This document shows positions 1 through 58,437 of a stretch of DNA of 58,437 nucleotides, in pieces; positions within the stretch are counted from its first letter, which is position 1, and the number at the start of each line of letters is the position of its first letter. The position numbers and the translations under genes are program-made. Source of the stretch: an uncultured Oscillospiraceae bacterium. GTDB lineage: Bacteria > Bacillota > Clostridia > Oscillospirales > Oscillospiraceae. Under the pieces are notes generated by a model, which had not been told where the DNA came from, searched no databases, and was given only the letters and a program-made list of their open reading frames with translations. The stretch covers positions 1-58,437 of the forward strand of contig CANPYX010000012.1 of NCBI GenBank assembly GCA_947588955.1, in the 5' to 3' direction.

Positions 1-78
1 TTGAAGCCGCCTTTGGGAGGCTTATTTGCCATGCCTTTTGTTTTTTCTCTATCCGCTACTCCTCTGTTTCAAACTTCA
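1..78 (+). repeat. 78-bp direct repeat, copy 1
   Basis: The first 78 bases recur exactly at 323–400. Identity stops at base 79, where this copy continues into transposase-like coding sequence and the other into unrelated DNA. The pair encloses the IS110-like remnant. The window begins inside this copy, so its true left edge is unknown. Confidence 0.85.
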
Positions 79-299
79 AATCCCACCGTGGCCACAAGAA
101 AGCCATCATCGCTGTCTGCCGTATGCTCCTGACCGCTATCTGGCACATACTCTCAGACCTAAAACCATACTCTCCAGATGGCTATCTGGCCTCTCGGCCT
201 GTGAAAAAGGAAAAAATACTTACCATTTCACAGGCGCTTAATCTTCTGAAGCTCCGCGGATATGTCATTAAAAATGACGTTTCCGCTGTTACTTCCTGA
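78..299 (+). pseudogene. IS110-family transposase, C-terminal remnant
   Basis: Frame 3 reads HRGHKKAIIAVCRMLLTAIW from about base 84 and closes with TGA at 297–299. This matches the conserved RGHKKA...A C-terminal tail of IS110/IS116/IS902 transposases, the DEDD enzymes that move IS110 elements. The catalytic N-terminal domain and most of the C-terminal domain are missing. Upstream of base 78 the frame stays open to the window edge, but it encodes the 78-bp repeat rather than transposase-like sequence. A junction at base 78 is therefore likely. I read it as a decayed, non-functional insertion sequence. The family call rests on about 35 residues. Confidence 0.6.
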
Positions 300-322
300 T
301 TAAGCCGTGTCTATATTCTTTT

Positions 323-400
323 TTGAAGCCGCCTTTGGGAGGCTTATTTGCCATGCCTTTTGTTTTTTCTCTATCCGCTACTCCTCTGTTTCAAACTTCA
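323..400 (+). repeat. 78-bp direct repeat, copy 2
   Basis: Exact second copy of bases 1–78, starting 24 bases after the stop codon of the IS110-like remnant. It could be a target-site or flanking duplication, or the scar of a recombination that deleted most of an insertion sequence. The bases between 401 and the stop codon at 445 hold nothing recognisable. Confidence 0.85.
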
Positions 401-444
401 CCTCAAAAAAAGGGGCATAGAAAACCCTATGCCCCATATTCCTG

Positions 445-765
445 TTAGCCATTTGACGCATCAAGGAGGACAAGATAATCGTCAATGATATCCAGTATCT
501 CCTCTCGGTTATTCAAATCATCAAAGTTTCCCATACAGTGAACGAAGTTATTGTTATAATATTCCTCGTCTCCGTTCAACAGTTCACTGACACCAATACC
601 AAAAGCTTCAGAAAGTTGCAGTAAAGATGAATATTCCGGAAAGACCCTACCGTCCAGAATTGAAGCAGCTTCATCCGCAGAGCACTTCAAGATATTCTCA
701 ATATGAATATGGTTATCTTGTGAGAACTTGCGAATTGTACTTCCGAGCAAACGCAAATCTTTCAT
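445..765 (-). CDS. small XRE-like DNA-binding protein
   Basis: A 106-residue protein starting MKDLRLLGSTIRKF. I chose the ATG at 763–765 because AAGGAG stands about 7 bases upstream; the longer frame to 843 lacks such a site. Residues 1–65 resemble a Cro/C1-type helix-turn-helix: a repeated helical pattern, then the GRVFPEYSSLLQLSEAFGI recognition segment and VSELLNGDEE, the usual end of an XRE domain. The tail is acidic (DDLNNREEILDIIDDYL). Such proteins commonly regulate mobile elements or toxin–antitoxin pairs. It sits alone between a transposase remnant and a gene scrap. The fold is a moderate inference; target and role are unknown. Confidence 0.6.
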   Translation of the reverse strand: MKDLRLLGSTIRKFSQDNHIHIENILKCSADEAASILDGRVFPEYSSLLQLSEAFGIGVSELLNGDEEYYNNNFVHCMGNFDDLNNREEILDIIDDYLVLLDASNG

Positions 766-906
766 ATTCAACTCCTTCAAAAAAGCAAAGAAACAAACTA
801 TCCTTGGCAAAGCAAAAACTTTTGTCTTAATATTATATGCCAATTCAAGGTCAAAATCAACTACAAGATATAGTGTGTCCCAGTTGATATGGCTTTAGTT
901 TTGTGG

Positions 907-999
907 TCAGGTTGGGCATGGGAAGAACACTTCCCGTCTTCTCTCTCTTTTCATCAGCTCCTGTACCAATGCTCTTTGCTCCTTAGGCATCTCTGAGTA
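907..999 (-). pseudogene. duplicated 3' scrap of the two-domain regulator gene
   Basis: Reading leftward from 999, the bases encode YSEMPKEQRALVQELMKRER and then RREVFFP. This is identical to the C-terminus of the regulator at 2839–3447 until the last few residues, after which it ends in TGA at 907–909. Nucleotide similarity extends over roughly 890–1000 against roughly 2838–2953. No start codon or upstream part of the gene is present. This is a partial duplication, so the regulator probably once existed in two copies or a segment was copied during element rearrangement. Confidence 0.8.
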
Positions 1000-1069
1000 C
1001 CATGCTTGCCACAAAAGTAAGGAGTTTCATTCACCGGGGAAACATATCTAAATGTAGCTTATGCAACAA

Positions 1070-2401
1070 TCACAGAAACGGCGTCATATAGACCGGGATA
1101 TAAAAATGATCCTGATCCTTTGCGTAATCCTTCGTGTAAGCAATATATTTTTTCAGGATGCGGCTGGAAAACTTTTCACTGAACGCATTCAGGGACGCGT
1201 GGCTTTTATACCCGGAGGATTTTACCTCGATGGGGCAAATCTTATTTTTCCTCGTGAGAATAAAATCTATCTCATAATTGTGCTTCGACGTCTCTGTCGG
1301 AAAGGTGTAATAGAAAAGCTCATTCCCGCAGGCGGCAAGCTGTTGAGCGACAACATTTTCGTAGAGATAGCCGAGATTGGCGGAGAGCTTGTCATTCAAC
1401 AGCTTTTCGTAGAGCTCATTCTCCGTAAAGTCCCGGTCCTTGAACATGAGCGTCGTGAAAAGTCCGGTGTCGCATAAGTACAGCTTGAATTTTGTGAGAT
1501 CCTTATTGGCGGACAGTCCGGCGTTGGGGTCGTTGGCATGATAGGCCGTCAGGACTGTCCGGGAGTCGGCGAGTTCCGCAATGATTTCCAGAAGATCCCC
1601 TGCGCGGGCATTTTCCAGAACGCTTGACACCTGATACCTTGAGGCGTTCTTGTTGAGTTGGGCCGGGATCGCGTCAAAGAGGAGCGTGGCCCGGCCCGTC
1701 GGGTCGATCTTTTTGAAGTCATCCTCATAGAGACTGAGAATGTCGCGCTTTATGAGATCGACCTTGCGGAAATTATTCGCGGAGATGAATTCACTGACCG
1801 CCTGCGGCATACCGCCCACAAGCATATAGAGCCTGAAATCCCGCATCAGCTTTCGGTTTACCTGCTGACCCACGCCTCTCTCCGCCTCAAAGCACTGCTG
1901 TATCAGAGGAAAGCTGACCTTGTCCCCCAGCGCCCAAAGAAATTCCTCAAAATCCATGGGATACATGTTGAGCCTGCGCTCCTCACTGGGGATCAGGATG
2001 TCCTTCACGTTTCTTCTTATTGAGATGAGCGAACCTGTCTCGATGTAATCGTAACGGCGATCCTTTACAAGCTGCTTGACAGCCTGACGCGCCAAGGGAC
2101 AGAGCTGCACCTCGTCAAAGATGATGAGAGACTTTCTCTCTATAAGATCGACCTTGAATTGGAGCTGGAGCTGCAGAAAGAGGTAGTTCAAATCGGAGAC
2201 ATCCTCAAAGAGCTCCCGCACAGACCGGGACGCCGCGGCAAAATCTATGAGGAGGTAGCTCTCATATTCCTTTTTCGCAAATTCCTCCACGATCGTGGAT
2301 TTCCCGATCCGGCGAGCCCCTTCAATAAGAAGCGCGGAATGCCCGTCCGACTCCCGCTTCCATTCCAGGAGCTTTTCGTATATTTTCCTCCGAAAGATCA
2401 T
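1070..2401 (-). CDS. AAA-family ATPase with DUF4143 C-terminus
   Basis: A 443-residue P-loop ATPase of the AAA_14/DUF4143 group. Walker A is GARRIGKST (residues 28–36), a Walker B-like LIIFDEVQ lies near residue 96, and ETGSL about 25 residues on fits a sensor motif. The C-terminal half is DUF4143. It ends with EIDFIL and PIEVKSS, a D...ExK pattern resembling PD-(D/E)xK nucleases. I start at 2401 because GGAAGGTG lies about 7 bases upstream; an in-frame ATG at 2452 is less well supported. These proteins are common in accessory DNA of gut bacteria and archaea. Their cellular role is not established, though defence or toxin-like roles have been considered. It is the main cargo gene of the left-end element. 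Confidence 0.85.
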   Translation of the reverse strand: MIFRRKIYEKLLEWKRESDGHSALLIEGARRIGKSTIVEEFAKKEYESYLLIDFAAASRSVRELFEDVSDLNYLFLQLQLQFKVDLIERKSLIIFDEVQLCPLARQAVKQLVKDRRYDYIETGSLISIRRNVKDILIPSEERRLNMYPMDFEEFLWALGDKVSFPLIQQCFEAERGVGQQVNRKLMRDFRLYMLVGGMPQAVSEFISANNFRKVDLIKRDILSLYEDDFKKIDPTGRATLLFDAIPAQLNKNASRYQVSSVLENARAGDLLEIIAELADSRTVLTAYHANDPNAGLSANKDLTKFKLYLCDTGLFTTLMFKDRDFTENELYEKLLNDKLSANLGYLYENVVAQQLAACGNELFYYTFPTETSKHNYEIDFILTRKNKICPIEVKSSGYKSHASLNAFSEKFSSRILKKYIAYTKDYAKDQDHFYIPVYMTPFL

Positions 2402-2743
2402 GCGCTTCACCTTCCGCATTTTTAAATTTCGACTAAATCCGCATACCCGCAAATTCTATATGCTGATTATACCTCAAAATCGCAAAATGTCAAGTCAAGA
2501 AGATAGCCAAACTGCGGATTGGGAGGAACAAATTTTCGGAATAATGATCTCAAGCCACTGACAAAAGCCGCTTTTCATTCTTGAACCTGGTATATGGCAC
2601 ACGCTGTGTGCCGAATCAGGGAAGGCAGAAAATCGCTACACACTGTGTAGCCATTTTTTATGCACCCATACTCTCGCGACAGTTCCTGAAATAGGCTGGC
2701 CCCGTTTTCAAGCAATCAGCTCGAAGACGGGACCTTATTCGAA
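2402..2743. other. gene-poor stretch with two CACAC/GTGTG hairpins
   Basis: No convincing gene lies here. Two perfect short palindromes stand 24 bases apart: 2596–2612 (7-base arms GGCACAC/GTGTGCC, 3-base loop) and 2636–2650 (arms CTACACA/TGTGTAG, 1-base centre). They share a CACA...TGTG core, so they could be paired protein-binding sites or small hairpins. Neither carries the T-run of an ordinary terminator. The bases at 2699–2732 contain a weaker, imperfect CCCGTTTTC/GAAGACGGG pairing. Confidence 0.5.
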
Positions 2744-2827
2744 TTACTTCTCCGTCTTATTTCCGAACCACGAACGACAGAGGCGCTGTATTTCTCTTAT
2801 CTCCTTTTCAAATCGGTCAATGCTCAT
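2744..2827 (-). CDS. possible 27-residue peptide
   Basis: An ATG at 2825–2827, 11 bases after the stop codon of the two-domain regulator, opens a 27-codon frame beginning MSIDRFEKEIREIQRLC and ending in TAA. The product would be a charged amphipathic helix. There is no clear ribosome-binding site, but placement right behind a co-directional gene would allow translational coupling. I do not recognise a family; it may be chance. Confidence 0.3.
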   Translation of the reverse strand: MSIDRFEKEIREIQRLCRSWFGNKTEK

Positions 2828-2838
2828 GTTCTATGGCA

Positions 2839-3447
2839 TTAGTTGTTGTGGTCAGGTTGAGCGGGGAAGAACACTTCCCGTCTTCTCTCTCTTTTCATCA
2901 GCTCCTGTACCAACGCTCTTTGCTCTTTAGGCATCTCTGAGTAGCACTTTTTCATGACTTTTGAATAGCATTCAATCAACCAATCTTTCGGTATTATGAT
3001 TTCATTCAGAACAAGGACATATTTCAGCCGCTGTTCAGTGATCCAACTGCGTATGATTGCCATGGAGTACCCTGTCAGTTGGGATGCGTCGCATACGGTA
3101 AGCGCGTCAGGTTGGTCGTTCCATCGTTCACACAGAAAGCTCTGAATCTTTTCATCCGCTACTCTTTCCAGCAGTGCTGTCGCTCGCTGTCTCACCGGAA
3201 CATTGCTGAATATTCCTGTCGGCGGCACTCTGCTTGCGTCCGTTTCCAGAAGGGTCAGGTACTCCACCACATCCACGGTCTTAATCACAAACCTCCAGGT
3301 TTTTGTTCCTCTGTCCTCACAGGGGATATAGCCGTTTTCAAGCAGCCATTTGCATTTTCGCTTGCTGAAATGGCATATCCGATAAAGCTGCTCTATTGAG
3401 ATCTTCTCCGGATACTCCGAGAGTATATTTGAGTAATCTGTTGTCAT
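2839..3447 (-). CDS. MerR/excisionase-like two-domain DNA-binding protein
   Basis: A 202-residue protein starting MTTDYSNIL. The ATG at 3445–3447 is preceded by GGAGG at a good distance, so I prefer it to the upstream ATG at 3477. Two segments look like winged-helix units of the excisionase/MerR type. The first is near residues 15–65 (ISIEQLYRICHFSKRKCKWL, then a basic turn and a hydrophobic wing). The second is near 115–160 (DASQLTGYSMAIIRSWITEQ, then IIPKDWLIE). The C-terminus is strongly basic (KRERRRE). Family knowledge suggests control of excision or transcription of the mobile element. No integrase lies beside it. Its 3' end is duplicated at 907–999. Confidence 0.55.
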   Translation of the reverse strand: MTTDYSNILSEYPEKISIEQLYRICHFSKRKCKWLLENGYIPCEDRGTKTWRFVIKTVDVVEYLTLLETDASRVPPTGIFSNVPVRQRATALLERVADEKIQSFLCERWNDQPDALTVCDASQLTGYSMAIIRSWITEQRLKYVLVLNEIIIPKDWLIECYSKVMKKCYSEMPKEQRALVQELMKRERRREVFFPAQPDHNN

Positions 3448-3487
3448 GGTTGCCTCCATACGTTTTATATTCGTCAACGGCAGGATT

Positions 3488-3828
3488 GCAACCTAAGTTA
3501 TTTTTATAAGGTTTTCCCAATCTTGGGGCGAATTCTAACGCTTTTCTAACACATCCTCTGAGTTTATGCCCGTCACCGTCCGTTTCGCCATAATTGAGGC
3601 AGTCAAACCCGTTGGTATTTCTCGCTTTTGCATTTCCAGAAAACCTCTAAATTCCCCATGAGCTTACGGGCATAAAATCAGGTAACCTAAGTTTCCATTT
3701 TAGCCTCAAACCCATTGGTATTTCTGACTTTTCGCTGGATAGTCCTTCGTACTTTCTACGGTTTTTACGCCGTTTTCTACGCCTCTTGAACTGGAAGAAA
3801 TCCGCGTGGAATCCGGAACAAGAGGCGT
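3488..3828. repeat. cluster of short direct and inverted repeats beside the attachment site
   Basis: This gene-free stretch holds several repeat pairs. AACCTAAGTT occurs at 3490–3499 and 3684–3693. A degenerate 30-base unit containing CAAACCC(G/A)TTGGTATTTCT occurs near 3604 and 3705. TTTATGCCCGT (from 3563) is inverted as ACGGGCATAAA (to 3676). ACGCCTCTT at 3779–3787 is inverted as AAGAGGCGT at 3820–3828. TTCTACG is repeated near 3755 and 3774. Such repeats next to a tRNA fragment resemble integrase arm sites, accessory-protein sites or a replication/transfer origin. Which one cannot be told from sequence alone. Confidence 0.55.
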
Positions 3829-3872
3829 CGTGAGAACCTCACAGGCTCCTATATTCCGTTTGCTTCATTGCC

Positions 3873-3925
3873 CTCGAAATCAGTTTGACGGAAACGTCAC
3901 GTGGGTTCGAATCCCACCCGCTGCG
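3873..3925 (+). pseudogene. 3' fragment of tRNA-Ser(CGA), likely attachment site
   Basis: The bases fold as the 3' part of a class II serine tRNA. The parts are: anticodon loop CTCGAAA (3873–3879, anticodon CGA); 3' anticodon strand TCAGT; long variable arm TGACG-GAAA-CGTCA (3886–3899); T arm GTGGG-TTCGAAT-CCCAC (3901–3917); acceptor strand CCGCTGC; and discriminator G (3925), which is the serine discriminator. The matching 5' acceptor strand GCAGCGG and the 5' anticodon strand are absent upstream. The gene is therefore cut at the anticodon loop, a classic tyrosine-integrase crossover point. The intact tRNA should lie at the other end of the element, beyond this window. Confidence 0.8.
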
Positions 3926-3931
3926 TAAGGC

Positions 3932-4198
3932 AAAAAAGGGCTTCGCCCTTTTTTGCGGAGAAACGTGCGGGAAAAAGTCCTGAATTCTGCGGAATTCAGG
4001 ACTTTTTTCCTGCTGTCGCGCTGCGCGCGCCTTCGTCGTCGCGGAAGCCGCTTAACCTCGCCCCGCCGCAAGCGGCAGGGCTCAGGCGCAGGCTTCGCTC
4101 CTCCTCTCCCCACGCAATCATGATTGCGTGGGGACCCCATAAGGCGGCACACTTGCGCGACAAAAGGATTTTTTCAAGGCACATGTCCTTGTAAAAAA
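3932..4198 (+). repeat. four-hairpin repeat, copy A
   Basis: The first and longest of three related elements. H1: AAAAAAGGGC 3932–3941 with GCCCTTTTTT 3945–3954. The linker carries GAAACGTGCGG. H2: 16-bp stem 3972–3987/3992–4007 closed by loop TGCG. H3: conserved base TGTCGCGC 4014–4021 with GCGCGACA 4155–4162 and about 130 variable bases inside, including a perfect 26-base palindrome at 4108–4133. H4: TTTTTTCAAGG/CCTTG-T-AAAAAA 4169–4198. H1 lies 6 bases after the tRNA-Ser fragment and would terminate its transcript. No protein is plausibly encoded. Confidence 0.85.
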
Positions 4199-4227
4199 TA
4201 TTTGATTTGAGATTCTCCGTTTTCTCC

Positions 4228-4995
4228 TTATTTCCTCTTATTCGCCGCGAACACCGCGTCCTTGTTGGCTTTTATGTCGTCGCGGGCCTTTGTCAGGCGC
4301 TCCTTCAGGTGGTCGGACAGGGCCTTGGAGGAGGAGAAGGGCCTGAAAAAGCGGTGCTTCTGGGCTGTTTTGTCCTGGAAGGCGCGGATGTGCGCCTTGA
4401 GGTTCTCGTACCTGATGATAACGTCGTTGTCCTGCGCGAATTTCCTGAGTCTCGCCACCAGCTGTACGGAGTGGGCAAGGTCGATGATAAAAACGCCGTA
4501 AAACATCCCTATCACAAAGGAAAACGCCAGGTTGTTGGAGAGCCAGCGCAGCGCGTCCAGTATGTAGGGGTGTATGAGGAAGTAGTAAACCGCCCCCAGC
4601 ACCGCCCACGCCAGTGAAAACGTCGGGCAGATGATGCCCTGAATGTTCCCCCACTGGTTGGAGTAGTCCCACAGCCTCACCTTGGCGATCTTAATGCTCA
4701 TGATCCCCGCTATGTACTCGATGGCGGTCATGCACACCGCCATAAATGCGAACAGCGCCGCCTTCTCCCAGAACGGGTTTTCGATCCACGTTGTATTTTC
4801 CAGCGACGCTATGAGGAACAGCAGACACAGCCCCATGCCGTAAAGCGGCACATACGGCCCCGTGCAAAAGCCCGGATTTATCCACTTCCTCTCAGGATTC
4901 GCCTTTGAAAAGAACCGCCTGAAAAACAGCTCCAGCACCCACCCGAACACCGAGCCGATGAAAAACAAAAACGCCAGCGTCAGAAATAAACCCAT
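4228..4995 (-). CDS. CmpB-like putative ABC transporter permease (membrane protein)
   Basis: A 255-residue integral membrane protein. I start at the ATG 4993–4995 with GGGAGG about 9 bases upstream; the longer frame to 5145 runs through the promoter region. There are about five or six hydrophobic segments, from LFLTLAFLFFIGSVFGWVLE at the N-terminus to FVIGMFYGVFIIDLAHS. Conserved-looking WINPGFCTGPYVPLYG and RLWDYSNQWGNIQGIICP fit the ABC_trans_CmpB (PF06541, formerly DUF1113) family of Firmicutes. The C-terminal 60 residues are basic, helical and probably cytosolic. No ATPase partner is adjacent, and the substrate is unknown. It is transcribed divergently from fbp. Confidence 0.7.
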   Translation of the reverse strand: MGLFLTLAFLFFIGSVFGWVLELFFRRFFSKANPERKWINPGFCTGPYVPLYGMGLCLLFLIASLENTTWIENPFWEKAALFAFMAVCMTAIEYIAGIMSIKIAKVRLWDYSNQWGNIQGIICPTFSLAWAVLGAVYYFLIHPYILDALRWLSNNLAFSFVIGMFYGVFIIDLAHSVQLVARLRKFAQDNDVIIRYENLKAHIRAFQDKTAQKHRFFRPFSSSKALSDHLKERLTKARDDIKANKDAVFAANKRK

Positions 4996-5030
4996 CTCTC
5001 TGTCCCTCCCAATATTCGAACGCTTCGTAT

Positions 5031-5058
5031 ATTGTAGCACAGTATCGCGTATTTGAAA
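5031..5058 (-). promoter_or_regulatory. possible promoter of the CmpB-like gene
   Basis: On the minus strand TACAAT (5031–5036) is preceded at 15–16 bases by TTCAAA/TTTCAA (5052–5058). The −10 is good and the spacing short. It overlaps no other gene and points at the ATG at 4995. Confidence 0.4.
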
Positions 5059-5068
5059 ACAGAAATAA

Positions 5069-5097
5069 TTGAATTTATCTCCCCCGTGATATATAAT
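5069..5097 (+). promoter_or_regulatory. promoter of the fbp operon
   Basis: TTGAAT (5069–5074), a 17-base spacer and TATAAT (5092–5097) make a near-consensus sigma-A promoter. Transcription should start near 5104, which excludes the in-frame ATG at 5096 and supports fbp starting at 5135. Confidence 0.75.
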
Positions 5098-5134
5098 GTG
5101 TTTAAAAACCAGATTATTTCGGGGAGTGAGCGAA

Positions 5135-7102
5135 ATGCCGGACAACGGTCAAAATCTCAGGTACTTGTCCCTCCTGTCAAAAAAGTACCCCACCATCGCG
5201 GCGGCGGCGAGCGAGGCAATACGCATCGAGGCGGTCCTGCGCCTTCCCAAGGGCACGGAGCACTTCATGTCCGACCTCCACGGGGAAAACGAGGCGTTTA
5301 TCCACATTCTCAACAACGCCTCCGGCTACATCCGTGAGAAGATCGACACCGTCTTTGAGGGCGAGCTGGACGAGTCTCAGCGCGCGGACCTGGCCACCCT
5401 CATCTACTATCCGGAAAAGAAGCTCCCCTCCCTCAAGGCGGCGCAGCCCGATCTGGAGAGCTGGTACCGCCTCACCCTCATGCGCCTCATAAGGCTCTGC
5501 CGCTTCGTCTCCTCCAAGCACACCCGCGCCCACGTGCGCAAGTGCCTGCCGGAGAGCTGCGCCTACGTGCTGGACGAGCTCCTTCACGCCCACTTTGAGG
5601 ACCACGACAAAAAGCTCTACTACGAGACCATCGTCGACTCCATAATCTCCTACCGCCGCGCCGACCCATACATAATCCGCTTCTGCGAGGTAATAAAGCG
5701 CCTCGCCGTTGACCGCCTCCACATCGTTGGCGACCTCTTTGACCGGGGTCCCCGCCCCGACCTCATTTTGGAGCGCCTTATCGAGCACCACGACGTGGAC
5801 ATCCAGTGGGGCAACCACGACGTTGTCTGGATGGGCGCCGCGGCGGGCAGTCCCATATGCGTCCTTACGGTTCTGAAAACCACCCTCGCCTACAACAACA
5901 CCGACACCGTGGAGCACGGCTACGGCATATCCCTCCGGGAGCTTGACCACATGGCTCAGGAGGTCTACGGCCTCTCGGACGTGGTGCGCTGGATGCCCAA
6001 AACCGACGAGCGCCGCCCCACCACCGCCGAAAAGCTCTACCGCGTTGCCCAAATGCACAAGGCGGTTACGGTGATGATGCTCAAGGCCGAGGCGCAGGTG
6101 ATAGCCCGCAACCCGGATTTCCAAATGCGCGGCAGGGACTACATAAACCAAATCGACTTTGAAAAGGGCACGGTCATATGCGGCGGGAAGGAATACCCCC
6201 TTCTTGACACCGACTTCCCCACCGTTGACCCCGACGCCCCCTCCCGCTTCACCGCCAGGGAATCCGAGGTCCTTCGGGACCTGATACGCGGCTTCCGCCA
6301 CAGCAAGCTCCTTCAAAAGCACGTCCGTTTCCTCTACTCCGCCGGCGGCGTGTACAAGGTCACCAACGGCAACCTCCTCTACCACGGCGCCGTCCCCATG
6401 AACGCCGACGGGAGCTTTGCCGAGGAGACCTTCGAGGGAAAGCGCTATTCCGGTCGCGCCCTCTTTGACTACTGCGACGAGCGCGCCCGCCGGGGCTACT
6501 TCGCCCCCGAGGGCTCCCCCGCCCGTGTCGCCGGGCAGGACTTCCTCTGGTATCTCTGGTGCGGCAGGCTCAGCCCCATTTACGGCAGAAGCGCCATGAC
6601 CACCTTCGAGCGCCTTTACATCGCCGACACCGAGACCCATAAGGAGGTCAAGGACCCCTATTACCGCCTCATAAACGACCCCGACACCGCCGACAGGATA
6701 CTCACCGAGTTCGGGCTGGAGCCCTCGGACTGCCACATAATAAACGGCCACGTCCCCGTGCGGGCGGTGGAGGGCGAGAGCCCCGTCAAGGGCGGCGGCA
6801 AGCTCATCGTCATCGACGGCGGCTTCTGCCGCGCCTACCACGAGAAGACCGGCATAGCCGGCTACACCCTGGTCTACAACTCCCGGGGCCTCACCCTCCG
6901 CACCCACCAGCCCTTTGAGAGCGCCGCCAAGGCCATCGAGGCTGACGGCGACATCGCCTCCACCGGCGAGTACATCTACACCTCCCCCACCCGCCTCACC
7001 GTGGGCGACACCGACGAGGGGCGCGAACAGCGGGCGCTCATCGGGGATCTGAAGGAGCTTGTCAGGGCCTACCGCACCGGTCTCATCAGGGAGACACCCT
7101 GA
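5135..7102 (+). CDS. fbp: fructose-1,6-bisphosphatase, class III
   Basis: A 655-residue cytosolic enzyme that hydrolyses fructose-1,6-bisphosphate to fructose-6-phosphate in gluconeogenesis. The length is usual for the Firmicutes class III enzyme, which belongs to the metallophosphoesterase fold. Metal-site motifs are visible: SDLHGENEAF (about 46–55), GDLFDRG (199–205), GNHD (226–229) and INGHVPV near the C-terminus. The ATG at 5135 has GGGGAG 8 bases upstream and lies downstream of the predicted transcription start. A LytTR regulator starts 12 bases after the stop, so gluconeogenesis and a two-component pair appear to share a transcript, an unusual pairing. The long open frame on the opposite strand is a GC-bias shadow. 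Confidence 0.95.
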   Translation: MPDNGQNLRYLSLLSKKYPTIAAAASEAIRIEAVLRLPKGTEHFMSDLHGENEAFIHILNNASGYIREKIDTVFEGELDESQRADLATLIYYPEKKLPSLKAAQPDLESWYRLTLMRLIRLCRFVSSKHTRAHVRKCLPESCAYVLDELLHAHFEDHDKKLYYETIVDSIISYRRADPYIIRFCEVIKRLAVDRLHIVGDLFDRGPRPDLILERLIEHHDVDIQWGNHDVVWMGAAAGSPICVLTVLKTTLAYNNTDTVEHGYGISLRELDHMAQEVYGLSDVVRWMPKTDERRPTTAEKLYRVAQMHKAVTVMMLKAEAQVIARNPDFQMRGRDYINQIDFEKGTVICGGKEYPLLDTDFPTVDPDAPSRFTARESEVLRDLIRGFRHSKLLQKHVRFLYSAGGVYKVTNGNLLYHGAVPMNADGSFAEETFEGKRYSGRALFDYCDERARRGYFAPEGSPARVAGQDFLWYLWCGRLSPIYGRSAMTTFERLYIADTETHKEVKDPYYRLINDPDTADRILTEFGLEPSDCHIINGHVPVRAVEGESPVKGGGKLIVIDGGFCRAYHEKTGIAGYTLVYNSRGLTLRTHQPFESAAKAIEADGDIASTGEYIYTSPTRLTVGDTDEGREQRALIGDLKELVRAYRTGLIRETP

Positions 7103-7114
7103 GAAAGGCGTACA

Positions 7115-7807
7115 ATGGACCTGAAAATCGCCATCTGCGACGACAGCGCCGCGGACCGCCGCTTTATAGCCGAAATCGCCCGCTCCTGGGCAAAGGATAC
7201 GGGGCGCGACGCGCGGATAACCGAATTTCCCTCCGCCGAGAGCTTCCTTTTCGAGTTTGACGGCGGCTGGGACATACTCCTTCTGGACATCGAGATGGGC
7301 GGAATGGACGGTGTGGAGCTGGCAAAGCGCCTGCGGGAAAAAAGCGCCACGCTCCAGATAGTCTTCATAACCGGTTACTCCGAGTACATCGAGGAGGGCT
7401 ACGAGGTGGAGGCGCTCCACTACCTGGTAAAGCCCGTGGACCCCTCCAAACTGCGTTCCGTGCTGACGCGGGCTGTGGGGAAGCTGGCGAAAAACGAAAA
7501 AGCTTTGACCCTGGACTCCGGCGGCGAGACCGTCCGCGTGCCCGTATACGAGATACGCTGCGCCGAGGTGCGCGGCAACTACGTCACCCTCCACGCACGT
7601 TCCGACATCACGGTGAAAATGACCCTGGGGGAGCTCATGGATATGCTGGACGACAGATTTTACCGGGTGAGCCGCTGGGCAATGGTGAACCTCACCCGCG
7701 TAAGCCGCGTCAGCCGTAACGAGGTGACACTCACCGACGGCTCCGTCATTCCCCTGCCCCGGGGTGCCTGGGAGGGAATAAACCGGGCGATAATCAGCTT
7801 GAGGTAA
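7115..7807 (+). CDS. LytTR-family response regulator
   Basis: A 230-residue two-domain regulator. The receiver domain (about 1–120) has the acidic pair D9/D10, phospho-acceptor D58 (LLLDIEMGGMDG) and K106 (YLVKP). The LytTR DNA-binding domain follows (about 130–228: IRCAEVRGNYVTLHA, FYRVSRWAMVNLTRV, VTLTDGSVIPLPRG). The layout matches AgrA/ComE/VirR regulators, which bind direct repeats one or two helical turns apart. The partner kinase follows 3 bases after the stop. Direct repeats spaced 21 bp at 8472–8501, just before the ABC exporter genes, are its most likely target. The family is certain; the target is inferred. Confidence 0.93.
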   Translation: MDLKIAICDDSAADRRFIAEIARSWAKDTGRDARITEFPSAESFLFEFDGGWDILLLDIEMGGMDGVELAKRLREKSATLQIVFITGYSEYIEEGYEVEALHYLVKPVDPSKLRSVLTRAVGKLAKNEKALTLDSGGETVRVPVYEIRCAEVRGNYVTLHARSDITVKMTLGELMDMLDDRFYRVSRWAMVNLTRVSRVSRNEVTLTDGSVIPLPRGAWEGINRAIISLR

Positions 7808-7810
7808 ATT

Positions 7811-8509
7811 ATGGGACTTTTTTCAAAGAGAATAGACAAAAAGGTCGCCTCCTACCAGCGGGAGCTCATCGAGACGCATTTTCAGGAGGTGGACAACATG
7901 TACCGCCGTATGCGCGGCTGGCGGCACGACTACCGGAACCACATCCAGACGATGAAGGTCTACGCCGCCAACGGCGATTTGGAGGCGATAAAGCGTTACC
8001 TCAACGAGCTTGACACGGACCTTTCCACCGTTGACACGGTGATAAAGACGGGCAACCCCATGACCGACGCCATTCTCAACAGCAAAATAAGCCTCGCCGC
8101 CTCCCGCGGCATTGAGGTCCGCGCCGACGCCCACATCCCCGTGCGTCTTGGCATACCGGAGCTGGACCTGTGCTGTATCATCGGCAACCTCATGGACAAC
8201 GCCATCGAGGCCTCCGTAAAGCTCCCCCAGGACCGCCGGCTCATACGCGTATATATGGACATGAAGGGCTCGCAGCTCTACATCTCCCTCACCAACCTCA
8301 CCGCCGGAGGGAAGCTGGAAAAAAGCGGGACGAGGTTCAAAAGCTCCAAGGGCTCCCAGCACGGCCTGGGGCTTGTGCGCGTGGACGCCATAGTTGAAAG
8401 GCTGGGCGGATACCTCTCCCGCAACAGCGAGGAGGGCGCCTTCACCACCGAAATACTCCTTCCCACCGTCAATTCGTCACCCAAAAAGAGCGATTCGTCC
8501 CCCGTTTGA
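7811..8509 (+). CDS. soluble GHKL-type histidine kinase
   Basis: A 232-residue kinase of the GHKL/AgrC catalytic type. The phospho-accepting segment RHDYRNHIQ has its His at 39. The ATPase domain carries GNLMDNAIEAS (N box, about 125–135) and GSQHGLGLVRV (G box, about 181–191). AgrC-type partners of LytTR regulators normally carry several membrane segments first. Here there are none: the protein begins MGLFSKRIDKKVASYQREL, a short helix leading directly to the His. It should be cytosolic and either sense an internal signal or rely on another membrane protein. Its last codons contain the predicted LytTR binding repeats, and its stop overlaps the −35 of the next promoter. Confidence 0.88.
   Translation: MGLFSKRIDKKVASYQRELIETHFQEVDNMYRRMRGWRHDYRNHIQTMKVYAANGDLEAIKRYLNELDTDLSTVDTVIKTGNPMTDAILNSKISLAASRGIEVRADAHIPVRLGIPELDLCCIIGNLMDNAIEASVKLPQDRRLIRVYMDMKGSQLYISLTNLTAGGKLEKSGTRFKSSKGSQHGLGLVRVDAIVERLGGYLSRNSEEGAFTTEILLPTVNSSPKKSDSSPV
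8472..8501 (+). promoter_or_regulatory. predicted LytTR regulator binding repeats
   Basis: ATTCGTCAC (8472–8480) and ATTCGTCCC (8493–8501) are 9-base direct repeats whose starts are exactly 21 bp apart. That is the arrangement bound by AgrA/ComE-type LytTR regulators. They lie 4 bases before a TTGACA −35 box and downstream of a LytTR regulator gene. The similarity extends two further bases (CC). The regulator assignment is inferred from geometry and context. Confidence 0.6.
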
Positions 8510-8536
8510 CACGGGGGCGGATTTTTGTGTTAGTAT
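8506..8536 (+). promoter_or_regulatory. possible activator-dependent promoter of the ABC exporters
   Basis: TTGACA (8506–8511) is followed at 18–19 bases by TTAGTA/TAGTAT (8530–8536). The long spacer and poor −10 fit an activated promoter. The start site would fall near 8543, leaving a leader of only about a dozen bases that just contains the GAGGTGA ribosome site, so the call is tentative. Confidence 0.4.
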
Positions 8537-8555
8537 GTCCCGTGAGGTGAGCAAA

Positions 8556-10364
8556 ATGAAAAAACGGGAAAAGCCCAAATACAACGCCGCCCAAAACGTC
8601 CTGTGGATGGTGAGGATAGCCTGGAGCACAAGAAGGGTCTGCCTTCTCATCTGCGCGGCGACGGCGGCGCTGGAGATTTTGTACAACTTAGCGCAGCTCT
8701 ACATCGCGCCGGAGATTTTAAAAAGGGTCGAGAGCCACGCGCCCATGGGGTCGCTCATAGGGACGATAGCCTTTTTCACCGCCGCCATCTTCCTCATACT
8801 CGTTTTGAAGGACTATGTGTCGGAGAACACCCTGTTCGCGCGGGTGGACGTGCGCTCGGCGGTGATTGAGAAGGTCAGCCGCAAGTGCAACACCACCTCC
8901 TACCCCAACACCTTAGAGGAAAACTTCACAAAGCTCCGGGAGAGGGCGTATTCCGCCTGTGAGGGCAACAGGGAGGCGACGGAGCTCATCTGGCAGACAC
9001 TCACGCTCCTCCTTCAAAATATTGGCGGTCTCATAGTCTATCTCACCATACTGTCGCGCCTCAGCCCTCTTCTCCTCGCGGTGGTTGCCGTCACCTGCCT
9101 TGTGAGCTTCCTGGCGTCTGGGTACAAGAGCAACTGGACGTTCGCCCACCGGGACGCGGAGGATAAATATTACGCGAAAAAGACGTATATAAGACGCAGG
9201 GCGGAGTCGGTGGAGCTTGCCAAGGACATACGGATATTCGGACTTCAAAACTGGCTCAACGACCTTTTGAACAGCGTCCACGACGCCTACCTGGACTTCC
9301 GAATGAAGGTGGAGCGCGTATGGCTTCTGGCGGACCTTGTGGAGGTGCTGATGACGGCGGCGCGCAACGGCATAGCCTATGTGTACCTCATCGGCATGGC
9401 GCTGAGGGATGGGCTGAGCGTCTCGGAATTTCTCCTCTACTTCACCGCCGTCACCACCTTCACCCAGTGGATCATGGGGATACTTGACCAGGCGGTAAAG
9501 CTCCACAAGCAGAGCATTGACATATCCCGTTTGCGGGAGTTCCTGGACTACCCGGAGCCCTTCAAATTCGACGACGGTGAGAAGGTCCCACGGGCGGAGA
9601 CCTACGAGCTTCGCCTGGAGCACGTCTCCTTCCGCTATCCGGGCGCGGCGGAGGACACAATACACGACCTGGACCTCACGGTAAAGGCGGGCGAAAAGCT
9701 TGCGGTGGTGGGGCTCAACGGCGCCGGCAAGACCACGCTTGTGCGCCTCCTGTGCGGGCTATTCGACCCCACGCAAGGTCGGGTGCTCTTAAACGGCAAA
9801 GATGTGCGATGCTTTGACCGGCGGGACTATTACACGCTTTTCAGCGCCGTCTTTCAGGAGTTTTCCGTTCTGGACGTGACCGTGGCGGAGAACGTGGCGC
9901 AGTCAAATACGGACATAGACCGGGCAAGGGTGCTGGAGTGCCTTGACAAGGCCGGACTCACCGAGGCGATGGACGCCCTCCCCCACGGGCTTGACACCCA
10001 CGTGGGCAGGGACGTATATTTAGACGGCGTGCTCTTTTCCGGCGGGCAGACCCAGAGGCTCATGCTGGCAAGGGCGCTTTACAAGGACGCGCCGGTGCTG
10101 CTGCTGGACGAGCCCACCGCCGCCCTGGACCCCATCGCGGAAAACGACATCTACATGAAATACAACGACATGACGGCGGGTAAGACCTCCGTCTTCATCT
10201 CCCACCGGCTCGCCTCCACCAGGTTCTGCGACAGGATAATCTTCCTCTCCGGCGGCAAAATCGCCGAGGAGGGGACCCACGAGAGCCTTCTGGCGCTGGG
10301 CGGCGAATACGCCAATCTCTTTGAGGTCCAGAGCCGGTACTATCAGGAGGGAAAGGAGTTTTGA
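8556..10364 (+). CDS. ABC exporter half-transporter, first of pair
   Basis: A 602-residue fused membrane/ATPase subunit of the type IV exporter (ABCB/MsbA-like) class. The N-terminal 340 residues hold about six hydrophobic segments, beginning ICAATAALEILYNLAQLYIA. The nucleotide-binding domain has Walker A GLNGAGKTT (about 385–393), signature FSGGQTQRLML (about 493), Walker B VLLLDEPTAALD (about 514) and switch His in FISHRLAS. The ATG at 8556 follows GAGGTGA at 5 bases; the open frame continues upstream but overlaps the kinase gene. It overlaps or abuts the second ABC gene, so the two probably form a heterodimer. Regulation by the upstream LytTR system suggests peptide or drug export; no precursor peptide gene is visible. 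Confidence 0.9.
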   Translation: MKKREKPKYNAAQNVLWMVRIAWSTRRVCLLICAATAALEILYNLAQLYIAPEILKRVESHAPMGSLIGTIAFFTAAIFLILVLKDYVSENTLFARVDVRSAVIEKVSRKCNTTSYPNTLEENFTKLRERAYSACEGNREATELIWQTLTLLLQNIGGLIVYLTILSRLSPLLLAVVAVTCLVSFLASGYKSNWTFAHRDAEDKYYAKKTYIRRRAESVELAKDIRIFGLQNWLNDLLNSVHDAYLDFRMKVERVWLLADLVEVLMTAARNGIAYVYLIGMALRDGLSVSEFLLYFTAVTTFTQWIMGILDQAVKLHKQSIDISRLREFLDYPEPFKFDDGEKVPRAETYELRLEHVSFRYPGAAEDTIHDLDLTVKAGEKLAVVGLNGAGKTTLVRLLCGLFDPTQGRVLLNGKDVRCFDRRDYYTLFSAVFQEFSVLDVTVAENVAQSNTDIDRARVLECLDKAGLTEAMDALPHGLDTHVGRDVYLDGVLFSGGQTQRLMLARALYKDAPVLLLDEPTAALDPIAENDIYMKYNDMTAGKTSVFISHRLASTRFCDRIIFLSGGKIAEEGTHESLLALGGEYANLFEVQSRYYQEGKEF

Positions 10365-10366
10365 CC

Positions 10367-12232
10367 GTGGAAAAGAGTAAGATAAAGCTGTCCCACGCCG
10401 TCTCGGTGAGCCTGCGCGCGGCGAGGGTCCTCCACAGCGTGAGCCGCAAATTTTTCCCCATGCTGACGGCGTTTTCGGCGGTGGACGCGTTGACGCCGTA
10501 TGTGGCGGTGTTCTTCTCCGCCCGGATACTCAGCGAGCTTGCCGTTGGCCGCCGCCCGGATATACTCTGGCGCTGGGTCATAGCGGGCGTAGTCTGCACC
10601 GGACTCTTCGCCATTCTGAGGGCGCTTATATATCAGCGCAAGGAGACGCTTTTGGACGACCTTTACGGCAGGAAGGAGATACTCTTCGCCCAGAAGATGT
10701 TCGCCCTGGACTACGCCGACATGGACAAGCAGGAGACCCACGACCTTCGGGCGCAGATACAGCAAAACGAGGACTGGTCCGACTGGGGCCTTATGCAGAC
10801 GCCGGGAATGTTCGAGGCGCTGTTTAAAGGCGCCGTCGGCATCCTGAGCGGCGCCGCGCTGACGGCGAGCCTTTTCACCTCGCCGGTCCCCGCCTCCGCC
10901 GGACGCCTCACGGCGCTCAACAGCCCCCTCTTTATCCTCGCCCTCGCCGCGGCGATGGTGCTGGTGAGCCTGCTGGCGGGGCTGTGCTCGGCAAAGGCGG
11001 TCTCCTACTGGAGCAGCGGCTCCGAGGACGCCACCCTGGGAAACAGGCTTTTCGGCTATTTCGGGTTCTTCGGGCTCAAAAAGGAGCGGGCGGCGGAGAC
11101 GCGGATATACGGTCAGGAAAGGCTTGTCAGCGCCTACTGGGGGAAGAACTCCGCCTTCGGCTGGCACGGCTGCATCGCAAGGCTGGCGCGCGGTCCCCTG
11201 GGCATATACAGCGGGCTGGGAACCGGCATAACCGTTGTCATAACCGGCTGCGTCTATGTTTTCACCTGCCTCAAGGCGTGGGCGGGAGCATTTGACGTGG
11301 GCAGCGTCACCCAGTACGTGGGCGCGGCAACGGCCATGGCGGGGAGCATTTACGCTCTGGTGAGCCTCTTGGGGGACATGAAAACCAACAGCGCGTACCT
11401 GGACACCACATTCCGATTCCTGGACATCCCCAACGCCATGTATCAGGGCAGTCTCACCACGGAAAAACGCTCCGACAGGCAGTACGAGGTGGAATTTCGG
11501 GACGTGTCCTTCAAGTACCCCGGCTCCGACGCCTGGGCGCTGAGGCACGTGAGCGTCAAATTTAAAGTCGGCACACGCCTTGCGGTGGTGGGCGAAAACG
11601 GCTCTGGAAAGACCACCTTCATAAAGCTCCTCTGCCGCCTCTACGACCCTCAGGAGGGCGAGATACTCTTAAACGGCATAGACATCCGCAAGTACAACTA
11701 CCGGGACTACATGGACATTTTTTCCGTTGTTTTCCAGGATTTCAAGCTCATATCCCAGCCCTTGGGGGCAAACGTTGCGGGGCGCGCCGACTACGACAGG
11801 GAAAAGGTCCGAAAAGCCCTGCTGGACGCGGGCTTCGGGGACCGGCTGGAGACACTGCCGAAGGGCATGGACACCCAGCTTTACAAGGATTACGGCGATG
11901 AGGGCGTGGAGATCTCCGGCGGCGAGGCGCAGAAGATCGCAATTGCGAGAGCCCTTTACAAGGACGCCCCCTTCATAATCCTGGACGAGCCCACGGCGAG
12001 CCTGGACCCCATCGCCGAGGCGGAGATCTACGCCAAATTCAACCAGATCTCCGGCGACCGCACGGCGATATACATCTCCCACCGCCTGTCCTCCTGCCGC
12101 TTCTGCGACGAGATACTTGTCTTTGACAGCGGAGCGGTGGTCCAAAAGGGCTCCCACGAGGAGCTTTTAAGGGCGGAAAACGGCAAGTACCACGAGCTTT
12201 GGACCGCTCAGGCGCAATATTACGTAGAGTGA
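10367..12232 (+). CDS. ABC exporter half-transporter, second of pair
   Basis: A 621-residue fused ABC exporter subunit. The membrane domain (about 1–360) contains VAVFFSARILSEL, FILALAAAMVLVSLLAGLCS and GLGTGITVVITGCVYVFTCL. The ATPase domain has Walker A GENGSGKTT (about 408), signature ISGGEAQKIAI (about 515), Walker B FIILDEPTASLD and ISHRLSS. Either TTG at 10361 or GTG at 10367 could start it. AAAGGAG at 10352–10358 leaves 2 bases to TTG and 8 to GTG, so GTG is preferred. With both ATPase sites looking intact, the pair should hydrolyse ATP at two sites. A strong-looking promoter points antisense into its 3' end from 12316. Confidence 0.9.
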   Translation: MEKSKIKLSHAVSVSLRAARVLHSVSRKFFPMLTAFSAVDALTPYVAVFFSARILSELAVGRRPDILWRWVIAGVVCTGLFAILRALIYQRKETLLDDLYGRKEILFAQKMFALDYADMDKQETHDLRAQIQQNEDWSDWGLMQTPGMFEALFKGAVGILSGAALTASLFTSPVPASAGRLTALNSPLFILALAAAMVLVSLLAGLCSAKAVSYWSSGSEDATLGNRLFGYFGFFGLKKERAAETRIYGQERLVSAYWGKNSAFGWHGCIARLARGPLGIYSGLGTGITVVITGCVYVFTCLKAWAGAFDVGSVTQYVGAATAMAGSIYALVSLLGDMKTNSAYLDTTFRFLDIPNAMYQGSLTTEKRSDRQYEVEFRDVSFKYPGSDAWALRHVSVKFKVGTRLAVVGENGSGKTTFIKLLCRLYDPQEGEILLNGIDIRKYNYRDYMDIFSVVFQDFKLISQPLGANVAGRADYDREKVRKALLDAGFGDRLETLPKGMDTQLYKDYGDEGVEISGGEAQKIAIARALYKDAPFIILDEPTASLDPIAEAEIYAKFNQISGDRTAIYISHRLSSCRFCDEILVFDSGAVVQKGSHEELLRAENGKYHELWTAQAQYYVE

Positions 12233-12287
12233 CCACACCCCCTCCCCTTTTCGGTGAGCGGTTAAAATTATTTCGCTTTACGATGGC

Positions 12288-12316
12288 ATTATACCACTAA
12301 GCTAAGTAAATGTCAA
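12288..12316 (-). promoter_or_regulatory. full-consensus promoter directed antisense into the second ABC gene
   Basis: On the minus strand TTGACA (12311–12316), 17 bases and TATAAT (12288–12293) match both consensus hexamers exactly, and TGG precedes TATAAT as an extended −10. Transcription would begin near 12281 and run leftward, opposite to the 3' end of the ABC exporter gene. No minus-strand gene follows for kilobases. An antisense or small RNA is possible. Confidence 0.65.
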
Positions 12317-12356
12317 GAAAATTTTTATTAATCCGAAATATTCGCAAGTTTTGCAA

Positions 12357-12397
12357 AGTAATTTCCTCCGGAAGCTCCCGGAGGAAATTACTTTTTT
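12357..12397 (+). terminator. terminator after the ABC exporter operon
   Basis: A perfect 15-bp stem (12357–12371 with 12378–12392; arms end CCTCCGG/CCGGAGG), a 6-base loop and a T-run to 12397. It closes the fbp–regulator–kinase–ABC transcript. The rest of 12233–12505 holds the antisense promoter and nothing else I can name. Confidence 0.9.
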
Positions 12398-12505
12398 CCG
12401 TTTTGTTACAAAAAATATGCCTGTTTGTCCCCGAATCCTGCCTCGGCTGATACAGGCGCGGCGCAATATTGTCACGGCACTTGAGATAAGGGGGCAGTCA
12501 AAGCC

Positions 12506-13546
12506 GTGAGGATAGCTGAGAGCCGCGAGGACAAGGAAAAATGGGTAAAATTTTTAAGGTCGCACCCCAAGGGGCACTTTATGCAGTCGCCGGAGTGGGC
12601 GGCGGTGAAGTCCAACTGGAAAAACGTTGTGGTGCTGTCAGAGGGTCCGGACGGGGTCATAGAGGGCGGTATGAGCCTGCTTATACGCCCTCTGCCGGTG
12701 TTCGGAAACCTAATTTACTGCCCCAGAGGACCCGTCTGCGGGGGCGATCCGAGGGTACTTGGGGACCTTACGGAGGGTGTTCGGAGGGTCATGGAGACAT
12801 ACAACGCGGTGGGCGCGCGCATTGAGCCGGACATAGAGGAGACGGACAGCGAGTGGCTGGGTGCCATGGAAGGCCTGGGCTGGGTCCGCCGCCCGCCGAA
12901 AAACGCCGGGGACATGATACAGCCCCGGAGCCTTTTCCGTCTGGACCTTCGGGGTAGGACGGAGGAGGAGCTGCTGGCGGGCTTTCACAAAAAGCTCAGG
13001 TACAACATAGGTCTCGCGGCGCGGCGGGGAGTTGAGATAACCGAGGGCGGCGTCGGGTACCTTTCGGAGCTTTGTCGGCTCATGGAGGTGACGGCGAGGC
13101 GCGACGGGTTCGTTGCCAGGGACGCCGGATATTTTAAAAGACTCTGGGACGCCATGGCGCCGGAGCACGCACAGCTTTTGCTGGCAAAATATGAGGGCGA
13201 AACCGTCGCCGCCGGGCTTTTCGTCACCGACTGCGGGAGGACCTGGTACGTCTACGGGGCGAGCTCAAACGAGCGCCGGAACCTCATGCCCTGCCACCTT
13301 CTCCAATGGGAGGCGATACGCCGCGCCCTCGCGAGGGGCGACGCCTCCTACGACCTGCGGGGCTTTTTGGAGACGGAGAACGACAGCTCCGGCCTCTACC
13401 GCTTCAAGCGCCAATTCGGAGCGGACCTTGTACGCCTGGCCGGCGAGCTGTACCTGACGGACAGCCCAATAAAATACAGGCTCTACCGCCGGGCGGAATA
13501 CTGTTACCACTCTCTCCTTCATCTCTATTCAAAAGCAAAAAAGTGA
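12506..13546 (+). CDS. FemAB/FmhB-like peptidoglycan bridge aminoacyltransferase
   Basis: A 346-residue protein starting with GTG at 12506, with AGGGGG about 11 bases upstream. It fits the FemAB family, a tandem GNAT-fold group that adds amino acids from aminoacyl-tRNA to lipid II. Visible features are FMQSPEWAAVK near residue 25, a middle LRGRTEEELLAGFHKKLRYN, a C-terminal GNAT unit with AGLFVTDCGRTWYVYGASS, and the closing YRFKRQFGADLVR–GELYLT typical of these enzymes. It should act at the inner face of the membrane in cell-wall synthesis. It lacks the long coiled-coil arm of staphylococcal FemA, as do many clostridial relatives. The added residue cannot be told from sequence. Confidence 0.8.
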   Translation: MRIAESREDKEKWVKFLRSHPKGHFMQSPEWAAVKSNWKNVVVLSEGPDGVIEGGMSLLIRPLPVFGNLIYCPRGPVCGGDPRVLGDLTEGVRRVMETYNAVGARIEPDIEETDSEWLGAMEGLGWVRRPPKNAGDMIQPRSLFRLDLRGRTEEELLAGFHKKLRYNIGLAARRGVEITEGGVGYLSELCRLMEVTARRDGFVARDAGYFKRLWDAMAPEHAQLLLAKYEGETVAAGLFVTDCGRTWYVYGASSNERRNLMPCHLLQWEAIRRALARGDASYDLRGFLETENDSSGLYRFKRQFGADLVRLAGELYLTDSPIKYRLYRRAEYCYHSLLHLYSKAKK

Positions 13547-13568
13547 CCCCGCCCGATACCGGGCGGGG
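13547..13568 (-). terminator. terminator between metY and the FemAB-like gene
   Basis: CCCCGCCCG (13547–13555) pairs with CGGGCGGGG (13560–13568) around a 4-base loop. On the minus strand the stem is followed by TCAC and six T, so it best serves metY; it may also slow transcription from the left. Confidence 0.75.
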
Positions 13569-13586
13569 CAGCTTGTCAGAAAAGGG

Positions 13587-14879
13587 TCAGCACTTTTGGG
13601 AACGTTCGAGGGCCTGGGAGATGTCGGCGATGAGGTCGGCGGCGTCCTCAAGGCCGCAGCTGAGGCGGACAAGGTCGGAGGTTATGCCGGCGGCGACGAG
13701 CTCCTGGTCGTTCATCTGCCGGTGGGTGGCGGAGGCGGGGTGGAGGCAGCAGGTGCGGGCGTCGGCGACGTGGGTCTCGATGGCGGCGAGCTTCAGATGC
13801 TTCATGAACTCCTCCGCCGCCTTTCTGCCGCCCTTGACGCCGAAGCTCACCACGCCGCAGGTGCCGTTGGGCATGTACTTTTTCGCCGTCTCGTAATACT
13901 CGTCGCCCTCAAGTCCGGGGTAGGTGACAAAGCTCACGTATGGGCTTGTTTTCAGGAATTTCGCCACGGCAAGGGCGTTTTCGCAGTGGCGGGGCATACG
14001 CACATGGAGGCTCTCAAGCCCCAGGTTCAGAATAAAGGCGTTCTGGGGTGACTGGATGGAGCCGAAGTCGCGCATGAGCTGCGCCGTGCATTTTGTTATG
14101 AACGCGCCGCCAAGACCGAATTTTTCCGCGTAGGTGACGCCGTGGTAGCTGTCGTCGGGGGTTGTGAGTCCGGGGAATTTGTCGGCGTGGGCGAACCAGT
14201 CGAATTTGCCGGAGTCAACTATGGCGCCGCCCACTCCCGCGCCGTGGCCGTCCATGTACTTGGTGGTGGAGTGGGTGACGATGTCCGCACCCCACTCAAA
14301 GGGGCGGCAGTTCACAGGCGTGGCAAAGGTGTTGTCCACGATGAGGGGAACGCCGTGGGCGTGGGCGGCATTGGCAAACTTCTCTATGTCCAGCACGGTG
14401 AGGGCGGGGTTGGCGATAGTCTCGCCGAATACGGCCTTTGTGTTGGGGCGGAACGCGGCGTCCAGCTCCTCCGGGGTGCAGTTGGGGGATACGAAGGTGA
14501 AGTCAACGCCCATCTTCCGCATGGTGACGTGAAAGAGGTTGTAGGTGCCACCGTAGATGGTGGAGCTCGCCACCACATGGTCGCCGCAGGAGGCGATGTT
14601 GAAGACGGCGTAGAAATTCGCCGCCTGCCCGGAGGAGGTGAGCATCGCCGCAGTTCCGCCCTCCAGGGCGGCTATTTTCGCCGCCACCGCGTCGTTGGTG
14701 GGGTTCTGGAGGCGGGTGTAGAAGTAGCCGGACTCCTCCAGGTCAAAGAGCCTGCCCATCTGCTCGGAGGTGGAATATTTGAAGGTGGTGGACTGGATTA
14801 TCGGTATCTGCCGGGGCTCCCCGTTGCCGGGCGTATACCCCGCCTGTACGCATTTTGTGCCAATACCCTGTTCGCTCAT
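13587..14879 (-). CDS. metY: O-acetylhomoserine sulfhydrylase (Cys/Met metabolism PLP enzyme)
   Basis: A 430-residue PLP enzyme that makes homocysteine (or related thioethers) from O-acetylhomoserine and sulfide in methionine synthesis. The PLP lysine is K207 in THSTTKYMDGHG. Other family marks are YTRLQNPTNDAVAAKIAALE, SSGQAANFYAVFNI and the C-terminal RTCCLHPASATHRQM, which favours the MetY/Cys17 branch over cystathionine synthases. I start at the ATG 14877–14879 because AGAGGT lies 8 bases upstream; an earlier in-frame ATG at 14909 has none. The gene is a single unit with its own promoter and terminator. No SAM riboswitch or T-box is visible in the 60-base leader. Confidence 0.93.
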   Translation of the reverse strand: MSEQGIGTKCVQAGYTPGNGEPRQIPIIQSTTFKYSTSEQMGRLFDLEESGYFYTRLQNPTNDAVAAKIAALEGGTAAMLTSSGQAANFYAVFNIASCGDHVVASSTIYGGTYNLFHVTMRKMGVDFTFVSPNCTPEELDAAFRPNTKAVFGETIANPALTVLDIEKFANAAHAHGVPLIVDNTFATPVNCRPFEWGADIVTHSTTKYMDGHGAGVGGAIVDSGKFDWFAHADKFPGLTTPDDSYHGVTYAEKFGLGGAFITKCTAQLMRDFGSIQSPQNAFILNLGLESLHVRMPRHCENALAVAKFLKTSPYVSFVTYPGLEGDEYYETAKKYMPNGTCGVVSFGVKGGRKAAEEFMKHLKLAAIETHVADARTCCLHPASATHRQMNDQELVAAGITSDLVRLSCGLEDAADLIADISQALERSQKC

Positions 14880-14940
14880 TGTGTAATACCTCTTTTCGTA
14901 AAAATACACGGCAGGCGGCGGAACGTCCGCGCCTTATAAA

Positions 14941-14969
14941 ATAATATCGTCACCGAAGGGATTTGTCAA
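14941..14969 (-). promoter_or_regulatory. metY promoter
   Basis: Minus strand TTGACA (14964–14969), 17 bases, TATTAT (14941–14946). It points at metY, with a leader of about 55 bases. Confidence 0.75.
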
Positions 14970-15021
14970 CCCATCGGCGGGTTTTGAAAAGTGCCGAAGC
15001 AGGAAAAACTCGCGGATTAAC

Positions 15022-15050
15022 TTGCTTATTCACACGTTCTGTGTTATCAT
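15022..15050 (+). promoter_or_regulatory. promoter of the WG/SLH surface protein gene
   Basis: TTGCTT (15022–15027), 17 bases, TATCAT (15045–15050), followed by a strong AAGGAGG ribosome site just before the ATG at 15099. Confidence 0.65.
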
Positions 15051-15098
15051 ATCCGCAGAGCAGTATACGAAACCAAAATATTACAAGGAGGAAAAAAC

Positions 15099-17000
15099 AT
15101 GGCAAAACGTTTTATCGTGGTCGCGCTCATCGCCGCGATGTGCCTTGCCCTCGCCGTGCCGGCGCTTGCCGCGGGGGAGACCGTCGTCACCTCTACCGTT
15201 CTTGTCCCAGCGGAATATGAGGACATTCGTCCGTTTTCTGAGGGGCTCGCCGCCGCGAAGGAGGGTGGAAAATGGGGCTACATAGACGAGCGCGGCAAAA
15301 CCGTAATCGACTTCAAATACGATTACGCATGCAGCTTCTCCGAGGGCATAGCGGCGGTGGCTTATCTGGAGAAGGACGTCGTCACCGCCAGGGACTATCA
15401 AACAGGAGAGGTAACGCGCAAGGAGGACATATATGCCTTCCGGCTCATTGACAAAAGCGGCAAGGAGACCGAGCTGAGCTATTTTGACGCCGCTTGGTAC
15501 GCAGAGGTGCCGCCCTACGTGACACCGAGTCGCCTCAGTGCGTTTCCTCAGAACTTCATGTGCAGAAACGGCATTATAGTTATCGATTACCAGGCCTTTT
15601 TTGCCGACGGCACAACAGTGGAGCTCAAAGGTTTTGAAACAACGGCCTACAAGCTTTACTACAGCTTCGACGGAGTGAGAGCCACAGACAAGTATATGTC
15701 GGTGATGTATTCCAACCAATATGACATGTTTGATTATGGCGGTGATCTTCTTGTTGACTATAAAGGGAACGTGGTAATGAACCTTCCAAGTACCACATAC
15801 TGGGACACCAAGCTGCTTTCATGCTACGGGTACGACGTTATGTTCGTTCCAAGCGGCGACGGGCTTATGGCGGTGAGCTGGGACGATGATCCCATGGCAT
15901 ACGATAATGTATCAAAATACGGTCTGATGGACATGGACGGCAACTGGGTCATTGAACCCGCCTACGACGGTTTTTCAGCCGACAGCCACGGAAATTACAT
16001 CAAGGACGGGCTCTGGGTGGTGAAGAAGGACGGGAAATACGGCGCCGTGGACACCCGCGGAAATACCGTGATACCCTTTAAATACTATTACCTCAGCACC
16101 TTCTGCGGCGGCTTCGCAATCGCGTCTACGTCCAATGACGGTCAGGCATTTTATATTGACCGCTCCGGCAAGGAGTACAAGATCGGAGCTCCCGGCGGAG
16201 GGACCGCGAAAATTGAATCATCCTATTATTTGACGGAGTTCAACGAGGATGGGGTCGCCGCGGTCACTGACGAAAGCGGTCGCTCGTATTATATTTCGAA
16301 CCGGCCGGTAAACGGCGTTTTGCCCGTGGTAAAGGGCAGCGAAAATATACCGCAGGACGCCATAACCCATACGTCCGGTTTTGGCTCAGTCGATGAGGCA
16401 GTCTTGACATTCGAGATTGCCACGGATGTTCCCTTTAAATCAAACGGAAAATACGGGCTTATGCACATCGATTTTTCAAAGCAGTCCTTCACCGATGTCC
16501 CCGCCACCAGTCCATATTATGAAGCCATAACCTGGGCGACAGACAACGGGTACATAAACGGGGTCTCCGCCGACCGTTACGCTCCCGACACTCCGGTGAA
16601 CAGGGGAATGATGGCGACCATACTCTGGAACATAAATGACAAGCCTCAGGTGTCCTCCGGAACCAATTTCACCGATGTGAAGAGCGGGGCGTATTATGAT
16701 TCCGCCATAAAATGGGCGGTGAGCAAGACAATAATAAGCGGTATTAACACCACCACATTTGCCCCGGAAAATCCATGCAACGCCGGTATGGTACTTATGC
16801 TTATCCACAACTCTCTTGATAAGCCCCTGCCGAGCTCAACCGAAAACGTATTCAGCAAGGTATCCCCCACGGATTACTACTATACCGCGCTGCTCTGGGC
16901 GTATGAAAAGGGAGTTATCGGCGCAGATTTTGATCCCAAGGTGATCTGCACCCGCGCCACAATGATAGATTACTTCTATAAGATTTTGGCTGACAATTAA
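15099..17000 (+). CDS. WG-repeat protein with C-terminal SLH domains
   Basis: A 633-residue exported protein. Residues 1–25 are a signal peptide (MAKRFIVVALIAAMCLALAV, cleavage likely after ALA). The body carries WG repeats, each centred on a KWGYID- or KYGL-like turn: KWGYIDERGKTVI near 58, SKYGLMDMDGNWVI near 275, KYGAVDTRGNTVI near 315, plus weaker ones. The last 170 residues form three SLH modules beginning FTDVPATSPYYEAITWA, FTDVKSGAYYDSAIKWA and FSKVSPTDYYYTALLWA. SLH modules bind pyruvylated secondary cell-wall polymer. WG repeats make a beta-rich ligand-binding scaffold of uncertain role. It should be anchored on the cell surface; function is unknown. Confidence 0.88.
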   Translation: MAKRFIVVALIAAMCLALAVPALAAGETVVTSTVLVPAEYEDIRPFSEGLAAAKEGGKWGYIDERGKTVIDFKYDYACSFSEGIAAVAYLEKDVVTARDYQTGEVTRKEDIYAFRLIDKSGKETELSYFDAAWYAEVPPYVTPSRLSAFPQNFMCRNGIIVIDYQAFFADGTTVELKGFETTAYKLYYSFDGVRATDKYMSVMYSNQYDMFDYGGDLLVDYKGNVVMNLPSTTYWDTKLLSCYGYDVMFVPSGDGLMAVSWDDDPMAYDNVSKYGLMDMDGNWVIEPAYDGFSADSHGNYIKDGLWVVKKDGKYGAVDTRGNTVIPFKYYYLSTFCGGFAIASTSNDGQAFYIDRSGKEYKIGAPGGGTAKIESSYYLTEFNEDGVAAVTDESGRSYYISNRPVNGVLPVVKGSENIPQDAITHTSGFGSVDEAVLTFEIATDVPFKSNGKYGLMHIDFSKQSFTDVPATSPYYEAITWATDNGYINGVSADRYAPDTPVNRGMMATILWNINDKPQVSSGTNFTDVKSGAYYDSAIKWAVSKTIISGINTTTFAPENPCNAGMVLMLIHNSLDKPLPSSTENVFSKVSPTDYYYTALLWAYEKGVIGADFDPKVICTRATMIDYFYKILADN

Positions 17001-17008
17001 TAAAAGCA

Positions 17009-17041
17009 TTTCCCCCTCTAAAAAAGAGGGGGAAATTTTTT
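17009..17041. terminator. bidirectional terminator
   Basis: TTTCCCCCTCT (17009–17019) pairs with AGAGGGGGAAA (17025–17035), followed by seven T. The A-rich left flank lets it work for both converging genes, the WG/SLH protein and the LOR protein. Confidence 0.88.
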
Positions 17042-17050
17042 GACAGTCAG

Positions 17051-17527
17051 TTATCCGTTGCTTTGGGAGCATTTTTCGGCGTCGATGGCGAGGACGAGCA
17101 TAAGTGCCAGGAGTGCGTCGCGGGGGTCGCGGACGTCGATTACGTAGGTGTCGGTCCAGTTGAAGAGCTCCTTGGTGACGGACGCCACCTGCGCGCCGGA
17201 GCGGTCGGTGATGGTGTAATCCCAGCCCATGAAGTTCCCCTCAACCTGCCAGCCGTTGCAGTCGATGTTGTAGCGGGGGCGGAAGAAGCTGAACTCACGG
17301 TTTACGCAGCCTATGCAGCTATCGCCCAGATACAGCTCGAATTTGGAGAGCAGGGTGAAGACGCGCTGCTTCACCGTCCCCACCTCCCGGTCATACTGGT
17401 CGAAAATCTTCAAACAGTGCCCCCAGGCGAGCTGTCCCTTGACGGTATAGAGGGTGCTCCCCTCCTCGTCATAGATGTCGTAGCTGTCGAACCAGGAGAA
17501 AAATCGCTGCTTGAACAACATTCTCAT
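17051..17527 (-). CDS. LURP-one-related (LOR/tubby-like) protein
   Basis: A 158-residue soluble protein of the LOR family (DUF567), a 12-stranded tubby-like barrel around a central helix. The pattern fits: MLFKQRFFSWFDSYDIYDEE, then alternating strands YTVKGQLAWGHCLKIFD, VGTVKQRVFTLLSKFELYLG, GWDYTITDRSG and QVASVTKELFNWTDTYVID, closed by the hydrophobic helix DALLALMLVLAIDAEK. The length is normal for bacterial members. Its function is unknown; tubby relatives bind phosphoinositides. It follows argS by 36 bases and ends at the shared terminator, so it is probably the last gene of the murI–DUF1934–argS operon. Confidence 0.8.
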   Translation of the reverse strand: MRMLFKQRFFSWFDSYDIYDEEGSTLYTVKGQLAWGHCLKIFDQYDREVGTVKQRVFTLLSKFELYLGDSCIGCVNREFSFFRPRYNIDCNGWQVEGNFMGWDYTITDRSGAQVASVTKELFNWTDTYVIDVRDPRDALLALMLVLAIDAEKCSQSNG

Positions 17528-17563
17528 TTTGAGGCACTTCCTTTCCGCGCCCGCCGGCGAAAA

Positions 17564-19309
17564 TCACATCTTCTCCGGGGCGGTGACGCCCAGGACAGAG
17601 AGGCCGTTTTCCAGGACGGTCTTCACCGAGGCGGCGAGCTTGAGGCGGGCGTCCAGAAGCTCCTCCTCCGCGCCCTTTATTCGGCAGGCGTTGTAGAAGC
17701 GGTGGAAGCGGGCGGCGAGCTCCATAAGGTATCTGTTCACGCGGCTGGGGTCGTAGTCCCTTGCCGCCAGCTTTATCTCCTCCGGGAAGGCGGAGAGCTC
17801 CTTTATAAGCGCCCTTTCCGTCTCGTCGGCGAGGAGGGCGGGGTTTATCTCCGAGGCGCTTTTGACCGTGTGGCCCTCGCTCTCCAGCATCGCAAGGAGC
17901 GTGCATATGCGGGCGTGGGCGTACTGGACGTAATAGACGGGGTTTTCGCTGTCCTGCCGCACGGCAAGGTCCAGGTCGAAGTCCAGGGGGCTTGTGGCGG
18001 CGCGGTTGTTGAAGTAGTAGCGGGCGGCGTCCACGTTTATCTCGTCCAGAAGGTCGATGAGGGCGATCGCCTTGCCGGTGCGCTTTGACATACGCACGGG
18101 CTCGCCGTTTTGCAGGAGGTTCACCAGCTGCATGAGGACTATGACGATGCGCTTTGAGCCCTCCAGCCCCAGGCCATCCACCGCCGCCTGGAGACGCGCC
18201 ACGTGACCGTGGTGGTCGGCGCCCCAGACGTTTATGACCTTGGAAAAGCCCCGCTTTTCCAGCTTGTTGCGATGATAGGCGATGTCGGCGGCGAAGTAGG
18301 TGTAAAATCCGTTGGCGCGGCGGAGGACGTCGTCCTTCAGGTCAAGCTTTTCCGCCTCCTCGCGGGTCTTGCCCTCGGAGACGTACTTTCTCCTCAGAAG
18401 CTCAGCCGTTTTGAGCCACAGGGCGCCCTCCTTCTCATAGGTCCAGCCCTTGGAGGTGAGGATGTCCACGGTCTCGGCGACGTAGCCGGATTCGTGCAGG
18501 GAGGACTCAAAGAACCACTCGTCGTACTCGATGCCGTATTTTTGGAGGTCGGACTTCATCTTAGGTATGTTCCGCTCAAGTCCGAATTTTGCCATGGAGT
18601 CCTGCCACTCCTCCCCGGACGCGCCATTGGGGAATTGGGGTGCTGACTCAAGGAAGCTTTGGGCAAGCTCCTTTATGTCCTCCCCGTGGTAGCCGTCCTC
18701 TGGGAAGGGGTAGTTTTCCTCGCCCAGCCTTTGCTGCATGGCGCGGGCGTAGATGGAGACGGCGAATTTGTGCACCTGGTTGCCGGCGTCGTTGACGTAG
18801 AACTCCTTCCAGGTGTCATAGCCCGCCAGCTCCAGCACATTTGCCAGGGTGTCCCCCAGGACGCCGCCGCGGGCGTTTCCCATGTGCATGGGGCCTGTGG
18901 GGTTGGCGGAGACGAACTCCACCATCACATGCTCGCCGTGGCCTATGTCGTCGGAGCCGTAGGCCTTTCCCTCCGCCTCCACGTCGGCTATCACGTCGCC
19001 GTACCATTTGGGACCCAGGCGGAAATTTATAAAGCCCGCGCCCGCCGCCTCCGCCGAGGCGAAGTAGGAGCCCTCCATGTCAAGCTCGGCTATGAGCGCG
19101 TCGGCGATCCTCCTTGGAGCCATGCGCATATCCCTTGCCGCCGCCATCGCCGCGGAGGAGGCGTAGTCGCCGAATACCGTGTCCTTGGGTATCTCCACGG
19201 TTCCCTTGAGGGTCACTCCCGCGGGCAGAGAGCCCTTTTGAGAGGCTTTTTCGTATGCCGCGCCCAGCAGGGCCTCTATCTGCTGTTTTGCCGCGTCTAT
19301 AAGATTCAT
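17564..19309 (-). CDS. argS: arginyl-tRNA synthetase
   Basis: A 581-residue class I synthetase that charges tRNA-Arg. The N-terminal Add-1 domain covers about residues 1–110. The HIGH-type motif is NPTGPMHMGNARGG (about 125–138), and the KMSKS-type loop is VRMSKRTGKA. The C-terminal DALR anticodon-binding domain begins at RICTLLAMLE. The ATG at 19307–19309 follows AAGGAA; the open frame extending to 19486 runs through the DUF1934 gene and is not used. The synthetase has the usual length for the family. It starts 14 bases after the DUF1934 gene, the same order as in Bacillus (ywiB–argS). Confidence 0.96.
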   Translation of the reverse strand: MNLIDAAKQQIEALLGAAYEKASQKGSLPAGVTLKGTVEIPKDTVFGDYASSAAMAAARDMRMAPRRIADALIAELDMEGSYFASAEAAGAGFINFRLGPKWYGDVIADVEAEGKAYGSDDIGHGEHVMVEFVSANPTGPMHMGNARGGVLGDTLANVLELAGYDTWKEFYVNDAGNQVHKFAVSIYARAMQQRLGEENYPFPEDGYHGEDIKELAQSFLESAPQFPNGASGEEWQDSMAKFGLERNIPKMKSDLQKYGIEYDEWFFESSLHESGYVAETVDILTSKGWTYEKEGALWLKTAELLRRKYVSEGKTREEAEKLDLKDDVLRRANGFYTYFAADIAYHRNKLEKRGFSKVINVWGADHHGHVARLQAAVDGLGLEGSKRIVIVLMQLVNLLQNGEPVRMSKRTGKAIALIDLLDEINVDAARYYFNNRAATSPLDFDLDLAVRQDSENPVYYVQYAHARICTLLAMLESEGHTVKSASEINPALLADETERALIKELSAFPEEIKLAARDYDPSRVNRYLMELAARFHRFYNACRIKGAEEELLDARLKLAASVKTVLENGLSVLGVTAPEKM

Positions 19310-19323
19310 TGGTGTCGTTCCTT

Positions 19324-19695
19324 TCAGTCGTCTATGGTTATCTTTATTTTGTTCTCCTGTGTGCCGTGGGTGAAAACGAGGGTGTAGGACGCCTCCACGG
19401 TGCCGCCCCGCTCCGAAAGGTCCCAGCTGAGAGCGCGGGCGGCGGCTGTCAGGTCCATGGAGCCGTGGGGAGTGGTGTAAACGCACGCTGTCGCCTTGCC
19501 GGGTATGAGCGTCAGGCGCAGGCCGGCGGAGCCGCGGCGGGTCAAGTCCAGGCGTCCCGGGCGCAGGACAAGGGTGACCTCGCCCAGGGCGTCGGGGTAT
19601 TTTATCACGGCGTTTTCGCCGTCAAATTCGTATAGTCCGCTGTACACGTTTTCAAAGGCTTCGTCTCCGGCGGAGGAGCTGACGGCGATCCTCAC
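19324..19695 (-). CDS. DUF1934 protein (YwiB-like)
   Basis: A 123-residue protein of the calycin-like DUF1934 family. It shows amphipathic strands with a conserved pattern: YEFDGENAVIKYPD, GEVTLVLRPGRLDLTRRG, LTLIPGKATACVYTTPHGSM and VEASYTLVF. It probably forms a small beta-barrel. It overlaps murI by 4 bases (ATGA) and precedes argS by 14, a linkage conserved in Firmicutes. No biochemical role is established. The domain call rests mainly on context and on the LRPGRLDLTRRG / PHGS pattern. Confidence 0.8.
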   Translation of the reverse strand: MRIAVSSSAGDEAFENVYSGLYEFDGENAVIKYPDALGEVTLVLRPGRLDLTRRGSAGLRLTLIPGKATACVYTTPHGSMDLTAAARALSWDLSERGGTVEASYTLVFTHGTQENKIKITIDD

Positions 19696-20507
19696 TGTCT
19701 TTCCTCCAGGCTCACGCGCTTCACGGAGCCCTCTATACGGAAGCCCAGGAACAGGGAAGCGGTGCGGGCAAAGTCCTCGGCGCTGTCGGTGACGAAGTAG
19801 CTGTAAGCGCCCTTTTCCCTGTCCGCAAGTCCGCCGAGCTTATAAAGCTCCCGTCGGAGCTTTGCCGCCGCCTGAGCGCCGGGGTCGATGAGCGTGACAC
19901 GCGGACCCATTATCCTGCCAACGGTGCCGGCTATCAGGGGGTAGTGGGTACAGCCCAATATCAGCGTGTCCACCCCCGCGTCCCGCAGGTCCGCAAGGTA
20001 CTGCTCCGCCACCAGGGAGAGGACCGGGTCGTCCTCGCCGGTACGCCCCTCCTCCACCAGGGGGACGAACAGGGGGCAGGCGGTTTTGTGTATCTGGACC
20101 TCCGGCATGAGGCGGAGGAGCTTTTCGTCGTAGGCGGTGCTCCTGATGGACGCCTTTGTGCCGATGAGACCGATCTTGCCGTTTTTCGTGGCGCTCACCG
20201 CCGCCTCCGCCGCCGCGTCAGCGACGCCGAAGACGGGTATGGGGTAGTCGCCGGCGATCTCCTCAAGCCCGTTGGTGCTGACGGTTCCGCAGGCGGCGAC
20301 CACCGCCTTTATGTCGTGGCGGAGCAGGAAGTCAATGTCCTGCCGCGCGTATTTGATTATCGTCTCGCGGCTCCTGCCGCCATAGGGCACCCGCCCTGTG
20401 TCGCCAAGGTAGATTATGTCCTCGCCCGGCATGAGCTCCATGAGCCTTTTGACGCACGTGAGCCCACCGAGCCCGGAGTCGAAAACGCCTATGGGCCGTA
20501 TGTCCAT
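19692..20507 (-). CDS. murI: glutamate racemase
   Basis: A 271-residue enzyme that makes D-glutamate for peptidoglycan. The two catalytic cysteines are C73 (VAACGTVSTN) and C186 (LGCTHYPLI). The N-terminal IGVFDSGLGGLT and GDTGRVPYG are intact. In most relatives the first cysteine sits in CNTA; here the following Asn is Gly (CGT). The Thr is kept, so activity is likely but the active-site network is altered. The ATG at 20507 follows GGAGGG. It heads the murI–DUF1934–argS–LOR transcript, whose promoter probably lies in the palindrome at 20638–20680. Confidence 0.93.
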   Translation of the reverse strand: MDIRPIGVFDSGLGGLTCVKRLMELMPGEDIIYLGDTGRVPYGGRSRETIIKYARQDIDFLLRHDIKAVVAACGTVSTNGLEEIAGDYPIPVFGVADAAAEAAVSATKNGKIGLIGTKASIRSTAYDEKLLRLMPEVQIHKTACPLFVPLVEEGRTGEDDPVLSLVAEQYLADLRDAGVDTLILGCTHYPLIAGTVGRIMGPRVTLIDPGAQAAAKLRRELYKLGGLADREKGAYSYFVTDSAEDFARTASLFLGFRIEGSVKRVSLEERQ

Positions 20508-20637
20508 ACGCTCCCTCCAAAAAATAAGCTGCCTTCCCGCTCCGCCGAAGTTAAAACCGGGGCGATGAGGGGAATACCATAATAATATATTCTAAAAGAG
20601 AAAATAAAACAAGTGTTTATTGTAGAAATTCTTAAAG

Positions 20638-20680
20638 CGAAATGGTATAATATCCGCAGGGCGGATATTATACCATTTCG
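20638..20680. promoter_or_regulatory. 43-bp palindrome with two facing TGGTATAAT boxes
   Basis: Twenty-base arms (20638–20657 and 20661–20680) are perfectly complementary around a central AGG. Each arm contains an extended −10, TGGTATAAT (20643–20651 on plus, 20667–20675 on minus), so both the rightward gene at 20716 and the leftward murI could start here from overlapping promoters. −35 boxes are weak on both sides. It may also be an operator for a dimeric regulator. Confidence 0.7.
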
Positions 20681-20715
20681 AGAAGGGGAAACGAAAACAA
20701 ACGGAGGCTTGCGGG

Positions 20716-21129
20716 ATGATTCATTTTGACCTCTCAACCAAGGATTTCAGGCGACTTCTTGACCTTGTATACATCGGCAACTGGGTGCTCAACTCGGCCC
20801 GCGGGGACGACAGGATAACGGACTACGACGACGTGGAGAGCCTTATATTTGCCCAGTGCCTTCAGGAAAAGGGCACAGAGGAGCTTTACGACATCGACGG
20901 GGGCGTGGTGTACCCCTCCGTCGCCTTCTCCGAGGGCGGTATCCACGAGGCGATAATGGACTATGAGGACTCGGTATTCTTTGACATCTTAGCTGAGGAG
21001 CTGGCGCGGAGGGACATGGAGTTTGCGCCGGTGACGGAGGAGAATTACAACGAGCTTTCACAGCGCACGGAGGAGTACCTGGAGGAGTTCGACGAGAACG
21101 GCGTGGACAATTTATACCTTGACAAATAG
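20716..21129 (+). CDS. conserved-looking hypothetical protein, acidic
   Basis: A 137-residue soluble, very acidic protein with ACGGAGG upstream of the ATG. It begins MIHFDLSTKDFRRLLDLVYI, predicted helical, and has several charged helices ending EEYLEEFDENGVDNLYLDK. There is no signal peptide, membrane segment, cysteine cluster or catalytic motif. I recall similar short proteins in related Clostridia but know no function. It is the first gene rightward of the 43-bp palindrome and is followed after 67 bases by the XpaC-like gene, possibly on the same transcript. Confidence 0.8.
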   Translation: MIHFDLSTKDFRRLLDLVYIGNWVLNSARGDDRITDYDDVESLIFAQCLQEKGTEELYDIDGGVVYPSVAFSEGGIHEAIMDYEDSVFFDILAEELARRDMEFAPVTEENYNELSQRTEEYLEEFDENGVDNLYLDK

Positions 21130-21196
21130 CGCCGATTGCCATAATTTATATATATAATCAGACAACGGCTTTTCACTTACCGAAACGGAGCGAGCT

Positions 21197-22666
21197 ATGG
21201 CGAAAAACAACAGACAAAACAAATCGGGTCTTCCCGGCTGGGTGTTCTTCCTGATATTTTTCGGGATAGTCAACATCGAATGGATATGGCCGCTGTGGCC
21301 CTTTGCCCTGGTGGGGGTGGTCCTTTGGAGGCTGGGCGTCTTTGGCGGGGCGAAGAACGCCTCCAAGGGGGTCTCCTCCGACCAGCGCCAGGAGGTGCGG
21401 ATGGACAAGTACCGCGTAATGACCGAGGGGCGGACGGTGGAGTCCATAGATTATCTTGCCTCCGCCGTGGGCGTGAGCTTCCAGACGGCTCTGCGGGACC
21501 TGCAGAAGATGGTTGCCGAGGGGAGACTGGGACCCAGGGCGTATATCAACTACGTGGACAAGACGGTGGTGCTGGACGCCCACGCCGCCCGCGCCGCCCA
21601 GGGGCAGACGCAGACCCAGACCCAAACGCGGGCGCAGACAAAGCCCGTTGAGGGCAAGGACGGCTCCAACATGATCTCCCGCGCCGCCGAGAGCGACGCT
21701 AAAAAGAAGGGCTCCGCCAAAAAAGCCCCCGCCGCTCAGACACAGGACACGAGGGTCTACGGCAAGCTCAAGAAGGTCCTGCTGGTGCTGGGCACCGTCC
21801 TCACGGTCCTGGGCGGGCTGGGGACCGTTATGACGCTTTCGGAGATCTCCTATTACTACTTTCTCAGAACGCTGAGGGAGGTCATACCCTTCCTCTCCAT
21901 ACTTGTGAGCGGGCTGGGGTGCCTGGGCTACCGGGGCTTCCTCAGAAAGCGGGAGAACCGCTTCCAGCTCTACGCCGCCGCCTGCGCGGGGAAGGACTTT
22001 GTGAATGTCGGCGAGCTGGCTTCAAAGGCGGGGGTCTCGGAGCGAAAGTGCAAAAAGGACCTGGAGGCAATGCTGGAGAAGGACCTGCTGCCCGCCACGG
22101 CGTACATCGACCAGGGCAACGGGCTTCTCATCTTAAAGCCCGGCGCCGCGCCAAAATCGGAGCCCGTGCCGGAGCCGGAGGAGGACAACGAGGACAGGTA
22201 CAAGTCCATTCTCCGCGAGATACGCAAGCTCAACGACGACATCCCCGACGAGGGGGTGTCCCGAAGGATAGACGAGATGGAGCTTCTCACCGGCAAGATA
22301 TTCAAGGCGGTGCAGGACAAGCCTGAAAAGGAGCCGCAGATAAAGTCCTTCATGAGCTACTACCTGCCCACCACACTAAAGCTTTTGGGCTCATACGCGG
22401 AGTTTGAAAGGTCCGGCGCCCAGGGGGACAACATCACCTCCGCCAAGGCGGAGATAGAGCAGATACTTGACACCCTGGTGGACGGCTTCCGCAAGCAGCT
22501 TGACAAGCTCTACGAGCGTGACGCTATGGACATAGCCTCCGACATAGACGTGCTGGAGACCATGCTCCGCCGCGACGGGCTCACAGGCGACGGCAGCGCC
22601 TTCAACGTCCGCGGCGGCTCCGCCGCTGCCGCGCAGTCGGAGGTCAAAAAGGACGAGGAAAAATAA
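21197..22666 (+). CDS. XpaC-like membrane protein with two winged-helix-like units
   Basis: A 489-residue protein. A membrane hairpin lies near residues 12–45 (WVFFLIFFGIVNIEWIWPLW). A helix-turn-helix-like unit follows (YRVMTEGRTVESIDYLASAV ... RAYINYVDKTVVL, about 73–128). Then come a low-complexity QTQTQTQT linker and two more membrane segments (LLVLGTVLTVLGGLGTVMTL and IPFLSILVSGLGCLGYRGF). A second, similar helix-turn-helix unit follows (YAAACAGKDFVNVGELASKA ... ATAYIDQGNGLLIL). The C-terminal 150 residues resemble XpaC (PF10112, '5-bromo-4-chloroindolyl phosphate hydrolysis'): KSFMSYYLPTTLKLLGSYAE. The true function is unknown. The paired modules suggest internal duplication of a membrane-plus-HTH unit. 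Confidence 0.72.
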   Translation: MAKNNRQNKSGLPGWVFFLIFFGIVNIEWIWPLWPFALVGVVLWRLGVFGGAKNASKGVSSDQRQEVRMDKYRVMTEGRTVESIDYLASAVGVSFQTALRDLQKMVAEGRLGPRAYINYVDKTVVLDAHAARAAQGQTQTQTQTRAQTKPVEGKDGSNMISRAAESDAKKKGSAKKAPAAQTQDTRVYGKLKKVLLVLGTVLTVLGGLGTVMTLSEISYYYFLRTLREVIPFLSILVSGLGCLGYRGFLRKRENRFQLYAAACAGKDFVNVGELASKAGVSERKCKKDLEAMLEKDLLPATAYIDQGNGLLILKPGAAPKSEPVPEPEEDNEDRYKSILREIRKLNDDIPDEGVSRRIDEMELLTGKIFKAVQDKPEKEPQIKSFMSYYLPTTLKLLGSYAEFERSGAQGDNITSAKAEIEQILDTLVDGFRKQLDKLYERDAMDIASDIDVLETMLRRDGLTGDGSAFNVRGGSAAAAQSEVKKDEEK

Positions 22667-22682
22667 ATAACAAAATAAGATT

Positions 22683-22713
22683 TTATCCCCGCTTTTTTCA
22701 TGAAAGCGGGGAT
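22683..22713 (+). terminator. terminator-like hairpin after the XpaC-like gene
   Basis: ATCCCCGCTTT (22685–22695) pairs with AAAGCGGGGAT (22703–22713); flanking bases extend the stem slightly. Only a broken T-run follows, so strength is uncertain. Confidence 0.65.
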
Positions 22714-22786
22714 AATCTGTTTCTTAGGATTTTGTAACAAAACGGAATCATATTTTTAAATTTTTATTACATTATGTCTACCGCAC

Positions 22787-22815
22787 TTGAATTTGGAGAC
22801 GGGGTGTATTATACT
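22787..22815 (+). promoter_or_regulatory. promoter of the MacAB-like operon
   Basis: TTGAAT (22787–22792), 17 bases, TATACT (22810–22815). Between it and the ATG at 22875 lies a small hairpin, TGCCCG-GAAGGA-CGGGCA near 22843–22860. Confidence 0.7.
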
Positions 22816-22874
22816 TTGTACCGTAATAAACTTCCAAAACCATGCCCGGAAGGACGGGCAGGAAGGAGCGTCAG

Positions 22875-24683
22875 ATGACTACCCAGGAAACGAACGTGGC
22901 GGCAAGCGAGGCACAGGCTGTGGAGACACCGCCGGCACCCCCGTCCAGGCCGCCGAAGAAGAAAAAGAAGCTCAACCGCGCCGTGAAGCGGATCATCACA
23001 GTCGTGGTGATACTCGCCGTCATCGCGGCTATCGGTTTTTCGCTGTGGTGGTTCCTCTTCCGCGAAAAGGAGGAGGAGAGCGAGATCATGCCCGCCACCG
23101 CCACACGCAAGACAATACAGAGCACCGTCCAGGGAAGCGGCAACGCCCGCGCCGGGGCGAGCTCAGCCATAACCTTCCCCGCCGACGGCACCATACGGGA
23201 GGTATTTGTCAACGTGGGCGACCAGGTGTTTGAGGGTCAGCCCCTCTACACCGCATACAGCCCCGCGGCGGAGGCGAATGTCAGCGCCGCGGAGAAGGCC
23301 GTCACCGACCAGAAGGAGACGATAGCGACCCTTCAAAAGGAGCTGGAGAACCGGCGCAAGGAGTATGCCGACATGTCGGGGCGCGCCTCGGAGCTCACCA
23401 TAAGGGCTCCCTTTGACGGAAATCTCCGGGACGTGGCGGAAATAAAGCCGGGCGACGAGCTCTCCGCCGGCACCAAGCTTGCCACCATCGTCAACGACCG
23501 CCATCTGAAGCTGAGCCTCTATTTCAGCTACGGCTACGAGAACGACATTTACGTGGGACAGACCGCGTCCGTCTCAATTCCGCAGCTTATGCTCACCCTT
23601 GACGGCGAGGTTGAGGAGATATACAAGGTCAAACGCCCCACCGTGGAGAACGGTATACTCTTTGAGGTTGTCATCGGTCTTGACAATCCCGGCACGCTCA
23701 CGGCGGATATGGAGGCCTCCGCCTCCATGGTCACCGCCGCCGGGGTCAACGTCTTCCCTTACGAGAACGGGAAGCTTGAATATTCCGGCAGTGAGGACAT
23801 AGTCGCCACCCAGGCCGGCAAGGTGGAGAGTACATCGAGCCTGCGGGATTACACCGATGTTTCGGCGGGACAGGTGCTTGCCGTGCAGTCGGCGGACACC
23901 TTCAACAATGAGCTTTCCGCCAAGTCCGACGAGATAAAGGCCGCGGAACAGCGGGTCACCGACGCCGAGACAAGACTTGCGGAGCTTGAGGAGGCAGTGG
24001 TCAAGGCTAAGGAGGGCGTTGAGAATCTGGACGCCGTGGCGCCCATCTCCGGCACCATCACCTCCTGCACCGTGGTGGAGGGCTCCGAGGTCACCGGCGG
24101 CACCACCATCATAACCATCTCCGACACCACCAACATGACCGTGGAGATAACCGTTGACGACCGCAACATCTCCTACGTCAAGCCCGGTATGGAGGTGGAG
24201 CTTGCCGACTGGAACGGCAACTACTTCGTGGGCGTGGTCACCAACATCGACATGGGCTACGGCGGAGACATGGGCTCCATGGGCGGCTCCGGCATGACAA
24301 ACTACCCGGTGACGCTCTCAGTGGAGAACTCCTCCGGCTCGCTCCTGCAGGGAATGTGGCTTGACTACTCCTTCGTCACCAGCGAGTCCGTGGACTGCCT
24401 GACCGTACCCATCCAGTGCGTCAAGAACATAGTGGACCTGGACGGCAACCCCCACACTGTGGTATTCCTCCAGGCGGATGAAAAGCCGGAGAACGCCATT
24501 GAGTTCGAGATGCCCGAAAACTACTATGGCTCCACTCCCGCCTATCCCTCCGGCGAGGAGGGCTACTGGCCCGTTCCCGTGGAGACCGGCCTCAGCGACA
24601 GGTACGACATTGAGATCACCTCCGGTCTTTCCGACGGCGACACGGTGTTCAGCGCGTACATGATGACCGGAGCCTGGGGCTGA
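22875..24683 (+). CDS. HlyD/MacA-type efflux adaptor, double-length
   Basis: A 602-residue membrane-fusion protein. The ATG at 22875 follows GGAAGGAG by 7 bases. A proline-rich basic cytosolic head (1–37) precedes one membrane helix (about 39–62, IITVVVILAVIAAIGFSLWW). Outside it there are four lipoyl-half motifs and two coiled-coil stretches. The halves are near 105 (SAITFPADGTIREVFVNVGD), 180 (APFDGNLRDVAEIKPGDEL), 310 (QAGKVESTSSLRDYTDVSAG) and 390 (APISGTITSCTVVEGSEV). The coiled coils are VSAAEKAVTDQKETIATLQK and SDEIKAAEQRVTDAETRLAE. That is two complete adaptor modules in tandem, against one in normal MacA of about 370–400 residues. A Gly/Met-rich loop (GYGGDMGSMGGSGM) follows. It works with the ATPase and permease downstream. 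Confidence 0.85.
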   Translation: MTTQETNVAASEAQAVETPPAPPSRPPKKKKKLNRAVKRIITVVVILAVIAAIGFSLWWFLFREKEEESEIMPATATRKTIQSTVQGSGNARAGASSAITFPADGTIREVFVNVGDQVFEGQPLYTAYSPAAEANVSAAEKAVTDQKETIATLQKELENRRKEYADMSGRASELTIRAPFDGNLRDVAEIKPGDELSAGTKLATIVNDRHLKLSLYFSYGYENDIYVGQTASVSIPQLMLTLDGEVEEIYKVKRPTVENGILFEVVIGLDNPGTLTADMEASASMVTAAGVNVFPYENGKLEYSGSEDIVATQAGKVESTSSLRDYTDVSAGQVLAVQSADTFNNELSAKSDEIKAAEQRVTDAETRLAELEEAVVKAKEGVENLDAVAPISGTITSCTVVEGSEVTGGTTIITISDTTNMTVEITVDDRNISYVKPGMEVELADWNGNYFVGVVTNIDMGYGGDMGSMGGSGMTNYPVTLSVENSSGSLLQGMWLDYSFVTSESVDCLTVPIQCVKNIVDLDGNPHTVVFLQADEKPENAIEFEMPENYYGSTPAYPSGEEGYWPVPVETGLSDRYDIEITSGLSDGDTVFSAYMMTGAWG

Positions 24684-24695
24684 TGAGGTCACGTC

Positions 24696-25427
24696 ATGCT
24701 TATCGACATAAAAAACGTCTACAAAATTTATAACGAGGGGCAGGAGAGCGAGGTCCGGGCGTTGGACGGCGTGAGCCTCCAGATAGACCGGGGCGAGTTT
24801 GTGGCGATAATCGGCGCCTCCGGCTCGGGAAAATCCACCCTCATGAACATTCTGGGCTGTCTTGACGTGCCGACCTACGGGGATTACTCCCTGGACGGCA
24901 CGGACGTGACGGAGCTTTCGGACAAGGAGCTTGCCAGGATACGCAACAAGGAGATCGGCTTCATCTTCCAGGGCTACAACCTCATCTCCGCCCTCAACGC
25001 CTATGAAAACGTGGAGCTGCCCCTTATCTACCGGGGCGTCAGCATACTGAGGCGCGAGGACATGGTGATGGAGGCTCTGGAGAAGGTGAAGATGGCGGAC
25101 CGGGCGCAGCACAAGCCCTCGGAGATGTCTGGCGGACAGCAGCAGCGCGTGGCAATAGCGAGGGCCATCGCCGCCAAGCCCCCCATCATAATGGCGGACG
25201 AGCCCACGGGAGCTCTTGACTCCCGCACCGGAAAGCACGTGCTGGAGATACTCCACACCCTCCACGAGGAGGCGGGCACCACGATAATACTTATAACCCA
25301 CGACAACTCCATCGCCGCCACCGCCCACAGGATAGTGCGGATCTCCGACGGCAGGATAGTGGCTGATTCCATGAACGACGCGGAGCTCCAATACAGTGTC
25401 GCTCACGAAGGAGGTGCGGGAGCGTGA
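24696..25427 (+). CDS. MacB/LolD-type ABC transporter ATPase
   Basis: A 243-residue ATPase of the MacB/FtsE/LolD group. Walker A is GASGSGKST (about 39–47), the Q-loop FIFQGYNLI, the signature MSGGQQQRVAIARA, Walker B IIMADEPTGALD, and the H-loop ILITHD. It powers the FtsX-like permease encoded next, with which it overlaps by 4 bases (GTGA). It starts 12 bases after the adaptor gene. The three genes form a tripartite efflux or mechanotransmission system of the MacAB kind found in Gram-positives, typically exporting peptides or antibiotics. The substrate is not evident. Confidence 0.93.
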   Translation: MLIDIKNVYKIYNEGQESEVRALDGVSLQIDRGEFVAIIGASGSGKSTLMNILGCLDVPTYGDYSLDGTDVTELSDKELARIRNKEIGFIFQGYNLISALNAYENVELPLIYRGVSILRREDMVMEALEKVKMADRAQHKPSEMSGGQQQRVAIARAIAAKPPIIMADEPTGALDSRTGKHVLEILHTLHEEAGTTIILITHDNSIAATAHRIVRISDGRIVADSMNDAELQYSVAHEGGAGA

Positions 25428-26722
25428 AGCTTACACAGGCGCTTAAAATGGCGGCAAAGTCCATATCCGGCAACAAGGGCCGCTCCGCCCTCACGATGCT
25501 GGGCGTCATCATCGGCCTCGCGGCGGTGATAATCCTGGTCTCCTACGCCCAGGGGCAGAACCTCGCCATGGAAAAATACTATGAGAGCATGGGCGAGAAC
25601 AAGCTCACCGTCTACGCCTATGCCTACAACAACGACGTGGACCTGGCGGAGGAGCTTTCCAACTACTGCCAGCAGATCTCCGACTGCGTGGCGGGTATCA
25701 CTCCCAATGAGTATGTATGGGACGTGAATATCCAATACGGCGTCCAATCCCTGGGACAGAACAACAACAGCTACGGCGTCTCAATCGGCGGGGGCGTGTA
25801 CGTGACGGATTCCTACAATACACGTCCGCAGTTTTACCTTGCCAACGACCAGTTCGGGCTGTGCAACAACTATACGCTCGCCAAGGGCAGGGAGCTGAGC
25901 TACATGGACATAAAGCGGCTCAACCACGTGTGCGTCCTGGGCGCCGCCACCGCCGACACGCTCTTCGGAATGGTGGACCCGGTGGGCAAGGAGGTCACGG
26001 TGAACGGCCTTCCCTTTACGGTCATAGGCGTTTACGCCCCCAAGGGCAACGGCACCACCGAGTACAACGAAGAGGGCGACAACTGGCAGGAGGTGGAGAT
26101 GAGCCGCATGGACCGAATAGTCGTCTTCCCCTATACCCTCACCCGCATTTTCAACGGCAACCAGTCCGTAAGCGACTTCACCGTAAAGGCCAAAGACTCC
26201 AAGTCCGCCAAGGAGGCGGCCACGCTTATACGCTCCTTCCTCTCCGGACTTGTGGACATGGAAAACGGCAACGGTTACGCCGACGTATACAACGAGGGCG
26301 TTTACCGCGAGGAGGAGAACGAGGCGAACAAGCTCCAGCAGTATTTCCTGGGCGGCATCGCGGCAATTTCCCTGATAGTCGGGGGCGTGGGCATAATGAA
26401 CATCATGCTCGTGACCGTCACCGAGCGCACCAGGGAGATCGGCATACGCAAGGCCATCGGCGCGGAGCGCGGCAGTATCATAACCCAGTTCCTCATCGAG
26501 GCGGCGATGATATGCGGCATCGGCGGGATACTTGGGATAATCGTGGGCTACCTGGGTACGCTCATCGTGGGCAAGCTTGCCTTCAAAATAGTCCTGATCC
26601 CCGGCGTGGGGATCACCGTCGGGGCGTTCGCCATATCCGTTGCCCTGGGCATAATCTTCGGCATATACCCCGCCGCCAAGGCATCCCGGCTCCAGCCTGT
26701 GGACGCTTTAAGGGCAGATTGA
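25424..26722 (+). CDS. MacB-type permease (FtsX family)
   Basis: A 432-residue permease starting with GTG at 25424 inside the ATPase stop. Membrane segment 1 is near residues 20–45 (SALTMLGVIIGLAAVIILVS). A large extracellular MacB_PCD domain follows (about 46–300). Three C-terminal segments are IAAISLIVGGVGIMNIMLVT, ICGIGGILGIIVGYLGTLIV and VGAFAISVALGIIFGIYPAA. The VTERTREIGIRKAIGAERG motif before segment 3 is the family hallmark that couples to the ATPase. The order adaptor–ATPase–permease is standard. Transcription may continue into the SLH protein gene 19 bases later. Confidence 0.93.
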   Translation: MKLTQALKMAAKSISGNKGRSALTMLGVIIGLAAVIILVSYAQGQNLAMEKYYESMGENKLTVYAYAYNNDVDLAEELSNYCQQISDCVAGITPNEYVWDVNIQYGVQSLGQNNNSYGVSIGGGVYVTDSYNTRPQFYLANDQFGLCNNYTLAKGRELSYMDIKRLNHVCVLGAATADTLFGMVDPVGKEVTVNGLPFTVIGVYAPKGNGTTEYNEEGDNWQEVEMSRMDRIVVFPYTLTRIFNGNQSVSDFTVKAKDSKSAKEAATLIRSFLSGLVDMENGNGYADVYNEGVYREEENEANKLQQYFLGGIAAISLIVGGVGIMNIMLVTVTERTREIGIRKAIGAERGSIITQFLIEAAMICGIGGILGIIVGYLGTLIVGKLAFKIVLIPGVGITVGAFAISVALGIIFGIYPAAKASRLQPVDALRAD

Positions 26723-26741
26723 CAAACAAAGGAGTGAGCTT

Positions 26742-29099
26742 ATGAACAGCACAAAAAAGATCGCGGCGCTCCTTCTGGCGCTGATAATGGCGGCGGGACT
26801 CATATCCCTCCCGACGCGCGCCGCATTGGAGAGCGATTCCACCTTCACCGACATAACCGACCCCAACGTGGCGGAGGCGGTGGAGATACTTCACACCATG
26901 GGCGTTATAAACGGAGACGGAAAAGGGAAATTTAATCCCGACGGAAATTTAACAAGGGCTCATTTCTGCACCCTTGCCATTCTCCTGATGGGCAGGGGCG
27001 ACGAGGTGCCCCGCTACGAAATCACCACCACATTCACCGACGTCCTCTCCGATCACTGGGCGCAGGGATACATAAACCTTGCCTCAAAAATCGAGATTCC
27101 TGAGGGCAGCGGCAACCGTCTGGTCTCCGGCACAGGTAAAGACGGCAAATTTAACCCCGACGGAAATATGACCTACGGCATGGCGGTGACCTTCGCCCTG
27201 CGTGTTCTGGGCTACACCGCCGAGTCCTCCGTGAACTGGCCATACGGCGCCGTGGCGCTGGCTCCGCAGCTCGGACTTTCCGACGATCTCCCGGCTCTTA
27301 GCGCCAATGCCCCCATAACCCGCGGGCAGGCGGCAATACTTTTCAGGAATATGCTGACGGCAAAGCCAAAGGACAGCAAGACCTCATACATAAACACTCT
27401 CGGCACCGCCTATGAGAACACGGTATACTACTCCGCCGGCGAGGTCACCGGCGACGGGCAGCCGGCTATGAAGTTTTCCGGTATCGAGGAGCCTGTGGCG
27501 GCGGCTCATCACTTCCCCTCCGATTCCTTCCTGGGGCACAGGGGCACAGCGGTGCTGGACGGCTCGGAAAAGCTCCTGGCGTTCATACCTGAGCGTGACC
27601 AGAGATCCCGCACGGTGACGGTGGTCTCCACCTCCGGCACGAAGCTCAGCGGCGAGGGCGGTGTCACGGTTACGGTACCCAGCGACACGAAGGTGTACCG
27701 TGGCGGCGTTGAATCCAAGTGGGGAATGATATTCGGCGGGCTCAACAGGGCCGGTCTGCGGGTAACCGTCTACTATGCCCCCTCCGGTTCCATTGACTAC
27801 ATCTACGCCGGCTCAGCCTCCAAGGTCTCCGGCAACATTGCCGTCGCCCGTGAGGAGGGGCTGAAGGCGTTCAGCTCGATAATCTCCGGCGAGAGGTGCA
27901 CGGTCATTAAAAACGGGCTGGAGGTTGACGGCAGCGCCATAAAGCCCTATGACGTGGGAATGTATGACGCCGCCGGCGGGACGCTCTACGTCACAGACTT
28001 CCGTGTCGCCGCGGTCTACGAGCAGGCGTCGCCCAACCCCGCCGCGCCGGAGAAGATAACGCTCCTGGGCAAGGAGCTGGAGCTTGCCGATTGCGCCTAC
28101 GACACCCTTGGTAACGTGGGCAGGGGCGTGACGGTGATGGCGCTTTTCGCGCCCAACGGCAAGATTGCCCAGCTTCTACCCAACACCGGGCTTGGCTCCA
28201 CGGCTATGGGCGTGGTGGCGGAGGGCTCCTCCGGCTCCGGCGTGACCATAAGCGTGATAAACGCCCCGGAGGGACTTGAGACGGTGTCCGGTACGCTTCA
28301 AAACGGCATTGACGCCGGCAGCTACATGGGTGAGCTGGTCACATTCGGCACCGCGACCGTGGCGGGCTCCACCTGCCTGCGCCTCACAAAGGTGTTCAGC
28401 GGCGCTTACGGGGACTTTGACGTTGCCGCCAGGAAGGTGGGGAGATATTCTCTCGCCGAAAACGCCGTGATATTTGAGCGCGCCGGCGCCGGCGGGTACC
28501 TCACGCGCATATCCACAGGCGACCTTAGCGAGGCGCGCATCCCCTCCGCGCAGGTGACGTCTGTACATCTGAACTCCGAAAACCAGGCGGACGTGATCAT
28601 TCTTGAAAACGTCACCGGCGACAGGTTCGTTTACGGACTCGTGTCCACCAGGGCGGATCAGGGGTATATCGCCTCCCTTGGCGGCGGTGAAGGCACCACC
28701 GTCGATGTCACCGTGACCACCGTCAAATACTATGAGGACGGCGAGGAGAAGAGCGTCGAGGTCCTCTGCGACTCCCTCCGCGGCGGCGGCTTCGGGGGCG
28801 TAGCGGTGTCCGGGTTCGATTCGGGCTACTCCAACATCAGCGTGCCCCGCGCCGCGGCTTACGCCACTCTCTCCTCCGTTAAGGACCTCACGCAGGACGA
28901 CATCGACGTGAAAAATGGGGTTGTTTACCTGAAGGGGACAAGAATTCCCATCTCCTCAAGCGTCCGGTGCTACAACAAGCGTTACGGCTTCTGGTACGAA
29001 AGCCTGGACGAGTGCTGGCTCGCCTCCAACTCCTTCACCGTCTACTACGACCGCACCCCCACCACGGGAGCGAAGGCAAGAATCATAGTTGTAGAATAA
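26742..29099 (+). CDS. large SLH-domain surface protein
   Basis: A 785-residue exported protein. Residues 1–28 are a signal peptide (MNSTKKIAALLLALIMAAGL). Three N-terminal SLH-like modules follow in about 34–215: FTDITDPNVAEAVEILHTMG, FTDVLSDHWAQGYINLASKI, and a weaker one ending RGQAAILFRNMLTA. They should anchor it to cell-wall polymer. The remaining 550 residues are beta-rich with repeated short Gly/Val/Thr strands and no enzyme motif I recognise. It starts 19 bases after the permease gene with AAAGGAG upstream, so it may belong to the efflux operon, perhaps as a wall-spanning or sensing partner; that link is inferred. A strong terminator follows. Confidence 0.85.
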   Translation: MNSTKKIAALLLALIMAAGLISLPTRAALESDSTFTDITDPNVAEAVEILHTMGVINGDGKGKFNPDGNLTRAHFCTLAILLMGRGDEVPRYEITTTFTDVLSDHWAQGYINLASKIEIPEGSGNRLVSGTGKDGKFNPDGNMTYGMAVTFALRVLGYTAESSVNWPYGAVALAPQLGLSDDLPALSANAPITRGQAAILFRNMLTAKPKDSKTSYINTLGTAYENTVYYSAGEVTGDGQPAMKFSGIEEPVAAAHHFPSDSFLGHRGTAVLDGSEKLLAFIPERDQRSRTVTVVSTSGTKLSGEGGVTVTVPSDTKVYRGGVESKWGMIFGGLNRAGLRVTVYYAPSGSIDYIYAGSASKVSGNIAVAREEGLKAFSSIISGERCTVIKNGLEVDGSAIKPYDVGMYDAAGGTLYVTDFRVAAVYEQASPNPAAPEKITLLGKELELADCAYDTLGNVGRGVTVMALFAPNGKIAQLLPNTGLGSTAMGVVAEGSSGSGVTISVINAPEGLETVSGTLQNGIDAGSYMGELVTFGTATVAGSTCLRLTKVFSGAYGDFDVAARKVGRYSLAENAVIFERAGAGGYLTRISTGDLSEARIPSAQVTSVHLNSENQADVIILENVTGDRFVYGLVSTRADQGYIASLGGGEGTTVDVTVTTVKYYEDGEEKSVEVLCDSLRGGGFGGVAVSGFDSGYSNISVPRAAAYATLSSVKDLTQDDIDVKNGVVYLKGTRIPISSSVRCYNKRYGFWYESLDECWLASNSFTVYYDRTPTTGAKARIIVVE

Positions 29100-29128
29100 T
29101 TGAGAAAAGGCTGTGCCTTGTTAGGAAA

Positions 29129-29163
29129 GTTAAACCGGCTGACATTTTGTCAACCGGTTTAAC
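29129..29163. terminator. bidirectional terminator between SLH and HAD genes
   Basis: GTTAAACCGG (29129–29138) pairs with CCGGTTTAAC (29154–29163), with extra inner GAC/GTC pairing. A T-rich tract follows on plus. The stem overlaps the TAA stop of the minus-strand HAD gene. Confidence 0.8.
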
Positions 29164-29794
29164 TTATTTCTTTTATGACACCGGGTATCTCGCTGAGACT
29201 GCGGACGGTTATGTAATTTCCGTCGGGCGGGGAGGCGGGGCTTGATGGGGGGAAGAAGAATATGGCGCCGACGCCGGCGTTGTGGGCGCACCTAAGGTCA
29301 AGAGCGCGGTCGCCCACGTAAAAGGTTTTCCGTTTGTCAAGACTGTGACGGGCGCACAGAAGATTAATCCCGTCAGGCGCAGGCTTGCGGGGTATGCCAT
29401 CCCCGGCGGAGAGTATATCGGCAAAAAATCTCCCCACTCCCAGCCTGTCGAGCACCGCCTTTGCCGTGGCGCCCTTGTGGGTGAATACGAAATTTGCCGT
29501 TCCCCGGCGGGAAAGCGCCTCCAGCGTCTCCGCCGCGCCCTCCATGAGGCGGACCCTGCCATCCTCGGCGGTGTTTAACGCCTGATAACGCTCCCACAGG
29601 GCGTCCGGATCAAGCCCCCGCGCCAGGGCGGTTTTTGTCAGCACGTCCTTGACGGAGCTTTCGATGAGTCTGCAGTGAAGCTCGCCGCGCTCCGGCGTCT
29701 CCCCGTACTCGCGCAGAGTTTGCAGGGCGCAGTCCACGATTATGGGGTACGAGTCCAAAAGCGTCCCGTCCAGGTCCCAAATGAGGGCGGTCAT
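29159..29794 (-). CDS. HAD-family phosphatase (phosphoglycolate phosphatase-like)
   Basis: A 211-residue HAD hydrolase. Motif I is WDLDGTLLDS at the N-terminus (nucleophile D7, acid D9). Motif II is FVFTHKG near 105. The lysine of motif III is in PRKPAPDG, and motif IV is FYVGDRALDLRCA. The helical cap between motifs I and II places it in the Gph/PgmB subfamily. Substrate could be phosphoglycolate or a sugar phosphate; this cannot be decided. The ATG at 29794 overlaps the mreB stop, implying translational coupling. The upstream extension of the frame lies within mreB and is not used. Confidence 0.88.
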   Translation of the reverse strand: MTALIWDLDGTLLDSYPIIVDCALQTLREYGETPERGELHCRLIESSVKDVLTKTALARGLDPDALWERYQALNTAEDGRVRLMEGAAETLEALSRRGTANFVFTHKGATAKAVLDRLGVGRFFADILSAGDGIPRKPAPDGINLLCARHSLDKRKTFYVGDRALDLRCAHNAGVGAIFFFPPSSPASPPDGNYITVRSLSEIPGVIKEIS

Positions 29795-30816
29795 CTCAGC
29801 TGCCTGCGGCGGGAGAGGTTCAGCGGGCCCTCCTGCATCTCGCCGATCATGTCCAGGGATTTGTTGAGCCCGTACGCCACGCACATATCCGCGTCGTCGG
29901 CTATGCGGGTGCGGATGCTGGTGGAGCTCTCGATGAGGCGCTCAAAGCCCCAAATGAGGGCGCCTCCGCCGGTTATGACTATGCCGTTTTCGGATATGTC
30001 CGCCACCAGCTCCGGGGGCGTGTTCTCCAGTACGCGGTGGATGGACTCAAGTATCTGCTCCGAGACCTCGTCAAAGGCCTCTATCATCTCCGTAGAGCTC
30101 ACGGAGACCATGCGGGGAAGCCCGGTCATCAGGCACCTTCCCTTGACCTCCACGCTCATCTCGTCGGGCTTGGGGAACACACAGCCGATGGATTTTTTCA
30201 GCTCCTCCGCCGTGGTCTTGCCCACAAGCAGGTTGTGCTTTTTGCGGATGTATTTGATTATAGCCTCGTCAAAGGCGTCTCCGGCTGCCTTTATTGACTC
30301 TGACTGCACCACGCCGGAGAGGGATATTACGGCTATGTCGGTGGTGCCGGCGCCCACGTCCACCACCATGTGCCCCTCCGCCTTGGAGGTGTCCACGCCC
30401 GCTCCCAGCGCCGCGGCGACAGGCGCCTCCATCAGGTACACTTTCCTCGCCCCCGCGCGGATACCGGCGTCTATCACCGCCCGCTCCTCCACCTCGGTTA
30501 TCCCGGAGGGTACCGAGATCACAACCCTGGGCTTCAAAAGGCTGAAGGATATGACCTTTCGCAGAAGCTCCCTGACCATGCGCTCGGTCATGTCAAAATC
30601 AGATATGACGCCGCCCGACAGGGGGTGTATGGCGGCGATATTCCCCGGCGTGCGCCCCAACATTCTCTGCGCCGCCGCGCCCACCTTCAGGAGCCTGCCG
30701 GTATTCTTGTCCATGGCGACCACCGAGGGCTCTCTGGTGACTATCCCCTTGCCGCGGACAGCCACGGCAACCGTGGCGGTACCCAGGTCTATTCCTATGT
30801 CGCGTCCGAAAATCAT
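29791..30816 (-). CDS. mreB: MreB/Mbl actin-like cell-shape protein
   Basis: A 341-residue actin homologue that forms membrane-associated filaments guiding peptidoglycan synthesis. The nucleotide-binding motifs are present: GIDLGTATVAVAV (phosphate 1), VVDVGAGTTDIAVISL (phosphate 2) and GIVITGGGALIWGFE (adenosine). RRRQLR closes the protein. Length and order are normal. mreC and mreD do not follow, so this is probably an Mbl/MreBH-type paralogue or a separated copy. It starts with GGAGGT upstream, 80 bases after comF, and may have its own promoter near 30878. Confidence 0.93.
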   Translation of the reverse strand: MIFGRDIGIDLGTATVAVAVRGKGIVTREPSVVAMDKNTGRLLKVGAAAQRMLGRTPGNIAAIHPLSGGVISDFDMTERMVRELLRKVISFSLLKPRVVISVPSGITEVEERAVIDAGIRAGARKVYLMEAPVAAALGAGVDTSKAEGHMVVDVGAGTTDIAVISLSGVVQSESIKAAGDAFDEAIIKYIRKKHNLLVGKTTAEELKKSIGCVFPKPDEMSVEVKGRCLMTGLPRMVSVSSTEMIEAFDEVSEQILESIHRVLENTPPELVADISENGIVITGGGALIWGFERLIESSTSIRTRIADDADMCVAYGLNKSLDMIGEMQEGPLNLSRRRQLR

Positions 30817-30877
30817 GTTGTACCTCCGTATGGCTTAAGAGCTTAAATCATGGATAATATTCGGTGTGTATGTAGAT

Positions 30878-30883
30878 ATTATA
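30878..30883 (-). promoter_or_regulatory. possible −10 box for mreB
   Basis: Minus-strand TATAAT (30878–30883) lies in the AT-rich 80-base gap between comF and mreB, about 60 bases before the mreB ATG. No good −35 is visible, so this is a weak call. Confidence 0.4.
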
Positions 30884-30896
30884 TCCCACAATTTGG

Positions 30897-31550
30897 TTAA
30901 TATTTCCTGTCCGAGCCGGGTTTTGCGGCAAGGGTGAGGCAAATCACGTCCTCCGCACCCGCCATCAGGAGCATCCGCGAGCACTCGGACAGTGTCGCGC
31001 CGGTGGTGTAGATGTCGTCCACCAGCAGTACCCGCCTTCTGCGGACCGTTTCGGGGTCCGGGACCTGAAACGCGCCCAGGACGTTTGCCGCCCGCGCCTC
31101 GCGCCCCTCAAGGCTTGAGTTGGCGCCGGTGTTCCGCTTCTTCCTCAGCGTTGGGACGGCCTCGCGCCCCAGAAGCCTCGCCGTGTTCTCGGCAAGAAGG
31201 CGGGACTGGTCGTAGCCGCGCTTTCTGAGCCTGGCGCGGCTCACGGGGACCCAGGTAATGATGTCGTACTCCCCCTCCAGCTCCTCCCGCGCCTTCTCCG
31301 CCATAAACGGGGCAAAGCCGCGGGCGTAGCCGCGCCGTCTTGAGAATTTGTAGCGCAGGATCGCGCCGCGCACCGTATCCTTGTAGTAAAAGGGCGCCGT
31401 GACGGAAGAGAAAAACTCCCCGCGCCCGCGAATTTTTCCGCACCGGGGAAGGCTCGACGCGCAATCGCGGCAGACATAGCCCTCATCTATGCGCTTGCGG
31501 CAGAATACGCATTTCGGCGGGAAGAGGATGTCCAGAAGCTTTAGAGCCAT
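30897..31550 (-). CDS. comF: ComF-family amidophosphoribosyltransferase-like protein
   Basis: A 217-residue ComFC/GntX-type protein. The N-terminal zinc knuckle has two CxxC pairs (CVFC near 13–16 and CRDC near 27–30). The phosphoribosyltransferase motif VLLVDDIYTTGATLSECSRM is near 175–195, and RKRGYDQSRLLAE is typical. In Bacillus ComFC supports late steps of DNA uptake during transformation. It shares bases with the recD2 stop (TGATG), so the two are translationally coupled. A comFA helicase is absent here; recD2 takes that place in the operon. Confidence 0.9.
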   Translation of the reverse strand: MALKLLDILFPPKCVFCRKRIDEGYVCRDCASSLPRCGKIRGRGEFFSSVTAPFYYKDTVRGAILRYKFSRRRGYARGFAPFMAEKAREELEGEYDIITWVPVSRARLRKRGYDQSRLLAENTARLLGREAVPTLRKKRNTGANSSLEGREARAANVLGAFQVPDPETVRRRRVLLVDDIYTTGATLSECSRMLLMAGAEDVICLTLAAKPGSDRKY

Positions 31551-33811
31551 CACTCCACCTCTCCCGCAAGCCTCGCCCGCAGGCCGGAGTAGCGCCTCTG
31601 GCGGCGATCGTTGGCGACCATCGCCGAGAACACGTCGGGTCCTCCGACAATGACCAAAAGCTCCCGCGCCCTGGTGACGGCGGTGTACAGCACGCCCCTT
31701 GCCACCAGCCCCGGTGGGCACTTGGGAAGGGCGAGGATCACCGCCCGGTACTCGCTGCCCTGGGACTTGTGGACAGTGACGGCGTAGGCGAGCTCCAGGT
31801 CGGTAAGCTGGTCAAATGGGTAAGGCACCAGCTTGTCCTCAAAGCGGATATACGCCATCTGCGCGCCCTCGTCCATGTCTTCTATGTAGCCCACGTCGCC
31901 GTTGTATATCCCGGCTCCCGGCTCGCCGCGAACAGGCGTGGGCTCCCCGTCCTCGTCCGCGGCGGGAACGGCGGAGGCGCCCTTGACCCACATTATATCA
32001 TAATTGTTCCTCGTTTGCATCACCCTGTCGCCCACGCGGAAGGTGACGGAGCCGAGATTTTTTTCTTTTTTTTCCGGAGAGGCGGGGTTCAGCGCCTCCT
32101 GGACGGCGGCGTTCAGCTCCCTTGTCCCCCCGCCGTACTTGCGCGAGGGGGAGAGAACCTGTATTTCCGCGGGTTGAATCCCCATGTTTTGCGGCAGTCT
32201 TCGGGAGATGAGCTCCGTCACGGTCCCTGTTATGCTCTCCGGGTCCTGGCGCTTCAAAAAGAAGAAGTCGCCCCCGGCGTTTTTGAGCGCCGGCGTCTCG
32301 CCTCGGTTTATCATGTGGGCGTTTTTCACGATGGCGCTCTCCTTCGCCTGTCGGAAGATGTCCGTAAGGGCGATCACAGGCACCGTGCCGCTCCTTATAA
32401 CGTCCCCGAAAACGTTTCCGGGGCCCACGGAGGGCAGCTGGTCGGCGTCCCCCACCATCACCAGGCGCGCAGAGGGAGGCATGGCGTCCAGAAGCGCCGC
32501 CATGAGCTTTATGTCCACCATGCTTGTCTCGTCAAGTATCACAGCGCCGCAGTCCAGTGGGTCCGAGGCGCATTTTTCAAACTCCCTGCCGTTCTCCCCC
32601 GCCTCCGGCATACCGGCTCCCAGCAGGCGGTGGACGGTCTGCGCCTCCCTGCCGGTGAGCTCCGTCAGGCGCTTTGCCGCCCTGCCGGTGGGGGCGGTGA
32701 GGAGGGTGTCAAGCCCCATCTCGTCATAGAGGCTGATTATCCCCCGAACGGTGGTGGTCTTGCCGGTGCCGGGTCCGCCGGTGAGGACCATGACCCGCCC
32801 CCTTGCCGCCATCTCCAGCGCCGCTCGCTGCTTGTCGGCGAACCTTATCCCGCAGCGGTACTCCGCCCGCTCCATGAGCACGGGAAGTCCCGGCGTGTCG
32901 TCCACCGGCGTACGGCTCATCACGGCTATACGCCGGGCTGTCTCGTACTCCGCGTCAAACATATCACGCAGATACGCCGCGTCCACTCCGGCGACGCGCT
33001 GGACTATCAGCTCCCCGGTCTCGCTCAGCTCCTCCAGGGCACGCTCCACGGGCTCCGAATCTATCTCAAGGAGCTGCGCCGTCGCCGCCACAAGCTTGTC
33101 CCTGGGGAGAAAGACGTGCCCGTTGCCCTCGTTGTGGCGGAGCTCAAATATCGCTGCCGCCGCCGCCCTCTCACGGCAGTCCGGGGCAAAGCCCAGGCGT
33201 ACCGCCAGCCCGTCGGCGGCGAAGAAATCCATGCCGAAGGCGTGGTCGGCAAGTATGTATGGGTTTTCCGTAACCACCGCCTCCGCGCCGTCGCCGTATG
33301 CCCGGTAGAGCTTTGCCGCGGCGATGGGCTTGACGCCGTTGTCCACCAGAAACTCCATGAGCCTCCTAAGCCCCGTCTGACGGCGGAAGCGTTCGGATAT
33401 GTCCTCCGCCTTTTTTGAGGTTATCCCCCTGAGCTTCACCAGCTCCTCCGGGGAGTTTTCGATGACGTCAAGGCTCCTCGCCCCGAATTCGGAGACTATG
33501 AGCCGGGCAAGCTTTGCGCCGATGCCCTTTATCGCGCCGGAGGCAAGGTAGTCGTATATGGCGGAGCTCCCCTCCGGCAGGTACCTCTCGGCGTGCTCCG
33601 CCTTGAACTGCTGTCCAAAGGAGGGGTGGGAGGTCCAACTGCCGTAGAGACGCAGCTTCTCCCCCACCGTGACGCCCGGAAGGGCTCCCACGGCGGTGAA
33701 GCTCTCGTCCCCGTCGGGGCGCAGCCGAAGGACGGTGTAGCCGTTTTCCGGGTTTTGAAATATAACCGACTGCACCGTGCCCTCTGTGACTATGAGTTCA
33801 TTGTCTTCCAT
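31550..33811 (-). CDS. recD2: RecD2-type ATP-dependent 5'–3' DNA helicase
   Basis: A 753-residue SF1B helicase of the RecD2/YrrC class, which acts without RecBC in DNA repair. The N-terminal OB-like region (GTVQSVIFQNPENGYTVLRL) is followed by a helix-hairpin-helix segment (about 90–200). Walker A is LTGGPGTGKTTTVRG, Walker B VILDETSMVD, motif III MVGDADQLPSVGPGNV, and motif VI-like TVHKSQGSEY ... YTAVTRAREL. The length fits the family. The start at 33811 lies 14 bases inside the preceding small membrane-protein gene. It belongs to the radC–uvrB–...–comF run of repair genes. Confidence 0.95.
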   Translation of the reverse strand: MEDNELIVTEGTVQSVIFQNPENGYTVLRLRPDGDESFTAVGALPGVTVGEKLRLYGSWTSHPSFGQQFKAEHAERYLPEGSSAIYDYLASGAIKGIGAKLARLIVSEFGARSLDVIENSPEELVKLRGITSKKAEDISERFRRQTGLRRLMEFLVDNGVKPIAAAKLYRAYGDGAEAVVTENPYILADHAFGMDFFAADGLAVRLGFAPDCRERAAAAAIFELRHNEGNGHVFLPRDKLVAATAQLLEIDSEPVERALEELSETGELIVQRVAGVDAAYLRDMFDAEYETARRIAVMSRTPVDDTPGLPVLMERAEYRCGIRFADKQRAALEMAARGRVMVLTGGPGTGKTTTVRGIISLYDEMGLDTLLTAPTGRAAKRLTELTGREAQTVHRLLGAGMPEAGENGREFEKCASDPLDCGAVILDETSMVDIKLMAALLDAMPPSARLVMVGDADQLPSVGPGNVFGDVIRSGTVPVIALTDIFRQAKESAIVKNAHMINRGETPALKNAGGDFFFLKRQDPESITGTVTELISRRLPQNMGIQPAEIQVLSPSRKYGGGTRELNAAVQEALNPASPEKKEKNLGSVTFRVGDRVMQTRNNYDIMWVKGASAVPAADEDGEPTPVRGEPGAGIYNGDVGYIEDMDEGAQMAYIRFEDKLVPYPFDQLTDLELAYAVTVHKSQGSEYRAVILALPKCPPGLVARGVLYTAVTRARELLVIVGGPDVFSAMVANDRRQRRYSGLRARLAGEVE

Positions 33812-34109
33812 CTTCGTCTCCCGGCTCCTGTGTAAAATCCTTCATTATCTGCGCCCCGAAGCGGCAGGCAAGAAGCTCCGCTCGCCGGCGCGCCTCCGGG
33901 GTCAACCCGGCGTCGAGTATATACGTCCCGACGCCTCCGTCGCGCCTCAGCGCCGCCTCAAGCCCCTCCGCCTTACCGGTACACCGGAGCACAGTCAACC
34001 GCTCCACGTCCGGTTCTGGAAAGCTCTTGGGCAGCAACGCCCGCACAAGCATTATAACGCCTATCACCGCCGCCGCGATAGCGACGCCCAGCAAGGTCTC
34101 AACTATCAT
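33798..34109 (-). CDS. small membrane-anchored hypothetical protein
   Basis: A 103-residue protein. The ATG at 34109 follows AGGGGG by 7 bases; the in-frame ATG at 34139 is less likely. One N-terminal membrane helix (MIVETLLGVAIAAAVIGVIM, residues 1–25) leads to a cytosolic or extracytosolic domain with a strand/helix pattern (RLTVLRCTGKAEGLEAALRR ... GTYILDAGLTPEARRRAELL). It overlaps recD2 by 14 bases and follows uvrB by 44, so it is co-transcribed with repair genes. I do not recognise a family. Confidence 0.75.
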   Translation of the reverse strand: MIVETLLGVAIAAAVIGVIMLVRALLPKSFPEPDVERLTVLRCTGKAEGLEAALRRDGGVGTYILDAGLTPEARRRAELLACRFGAQIMKDFTQEPGDEDGRQ

Positions 34110-34153
34110 TTCCGCACCCCCTGCGACAGGATATGCCACGGGGATGGATTTTG

Positions 34154-36121
34154 CTATTTTTGCCCTCTCAGCTTGATTATCCTGTCACGCAGAAGGGCGG
34201 CGTACTCGAATTCCAGCATTTGGCTCGCCTTACGCATCTCCTTTTCAAGCTTGGCGATGGCCTCCTCGCGTTCGCGTTTGGTGAGGTATTTGCCGTCCTC
34301 GTCCACCTTCCCGCGGGAGGGCTTCTCCTCCTCGTGCTCCAGGACGGAGCGAATGTCCTTGACGATTGTTTTCGGGACGATGCCGTTTGCCTTGTTGAAG
34401 GCGTCCTGCTTTGCCCTTCTCCGCTCGGTCTCATCCATAGCCGCCCGCATGGAGGGCGTCACGGTGTCGGCGTAGAGAATAACAAGCCCCCCCGCGTTCC
34501 TCGCCGCCCTGCCTATAGTCTGTATAAGGCTGGTCTCGGAGCGCAGAAAGCCCTCCTTGTCCGCGTCGAGTATCGCCACAAGGCTGACTTCGGGGAGGTC
34601 CAGCCCCTCACGCAGAAGATTTATGCCCACCAGCACGTCAAAGGTGCCCAGGCGCAGGTCGCGTATTATCTCCATTCGCTCTATGGCGTCGATGTCGTGG
34701 TGCATATAGCGCACCTTTATGCCCGCCTTGCCGAGATACGCGGTGAGGTCCTCCGCCATGCGCTTTGTGAGGGTGGTGACCAGCACGCGCTCCTTTTTTT
34801 CGGAGCGCCTGTTTATCTCGCCGATGAGGTCGTCTATCTGCCCCTCCACAGGGCGGACCTCCACGCGCGGGTCGAGAAGTCCCGTGGGTCTTATTATCTG
34901 CTCGGCTATCTGCCCCGCCCGCTCACGCTCATACTCGGCGGGGGTGGCGGAGACGTAGATCGCCTGGTTTATTCGCTCGTTGAATTCGTCAAATTTCAAT
35001 GGCCTGTTGTCAAAAGCGGAGGGCAGGCGGAAACCGTACTCCACCAGCGACTCCTTCCTCGCCCTATCGCCACGGTACATCGCCCGCACCTGGGGAAGCG
35101 TCACGTGGGACTCGTCCACAAACAGTATGAAGTCCTTAGGGAAGTAGTCCAGCAGCGTCATGGGTGCGCTTCCGGGCGCCCTGCCGGATATTATTCGGGA
35201 GTAGTTTTCAATGCCGGAGCAGTATCCCAACTCCTGGAGCATCTCCACGTCGTACATGGTGCGCTGGTATATCCTCTGGGCCTCTATGAGCTTGTCCCGG
35301 TCCTTGAACCACTTGACACGCTCGTCCATCTCACGGAGTATTTCCTGGATCGCCCTGTCCATCTTGTCCCTGGGCGTCACATAGTGGGTCGCCGGCCAGA
35401 TGGGGATGTTGTTGAGCCTACGCACCACGGCGCCGGTGACGGTGTTTATCTCGCTTATCCTGTCTATCTCGTCGCCGAAGAACTCTATTCTCAGCGCCGT
35501 GTCCTTCCAGTAGGCGGGCCAGACCTCCACCGTGTCCCCACGGACCCGGAACATGTTTCGCTCCCAGGCAAGGTCGTTGCGCTCGTAGCGGATGTCGGCG
35601 AATTTTTTCAAAAGGTCCGGTATCTTTATCTCCATGCCCACCCGCAGAGACACCATCATCGCCTCAAAATCGTCGGGCTCGCCCAGGCCGTATATGCAGG
35701 AGACGGAGGAGACAACCACCACGTCCCTTCGCTCCAAAAGCGACGCCGTGGCGGAGAGGCGAAGGCGGTCGATCTCGTCGTTTACCGAGGAGTCCTTTTC
35801 GATGTACGTATCTGTGTGGGCGATGTACGCCTCCGGCTGGTAATAGTCGTAGTAGGACACAAAATACTCCACGGCGTTTTCAGGGAAAAATTCCTTCAGC
35901 TCCGCGTAGAGCTGCGCCGCCAGGGTCTTGTTGTGGGCAAGCACCAGGGTGGGCCTGCCCATGCGCTCTATGACGTTTGCCATGGTGAAGGTCTTGCCGG
36001 AGCCGGTTACGCCAAGTAGCACCTGCTCGTCAAGCCCCAGCTCAAGACCGCGGCAGAGGGTGTCGATGGCCTCGGGCTGGTCGCCCATGGGCTTATATGG
36101 GGCATGAAGCTTAAATTCCAT
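34154..36121 (-). CDS. uvrB: UvrABC excinuclease subunit B
   Basis: A 655-residue damage-verifying helicase of nucleotide excision repair; it pairs with UvrA and UvrC, neither encoded here. Walker A is [14 protein letters not shown] (about 38–47), the beta-hairpin includes [14 protein letters not shown], Walker B is [12 protein letters not shown], and later motifs are [21 protein letters not shown] and [12 protein letters not shown]. The C-terminal UVR motif (about 620–655, [19 protein letters not shown]) contacts UvrC. It starts 12 bases after radC with GAGGACC upstream. No canonical LexA operator is visible nearby. Confidence 0.97.
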
Positions 36122-36133
36122 ATCGGGTCCTCG

Positions 36134-36820
36134 TCAGCAAAGTATTCCGTTCTCCCGAAGAGACACAAAGTCATCCCCGGAGACTATCAGGTGGTCAAGA
36201 AGCGTTATTCCGGCGTCCTTGAGGGCGTCGCGGAGGAAAAACGTTGCCCGCTCGTCGGCGGCGGAGGGGAGGGCTATGCCGCTGGGGTGGTTGTGGGCGG
36301 CGACAACGTAGGCGGGGCACATCGCCTCGGCTATGCGCACCGTCTCCTCCAAATCCACCCGCACCGCCTCCTCGCCGCCCAGGGCGACAAGCCGGAGCCC
36401 GGTGAAGCGGTAGTCCCCGTCCAGACCCAAAAGGTACACCGCCTCCTCCCGGCGGGAGAGAAAGTATGGTATCAAAAACGCCCCCGCCTCCTGAGGTCCG
36501 GAGAGTCGCGGCCTTTCGGGAGGTCTCTGCTCCGCTCCGTCTTCGGTGGCGTCCAGAAGCCCCTCACGCGCCATTGAGAGCATTTCAGCGGTCCTCTCGC
36601 CCACGCCACGCTCCTCCATGAGCTGCTCCTTTTCGGCGGTGAGCACGCCCTCCAGGGAGCCGAAGCGCCCGATGAGGCGCTGCGCCAGCGGGTACACGTC
36701 CCCTCTCGGTATCGCCCGAAAGAGCAGAAGCTCCAGGAGCCTTGCCTCCTCCCAGCCCTCGCCGCCGGTTTTACGGTACAGCTCGCGCTGTCTTTTTCTG
36801 TGTCCGCTATGCTCTGCCAT
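36134..36820 (-). CDS. radC: RadC-family JAB domain protein
   Basis: A 228-residue RadC/YeeS-type protein. The N-terminal helix-hairpin-helix unit is RFGSLEGVLTAEKEQLMEER followed by GVGERTAEML (about 48–80). The C-terminal JAB/MPN domain has the metal motif HNHPSG with the distal acidic residue in SAADERAT (about 170–190). It was once thought to be a repair protein, but genetic support is weak and the true activity is unknown. It is first in the radC–uvrB–recD2–comF run. A 19-base palindrome lies directly upstream of its AGGAGG ribosome site, and DnaA-box-like sites lie 210–320 bases upstream. Confidence 0.92.
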   Translation of the reverse strand: MAEHSGHRKRQRELYRKTGGEGWEEARLLELLLFRAIPRGDVYPLAQRLIGRFGSLEGVLTAEKEQLMEERGVGERTAEMLSMAREGLLDATEDGAEQRPPERPRLSGPQEAGAFLIPYFLSRREEAVYLLGLDGDYRFTGLRLVALGGEEAVRVDLEETVRIAEAMCPAYVVAAHNHPSGIALPSAADERATFFLRDALKDAGITLLDHLIVSGDDFVSLRENGILC

Positions 36821-36831
36821 TTTTCCTCCTG

Positions 36832-36850
36832 TGAATACAAATTGTATTCA
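36832..36850. promoter_or_regulatory. 19-base palindromic operator candidate before radC
   Basis: TGAATACAA-A-TTGTATTCA is a perfect 9+1+9 palindrome located 12 bases before the radC ATG, next to its ribosome site. It includes a minus-strand TACAAT −10-like box. It does not match the Firmicutes LexA box (CGAAC-N4-GTTCG). The regulator is unknown. Confidence 0.55.
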
Positions 36851-37032
36851 TGGTCCGGCGGGGGTAATATCCTGCAATTTCCTTCCTTTAAAGCCTGACA
36901 GCTTGTCCCCCGGTTTGTTCGGTTTTTGGGGCTTACGGACCTGTTCGGGTGACTTTTCACGGGGGCGCCCACTTTGAAAAACCGCCCCGTTCGGTTGACG
37001 TAAGTGACTTTGGAATGGAGCTCTACATAAAG

Positions 37033-37142
37033 TTATTCACATTCTCCACAGGGTTTTCCACAGGCAAAATCCCGCTTTGCCCTAAGAAAAGCACGTTTTT
37101 TACCATTAATTCCCTAATCTCAGGATAAAACTTTGTGGAAAA
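37033..37142. promoter_or_regulatory. cluster of four DnaA-box-like sites
   Basis: TTATTCACA (37033–37041), TTCTCCACA (37042–37050) and TTTTCCACA (37054–37062) stand in tandem on plus. TTTTCCACA recurs on minus at 37134–37142, across a locally AT-rich stretch. Each differs from TTATCCACA by one or two bases. They lie in the 406-base gap between radC and tsaD, and no dnaA or dnaN is nearby. The rest of the gap carries three GTTCGG copies (near 36918, 36943 and 36990) and no gene. Confidence 0.6.
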
Positions 37143-37226
37143 ACCTTTTTGTTCCCTGATTGACATAAAGCGGCTTTTTCTGTCCCGTCCCGCCACGTCG
37201 CGGGAAATTTGAAGGGTTTTCGTTCA

Positions 37227-38243
37227 TCAAAAAACGACCCTGTCGATGTCCATAGTGGCGTAGGCGTTGAGCTCCGACCCGGCCCGCACGCCGGAAAGGT
37301 ACTCGTAATAGCCCTGGCAGGCTATCATAGCGGCGTTATCACCGCACAGCTTCAGCGGCGGCACGAAAAGCCGCTTGTGCTCACGGCGGCAGGCGTCCTC
37401 AAAGTCGGCGCGTATGCGCTTGTTGGCGGCGACCCCGCCGGCGACGACGACGGTGCCGTAACCCAGGTCACGGGCGGCGTCCATGGTCCTCGGCACCAGC
37501 GTCTCGCTCACCGCCCGCTGGAAGGAGGCGGCAAGTCCGGCCCTGTCCAGCTCCTCGCCCTTTTGCAGGGCGTTGTGGACGGTGTTTACCACGGCGGTCT
37601 TGAGACCGGAGAAGGACATGTCGTAGGGGTGACCCTCTATGCGGGCGTGAGGGAGCTTAAAGGCGGCATCGTCCCCGCACTCCGCCAGGTTCTGGAGGGG
37701 GAGCCCGCCGGGGTAGGGGAGTCCCAGCACCCGCGCCGCCTTGTCGAAGCACTCTCCCGCCGCGTCGTCGTGGGTGGAGCCTATTATGGACATATCCGTG
37801 TACCCCCGCACGTCCACTATCGCGGTGTTGCCGCCGGATATGGCAAGGCAGAGGAAGGGCGGCTCAAGCTCCTGGAACGCCAGGTAGTTGGCGGCGATGT
37901 GCCCCCGGACGTGGTGGACGGGGATCAGCGGCACGCCCAGCGCCAGCGCCGCGCCCTTGGCGAAATTGACGCCCACAAGAAGCGCCCCTATAAGCCCCGG
38001 CGCCGCTGTCACGGCTATGGCGTCTATCCCCGATTTGTCAAGCCCCGCCCTTTTTACCGCCTCGTCGGCAAGGCGGGAGATGACGGTTATGTGGTTCCGG
38101 GAGGCTATCTCCGGCACCACGCCGCCGTAGATGGCGTGCATATCCGCCTGGGAAAATATCTCGTTTGAGAGCACCGTCCTGCCGTCGCGGACGACGCTTG
38201 CCGCCGTCTCGTCGCAGGAGGATTCGATTCCGAGTATGTTCAT
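37227..38243 (-). CDS. tsaD: tRNA threonylcarbamoyladenosine (t6A37) transferase
   Basis: A 338-residue ASKHA-fold metalloenzyme that, with TsaB and TsaE, transfers the threonylcarbamoyl group to A37 of ANN-decoding tRNAs. The N-terminal GIESSCDETAASVV is canonical, and the metal site includes HHVRGHIAAN (about 110–120). LCLAISGGNTAIVDV and GVAANKRIRADFEDAC are also canonical, and D near the C-terminus in KLCGDNAAMIA completes the site. It starts 1 base after rimI. tsaB and tsaE are not next to it, although tsaB–rimI–tsaD is the common order. Confidence 0.96.
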   Translation of the reverse strand: MNILGIESSCDETAASVVRDGRTVLSNEIFSQADMHAIYGGVVPEIASRNHITVISRLADEAVKRAGLDKSGIDAIAVTAAPGLIGALLVGVNFAKGAALALGVPLIPVHHVRGHIAANYLAFQELEPPFLCLAISGGNTAIVDVRGYTDMSIIGSTHDDAAGECFDKAARVLGLPYPGGLPLQNLAECGDDAAFKLPHARIEGHPYDMSFSGLKTAVVNTVHNALQKGEELDRAGLAASFQRAVSETLVPRTMDAARDLGYGTVVVAGGVAANKRIRADFEDACRREHKRLFVPPLKLCGDNAAMIACQGYYEYLSGVRAGSELNAYATMDIDRVVF

Positions 38244-38244
38244 G

Positions 38245-38685
38245 TCACTTCTCCAATAATTTGTCCATCAGCACCGCGTCCTCGGGCGGGCTCTGGTAGT
38301 ACCCGCGCCTGACGCCGCAGACCGAAAATCCGGCGGAGGCGTAAAGCGCCCTTGCCGCGGCGTTGGAGCGGCGCACCTCCAGGAACATTCGTTCAGCGCC
38401 CATTTTCCCGGCGCGGCGCAGTACCTCGCCCAGCAGCGCCTTGCCCGCGCCCATACCCCGGGCCACGGGGTCCACGGCGATGTTATATAGCTCCGCGTCC
38501 TCGTAGGAGACATGGAACACGGCAAAGCCCAGCACCTCAGGCCCCTCCAGGCACACCAGCAGCTCCCCGCCGGGGGCGTCCAGGTAGTCCTCAAGCCCCT
38601 CGCGGGACCAGGGGTCGGTGAAGCTCGCCCGCTCTATGGCGAGAATGGCGTCCATGTGCTCCGCCCGCGCCCTCTCTATCCTCAT
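38245..38685 (-). CDS. rimI: RimI-like N-alpha-acetyltransferase (GNAT)
   Basis: A 146-residue GNAT enzyme of the RimI type, which acetylates the N-terminus of ribosomal protein S18 in model bacteria. Features are AILAIERASFTDPWSREGLE (residues 14–33), the acetyl-CoA loop VARGMGAGKALL (about 78–90), FLEVRRSNAAARALYASAGF (about 102–121) and GVRRGYY. It overlaps polA by 4 bases (ATGA) and precedes tsaD by 1 base, so it is translationally coupled to both. The tsaD neighbour strongly supports RimI over other GNATs. Confidence 0.92.
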   Translation of the reverse strand: MRIERARAEHMDAILAIERASFTDPWSREGLEDYLDAPGGELLVCLEGPEVLGFAVFHVSYEDAELYNIAVDPVARGMGAGKALLGEVLRRAGKMGAERMFLEVRRSNAAARALYASAGFSVCGVRRGYYQSPPEDAVLMDKLLEK

Positions 38686-41339
38686 TTTGCCTCCAGCCAG
38701 TTTTTGCCAATATTCGCCTCCACGGTGAGGGGCACGGAGAGCGTCGCCGCGCCCTCCATCTCACGTATGAGGAGCTCCCGCACCGCCTGGGCGTCAGCCT
38801 CGGCGCACTCGACGATGAGCTCGTCGTGGACCTGCAGCAGCAGGGCGGCGTCAAGACCGGAGGCCCTCAGCGCCCTGTCCACGTTTACCATGGCTATCTT
38901 CACGATGTCCGCCGCTGTGCCCTGTATCGGCATATTGCGCGCCACGCGCTCGCCGAAGGAGCGAAGGTTGAAGTTGGACGCCCTCAGCTCCGGCATCGGG
39001 CGTATGCGCCCGTAGAGCGTGCGCACAACGCCCGTCTCCTTCGCCTCCCTGACCACCCGTTCCATGTAGTCGGACACGCCCTTATAGGTGGCCATGTAGG
39101 TGCTTATATAGTCCTTTGCCTCGGCCACGGAGACGCCTATGTCCTCGGAGAGGGAGAAGGCGGATATGCCGTAGACGATGCCGAAATTCACCGCCTTGGC
39201 GTGGCTCCTCTGCTCATGGGTCACCTGCTCCGGGGATATACCCAGGACTTGAGCGGCGGTGGAGCGGTGTATATCCTGCCCCAAGAGGAAGGCGTTTTTC
39301 ATGTTCTCGTCCCCTGATATGTGGGCGAGGATACGAAGCTCGATCTGGCTGTAATCCGCGTCCACCAGCACCCGTCCCGCGGGTGCCACGAACATCCGGC
39401 GGATCTCCCCGCCCAGCTCCCGCCGGACAGGTATGTTTTGCAGGTTTGGCTCGGTGGAGGACAGGCGCCCCGTGGCGGTGACGGTCATCTGGAAGCTTGT
39501 GCGCACTCGCCCGTCGGGGTCTATCACCTTGTAAAGTCCCTCCACGTAGGTGGACTTGAGCTTTGAGAGCTCCCGGTACTCCAGCACTTTACCCACGATG
39601 GGGTGGCGGTGTCTAAGCTTTTCCATCACGTCGGCGTTGGTGGAGTATCCCCGGTTGTTTTTCTTCCAAGCGGGAAGTCCCAGCCTTTCAAAAAGCACCT
39701 CCCCCAGTTGCTTGGGGGAATTTATGTTGAATTTCACCCCGGCAAGGGCGTGTATTTCCTCCGTCAGGGCGTTGAGGCTGTCGGTGAGGTTGTTCCCAAA
39801 GGTCAAAAGCGCCTGCTCGTCCACCAGCATACCCTCCCGCTCCATTCGGGCAAGCACCGGGCAAAGGGGAAGCTCCACATTTTCAAAAAGCTCCGTCAGA
39901 CCCTTCTCTCGGAGCTTTGGCGTCAGCCTCTCCCGCAGCGCCGCGACCCCCGCCGCCTCGGAAAGGAGTCTTGATACCAGCTTCGTTCCGTCGTCAAGTA
40001 GGGAGAACTGCCCGTCCTCCTCCGCGCCGTCCATTATTGTGAAGCCGCAGTATTTTTGACACAGCGCCCCCAGCTCATACCGGCTTGCCGTGGGGTCCAG
40101 GAGATACGCGGCAAGCGCCGAGTCGAAGACCCAGCCCTCCGGCTCAAGCCCCATGTCCATCAAGGCGCGGATGGTGTCCTTTATGTCGTGCCCCAGCTTT
40201 TTTACCTCCGGCGCGCAAAGGACCTCCAGGGCGCTTCTCCAGGTGGGCCAGCTTTCCCGCAGAATGTAGCCTGTGAACGCTTCCTCGCTGTCAACGTCCG
40301 CGCAGCAGATGTCCATGCCCTGGGAAAAGCGCAAGGATACGGGGTATTTTTTTACAACCTCGGAAAACTCCGCCAGCGCCGCTTCATCCGAAACCTCCAC
40401 GGTGACGCACTCCGCCTCTATCATCGGCTCCGACTTTTCGTCGGGTTCCGGAGGGGTGAGTCTATACGCCTCAATGAGCTTGCGGAACTCAAGGCGGGTG
40501 AAAAGCTCATAGAGCCTGTCGTTGTCCACGGGTCTCACCAGGTTCTCCTCCGGAGAAAACTCCAGCGGCGCCTCGCACCTGATGGTGGCAAGGTCCTTTG
40601 ACAGCGCCGCCATTTCCCGCCCCTCGGTAAGCTTGGCGATAAGTGACGGCTTTGCCGGCACGTCCGGCGCTTGGAAAATGTCAGGAAGCTTTTCATATAT
40701 GGCGTCTACGCTCCCGTAGAGCTGTATTAGCCCCATGGCGGTCTTTTCCCCCACGCCCCGCACGCCGGGTATGTTGTCGGAGGAGTCGCCCATGAGCGCC
40801 TTTAAGTCTATCATGTGGATTGGTTCAAAGCCGTAGTCGGCGCGGAACACCTCCGGCGTCACACGTTTGGTGCTCGTATTGCCCATGCGTGTGGTTATTA
40901 GGTCCACGGTGGTGGCGTCGCTAACAAGCTGGAGGCTGTCCCTGTCGCCGGTGCACACAACGCACTCCCACCCCGCCGAGGCGCATTTTTTCGCGATGGT
41001 CCCAAGAAGGTCGTCCGCCTCCCAGCCCTCCAGTTCGTAGCGGCGGATGTTCATGGCGTCCAGCGTCTCCTTCAATATCGGCATCTGGACGGCAAGCTCA
41101 TCGGGCATCTTGTGGCGGGTCGCCTTGTAGCCATCGTACTGCCTGTGCCGGAAGGTGGGTGCGGGCAGGTCAAAGGTGACGCACAGCGCGTCGGGCCCCT
41201 CCTCCGAGATTATCCGGCGGAGGATATTTATAAACCCGAAAACGGCGTTTGTCGGCGTCCCGTCCGCCGTATTCAGCGGCCTCACCCCAAAAAACGCCCT
41301 GTTAACTATGCTGTTCCCATCCAGAACCACAAGCTTCAT
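38682..41339 (-). CDS. polA: DNA polymerase I
   Basis: An 885-residue family A polymerase for repair and Okazaki-fragment processing. The 5'-nuclease domain (about 1–290) begins MKLVVLDGNSIVNRAFFG and includes WEADDLLGTIA and GDSSDNIPGVRGVGEKTA. The polymerase domain has RVLVDADYSQIELRILAHIS, QRSHAKAVNFGIVYGISAFS and LLLQVHDELIVE. The 3'–5' exonuclease domain between them is degenerate: the DTE metal motif is missing (MDICCADVDSEE stands there), so proofreading is probably lost, as in Bacillus and Thermus enzymes. It is first in polA–rimI–tsaD. Confidence 0.97.
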   Translation of the reverse strand: MKLVVLDGNSIVNRAFFGVRPLNTADGTPTNAVFGFINILRRIISEEGPDALCVTFDLPAPTFRHRQYDGYKATRHKMPDELAVQMPILKETLDAMNIRRYELEGWEADDLLGTIAKKCASAGWECVVCTGDRDSLQLVSDATTVDLITTRMGNTSTKRVTPEVFRADYGFEPIHMIDLKALMGDSSDNIPGVRGVGEKTAMGLIQLYGSVDAIYEKLPDIFQAPDVPAKPSLIAKLTEGREMAALSKDLATIRCEAPLEFSPEENLVRPVDNDRLYELFTRLEFRKLIEAYRLTPPEPDEKSEPMIEAECVTVEVSDEAALAEFSEVVKKYPVSLRFSQGMDICCADVDSEEAFTGYILRESWPTWRSALEVLCAPEVKKLGHDIKDTIRALMDMGLEPEGWVFDSALAAYLLDPTASRYELGALCQKYCGFTIMDGAEEDGQFSLLDDGTKLVSRLLSEAAGVAALRERLTPKLREKGLTELFENVELPLCPVLARMEREGMLVDEQALLTFGNNLTDSLNALTEEIHALAGVKFNINSPKQLGEVLFERLGLPAWKKNNRGYSTNADVMEKLRHRHPIVGKVLEYRELSKLKSTYVEGLYKVIDPDGRVRTSFQMTVTATGRLSSTEPNLQNIPVRRELGGEIRRMFVAPAGRVLVDADYSQIELRILAHISGDENMKNAFLLGQDIHRSTAAQVLGISPEQVTHEQRSHAKAVNFGIVYGISAFSLSEDIGVSVAEAKDYISTYMATYKGVSDYMERVVREAKETGVVRTLYGRIRPMPELRASNFNLRSFGERVARNMPIQGTAADIVKIAMVNVDRALRASGLDAALLLQVHDELIVECAEADAQAVRELLIREMEGAATLSVPLTVEANIGKNWLEAK

Positions 41340-41373
41340 AATTTCACCCCTAAACTTATGCCTTAACCTTTTT

Positions 41374-41403
41374 ATTTTACCACCTCAGCGGTATAAATGT
41401 AAA
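41374..41403 (-). promoter_or_regulatory. polA promoter
   Basis: Minus-strand TTTACA (41398–41403), 18 bases, TAAAAT (41374–41379) with TGG directly before the −10. It lies about 35 bases before the polA ATG and to the left of repeat copy B. Confidence 0.6.
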
Positions 41404-41441
41404 GAAAAAGAGCCAAAATCCCGTAAAAACTCAAATTCAAT

Positions 41442-41610
41442 ATTTTTCCGGCGGCATGTACGTCGGAAAAATTTCCTTTTGTCACGCAAGTGTGCCGCCT
41501 CCGGCGGCGCACTTGCGCGACGGCAGGAAATCCCTTGAGAAAGGTCCGCAGACCTTTCTCAAGGGATTTCCGCACGTTTCCCCTTCAAAAAAGGGCGTCA
41601 GCCCTTTTTT
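41442..41610 (-). repeat. four-hairpin repeat, copy B
   Basis: Second copy, on the minus strand, directly at the 3' end of cysS. In element order: H1 AAAAAAGGGC/GCCCTTTTTT (41601–41610 and 41587–41596) includes the cysS stop codon. The GAAACGTGC linker follows. H2 is a perfect 21-bp stem (41551–41571 with 41526–41546) with loop TGCG read on minus. H3 has base GTCGCGCAAGT/ACTTGCGTGAC (41511–41521 with 41481–41491) and a short GC tip. H4 is ATTTTTCCG/CGGAAAAAT (41464–41472 with 41442–41450). It is the most compact copy, with all four hairpins intact. Confidence 0.88.
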
Positions 41611-43058
41611 GAAAACTTCCATGTCGTCCCTCCGGGGACGTCGGTGAGCTCTATGCCCCGGAGCTTAAGCTCGTCGCGTATCCTGTCTGCCTCGGCAAAG
41701 TTTTTCTCCCTCTTGGCATTCGCCCTTTGGAGTACGAGGGCGTCGATCTCCGGGTCGCCCTCGCCGGTGACGGTGAAGCCCTGAGCGGAGGTGGCTCCCG
41801 CGGCGGCCTTGGCGTCAGCCTCCCTCTTTGCCGCCGCCTTTTCTGTAAGGCTCAGCCCCAGTACCCGGTCGTAGTCCCCGATCACCGCAAGGCGCGTGGC
41901 GTCGTTTGTCTTCGCCTTCAGCGCGTCGTAGACCGCCGTGACGCCCAGGGAGGTGTTCAGATCGTTGCCCACCGCCTTGATGAATTTTTCCCGGTACTCG
42001 TCCAGCACCTCGCCGTCCACGGGTCCGTCGGACGGGTCCAGGGCGGCTATGCGGGCGATGAGCTTTTTATACGCCAACGCCGCGTTGTCCAGGTTCTCCC
42101 AGGTGAACACCAGCGCCTTGCGGTAGTGGCTCTGGAGGCAGAAGAAGCGGTACGCCAGCGGGTCATAGCCCTTCTGCTCCAAAAGCGTGACGGTGAGGAA
42201 TTCCCCCTTGGATTTTGACATCTTCCCGTCGCCGGTGTTCAGGTGGTGGACATGGAACCACTGGGGGCACCAGGGGTGACCCAGGTAGCTCTCTGACTGG
42301 GCGATCTCGTTGGTGTGGTGGGGGAAGGCGTTATCTATGCCGCCGCAGTGCAGGTCCAGATACTCGCCGTTGTACTTTAGGGATATGGCGGAGCACTCGA
42401 TGTGCCAGCCGGGGTAGCCCACGCCCCATGGGGAGTCCCATTTCAAGGCCTGGTCCTCAAATTTTGATTTGGTGAACCAGAGGACAAAGTCGTTTTTGTT
42501 CCGCTTGTTCAGGTCCTCCTCCACGCCCTCACGGACGCCCACATGGAGGTCCTCCTCGTCGTGGTCGAAAAAGACGTGGTAGCGTTGAAGCTTCGACGTG
42601 TCAAAATATACGTTCCCGCCGGCAAAATAGGCATACCCCTTGTCCATGAGCCCCTGTACCATCTCTATAAACTCCGGTATGAGCCCGGTGGCGGGCTGTA
42701 CCACGTCGGGCGTCTTGATGTTCAGCTTTTCGCAGTCGGCGAAAAAGGCGTCGGTGTAGAATTTGGCTATCTCCATCACCGTCTTGTGCTCGCGGCGGGC
42801 GCCCATGAGCATCTTGTCCTCGCCCTCGTCGCTGTCGCCGGAGAGGTGCCCCACGTCGGTGATATTCATGACCCTGTTCACGTCGTACCCCTCAAATCTC
42901 AGGTACTTCTCCAGCACGTCCTCCATGATGTAGGAGCGCAGGTTGCCGATGTGGGCGAAGTGATACACCGTGGGTCCGCAGGTGTACATCTCCACGTGCC
43001 CCGGCGTGTGGGTCTTAAACTGCTCCTTTTTGCGCGTGGCGGAGTTATAAAGATACAT
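41598..43058 (-). CDS. cysS: cysteinyl-tRNA synthetase
   Basis: A 486-residue class I synthetase. The zinc/catalytic start is MYTCGPTVYHFAHIGNLRS with the HIGH-type HIGN (about 37–40). Zinc ligands are in GWHIECSAI and HHTNEIAQSE, and the KMSKS loop is GKMSKSKGEF. The C-terminal DALR and tail regions follow. It starts 2 bases after cysE under the Cys T-box leader. The last codons (FSKKG then stop) lie inside hairpin H1 of repeat copy B, so the repeat appears to have defined the C-terminus and supplies the terminator. Confidence 0.96.
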   Translation of the reverse strand: MYLYNSATRKKEQFKTHTPGHVEMYTCGPTVYHFAHIGNLRSYIMEDVLEKYLRFEGYDVNRVMNITDVGHLSGDSDEGEDKMLMGARREHKTVMEIAKFYTDAFFADCEKLNIKTPDVVQPATGLIPEFIEMVQGLMDKGYAYFAGGNVYFDTSKLQRYHVFFDHDEEDLHVGVREGVEEDLNKRNKNDFVLWFTKSKFEDQALKWDSPWGVGYPGWHIECSAISLKYNGEYLDLHCGGIDNAFPHHTNEIAQSESYLGHPWCPQWFHVHHLNTGDGKMSKSKGEFLTVTLLEQKGYDPLAYRFFCLQSHYRKALVFTWENLDNAALAYKKLIARIAALDPSDGPVDGEVLDEYREKFIKAVGNDLNTSLGVTAVYDALKAKTNDATRLAVIGDYDRVLGLSLTEKAAAKREADAKAAAGATSAQGFTVTGEGDPEIDALVLQRANAKREKNFAEADRIRDELKLRGIELTDVPGGTTWKFSKKG

Positions 43059-43060
43059 TT

Positions 43061-43702
43061 TTATTTACCTCTTTCCTCAAGCTTTTGTGTGATCTCATCG
43101 ACCCTGGCGCGAAGCGAGCACAGCTCCGACTTCACCGGGTCCGTAACGCTGACCTGGTCCACCTCGCCGGCGTAATTGACACGCTCGCCGGCTATCTTCA
43201 CCACCCGCGCGGGGACGCCCACGGCGGTGGAGTCCGGCGGCACGGCGGAGAGCACCACGGCTCCCGCGGCGACACGGGCGTTGTCACCAACGGTAAAGGG
43301 CCCCAAAATCTTCGCCCCCGCGCCGATAAGCACGTTGTTGCCGATGGTGGGGTGGCGCTTTCCGTGGTCCTTGCCGGTGCCGCCCAGGGTGACGCCCTGA
43401 TAAATAAGCACGTCGTCCCCTATAACGGTGGTCTCACCGATGACGGTGCCCATGCCGTGGTCTATCACCAGCCTCCTGCCGATGGTGGCTCCGGGGTGTA
43501 TCTCTATCCCCGTGCGGCGCTTGGCGTGCTCCGATATGGCGCGGGCTATGAGCTTGTGCCCGTGGCGCCACCAGAAGTTGGCCCGCCTGTATGCCCGCTC
43601 CGCCCTGGCTCCGGGGTAGAGCAGAAGTATCTCCAGGGCGGACCTTGCCGCCGGGTCCCTGGCCTTGTACGCCCTCACAGTCTCCCTTGTTCTATCAAAC
43701 AA
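43061..43702 (-). CDS. cysE: serine O-acetyltransferase
   Basis: A 213-residue left-handed beta-helix acetyltransferase that makes O-acetylserine for cysteine synthesis. The hexapeptide repeat region (about 65–165) reads IHPGATIGRRLVIDHGMGTV, then IGETTVIGDDVLIYQGVTLG with catalytic His in DHG and GKRHPTIG. The short form is normal in Firmicutes (EpsC-like). The start is TTG at 43700–43702, with AAAGGAG about 9 bases upstream; no ATG fits. It is first in cysE–cysS, so cysteine synthesis and its tRNA charging are induced together when tRNA-Cys is uncharged. Confidence 0.94.
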   Translation of the reverse strand: MFDRTRETVRAYKARDPAARSALEILLLYPGARAERAYRRANFWWRHGHKLIARAISEHAKRRTGIEIHPGATIGRRLVIDHGMGTVIGETTVIGDDVLIYQGVTLGGTGKDHGKRHPTIGNNVLIGAGAKILGPFTVGDNARVAAGAVVLSAVPPDSTAVGVPARVVKIAGERVNYAGEVDQVSVTDPVKSELCSLRARVDEITQKLEERGK

Positions 43703-43730
43703 TACCGTTCACTCCTTTGGGAATCGAAAC

Positions 43731-43968
43731 AAAAAGCCCCCTACGGGCCTTGCCCGCAGGAGGCGCTTTAAGCGCGGTTCCACTCCCGTTTTGACTTGCC
43801 GGTCCTCAACCGGCACGGCCTTAACGCGGCCTGACGGAGGGCCGTTTCCTGCCCTCCCGCTCCCGGGCGCACTTCACGCCGTTCCCGTCAGGCGCGCTTC
43901 CAGCCCGCGCGCGCCCTCTCTGTGACCTTCCCGGCGTTACTCTCCCCGTTCATCGCGGTATTTTATTT
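43731..43968 (-). ncRNA. T-box leader for the cysE–cysS operon
   Basis: On the minus strand a leader of about 240 bases carries the T-box hallmark GGGAGTGGAACCGC (43774–43787), which binds the uncharged tRNA acceptor end. A GC-rich terminator stem (43736–43764) and a T-run (43731–43735) follow. Upstream is a stem I-like structure with GGGGAGAGTAACGCC (5' specifier-loop strand) and GTGAAGTGCGCC, in which TGC is the likely cysteine specifier codon. Charged tRNA-Cys gives termination, and uncharged tRNA-Cys gives read-through into cysE–cysS. The specifier is inferred from position and from the genes downstream. Confidence 0.88.
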
Positions 43969-43974
43969 TATGAC

Positions 43975-44003
43975 AGTGTAGCAGATGAGGTCAAAATCGT
44001 CAA
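43975..44003 (-). promoter_or_regulatory. promoter of the T-box leader
   Basis: Minus-strand TTGACG (43998–44003), 17 bases, TACACT (43975–43980), with transcription expected to start near 43968 at the T-box leader's 5' end. Confidence 0.65.
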
Positions 44004-44037
44004 TAGTTTTTTGATGCTTCCGGCTCCCGCGGCAGGC

Positions 44038-44511
44038 TTATTTTGTCCCCACCCTTACGATCCTGCCAATCCAGTAGAAAAGCGTCCCCAGGGCGGCGGC
44101 AACAAGCGCGAACACGCACCAGCCGGAGAAGCCCACCCCTGCGGCGGATGTGAGGTTGCAGTAGGACATCAGCAGAATTACCGTGAGCTTTACGCTGTTT
44201 AAGCAGTGTACGCTGAGGGCATATACCCGCTCGCGGTCCTCATCTGTCACCGCGAAGCCTGTGTTCCACATGGATCTGGGGATAAATTGGATGGCGGTAA
44301 AAATGATATAAACCGCCCACGGGATTATCGACAGCGCGATAAGCCCTTTTTTCGACCCAAAGCGGTCTATAACGCCGGCTGAGTTGTAGTGCATCGGTAC
44401 AAGCTCCGGAATTCTCCGCCATGTGACGGCGATGTACACGGACACACCGATTAGGACCGCCAGACACAGTATGTTCAGCGTGATGTCCAGCCGGCTTTTT
44501 CCTGCTTTCAC
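44038..44511 (-). CDS. DUF1648-domain membrane protein
   Basis: A 157-residue membrane protein with four hydrophobic segments: ILCLAVLIGVSVYIAVTW, GLIALSIIPWAVYIIFTAI, VKLTVILLMSYCNLTSAAGV and WCVFALVAAALGTLFYWIGR. The DUF1648 signature lies after segment 1: IPELVPMHYNSAGVIDRFGS. Such proteins resemble the immunity/SdpI group and are often of unknown role. It follows pgsA by 24 bases and is the last gene of the long minus-strand run. The 60 bases after its stop carry no clear terminator. Confidence 0.8.
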   Translation of the reverse strand: MKAGKSRLDITLNILCLAVLIGVSVYIAVTWRRIPELVPMHYNSAGVIDRFGSKKGLIALSIIPWAVYIIFTAIQFIPRSMWNTGFAVTDEDRERVYALSVHCLNSVKLTVILLMSYCNLTSAAGVGFSGWCVFALVAAALGTLFYWIGRIVRVGTK

Positions 44512-44535
44512 GGCAAGAACCTCCGTTTCGCTCTT

Positions 44536-45075
44536 TTACAGCTTCCCCTTCACCAGCACCGAGCCGTTTTTGACGAAATATTCAACGCCGGATACGACAG
44601 TGGTCACGAGGATTATTATCCACATGAGCACGTTCACCGTAAAGCCTCCGGCGATGGCTATGTCGGCTATCGGCGTCATCATTACGCACAGACCGATCAT
44701 GGTGCAGGCGGTCTTTATCTTTCCGCTCCACCCCGCCGCCATGACGATGCCGTTGGACGCCGCGATCATGCGAAGCCCCGATACCGCCAGCTCACGGGCG
44801 ATCACCGCCATGCAGACCCAGGAGGGCATATGCCCCTGCTCCACGAAGATGACCATCGCGGAGATCACCAGCAGCTTGTCCGCCAGCGGGTCCATGAACT
44901 TCCCGAAGTCCGTGACGAGGTTCCGGGAGCGGGCTATCTTGCCGTCGATAAAGTCCGTGAGGGACGCCACGATAAATATTCCCAGCGCCACCCAGCGGTT
45001 CCACAATAGCAGAACAGCCATAAAAACGGGCACGAGTATCATCCTCAAAACTGTAAGCTTGTTGGGTAGATTCAT
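44536..45075 (-). CDS. pgsA: CDP-diacylglycerol–glycerol-3-phosphate phosphatidyltransferase
   Basis: A 179-residue membrane enzyme making phosphatidylglycerol phosphate. The CDP-alcohol transferase motif is complete: DFIDGKIARSRNLVTDFGKF followed by MDPLAD, giving the DG..AR...G...D...D pattern near residues 36–62. About five hydrophobic segments surround it. The start MNLPNKLTVLRM is typical of PgsA. It begins 3 bases after rimO, an arrangement common in Firmicutes. Confidence 0.93.
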   Translation of the reverse strand: MNLPNKLTVLRMILVPVFMAVLLLWNRWVALGIFIVASLTDFIDGKIARSRNLVTDFGKFMDPLADKLLVISAMVIFVEQGHMPSWVCMAVIARELAVSGLRMIAASNGIVMAAGWSGKIKTACTMIGLCVMMTPIADIAIAGGFTVNVLMWIIILVTTVVSGVEYFVKNGSVLVKGKL

Positions 45076-45078
45076 GAT

Positions 45079-46407
45079 TCATTCTCCTTCCGCGGCGACC
45101 GTCTCCCCGGCAGGGTCCCCGTCGATGTCGCCTCTTATTATTACGTCGTAGAACTCCCCGGCGGCCGCCTCGTCGGGGCTGCCGAAGTAGATGTAACCGT
45201 CCACGTCCGGGGACTCGGCGAAGCTCCGCCCGATGTAGAGCCCCACGTCCTCGTCAAAGCCCTCGCACAGCACCCTGACGGTCGTACCCACGCGGGAGGC
45301 GTTGAACTCCTCCATCACCCGCGCCTGGAGCTCCTGTATAAGCTCGGCCCTTCTCACCGCCTCCTCGGTGTCCACATGCTCCATGCTGTAGGCCGGCGTG
45401 CCCTCCTCAGGGGAGAAGGGGAAGACCCCCGCCCGCTCGATCTTCGCCTCACGGAGAAAATCGCAAAGCTCCTCAAACTCCGCCTCGCCCTCGCCGGGAA
45501 GTCCGGTTATGAGGCTGGTGCGCAGGACAAGACCCGGTATGCGCTCCCGGAGCTTGGGCAAAAGCGCGCGTATCTCGTCTCCCGTCCCGCGCCGGCGCAT
45601 GAGCTTCAGTATGCGGTTATTTATGTGCTGAATGGGTATGTCCAGATACTTTAGAACCTTTGGCTCCGACGCTATGACGTCTATGAGCTCGTCGTCCACC
45701 GCGTCGGGGTAGAGGTAATGGAGGCGTATCCACTCGATGCCGTCTATCCGGCAAAGCCTGCGGGTGAGCTCCGAAAGGCTCCGCTTGCGATACAGGTCCA
45801 CACCGTACATGGTTGGGTCCTGGGCGACTACTATCAGCTCCTTTACGCCCGTCGCCGCCAGCGCCTCGGCCTCCGAGACGATGTTCTCCATGGGCCTTGA
45901 GCGGTATTTGCCGCGTATGGACGGGATCACGCAGTAGGCACAGCTGTTGGAGCACCCCTCGGCTATCTTTATGTACGCCCAGCCCGGACCTGTGGAGATC
46001 ACGCGCCCCGCCTCGTCCAGGGGTGCGTTTATGTCCCCGAAATATTTGGGCTTTTCCGTTGGGGTCCTCATGGCGTTTACTATCTCCGAAACGCTGCCGG
46101 TGCCCAGAAGGGCGTCGATCTCCGGCATCTCCGTCAAAAGCTCCTCCCTGTACCTCTGCGCCAGGCACCCGGTTACAACGAGCCTTTTGAGCTTCCCCGT
46201 CTCCTTCAACTGCCCCATGGCGATGATGTTGTCTATCGCCTCGGACTTGGCGCTCTCTATGAACGCGCAGGTGTTTACTATCGCCGCGTCCGCCTCCTCC
46301 GGGTCGTCCGTCAGCTCGTATCCCGCGTCGTCAAGCAGTGAGAGCATCTGCTCTGAGTCTATAAGGTTCTTGGCACAGCCAAGGGAAATAAGGCATACCT
46401 TACTCAT
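45079..46407 (-). CDS. rimO: ribosomal protein S12 methylthiotransferase
   Basis: A 442-residue radical SAM enzyme that methylthiolates Asp88 of S12. The UPF0004 domain begins KVCLISLGCAKNLIDSE and has the cluster cysteines in LGCAKN, VNTCAFI and VTGCLAQ. The radical SAM motif is CSNSCAYCVIP (CxxxCxxC, about 150–160). The C-terminal TRAM domain ends the protein. The N-terminal SLGCAKNLIDSE favours RimO over MiaB. It overlaps recX by 8 bases. Confidence 0.95.
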   Translation of the reverse strand: MSKVCLISLGCAKNLIDSEQMLSLLDDAGYELTDDPEEADAAIVNTCAFIESAKSEAIDNIIAMGQLKETGKLKRLVVTGCLAQRYREELLTEMPEIDALLGTGSVSEIVNAMRTPTEKPKYFGDINAPLDEAGRVISTGPGWAYIKIAEGCSNSCAYCVIPSIRGKYRSRPMENIVSEAEALAATGVKELIVVAQDPTMYGVDLYRKRSLSELTRRLCRIDGIEWIRLHYLYPDAVDDELIDVIASEPKVLKYLDIPIQHINNRILKLMRRRGTGDEIRALLPKLRERIPGLVLRTSLITGLPGEGEAEFEELCDFLREAKIERAGVFPFSPEEGTPAYSMEHVDTEEAVRRAELIQELQARVMEEFNASRVGTTVRVLCEGFDEDVGLYIGRSFAESPDVDGYIYFGSPDEAAAGEFYDVIIRGDIDGDPAGETVAAEGE

Positions 46408-47029
46408 CGTCTGTTCCTTCCGAAAAATCGTATCTGTTGAGGGCGGATCTTATCTCGCCCCAGGAAAAGCCCCGGCGCAGAAGCATATCCGTGAGCCTTT
46501 TAAGCTCCTTCCTGTCGGGCTCGGCGCCGCGAAGCCGCCCTTCAATAAGCGCGTCTATCGCCTCCGGCTCCTCCGGAAGCTCCGCCAGCGCGCCCTCCCA
46601 AAGCTCCTTTGGGACGCCGCGGCGAAAAAGCTCCTGCCTCACCCTCGCCCTGCCGTAGCCCTTTTGGGTGTAGTGCCGGGCAAGTGACTCGGCGTACCGG
46701 GCGTCGTCGAGGAAGCCCAGACTCTCCAGGTAGTCCGCCGCCTCCTCCGCATCCTCAGGCGTCTCGCCCTTCTCCGTGAGCCTGTCGGTGAGCTCCCGGC
46801 GGGACATCGCCCGAACGCCCAGTATCCTCAGCGCCCGCGCCTTGGCGTTCATCCTTGACGCCGCCGCCCTCAGGGAGGAAAGCTCCTCCTCCGAAAGCTC
46901 GCGTCCGGTGAAAATGGAGTAGTCGGCGATAAGGGCGAGGTTTATTTTCAAGCTCTCTCCGCCCTCGATGTCCGCGTACCACCGGTCCTTGACGTTTTTG
47001 GACTCGGTGAGCTTCGTGACCTTCGGCAT
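46400..47029 (-). CDS. recX: RecX regulator of RecA
   Basis: A 209-residue three-helix-repeat protein that limits RecA filaments. Repeats are visible: ARALRILGVRAMSRRELTDR ... YLESLGFLDDARYAESLARH, and GRARVRQELFRRGVPKELWE ... RLTDMLLRRGFSWGEIRSAL. A 60-residue N-terminal extension (VTKLTESKNVKDRWYADIEG) is typical of Firmicutes RecX. It starts at the last base of the recA stop, so the two are translationally coupled, the usual order. Confidence 0.93.
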   Translation of the reverse strand: MPKVTKLTESKNVKDRWYADIEGGESLKINLALIADYSIFTGRELSEEELSSLRAAASRMNAKARALRILGVRAMSRRELTDRLTEKGETPEDAEEAADYLESLGFLDDARYAESLARHYTQKGYGRARVRQELFRRGVPKELWEGALAELPEEPEAIDALIEGRLRGAEPDRKELKRLTDMLLRRGFSWGEIRSALNRYDFSEGTDDE

Positions 47030-48135
47030 CAGCCCTCAAAATCCTCCGCCGACACGTCCACGGCCCTGCCCGCCGCCTTTGCCGCCACCTGCGCCTGGGG
47101 CGACAGGAGCTTGAATGAGTTTGCCCTTATCTGCTCCTCCAGCTTGTCCGCCTCCTCCGGGTTGTCAATGAGGTACTGCCTCATGCCGTCCTTGCCCTGG
47201 ATACGCGTGTCGCCGAAGGTAAACCAGGCGCCGCCCTTTTCGATGAGCTCCAGCTTCACGCCCAGGTCCACCAGCTCGCCGAAGCGGGAAATGCCCTCGC
47301 CGTACATGATGTCAAACTCCGCCTCCCGGAAGGGGGGAGCCACCTTGTTCTTCACTATCTTCGCCCTTGTGCGGTTGCCCACCACCTCGGAGCCGTTCTT
47401 TAGCGTCTCGATCCGGCGCATGTCTATGCGCACGGAGGCGAAATATTTAAGCGCCCTGCCGCCGGGAGTCGTCTCGGGGTTGCCGTACATAACGCCTATC
47501 TTCTCCCGCAGCTGGTTTATGAATATGACTATGCAGTTGGTCTTGGATATAACTCCCGCAAGCTTGCGGAGCGCCTGGCTCATAAGCCTCGCCACCACGC
47601 CCACGGAGGAGTCGCCCATCTCGCCCTCTATCTCGGTGCGGGGGACAAGGGCGGCGACGGAGTCAACCACCACCACGTCCACAGCGCCGCTCCTGACAAG
47701 CGTCTCGGTTATGGACAGTGCGTCCTCGCCTGTGTCGGGCTGGGAGATGAGCAGGTTTTCGATGTTCACGCCCAGGGCCCTGGCGTAAGCCGGCTCCAGG
47801 GCGTGCTCCACGTCGATGTACGCCGCCTCGCCGCCGCGCTTTTGCGCCTGCGCCACCACATGGAGCGCAAGGGTGGTCTTGCCGCAGGACTCTGGACCGT
47901 AGATCTCGATTATGCGCCCCTTGGGGAGCCCCCCGATGCCCAGGGCAAAATCAAGTGCCAGGGAGCCGGTGGGAAGCGCCTCCACGTTGACCTGGAGTCC
48001 CTGCCCCAAGCGCATGATGGAGCCCTTGCCGTAGCTCTTTTCTATCTGCGAAATGGCGGTCTCAAGCGCCTTTTTCTTTGCCTCGTCGTTGGAGGGAAGC
48101 TCCGTGGCGACGGGCGCCGGTTTCTTTGCTGCCAT
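47029..48135 (-). CDS. recA: recombinase RecA
   Basis: A 368-residue strand-exchange ATPase. Walker A is [13 protein letters not shown] (about 75–87), Walker [13 protein letters not shown] (about 151–162), loop L1 [20 protein letters not shown], and loop L2 includes [21 protein letters not shown] start at the ATG 48135 because AGGAGG is 8 bases before it; the in-frame ATG at 48141 is only 2 bases from that site. No LexA-type box is visible in the 34-base gap to prmC, so it probably shares a promoter far upstream. Confidence 0.97.
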
Positions 48136-48169
48136 TGTCATATCCTCCTGAATTTATTTTTTATGTATG

Positions 48170-49027
48170 TCACAAAACCGCCGCGACTACCCTGGGGGTG
48201 CCCGCGGGGTCCGGGTAGCTGGCGACGCTCTCAAAGCCGTTTTCGCTGAGCATATCCGCTATTTTGAAGGCCTGTCCCTCGCCGCACTCGAACATCATAC
48301 AGCCCCGGTCCTTCAATATAGTCCTCCAGGCGGGGATTATCGCCCGGTAGAAGTCCAGACCGTCCTTGCCGCCGTCCAGCGCCGCTCTGGGCTCAAAGTC
48401 CTTCACGCCCCTGTCTAGGGTGTCTATCTCCGACGTGGGTACATAGGGCGGGTTGCAGACGATAAGGTCGAACCTCCCCAAAAGCACCGGCGGGTTCTTC
48501 AAGGCGTCCGCTCCTATGAATATGGCGTTGCGCGTCACGGCGTTGCGGGAGATATTCGACAGCGTCGCCGCCCTGGCGTCCGGCGAGTTGTCCACCAGCA
48601 CCACCCGGCAGGTCTGCACCGTCTTGGCGATGGAAATGCCTATGCACCCGGTGCCGCAGCACAGGTCCAGCACCCGCATCCCCTCCGAAGAGCTTCGCCG
48701 CAGGAGCTTTATGGCGAGCTCCGCCAAAAGCTCCGTGTCAGCCCTGGGGACAAGCACCTTGTCGCTGACGTTGAAGGGCAGTCCCATGAACTCCCACTCC
48801 CCCAGCACATACGCCATAGGCTCGCCTGTGAGCCGTCGGGCGGTCATATCGCGTATCTTGGCCTCCACGTCCTCAAAGGCGTAGAGCTTCATGTCCCGTA
48901 TAAGCTCCTCCCTGGTCTTTCCCGCGGCGGCGCAGAGTATCAGCTTCGCCTCTAAGTTGTAGTCCTCCACGCCCCCCGCCTTCAGGGTCCGCCGGAGGTC
49001 CAGGTACATCTCGTTGTAGGTCCTCAT
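48170..49027 (-). CDS. prmC: release factor glutamine methyltransferase
   Basis: A 285-residue SAM methyltransferase that methylates the GGQ glutamine of peptide release factors. The N-terminal helical domain is followed by GEPMAYVLGEWEFMGLPFNV, the SAM motif VLDLCCGTGCIGISIA (about 112–127) and the catalytic NPPY (DLIVCNPPYVP). I start at 49027 where GGGAGG lies upstream; the longer frame to 49090 overlaps the DUF1385 gene. prfA is not adjacent. It follows the DUF1385 gene by 25 bases, a conserved clostridial pairing. Confidence 0.94.
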   Translation of the reverse strand: MRTYNEMYLDLRRTLKAGGVEDYNLEAKLILCAAAGKTREELIRDMKLYAFEDVEAKIRDMTARRLTGEPMAYVLGEWEFMGLPFNVSDKVLVPRADTELLAELAIKLLRRSSSEGMRVLDLCCGTGCIGISIAKTVQTCRVVLVDNSPDARAATLSNISRNAVTRNAIFIGADALKNPPVLLGRFDLIVCNPPYVPTSEIDTLDRGVKDFEPRAALDGGKDGLDFYRAIIPAWRTILKDRGCMMFECGEGQAFKIADMLSENGFESVASYPDPAGTPRVVAAVL

Positions 49028-49052
49028 CAGTGTCGCGCCTCCCGTCAAAGCT

Positions 49053-49994
49053 TTACCATTTGTCCGCGCCCTCCTCCTCAGGGAGGACAAGCTTTAGCGC
49101 CTCGATGGCCACCTCCAGCATGGAGTCGTCGGGCTCCGCCGTGGTTACGAGCTGCAGCGCCTTTCCGGGGGCGGAAAGTATCTTTGTGAGGATATTGTCG
49201 TGGCGTCCGGCGTACTTTATGAGCTCGTAGCTAATGCCAACTATCACCGGCAGCAGCGCAAGCCTCAGCAAAAGGCGGACCCACACGTTGGACCAGCTCA
49301 CCACCGTGGTCACAAGTATGCTCACGATCATCACGATGAACAAAAAGCTTGTCCCGCACCTGGGGTGGAGCCGAGGCTGGCTCCTGGCGTTTTCAACTGT
49401 GAGGTCAAGCCCCTTCTCGTAGCAGAAGATGGTCTTGTGCTCCGCTCCGTGGTACATCCACACCCGCTTTATCTCCTTCATCTTCGAGGCGAGTATGATG
49501 TAGGCGAGGAATATGATTATCCTTATGACGCCCTCGATGAGGTTGCGGAGTATCCTGTTCTTTACTATTCCCGTGAAAAGCCCCGCCAGGACCGTTGGTA
49601 GCATGAAGAAAAGCCCCACGGCAAGGATTATCCCCAAAAATACCGACACCCCGATTATCGCCTTCTCCGCCTTCTCGCCGGAGAGATGCTTTTCAAACCA
49701 CTGATCCAGCTTTGAGGGCTCCCCCACCTCCTCCTCTGGCAGGAACTCCGCCGAGTACGTGAGGGCCTTGACGCCGCTCACCATGGACTCGATGAAATTC
49801 ACCGTGCCGCGTATAAGGGGCCAGCCCAGAACGGGGTACTTCTGCCTCAGCGCCTTTATGGGCTCCACCTTGGTGACCAGCTCCCCGTCGGACTTGCGGA
49901 CGACTATCGCCTGCCTGTCCACGCCCCGCATAAGTATCCCCTCCATCAACGCCTGTCCGCCTATGGAGGTGCGGAATTTCACGTTTTCACTCAA
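49053..49994 (-). CDS. DUF1385 membrane protein (YqhQ-like)
   Basis: A 313-residue protein of the DUF1385/YqhQ family. The N-terminus has the family mark SIGGQALMEGILMRG. The middle has four hydrophobic segments (IIGVSVFLGIILAVGLFFML, FIVMIVSILVTTVVSW and others). The conserved YHGAEHKTIFCYE, LHPRCGTSFLF and GISYELIKYAGRHD supply His/Cys/Glu residues that could bind metal. Function is unknown. It is upstream of prmC, as in many Firmicutes, and 37 bases after the kinase gene. Confidence 0.92.
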   Translation of the reverse strand: MSENVKFRTSIGGQALMEGILMRGVDRQAIVVRKSDGELVTKVEPIKALRQKYPVLGWPLIRGTVNFIESMVSGVKALTYSAEFLPEEEVGEPSKLDQWFEKHLSGEKAEKAIIGVSVFLGIILAVGLFFMLPTVLAGLFTGIVKNRILRNLIEGVIRIIIFLAYIILASKMKEIKRVWMYHGAEHKTIFCYEKGLDLTVENARSQPRLHPRCGTSFLFIVMIVSILVTTVVSWSNVWVRLLLRLALLPVIVGISYELIKYAGRHDNILTKILSAPGKALQLVTTAEPDDSMLEVAIEALKLVLPEEEGADKW

Positions 49995-50031
49995 TTTTTA
50001 TTCCTCCTGTGTATCTCATAGGGTGTCCGCC

Positions 50032-51480
50032 TCACTCAAAGGTGGGCTCGATGGGTATCCTTATAGTAACCAAAAGCCCCCCGCCCTCGGCGTTGGAGAG
50101 GGTCAGATCGCCCCCGTGGTACTTGATTATCTCGTCGCATACGGCAAGCCCGATGCCGCTGCCGCGCTCCTTTGAGCTGCCCTTGTAAAACTTCAGCTTC
50201 ACCCGCTCAAGCTCGTCCTCAGGTATGCCCGGTCCGTAGTCCCTAAAGTACATGAACACGTTCTCCCCGTCGGTCCTGGCGGAGACGGTTATCCTCTTGC
50301 CCTCGCGGGCGTATTTGGCGGCGTTGTCAAAGATGTTGTAAAATACCTGCCTGAGCCTGGCGGGGTCTCCGTTTATAAGCGGCAGCTCCTCGTCGCAGGG
50401 CTCGTACTCCACCCGCATGTCGTCCTGTTTCAAAAGCTCCCGGTAGGCGAATATGGAGTCCTCCAGCTCCGCTGTCACGTCGATGGGTCTGGCGTTCAAG
50501 GTGAACCTGCCGTCCTGCATACGCGTAAACTCCAGCAGCTCCTCCACCATCTTCGTGAGCCTGCGCGCCTCCTGCAATATTATGCCGATCCCCCGCTTTG
50601 TCTCCTCGTCCAGGTTCTCGTCATATATAAGCGTCTCTCCCCAGCCTGTTATGGCGGTGAGGGGCGTCCTCAGCTCATGGGACACGGAGGATATGAACTC
50701 CGTCTGCGCCTTTTCCGACCTGCTTATTTTCAGGCTCATCTCGTTGATGGCTTTGACCATGTCCCCCATCTCGTCCCGGTAGTGGTTGCCTATCTGTATG
50801 CCGTAGCTGCCGCCGGATATCTGCTGCGCCGCGGCGGTTATCTCCCGCATGGGCTCCACCACGGAGCTCAAAAAAACCATGCTTATCACGGCGACGATGA
50901 GCATGACCACCAGCCCGCAGGCGGAGGCGACAAGCACGTTTGTCCTCACCAGCCTGTCGGCGGGTCTGAGGCTTGTGACGTAGCGCATTATCCCGATTAT
51001 CTGCCCGTTGGAGTAGGTCATGGGCGCGGACACGCTCATAAGGTGCTCGCCCGTGGTGTCGGAGTAGCCGTCCCAGGGGGATATGCTGCCGGTACTCAAA
51101 GCGTCGGCTATGTCCTGGGTCCCCGGCATACTCCCCGCGGTCATGGAGTGGGAGCTCAGCTCGATGCGCCCGTAGGTGTTTATAAACTGGAGCTCCAGCT
51201 TGTTCACGTCGTCAAAGCTCTCGATGTACATGTACGCGCTGTCGTAATATTCAGCGTATGTCCTGGTGATGTAGTTGGCAAAGAAGTCCGTCGCCGTCTT
51301 CGCCTTGGCGTAAAGCCCCTCCCGCAGGTTAAGGTAGATGGAATTCATCATGGAAAGGGAGTAGGCGGTCACCGCCACCACCACGATCATGAATATGACA
51401 AGCATCGTGGTCATCATATAGCGTTTTCTCAGCCCGCGTATCTTGAGCAGGTGGTGCTTTTTTGCCCTGGCAGCGCCCAT
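50032..51480 (-). CDS. membrane sensor histidine kinase
   Basis: A 482-residue class I kinase. Membrane segment 1 is about 22–44 (MLVIFMIVVVAVTAYSL), with an extracellular sensor loop 45–180 and segment 2 about 182–205. Then come HAMP (about 206–258), HisKA with H268 in SSVSHELRTPLTAI, and an ATPase domain with NIFDNAAKYA (N box) and GPGIPEDELERV and GSGIGLAVCDEI (G boxes). Its partner regulator lies 47 bases upstream. The signal is unknown. The lipoprotein encoded at the head of the operon may be its sensor partner. Confidence 0.93.
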   Translation of the reverse strand: MGAARAKKHHLLKIRGLRKRYMMTTMLVIFMIVVVAVTAYSLSMMNSIYLNLREGLYAKAKTATDFFANYITRTYAEYYDSAYMYIESFDDVNKLELQFINTYGRIELSSHSMTAGSMPGTQDIADALSTGSISPWDGYSDTTGEHLMSVSAPMTYSNGQIIGIMRYVTSLRPADRLVRTNVLVASACGLVVMLIVAVISMVFLSSVVEPMREITAAAQQISGGSYGIQIGNHYRDEMGDMVKAINEMSLKISRSEKAQTEFISSVSHELRTPLTAITGWGETLIYDENLDEETKRGIGIILQEARRLTKMVEELLEFTRMQDGRFTLNARPIDVTAELEDSIFAYRELLKQDDMRVEYEPCDEELPLINGDPARLRQVFYNIFDNAAKYAREGKRITVSARTDGENVFMYFRDYGPGIPEDELERVKLKFYKGSSKERGSGIGLAVCDEIIKYHGGDLTLSNAEGGGLLVTIRIPIEPTFE

Positions 51481-51527
51481 CCGTCCGCCTCCCTTCCCCG
51501 ATTTTTACCCTTGAGTATCTTGAGTAC

Positions 51528-52214
51528 TTATATCCCCCACTTGTAGCCGTAGCCCCAGACGGTGGTTATATACGTGGGGCTGGTGGGGTCGTCCTCGATC
51601 TTTATCCGCAGTCTGCGGATATTAACGTCAACTATTTTCAGCTCCCCGAAGTAGTCCCTGCCCCACACGGAGTAGAGTATGTCCTCTCTGGAAAGCGCCC
51701 TTCCGGGGTTGTCCATAAAGAGCTTCACAATGGAGTACTCCACCTGCGTCAGCCTCACCCGCTCGCCGTTCTTCTCCAGCGTGCGGTTCCTGGAGTTGAG
51801 CCTGAATGGACCCTGAACCACCTCGTCCGAGGGCGTATCGTCGCTCTCTCCCACCCTGCGGTACAGCGCGTCGATGCGCGCCGTGAGCTCCGCCGGCGAG
51901 AAGGGCTTCGTCACATAGTCGTCGGCGCCCGTCATGAGCCCCGTCACCTTGTCCATCTCCTGGGTGCGGGCGGTGAGCATGATTATGCCTATCTTCGAGT
52001 TTGTGGCGCGTATCTGCCGGCACACCTCGAACCCGTCGATGTCCGGCAGCATGATGTCCAGCAGCGCGACCTTGATGTCCGGGTTCAGTGCCATCTGCCT
52101 CAGCGCCTCAGCGCCGGTCCCCGCCTCTATGGGGTCGTAGCCGGATCGCTTGAGATTTATTACCACAAAGCTCCGTATGCTTGTTTCGTCCTCAAGAACA
52201 AGTACCTTTTTCAT
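51528..52214 (-). CDS. OmpR/PhoB-family response regulator
   Basis: A 228-residue regulator. The receiver domain has acidic E8/D9/E10, phospho-acceptor D53 (ALLDIMLPDIDG) and K in YVTKPFSP near 102. The C-terminal winged helix (about 130–225) includes RTLEKNGERVRLTQVEYSIV, SREDILYSVWG and VDVNIRRLRIKIEDD. The ATG at 52214 follows GGGAGAAAG; the frame upstream runs into the lipoprotein gene. It sits between the lipoprotein gene (13 bases) and the kinase gene. Confidence 0.94.
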   Translation of the reverse strand: MKKVLVLEDETSIRSFVVINLKRSGYDPIEAGTGAEALRQMALNPDIKVALLDIMLPDIDGFEVCRQIRATNSKIGIIMLTARTQEMDKVTGLMTGADDYVTKPFSPAELTARIDALYRRVGESDDTPSDEVVQGPFRLNSRNRTLEKNGERVRLTQVEYSIVKLFMDNPGRALSREDILYSVWGRDYFGELKIVDVNIRRLRIKIEDDPTSPTYITTVWGYGYKWGI

Positions 52215-52227
52215 CGCTTTCTCCCTG

Positions 52228-53553
52228 TCAGGTTTCCCCTGTGATCCACTCTGAATATATGAGTCCAAAATTGTCTATCAGCATTTGGCGGCTCACGGGA
52301 AGCGCGTCCTCCGTGAGTATCCTCGCGGCGTAAACCGTCTCTTCCGAGCGGGACAGCATGAAGCGCCCTCCCACGGACGCCCTCTCCTCCCGCTTCTCTC
52401 CGGTGAGAGTGTATACCGCCAAAAAGTCCTTATCCCTCGCCCCGTTCTCGCTCACGGTGGAGAAGATTATCATTCTCTCTCCGCTGGCGCCCTCCTCGCG
52501 GCTCAGGGTTATCTTACCCTTCCACGAGTCCGGCAGCACCAGATACCAGGAATCGGTGTAATTTGAGTATGTGGTGCAGACGAGCCGTCTGGAGCCGCCG
52601 GGGTAGTAGGAGTACCAGTCAATGGTGTAGTAGGTGGTCCCTTCCGTGGTGGGCGGCAGGGGAACGGGCTGCGGCACGTCGATTACGCCGTCGGAGTCGA
52701 TGTCCCGGCAGTATAGGGCGTAGCTGAGCCTCAGCGTCCCCTCGCTGACGCCGGAATTCTCGTCCAGCGTCACGTTGGCAAGCTTTCCGTTCTGCCAGGC
52801 AAGGATGTCCGTGACGATGCCCGTGCCGTTCATGGTGCTCTCCACCAGTATGGCGCTCCGCCCGCCTAAAAGCTGCGTGGAGCGGACCCTCAAAAGCGCC
52901 TCGGTGCCGGAGGAGAGCCGTGCGGTGCCGGTCACCACCTCGCCGTCGCCGGTGAGGGCGTAGTGCTCCGCCTGCCCCGAAAGCTCCGACTGGGATAGCC
53001 TCAGCACAAGTATGTCGCTGCCCGTCTCGCCGTCCATGTCGCAGACGGTGTACTCGGAGTAGTTGGTGTTCACCAGCCTGTTCACCTGCCAGCCGCTTAT
53101 GGAGTAGACCGACAGCATATTTATCCCCGCGCCCATCTGCCAGCCCACGGCGACCTCACGGACACCGTCGCCGTTCATGTCGAGGTAGGCCACGCTCTCT
53201 ATCCCCGTGCCCTCTCCCTCGATGCGGGCAATCTCGCTGTATTCCCCGTCAACGCTTCGGAACACCACTATCTTCAACGGCCTGTCGGTGCCGGCGAAGT
53301 TGAAGAAGGCTATGACCTCCCTGACCCCGTCCCCGTCCAGGTCCTCCCGCTGTATGGGCTGGCGGTTGGCGCCGGTGGAGGGCGCGGCGTACTCGGCGCC
53401 CGAGGAAAGCACGGAATCTATGGCGCTCTGGAGCTTCAAATACCCCTCGGAAAGCTGCGGCAGGGCATAAAGCGAGTCCGCCGACATCTCCATACACCCA
53501 CCCAGACACAGCGCCATGACAAGCGCCACGGCGAGCAGCATCACTTTCCTCAT
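52228..53553 (-). CDS. lipoprotein with FG-GAP/VCBS-like calcium-binding repeats
   Basis: A 441-residue lipoprotein. The signal peptide ends in a lipobox, MALCLGGC, with lipidated C20. The body has four calcium-loop repeats of FG-GAP type: REDLDGDGVREVIAFF, LDMNGDGVREVAVGW, CDMDGETGSDILVL and RDIDSDGVIDVPQP. These suggest a beta-propeller. It should be anchored on the outer face of the membrane. It heads an operon with a response regulator and sensor kinase, so it may bind a ligand or calcium and signal to the kinase; this is inferred. The frame extends upstream to 54129 only as a shadow of the phosphopantetheinyl transferase gene. Confidence 0.82.
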   Translation of the reverse strand: MRKVMLLAVALVMALCLGGCMEMSADSLYALPQLSEGYLKLQSAIDSVLSSGAEYAAPSTGANRQPIQREDLDGDGVREVIAFFNFAGTDRPLKIVVFRSVDGEYSEIARIEGEGTGIESVAYLDMNGDGVREVAVGWQMGAGINMLSVYSISGWQVNRLVNTNYSEYTVCDMDGETGSDILVLRLSQSELSGQAEHYALTGDGEVVTGTARLSSGTEALLRVRSTQLLGGRSAILVESTMNGTGIVTDILAWQNGKLANVTLDENSGVSEGTLRLSYALYCRDIDSDGVIDVPQPVPLPPTTEGTTYYTIDWYSYYPGGSRRLVCTTYSNYTDSWYLVLPDSWKGKITLSREEGASGERMIIFSTVSENGARDKDFLAVYTLTGEKREERASVGGRFMLSRSEETVYAARILTEDALPVSRQMLIDNFGLIYSEWITGET

Positions 53554-53589
53554 ATCCGCGGCGCCCCCTTCGCATAATAGTTCATTGTA

Positions 53590-53648
53590 ATTATACCACA
53601 AGATTTTATTTTTTGGTAGTGTTTTTCTCTCCGTTTTTGTGGTACAAT
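53590..53648. promoter_or_regulatory. divergent extended −10 promoters
   Basis: On minus, TGGTATAAT (53590–53598) faces the lipoprotein gene. On plus, TGGTACAAT (53640–53648) faces the phosphopantetheinyl transferase gene. Both have the TGG extension and weak −35 boxes. The 60-base gap carries no other feature. Confidence 0.6.
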
Positions 53649-53679
53649 GTAAAAAATTCGTGACGGAGGGGATAGCATC

Positions 53680-54201
53680 ATGGTAAAGGCGTATTCGGCG
53701 CTGTCTCCGCTCAGGTCCGACGCGTACCGCCTGCTTGAATACGCGGTGCGTGAGATCTGGTCGGTACCCTGTCCGGAAATCGCCCGCTCCCCGCGGGGAA
53801 AGCCATATTTCCCCTCGCGCCCGGACATCTTCTTCTCCATAAGCCACTCCGGCGGCAGGGTCCTTGCCGCCGTGGCTGATGTGCCCGTGGGCTGTGACGT
53901 ACAGAGCACCGCCGTCCCCGTAAAACAAAGCGTCGTCGCCCGCGTGTGCCGCCCGGAGGAGCTTGAGGGACTTGGCTTTTTCGACCTGTGGACCCTGAAG
54001 GAGTGCTGGCTCAAAATAACCGACCTGCCTCTCGATATGCGCGGCATCGTCTTCCACGCCGGCTCCGGTCTCATAGTCCCCCCGGACCCCGCCTTTTCCG
54101 CGCGTCTCTACCCCTCCAATGGCTTCCAAACCGCCCTCGTCGCTCGCGGAGACCTCCCCAAGGAAATAACAGAGCTTGATATTTTATCCTTGCATTTTTG
54201 A
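53680..54201 (+). CDS. Sfp-type 4'-phosphopantetheinyl transferase
   Basis: A 173-residue enzyme that activates carrier proteins with the CoA phosphopantetheine arm. Motifs in order are FFSISHSGGRVLAAV (51–65), GCDVQ (71–75, metal D73) and WTLKECWLK (104–112, with K107 and E108). It is shorter than Sfp (about 224) and lacks much of the C-terminal lobe, as in some compact clostridial enzymes. No polyketide or peptide synthetase is nearby, so the target may be the general acyl carrier protein or a distant cluster. GGAGGGG lies before the ATG. Confidence 0.85.
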   Translation: MVKAYSALSPLRSDAYRLLEYAVREIWSVPCPEIARSPRGKPYFPSRPDIFFSISHSGGRVLAAVADVPVGCDVQSTAVPVKQSVVARVCRPEELEGLGFFDLWTLKECWLKITDLPLDMRGIVFHAGSGLIVPPDPAFSARLYPSNGFQTALVARGDLPKEITELDILSLHF

Positions 54202-54218
54202 TGACAGTAGTATATAAT
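54190..54218 (+). promoter_or_regulatory. tRNA-Leu promoter
   Basis: TTGCAT (54190–54195), 17 bases, TATAAT (54213–54218). Transcription would start near 54225, just before the tRNA. The −35 overlaps the end of the phosphopantetheinyl transferase gene. Confidence 0.8.
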
Positions 54219-54231
54219 ACATTACGCACCC

Positions 54232-54313
54232 GCCGGTGTGATGGAATTGGCAGACGTGCTTGACTCAAAATCAAGTGCCGCAAGGCGTGCCGGTTCGAGT
54301 CCGGCCACCGGCA
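54232..54313 (+). tRNA. tRNA-Leu(CAA)
   Basis: Folds as a class II tRNA. The acceptor stem is GCCGGTG/CACCGGC with discriminator A. The D arm is in TGGAATTGGCAGACG. The anticodon arm is CTTGA-CTCAAAA-TCAAG with anticodon CAA (codon UUG). The variable arm is GCC-GCAA-GGC, and the T arm is GCCGG-TTCGAGT-CCGGC. CCA is not encoded. A terminator follows after two bases. Confidence 0.95.
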
Positions 54314-54315
54314 TC

Positions 54316-54352
54316 GCGAAAAGGGAACCGCTTTGGCGGTTCCTTTTTTCGC
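54316..54352 (+). terminator. tRNA-Leu terminator
   Basis: GCGAAAAGGGAACCGC pairs with GCGGTTCC-TTTTTTCGC around a short loop. The stem carries its own T-run. The stretch 54353–54555 after it holds nothing I can identify. Confidence 0.85.
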
Positions 54353-54555
54353 AATACCGGTGGCATGATTGAATCAGAAGGGTAACCCTGACGGTTCCCC
54401 TTCCCATCCCTTCCCTCCGATAACCTTGACGGGCGGAAATAGGAGTTTTAACCGCTTTCCTGGTGCGCACGGTCTTTGCCAAAGCCAAAGACCGCCCCTC
54501 CGCGCTCGCGTCCCGTCTTTAATCGGGTTATTTTGCCGACAGCTCAACAAATCAC

Positions 54556-54584
54556 TTGCCGGCAAACGGAATATATGGTATCAT
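54556..54584 (+). promoter_or_regulatory. aquaporin promoter
   Basis: TTGCCG (54556–54561), 17 bases, TATCAT (54579–54584) with TGG before the −10. Confidence 0.6.
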
Positions 54585-54630
54585 CTTCTTGGCGGGATAG
54601 ACCGCCGATCAAACTAAGGGAGTGTTTAAT

Positions 54631-55296
54631 TTGAAGGACCTCAAAAAGTACATCGCCGAGTTTATCGGCACATTCGTCCTTGTGCTCTTCGCCTGCGGCA
54701 CCGCCGCGGTGGTTGGGTGCTCCTCGGAAAACGGAACGGGCTATCTGCTGACCGCCCTGGCCTTCGGCCTTGTGATCGTGGCTATGGCATATTCCATCGG
54801 CAACGTCTCCGGCTGCCACATCAACCCCGCCGTCTCCATCGCCATGCTGGTCTCCGGCAAGCTGAGCGTCAAGGATTTCATCGGCTACGTCGTCGCCCAA
54901 TTCCTGGGCGCCATCGCCGGCGCCGCGGTGCTCATGGCGTTCGTGGGCAAAGATTCGGGCCTGGGCGCCAACGCCCTCTATAACGGCAGCGTCATCTCCA
55001 GCCTGCTCATTGAGGTGATCCTCACCTTTGTATTCGTCATCGCCATCCTGGGCGTGACCAGCAAGCTTGAGAACAGCTCCGTCTCCGGCATAGTCATCGG
55101 CCTCACACTCACCCTGGTCCACATCCTGGGCATCTCCTTCACCGGCACCTCCGTCAACCCCGCCCGCTCCTTCGGTCCCGCCCTCTTTGTCGGCGGCGAA
55201 GCCCTCAGCAGCGTGTGGGTGTTCATCGTCGCCCCTCTGGTTGGCGGCGTCCTTGCGGCGCTGGTGTACAAATTCCTCACCGCCGAGGAGAAATAA
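54631..55296 (+). CDS. aquaporin/glycerol facilitator family channel
   Basis: A 221-residue MIP channel with six membrane helices and both NPA signatures: HINPAVSIAML (first half) and SVNPARSFGPAL (second half). In the second signature ARS supplies the selectivity-filter Arg. The small residues around it and the compact length (about 220) fit an AqpZ/AQP-type water channel more than a glycerol facilitator. AAGGGAG at 54616–54622 gives best spacing to TTG at 54631; a GTG at 54622 lies inside that site. It is a single gene with its own promoter and terminator. The start has moderate certainty. Confidence 0.9.
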   Translation: MKDLKKYIAEFIGTFVLVLFACGTAAVVGCSSENGTGYLLTALAFGLVIVAMAYSIGNVSGCHINPAVSIAMLVSGKLSVKDFIGYVVAQFLGAIAGAAVLMAFVGKDSGLGANALYNGSVISSLLIEVILTFVFVIAILGVTSKLENSSVSGIVIGLTLTLVHILGISFTGTSVNPARSFGPALFVGGEALSSVWVFIVAPLVGGVLAALVYKFLTAEEK

Positions 55297-55310
55297 GCGC
55301 CAAACCTCTC

Positions 55311-55350
55311 AAAAAAAGCGGACGGGCACAGCTCTCGCCCGCTTTTTTTC
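55311..55350 (+). terminator. aquaporin terminator
   Basis: AAAAAAAGCGG...GGGC pairs with GCCC-GCTTTTTTT across 55311–55350, with a small internal bulge and a terminal T-run. Confidence 0.8.
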
Positions 55351-55372
55351 ATCTTTTCCCGCCTGATTCGGC

Positions 55373-55401
55373 TTGCAAAAAAGCGGCGCTTGTGTTAAGA
55401 T
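55373..55401 (+). promoter_or_regulatory. promoter of the B12-binding radical SAM gene
   Basis: TTGCAA (55373–55378), 17 bases, TAAGAT (55396–55401). It lies 35 bases before the ATG at 55436. Confidence 0.65.
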
Positions 55402-55435
55402 GTGGGCAGTATGTTTTGCACAAAGGAGTGTTATT

Positions 55436-57103
55436 ATGGCAGAGAACAAGGGAACCGTCGTTCTCGTGGCATTTTACAACGTGAAGGCGCTGGGCGTCCG
55501 TTACCTGGAGACCTCCCTGCGCAAGGCGGGCTATGAGGTCCGCACCATATTTTTGAAGCAGTTCAACAGCGAGCGCCCCAAGCAGATAACGCAAAAGGAG
55601 CTGGAGCTTCTCTGCGAGAAGATACGCGAGGTCAAGCCCGTGCTGGTTGGGCTCTCCGTCATGTGCTCCCTTTACATGGAGACCATCGACAAGGTCATCG
55701 CCACCCTCCAAAAGGCGGGCATCGGCCCCCTTGCCGTTGGCGGTGCCTTCGCCTCCATGGACCCGGAGTATTTTTTGAAGGCCGGCATCCCCTACGTCCT
55801 GAGGCTCGACGGCGAGGTGTCCATCGTGAAGCTTGCCGACTGTATGCGCGGCGAGGGGAAGCTTGAGGACGTGCCCTCCATGCACCACATGAGGGACGGG
55901 GAGTACATCAAGAACCCCATCTCCTGCATCTGCCACGACCTGGACGAGTACGGCGAGCCCACCGTCCACTGCCCCGACGCCTGGCTCATCGACAACGACG
56001 CCGCCACCCCCGGTGACCCCCAGCGCAGCACGCTGAGCTACGAGGTCGTCGCCTCCCGCGGCTGTCCCTTCAACTGCTCCTACTGCTCCGACCCCGTTCT
56101 GAGGAAGCTCTACCCCAAGGCGGATCAGAAGGTGCGCACCCGCTCCGTCCGCAGCGTGATCGCCGAGCTGCGCGAGGCGCTGAAGTGGTGCAAAAACATC
56201 GCCTTCATCCACTTCTACGACGAGATATTCCCCAACCTCCCCGGCTGGGTGGACGAGTTTGTCGTTGAGTACAAGAAATATATAAATCTCCCCTTCTCCA
56301 TATGGACCCACCCCTACGCCACCAAGCCCGACGTGCTGAAAAAGCTCACAAGCGTCGGACTTATCGAGGTCATCATGGGCATACAGTCCGGCGACCCCAC
56401 TGTCCGCAGCGACATCTTCTTCCGCCACGAGAAGAACGAGGACATTCTGAACGCCATCAAGTGCATCCACGAGTCCGGCGTATTCTGGGCGACCTACGAC
56501 TTCATCCTCCAGCACGCCTTTGAGACCGTGGACAGCATGAAAAACTCCTACGAGCTGGTGAAAAAGATGGAGGGGCGCTACGAGCTCCAGCTCCACAGCC
56601 TGAACTTCCTCCCCAACACCCAGATAGTTGACCTCGCCACCTACGCCGGCTTCTACACCCCAGAGGAGCTTTACGTGTCCATGCACGCCTCCATGGAGGA
56701 GCAGTTCGGCGCCTTCCACGCCCGCCTGGACGCCAAGGACAAAGTCCCGGCGGACATTAAGGGCGAGCTCAAACCCGGTGCCACCCCCGAGACGGCGGGC
56801 GACGACAAGGACCTGGCAAACGGCTTGGTGGTCGCCAAGCGCATAGCGGAGGAGATGAACGCCCGTACCCAGGAGCAGAAGACAAATGACGCCGCCGCCA
56901 TCCAGATGTACTACGACCTCATGTACCTCTGGCAGTTCCCCGTGTTCCGCAAGAGGTGCCTTGAGTACGAAAAGGACGTGCTGGCGCACAGGAGCGAGAT
57001 CGAGGCGGACTACAAAAAAGCCGAAAAGCTCTTCCGCCTGCGCTACCTCTACAAAAAATCCATGACCGTCATAAAGCGGCGGATACAGAGACCATTCAAC
57101 TAA
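55436..57103 (+). CDS. B12-binding radical SAM protein of unknown substrate
   Basis: A 555-residue class B-like radical SAM enzyme. The N-terminal Rossmann-type cobalamin-binding domain (about 1–150) includes VALFY-like VVLVAFYNVKALGVRYLETS and VGLSVMCSLYMETIDKV. The radical SAM core follows with the cluster cysteines C210, C214 and C217 in SRGCPFNCSYCSD and a YDEIFPNLP region. The C-terminal 150 residues are helical with a Lys/Glu-rich stretch. Substrate is unknown; relatives act in methylation or ring formation on peptides, lipids or tetrapyrroles. I start at 55436 where AAAGGAG fits; the longer frame overlaps the promoter. It stands alone, with no precursor peptide. Confidence 0.85.
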   Translation: MAENKGTVVLVAFYNVKALGVRYLETSLRKAGYEVRTIFLKQFNSERPKQITQKELELLCEKIREVKPVLVGLSVMCSLYMETIDKVIATLQKAGIGPLAVGGAFASMDPEYFLKAGIPYVLRLDGEVSIVKLADCMRGEGKLEDVPSMHHMRDGEYIKNPISCICHDLDEYGEPTVHCPDAWLIDNDAATPGDPQRSTLSYEVVASRGCPFNCSYCSDPVLRKLYPKADQKVRTRSVRSVIAELREALKWCKNIAFIHFYDEIFPNLPGWVDEFVVEYKKYINLPFSIWTHPYATKPDVLKKLTSVGLIEVIMGIQSGDPTVRSDIFFRHEKNEDILNAIKCIHESGVFWATYDFILQHAFETVDSMKNSYELVKKMEGRYELQLHSLNFLPNTQIVDLATYAGFYTPEELYVSMHASMEEQFGAFHARLDAKDKVPADIKGELKPGATPETAGDDKDLANGLVVAKRIAEEMNARTQEQKTNDAAAIQMYYDLMYLWQFPVFRKRCLEYEKDVLAHRSEIEADYKKAEKLFRLRYLYKKSMTVIKRRIQRPFN

Positions 57104-57109
57104 TTTTAC

Positions 57110-57271
57110 AAAAAAGGGCGGAGCCCTTTTTTGAAATGGGAACGTGCGAAAAAGGTTTTGGAAATGTCTGCGGACATTTCCGAAACCTTTTTCTGCTGTC
57201 GCGCTGCGCGCATGACCGAAGGTCATACACTTGCGCGACAAAAGGAAATTTTTTCGACGTACATCTGCTCG
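57110..57271 (+). repeat. four-hairpin repeat, copy C (truncated in H4)
   Basis: Third copy, 6 bases after the radical SAM stop. H1: AAAAAAGGGC 57110–57119 with GCCCTTTTTT 57123–57132. Linker GGGAACGTGCG. H2: 21-bp stem 57148–57168/57173–57193 with one G·U pair and loop TGCG. H3: TGTCGCGC 57197–57204 with GCGCGACA 57233–57240 and tip ATGACC-GAA-GGTCAT. H4: TTTTTTCGA 57249–57257 and the start of its partner (TCG, 57269–57271). The expected A-run is replaced by TGGGGATA. The break suggests insertion of the recombinase-bearing DNA. Confidence 0.85.
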
Positions 57272-57318
57272 TGGGGATATGGAAACATTGTGAACCTACT
57301 TAGTTAATCTGTCTTCGT

Positions 57319-58437
57319 TCAGGAGCCTGTGGGGAACACGGGCTCCTGTGCGTAGGTAACTTCTCCGTCCATTTCAGCTACCTGACGGAGGATGTCCTCC
57401 AGCTCCTGGGGCATATCGTCTACGATGCCGATGTCGCGGTAGTGGATGATGATGTCCTGGGAGGCTGTGCGGGAATACTTTTTGGCGCGTTCGCCGACCT
57501 CGATACGTTTGATGAAGGTGTGGAGAAGCTCTGGGGTCAGTTCGTTTATTTCGGTGTACTTTCGGGCGTTTTCCAGGAAGCGGTCAAAGTTGGAGGTGGA
57601 GTCCTTCAGCTCCTGCAAGTGAGCGGTCAACTCCGGGAGGGCGTTCTTGATGTTCTCCTGCTCAGTAATATACTCGTTGGAGAGTATCCTGTACTGTTCG
57701 TCGGGGATTCGGCCAAGGACGTTGTCCTCGTAGAGACGCTTGAACAGGGACATAAGCTCTGACTGGCGTTTTGTCATCGCGGCTATCTGTTTCTCAAGAC
57801 CACGGATTTCCTTTTGGGCCTCCTTTGTGCGTTTCATGCCGATGTACTCTGCAAACCTGCGCTCATTCTGCCTTGCGAAGTGGGTGACGCGGCGGAGGTC
57901 GTCCAGGACGATGGCGTAGAGGTCTTCTTCCCGGATGCTGTGGACCGAGCAGGTGGTTTTGCTGTTCTTACGGTAATTGGAGCATATAAACCGGGCTTTG
58001 GCCTCCTTCTCCCCGCGGGTTCTGTGGTACGTCATCACCGCCCCGCAATCCATGCAGTAGACAAGGCCGGAGAACAGGCTTGGCTCCTTGAATTTCGTGT
58101 ATCTCCGCTTGTGCCTGCGGTTGTCCTGCACAATCTCCCATGTCTGGCTGTCAATCAGCGGCTCATGAGTTCCTTCAAAACGGAACTGTTCGGATTCCGG
58201 GCGGTCTATGCGCTTCTTGTTCTTATATGAGACAGTCGTAGTTTTCATGTTGACCGTCACGCCCAGGTACGTCTCGTTTTCCAGGATCCGCGAGATCGTA
58301 GTCGCCGACCACGCGAAGGGACGGGAGGTGTCGAGGCCGGTGAGCTTCACGCCGTACTTTTCATAGCAGTAATAGGACGGCGTGGGAATTTGATCCGTTT
58401 CGAGTTGCTGTGCTATTTTTGATGGGCCCATGCCATC
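57319..58437 (-). CDS. large serine recombinase, 5' end outside the window
   Basis: The frame is open to the last base of the window, so the N-terminal catalytic (resolvase) domain is missing and the first 371 or so residues seen are C-terminal. Visible are the recombinase domain (SATTISRILENETYLGVTVN), the zinc-ribbon with SGLVYCMDCGAVMTYHRTRG and FICSNYRKNSKTTCS (four Cys), and a long coiled coil (QKEIRGLEKQIAAMTKRQSE). The tail ends in QELEDILRQVAEMDGEV. Such enzymes integrate phages and conjugative elements. It lies just beyond the break in repeat copy C. It probably belongs to a second mobile element that continues off the contig. Confidence 0.88.
   Translation of the reverse strand, partial: DGMGPSKIAQQLETDQIPTPSYYCYEKYGVKLTGLDTSRPFAWSATTISRILENETYLGVTVNMKTTTVSYKNKKRIDRPESEQFRFEGTHEPLIDSQTWEIVQDNRRHKRRYTKFKEPSLFSGLVYCMDCGAVMTYHRTRGEKEAKARFICSNYRKNSKTTCSVHSIREEDLYAIVLDDLRRVTHFARQNERRFAEYIGMKRTKEAQKEIRGLEKQIAAMTKRQSELMSLFKRLYEDNVLGRIPDEQYRILSNEYITEQENIKNALPELTAHLQELKDSTSNFDRFLENARKYTEINELTPELLHTFIKRIEVGERAKKYSRTASQDIIIHYRDIGIVDDMPQELEDILRQVAEMDGEVTYAQEPVFPTGS

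What the first reader, a model, noticed from the sequence alone, without database searches (positions are those of the whole stretch)
3932..57271. Three-copy family of four-hairpin repeats, not matching any repeat class I know
Related elements at 3932–4198 (+), 41442–41610 (−) and 57110–57271 (+) share the same order of parts: terminator-like hairpin H1, linker with AACGTGC, long hairpin H2, composite hairpin H3 built on TGTCGCGC/GCGCGACA, then CAAAAGGA and a T-rich hairpin H4 with a GTACAT- or CACATG-like core. Conserved ends with variable stems, and no coding potential, suggest a mobile or structured-RNA cassette spread as units. It is not a CRISPR array, and the layout does not match REP/BIME or group II intron structures.
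Basis: seen in the sequence. Interest (0 to 1): 0.85.

Follow-up and report, generated by a model that had tools for sequence, protein, structure and literature searches.

The report
Hairpin-rich mini-transposon that targets gene terminators
The three repeats are copies of a small non-coding jumping element, very abundant in this gut bacterium, that tends to land on stem-loops at the ends of genes and whose hairpins keep pairing while their sequences change and are swapped between copies.

Summary
The three elements belong to one very large family. A covariance model gives 135 matches in this genome and 129 in its sister species (first 150 candidates scored in each) and at least one match in 30 of 33 same-genus relatives. 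There are 112 distinct H2 sequences among 133 copies, yet their own arms pair at 99.4% of positions, against 67% for arms of different copies.

The family is best explained as a MITE, a non-autonomous relative of IS1182-family insertion sequences. Copies with readable ends share terminal repeats (AGNYTGTC...GACAGNCT) with IS1182-family elements in related genomes. For both, the whole target stem-loop can stand on both sides of the insert. Sister genomes show filled and empty sites. Only about a tenth of copies have exact ends. The window's three copies have none, so they belong by homology.

What I cannot explain is that whole hairpins reassort between dispersed copies: modules are near linkage equilibrium, and at orthologous sites single hairpins are replaced while flanks stay about 95% identical. 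RAYT is not the driver here.

The parts
3930..4199 (+). Copy 1: H1 (3930-3956), linker with AACGTGCG (3962-3969), H2 (about 3967-4013), H3 with a nested module (about 4015-4161), H4 (about 4168-4199), then a short conserved tail
   Evidence: model match 3923-4208, 139.3 bits
4031..4141 (+). Nested ~110-nt module inside H3 of copy 1; 22 of 133 parsed copies have such a long H3
   Evidence: orthologous elements with and without it
41442..41613 (-). Copy 2: H1 (41613-41584, overlapping the end of cysS), AACGTGCG (41578-41571), H2 (41573-41523), H3 (41521-41481), H4 (41472-41442)
   Evidence: model match 41433-41619, 187.8 bits; the sister genome has H1 but no H2-H4 here
57109..57267 (+). Copy 3: H1 (57109-57133), AACGTGCG (57141-57148), H2 (about 57146-57196), H3 (57198-57239), truncated H4 (about 57246-57267)
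   Evidence: model match 57101-57287, 157.3 bits; the sister orthologue has other H2 and H3 alleles and an intact H4
41598..43058 (-). cysS, the gene directly upstream of copy 2; its stop codon lies in the loop of H1

Best explanation
The repeats are a high-copy MITE family, that is, short non-coding transposons moved in trans by an IS1182-family DDE transposase. SHOWN: (a) the copies with readable ends run from a left end AGNYTGTC, which is the outer strand of hairpin H1, through H2, H3 and H4 to a right end GACAGNCT or CAACAGNCT; IS1182-family insertion sequences in sister genomes have the same ends. (b) For several such copies and for five of those IS, a whole stem-loop stands on both sides of the insert. 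(c) Sister genomes show filled and empty sites. (d) Copies tend to lie directly behind stop codons, in the direction of the upstream gene. (e) Stems vary but stay paired, and whole hairpins differ independently between orthologous copies. INFERRED: the stem-loops hit are gene terminators (by look and place only); the transposase recognises the stem-loop as structure, as reported for IS1272; cuts staggered around the hairpin duplicate it, while loss of it gives the replacement type; H1 supplies a new terminator at the landing site, which makes insertion behind genes tolerable; pairing is kept by selection or by arm-to-arm correction. UNKNOWN: how whole hairpins are exchanged, and which IS moved the copies in this genome, where no IS1182 gene was found.
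For: Copy number: 135 model matches in G000 and 129 in G019, first 150 candidates scored each (opposite-strand echoes occur); 31 nhmmer places in about 453 kb of G000 and 23 in 472 kb of G019, stretches not chosen at random. Ends: exact left motif at 13 of 153 elements versus 2 of 459 control windows, exact right motif at 16 of 153 versus 1 of 306; with one mismatch 30 of 153 versus 17 of 459 and 41 of 153 versus 24 of 306. The exact pattern TTTGTCAACAGNYTG occurs 10 times in 8 genomes, 0 in the reversed control, and 9 of the 10 lie directly behind an H4. IS match: the right end of L019 matches the IS in L298 at 18 of 19 bases (E 0.006) and the left end of 9C2_46136 matches the IS end in L308 at 16 of 16 (E 0.002). 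Transposases: NF033551 IS1182, 440 and 380.7 bits against a cut-off of 270. Stem-loop on both sides: 7 elements at 6 sites of 153 elements (direct-repeat scores 32, 28, 27, 23, 17, 14, 13; mismatched control n=1500, 99% quantile 11, maximum 13), 5 IS copies among 18 distinct loci looked at, 3 elements of two other genera among at most 19 tested (no control). Single copy at the empty site: 9C2_179658 (repeat AGTGAGGTTAT) and 9C2_46136. Insertion direction: at L017, 6 of 6 genomes with a full-length hit, of 15 searched, keep an intact gene end; only G000 has the element. Placement: upstream gene co-oriented at 97 elements and opposite at 30, of 135 tested (p 2e-9).
Against: Most copies show no exact terminal repeat: the left motif is missing in 140 of 153 and the right in 137 of 153; only 5 have both. 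The window's three copies show none. G000 has 0 matches to IS1182 and 0 to DDE_Tnp_1; element-rich G017, G018, G027 and G033 also have no IS1182 match, although drafts often lose IS. H2, H3 and H4 have no recognisable counterpart in ten IS loci: besides the ends only hits of 12-20 bases. One insertion with a single-copy empty site (9C2_179658) has an 11-base repeat that is not a hairpin and a left end that is not AGNYTGTC. Score 13 (L202) is also reached by the control. A simple terminator scan did not call H1 in copies 2 and 3, because the T run lies inside the stem; in copy 2 it called only H4, on the opposite strand.
Confidence: 0.85

Rival explanations
1. A genuine structured-RNA or mRNA 3'-end element (terminator plus stabilising hairpins, or a family of small RNAs) kept by selection for its RNA function; mobility is incidental. 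This is not strictly exclusive of the best explanation.
For: Strong compensatory change; sense orientation close behind stop codons; conserved H4.
Against: The element is absent at some orthologous sites of a ~95% identical sister; it cuts the end of a gene at L017; it has transposon-like ends and flanking repeats; alleles at one site are replaced wholesale. In the window Rfam reaches gathering score only for a tRNA elsewhere.
Confidence: 0.2
2. The copies with IS1182-type ends are a side branch: the four-hairpin cassette mostly spreads by another route (recombination, or another enzyme), and IS1182 only occasionally carries it.
For: Exact ends in only about a tenth of copies; an insertion without a recognisable left end (9C2_179658); element-rich genomes without detectable IS1182.
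Against: Flanking stem-loop repeats, where found, coincide with those ends; elements of other genera show similar ends and a stem-loop on both sides.
Confidence: 0.12
3. REP/BIME elements moved by a RAYT (Y1_Tnp) enzyme.
For: High-copy intergenic palindromes; Y1_Tnp is present in 12 of 23 genomes tested, including G019.
Against: No Y1_Tnp match in G000, G010 and G005, all full of the element; the element has terminal inverted repeats and flanking duplications, which REPs lack (recalled).
Confidence: 0.02

Closest known systems
IS1182 family, especially IS1272 and TnSha1 of staphylococci (PMC5678879: abstract, sections 22 and 24, and passages seen; PMC4923244: start of abstract and passages seen)
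   Same: Same transposase family as the putative parent (NF033551); targets are stem-loops, often transcription terminators, without sequence preference; target sizes 21-85 bp in PMC5678879.
   Different: Those papers report loss or replacement of the target stem-loop and no target duplication. Here a whole stem-loop stands on both sides of five IS copies and several MITEs; replacement-like sites also occur (L017, L166). The present element carries no transposase.
Prokaryotic MITEs as a class (review PMC10969869, passages seen)
   Same: Short, non-coding, mostly intergenic, forms stem-loops, terminal repeats, parent IS.
   Different: Four separate hairpins that covary and reassort; placement at gene ends. 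The word IS1182 does not occur in the main text of that review.
Pneumococcal BOX, RUP and SPRITE (PMC3049150: search listing and start of abstract; PMC10969869 passages; otherwise recalled)
   Same: High-copy intergenic stem-loop repeats; BOX is modular; SPRITE is terminator-like.
   Different: Different host and build; no relation in sequence was tested.
REP/BIME with RAYT (PMC2817692 and PMC8266576: search listings and starts of abstracts)
   Same: Many intergenic palindromes per genome.
   Different: No RAYT match in this genome; has terminal repeats and target duplications.
Allomyces mitochondrial double-hairpin elements and Bacillus cereus bcr1 (recalled, not looked up)
   Same: Mobile hairpins whose stems change in a compensated way.
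   Different: Other hosts; comparison not tested.

Membership tests
MITE | Short, no transposase gene | tested here: met
   Complete copies are about 210-330 nt, too short for a transposase. Long mechanical ORFs run through copies 2 and 3 (41155-41538 +, 55349-57241 -) but are not confined to them
MITE | Terminal inverted repeats | tested here: met
   For a minority of copies: 13 of 153 left and 16 of 153 right exact, 5 with both, far above control windows. Not met in the three window copies
MITE | Flanking target duplication with a single copy at the empty site | tested here: met
   9C2_179658 and 9C2_46136
MITE | Ends shared with an autonomous IS | tested here: met
   IS1182-family loci L298, L308, L295, L316, L317, L319; the IS is in relatives, not found in G000
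MITE | Transposition in trans by that IS | not testable with these tools
   Needs an experiment
IS1182 family (parent IS) | Transposase matches the IS1182 model | tested here: met
   440 and 380.7 bits, cut-off 270, for the proteins of L298 and L295
IS1272-type inverted-repeat replacement | Target stem-loop lost, no duplication | tested here: inconclusive
   Sites L017 and L166 look like replacement by eye; six MITE sites and five IS copies keep a stem-loop on both sides
REP/BIME | RAYT (Y1_Tnp) present | tested here: not met
   0 matches in G000, G010, G005
Known Rfam RNA (group II intron models included in the library by recall) | Reaches a gathering score | tested here: not met
   Only one tRNA in the window; permissive searches gave only scores below gathering at the elements
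CRISPR array | Regular direct repeats with spacers | tested here: not met
   Copies are 15-37 kb apart in the window and in both orientations

The most novel reading that the evidence does not exclude
The dispersed copies form one reassorting population of hairpin cassettes: a stem-loop-targeting IS1182-type transposase, or repair triggered by the hairpins, excises and replaces individual hairpins inside other copies. Each copy is then a changing string of modules, and stem pairing is regenerated by copying one arm from the other rather than by slow selection.
Probability: 0.2. Interest if true: 0.85.

Novelty: new variant of a known kind. Interest (0 to 1): 0.6.

Why it matters
It places a large repeat family of gut Oscillospiraceae, for which I found no description, beside a known transposon family and explains why it sits behind genes. 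It gives natural material to ask how IS1182-type transposases read DNA shape instead of sequence, and when they duplicate or replace the stem-loop. With this many well-paired, reassorting hairpins per genome it makes the question 'selection or arm-to-arm DNA correction?' directly testable. It also warns that strong covariation in a repeat is not by itself proof of a functional RNA.

Tried and rejected
Rfam at gathering score and with permissive limits: no family. Viral contigs: 3 exact matches to an H3-tail pattern; the stretch printed around each (about 220 nt) holds no other part of the element, and two of the three are near-identical. Phage and plasmid collections: no match to copy 2. RAYT: rejected. 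H1 right arm as a copy of the host gene end (suggested by G010 at cysS): not supported in general, because H1 cores recur at unrelated sites and H1 arrives with the insertion at L017. Simple conversion from sampled copies as the source of new H2 alleles: only 7 of 42 differing H2 alleles were found verbatim at another sampled site of the same genome, against 22 of 40 for H3; not all copies were sampled. Loose end-pair scan for an IS in the stretches held: 71 pairs, the 30 printed mostly looking like chance. A first ORF caller let spurious frames run through the elements and was replaced by the one. The 39 sequences of A1 are 39 of the 41 short copies listed; I left out two close orthologues (one copy each of L040 and L042), and all were picked by a pattern, so the invariance of the anchor bases in A1 is by construction and is not used as evidence. 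Scripts that failed or matched nothing through my own errors: (first regex).
Full report
WHAT IS THERE. The three elements are real and have the parts described. An anchor pattern across H2 finds 33 copies in the genome, the three of the window included, with 0 in the reversed control; among 59 relatives it finds 28 in G019 and one each in five others, all of the same genus. G019 is the MAG CANQVL01 of an uncultured Oscillospiraceae bacterium: its contig lengths 200007, 212782 and 126958 are those listed for that record; the isolate name begins 'Lapin', which I take to mean rabbit gut. A covariance model from 39 copies without the nested insert (R1) gives 135 matches in G000 and 129 in G019, with only the first 150 candidates scored in each. 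Opposite-strand echoes occur, so these are approximate. In contiguous stretches nhmmer places 31 elements in about 453 kb of G000 and 23 in 472 kb of G019; the contigs were not chosen at random. Of 99 genomes searched with R1, 47 have a match at E 1e-4 or better: G000, 30 of 33 same-genus, 13 of 27 other same-family and 3 of 38 other same-order genomes; some of these are single weak matches. Distant hits that I read keep the order H1, (H2), composite H3, H4 with a related loop, and several add a fifth hairpin.

PAIRING. In A1, 31 of 52 predicted pairs have at least one sequence with both sides changed and the pair kept. From 160 elements of G000 and G019 I parsed 133 unique ones; 27 were not parsed or were duplicates. 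They hold 112 distinct H2 sequences. Own arms pair (G-T allowed, best of nine registers) at 99.4% of positions and 121 of 133 are fully paired, against 67.1% for arms taken from different copies (n=19683, 1.4% fully paired). H1 is as variable: 114 distinct left arms of 133, stems of 9-26 bp with at most one mismatch. In one H2 lineage (25 distinct sequences, 23 pairs) 99.3% of cells pair and 43 cells are changed on both sides, against 10.6 in shuffles (0 of 500 as high), and sliding the partner by one to three columns destroys it. H4 is nearly fixed: one sequence makes up 57 of 133.

PLACE. Of 160 elements, 25 were too near a sequence end. Among the 135 tested with a simple ORF caller that ignores frames running over the element, the upstream gene points the same way at 97 and the other way at 30 (p 2e-9), with none near at 8. 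At 60 of the 97 the gene ends between 10 nt before and 30 nt after the model start. Both neighbours converge on the element at 58, and only 8 elements lie between two gene starts. At copy 2 the cysS stop codon lies in the H1 loop.

MOBILITY. G000 and G019 are about 95% identical, with 11.7% difference at four-fold sites of 12 long ORFs (430 of 3661; ORFs mechanical, not all verified as genes). Copy 2 has H1 but no H2-H4 in G019; among ten other genus members two (G024, G010) have their own element there and the model finds none in the other eight. At L017 six of six genomes with a full-length hit (15 searched) keep an intact gene end close to the following gene, while in G000 the element sits in the last codons and H1 supplies the stop (read by eye). 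In G019, 9C2_179658 is flanked by AGTGAGGTTAT, single in G000; 9C2_46136 is flanked by a 25-29-nt stem-loop, single in G000. In all, 10 of 45 G000 sites and 7 of 40 G019 sites with both flanks found were flagged as shorter in the other genome. By eye, 6 and 4 of these lack the element (two of the six keep H1, one is a partial copy); the others differ by nested modules, partial loss or flanking inserts.

ENDS AND PARENT. Direct repeats touching the ends were found for 7 elements at 6 sites as whole stem-loops of 25-35 nt: L019 with its orthologue L040, L196, L058, 9C2_46136, L071 and L202 (scores 13-32; mismatched control of 1500 pairs, 99% quantile 11, maximum 13). Two further elements score 13 without a stem-loop. 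These sites define a left end AGNYTGTC within H1 (L019 and L202 deviate slightly) and a right end GACAGNCT or CAACAGNCT. Exact ends are rare overall (13 and 16 of 153, 5 with both) but well above control (2 of 459 and 1 of 306). The pattern TTTGTCAACAGNYTG occurs 10 times in 8 genomes (control 0), and 9 of the 10 lie directly behind an H4. DDE_Tnp_1 loci in relatives showed the same ends, and the two proteins tested are IS1182-family. Five IS copies (L298, L295, L316, L317, L319) carry a whole stem-loop of 23-34 nt on both sides; 18 distinct loci were looked at, at least four of them another DDE group with other ends. Three elements of two other genera (L157, L218, L229; at most 19 tested, no control) also carry a stem-loop on both sides, two of them (L218, L229) with a similar right end. 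IS1182 matches occur in 33 of 99 relatives, 14 above cut-off, but none in G000.

EXCHANGE OF HAIRPINS. Of 33 orthologous pairs, 24 could be parsed in both species; in the other nine one or both sides were not parsed, some because the element is missing. At these 24, single hairpins differ far beyond the four-fold divergence while neighbours are identical. For example, at site 66 H2 is identical while H1, H3 and H4 differ, each still paired by eye. Across 133 elements, classes of H2, H3 and H4 look independent: mutual information is below the shuffled mean in 4 of 5 comparisons and 0.058 against 0.055 in the fifth. H1-H2 is borderline (50 of 1000 shuffles as high); H1 against H3 and H4 is not significant (135 to 593 of 1000). 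The two halves of H3 are linked (0.347 against 0.073, 0 of 1000), so the test has power and the unit of exchange looks like the hairpin. At orthologous sites the class agrees at 15 of 24 for H1 (10 by chance), 15 for H2 (5), 13 for the H3 outer stem (13), 7 for the H3 tip (5) and 21 for H4 (16). The classes are coarse and were set by me.

WHAT IS KNOWN. IS1272 and TnSha1 (IS1182 family) target stem-loops, often terminators, and are reported to delete or replace them without duplication (PMC5678879: abstract, sections 22 and 24, passages; PMC4923244: passages including parts of the abstract). PMC5678879 cites Siguier et al. for IS1182 members that target palindromes, without detailed data. Searches on hairpin repeats, on IS1182 with MITE and on terminator-targeting elements listed no account of a hairpin-rich IS1182 MITE. 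I saw listings only, for example 12 of 1,052 papers and 15 of 37, and the library lacks most subscription journals, so this is weak evidence of novelty.

VERDICT. An IS1182-type MITE family is the best-supported reading (0.85). The whole-stem-loop duplication and the reassorting hairpins are the unusual parts. The window copies themselves have no readable ends.

Noticed in passing
window 4031-4141: A ~110-nt module nested in H3 of copy 1; 22 of 133 parsed copies have such a long H3, and a related stretch lies shortly downstream of the element in L006. By eye its own stems also vary in a paired way. It may be a second mobile hairpin unit.
   Followed up: partly
window 57267-58431: A large serine recombinase gene (PF07508, ORF 57319-58431 -) ends about 50 nt beyond the truncated H4 of copy 3, and the match to the sister genome stops at 57264; an integrated element may have cut copy 3.
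   Followed up: partly
window 3826-3925: A weak tRNA-Sec-like match (17.3 bits, gathering score 47, E 1.7) directly upstream of copy 1; ARAGORN calls no tRNA there.
   Followed up: partly
L024, L044, L018, L029, L045, L110: A different recurrent hairpin, CTGGCTT..AATGCCAA, stands beside or in place of H1 in several copies.
   Followed up: no
L294, L305, L306, L311: A second DDE insertion-sequence group in G031 and G010, with inverted repeats like CACGGCRACAGCATTTACTTTTC near the gene.
   Followed up: no
L040/L054 next to the L019 orthologue: An 854-bp insert in G019, absent from G000, left of the duplicated stem-loop.
   Followed up: no
L127 (G024) and L183, L174 (G000): Two H1-type hairpins in tandem, each followed by a GGGGAAACG-like linker, as if H1 units can be added one by one.
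   Followed up: partly
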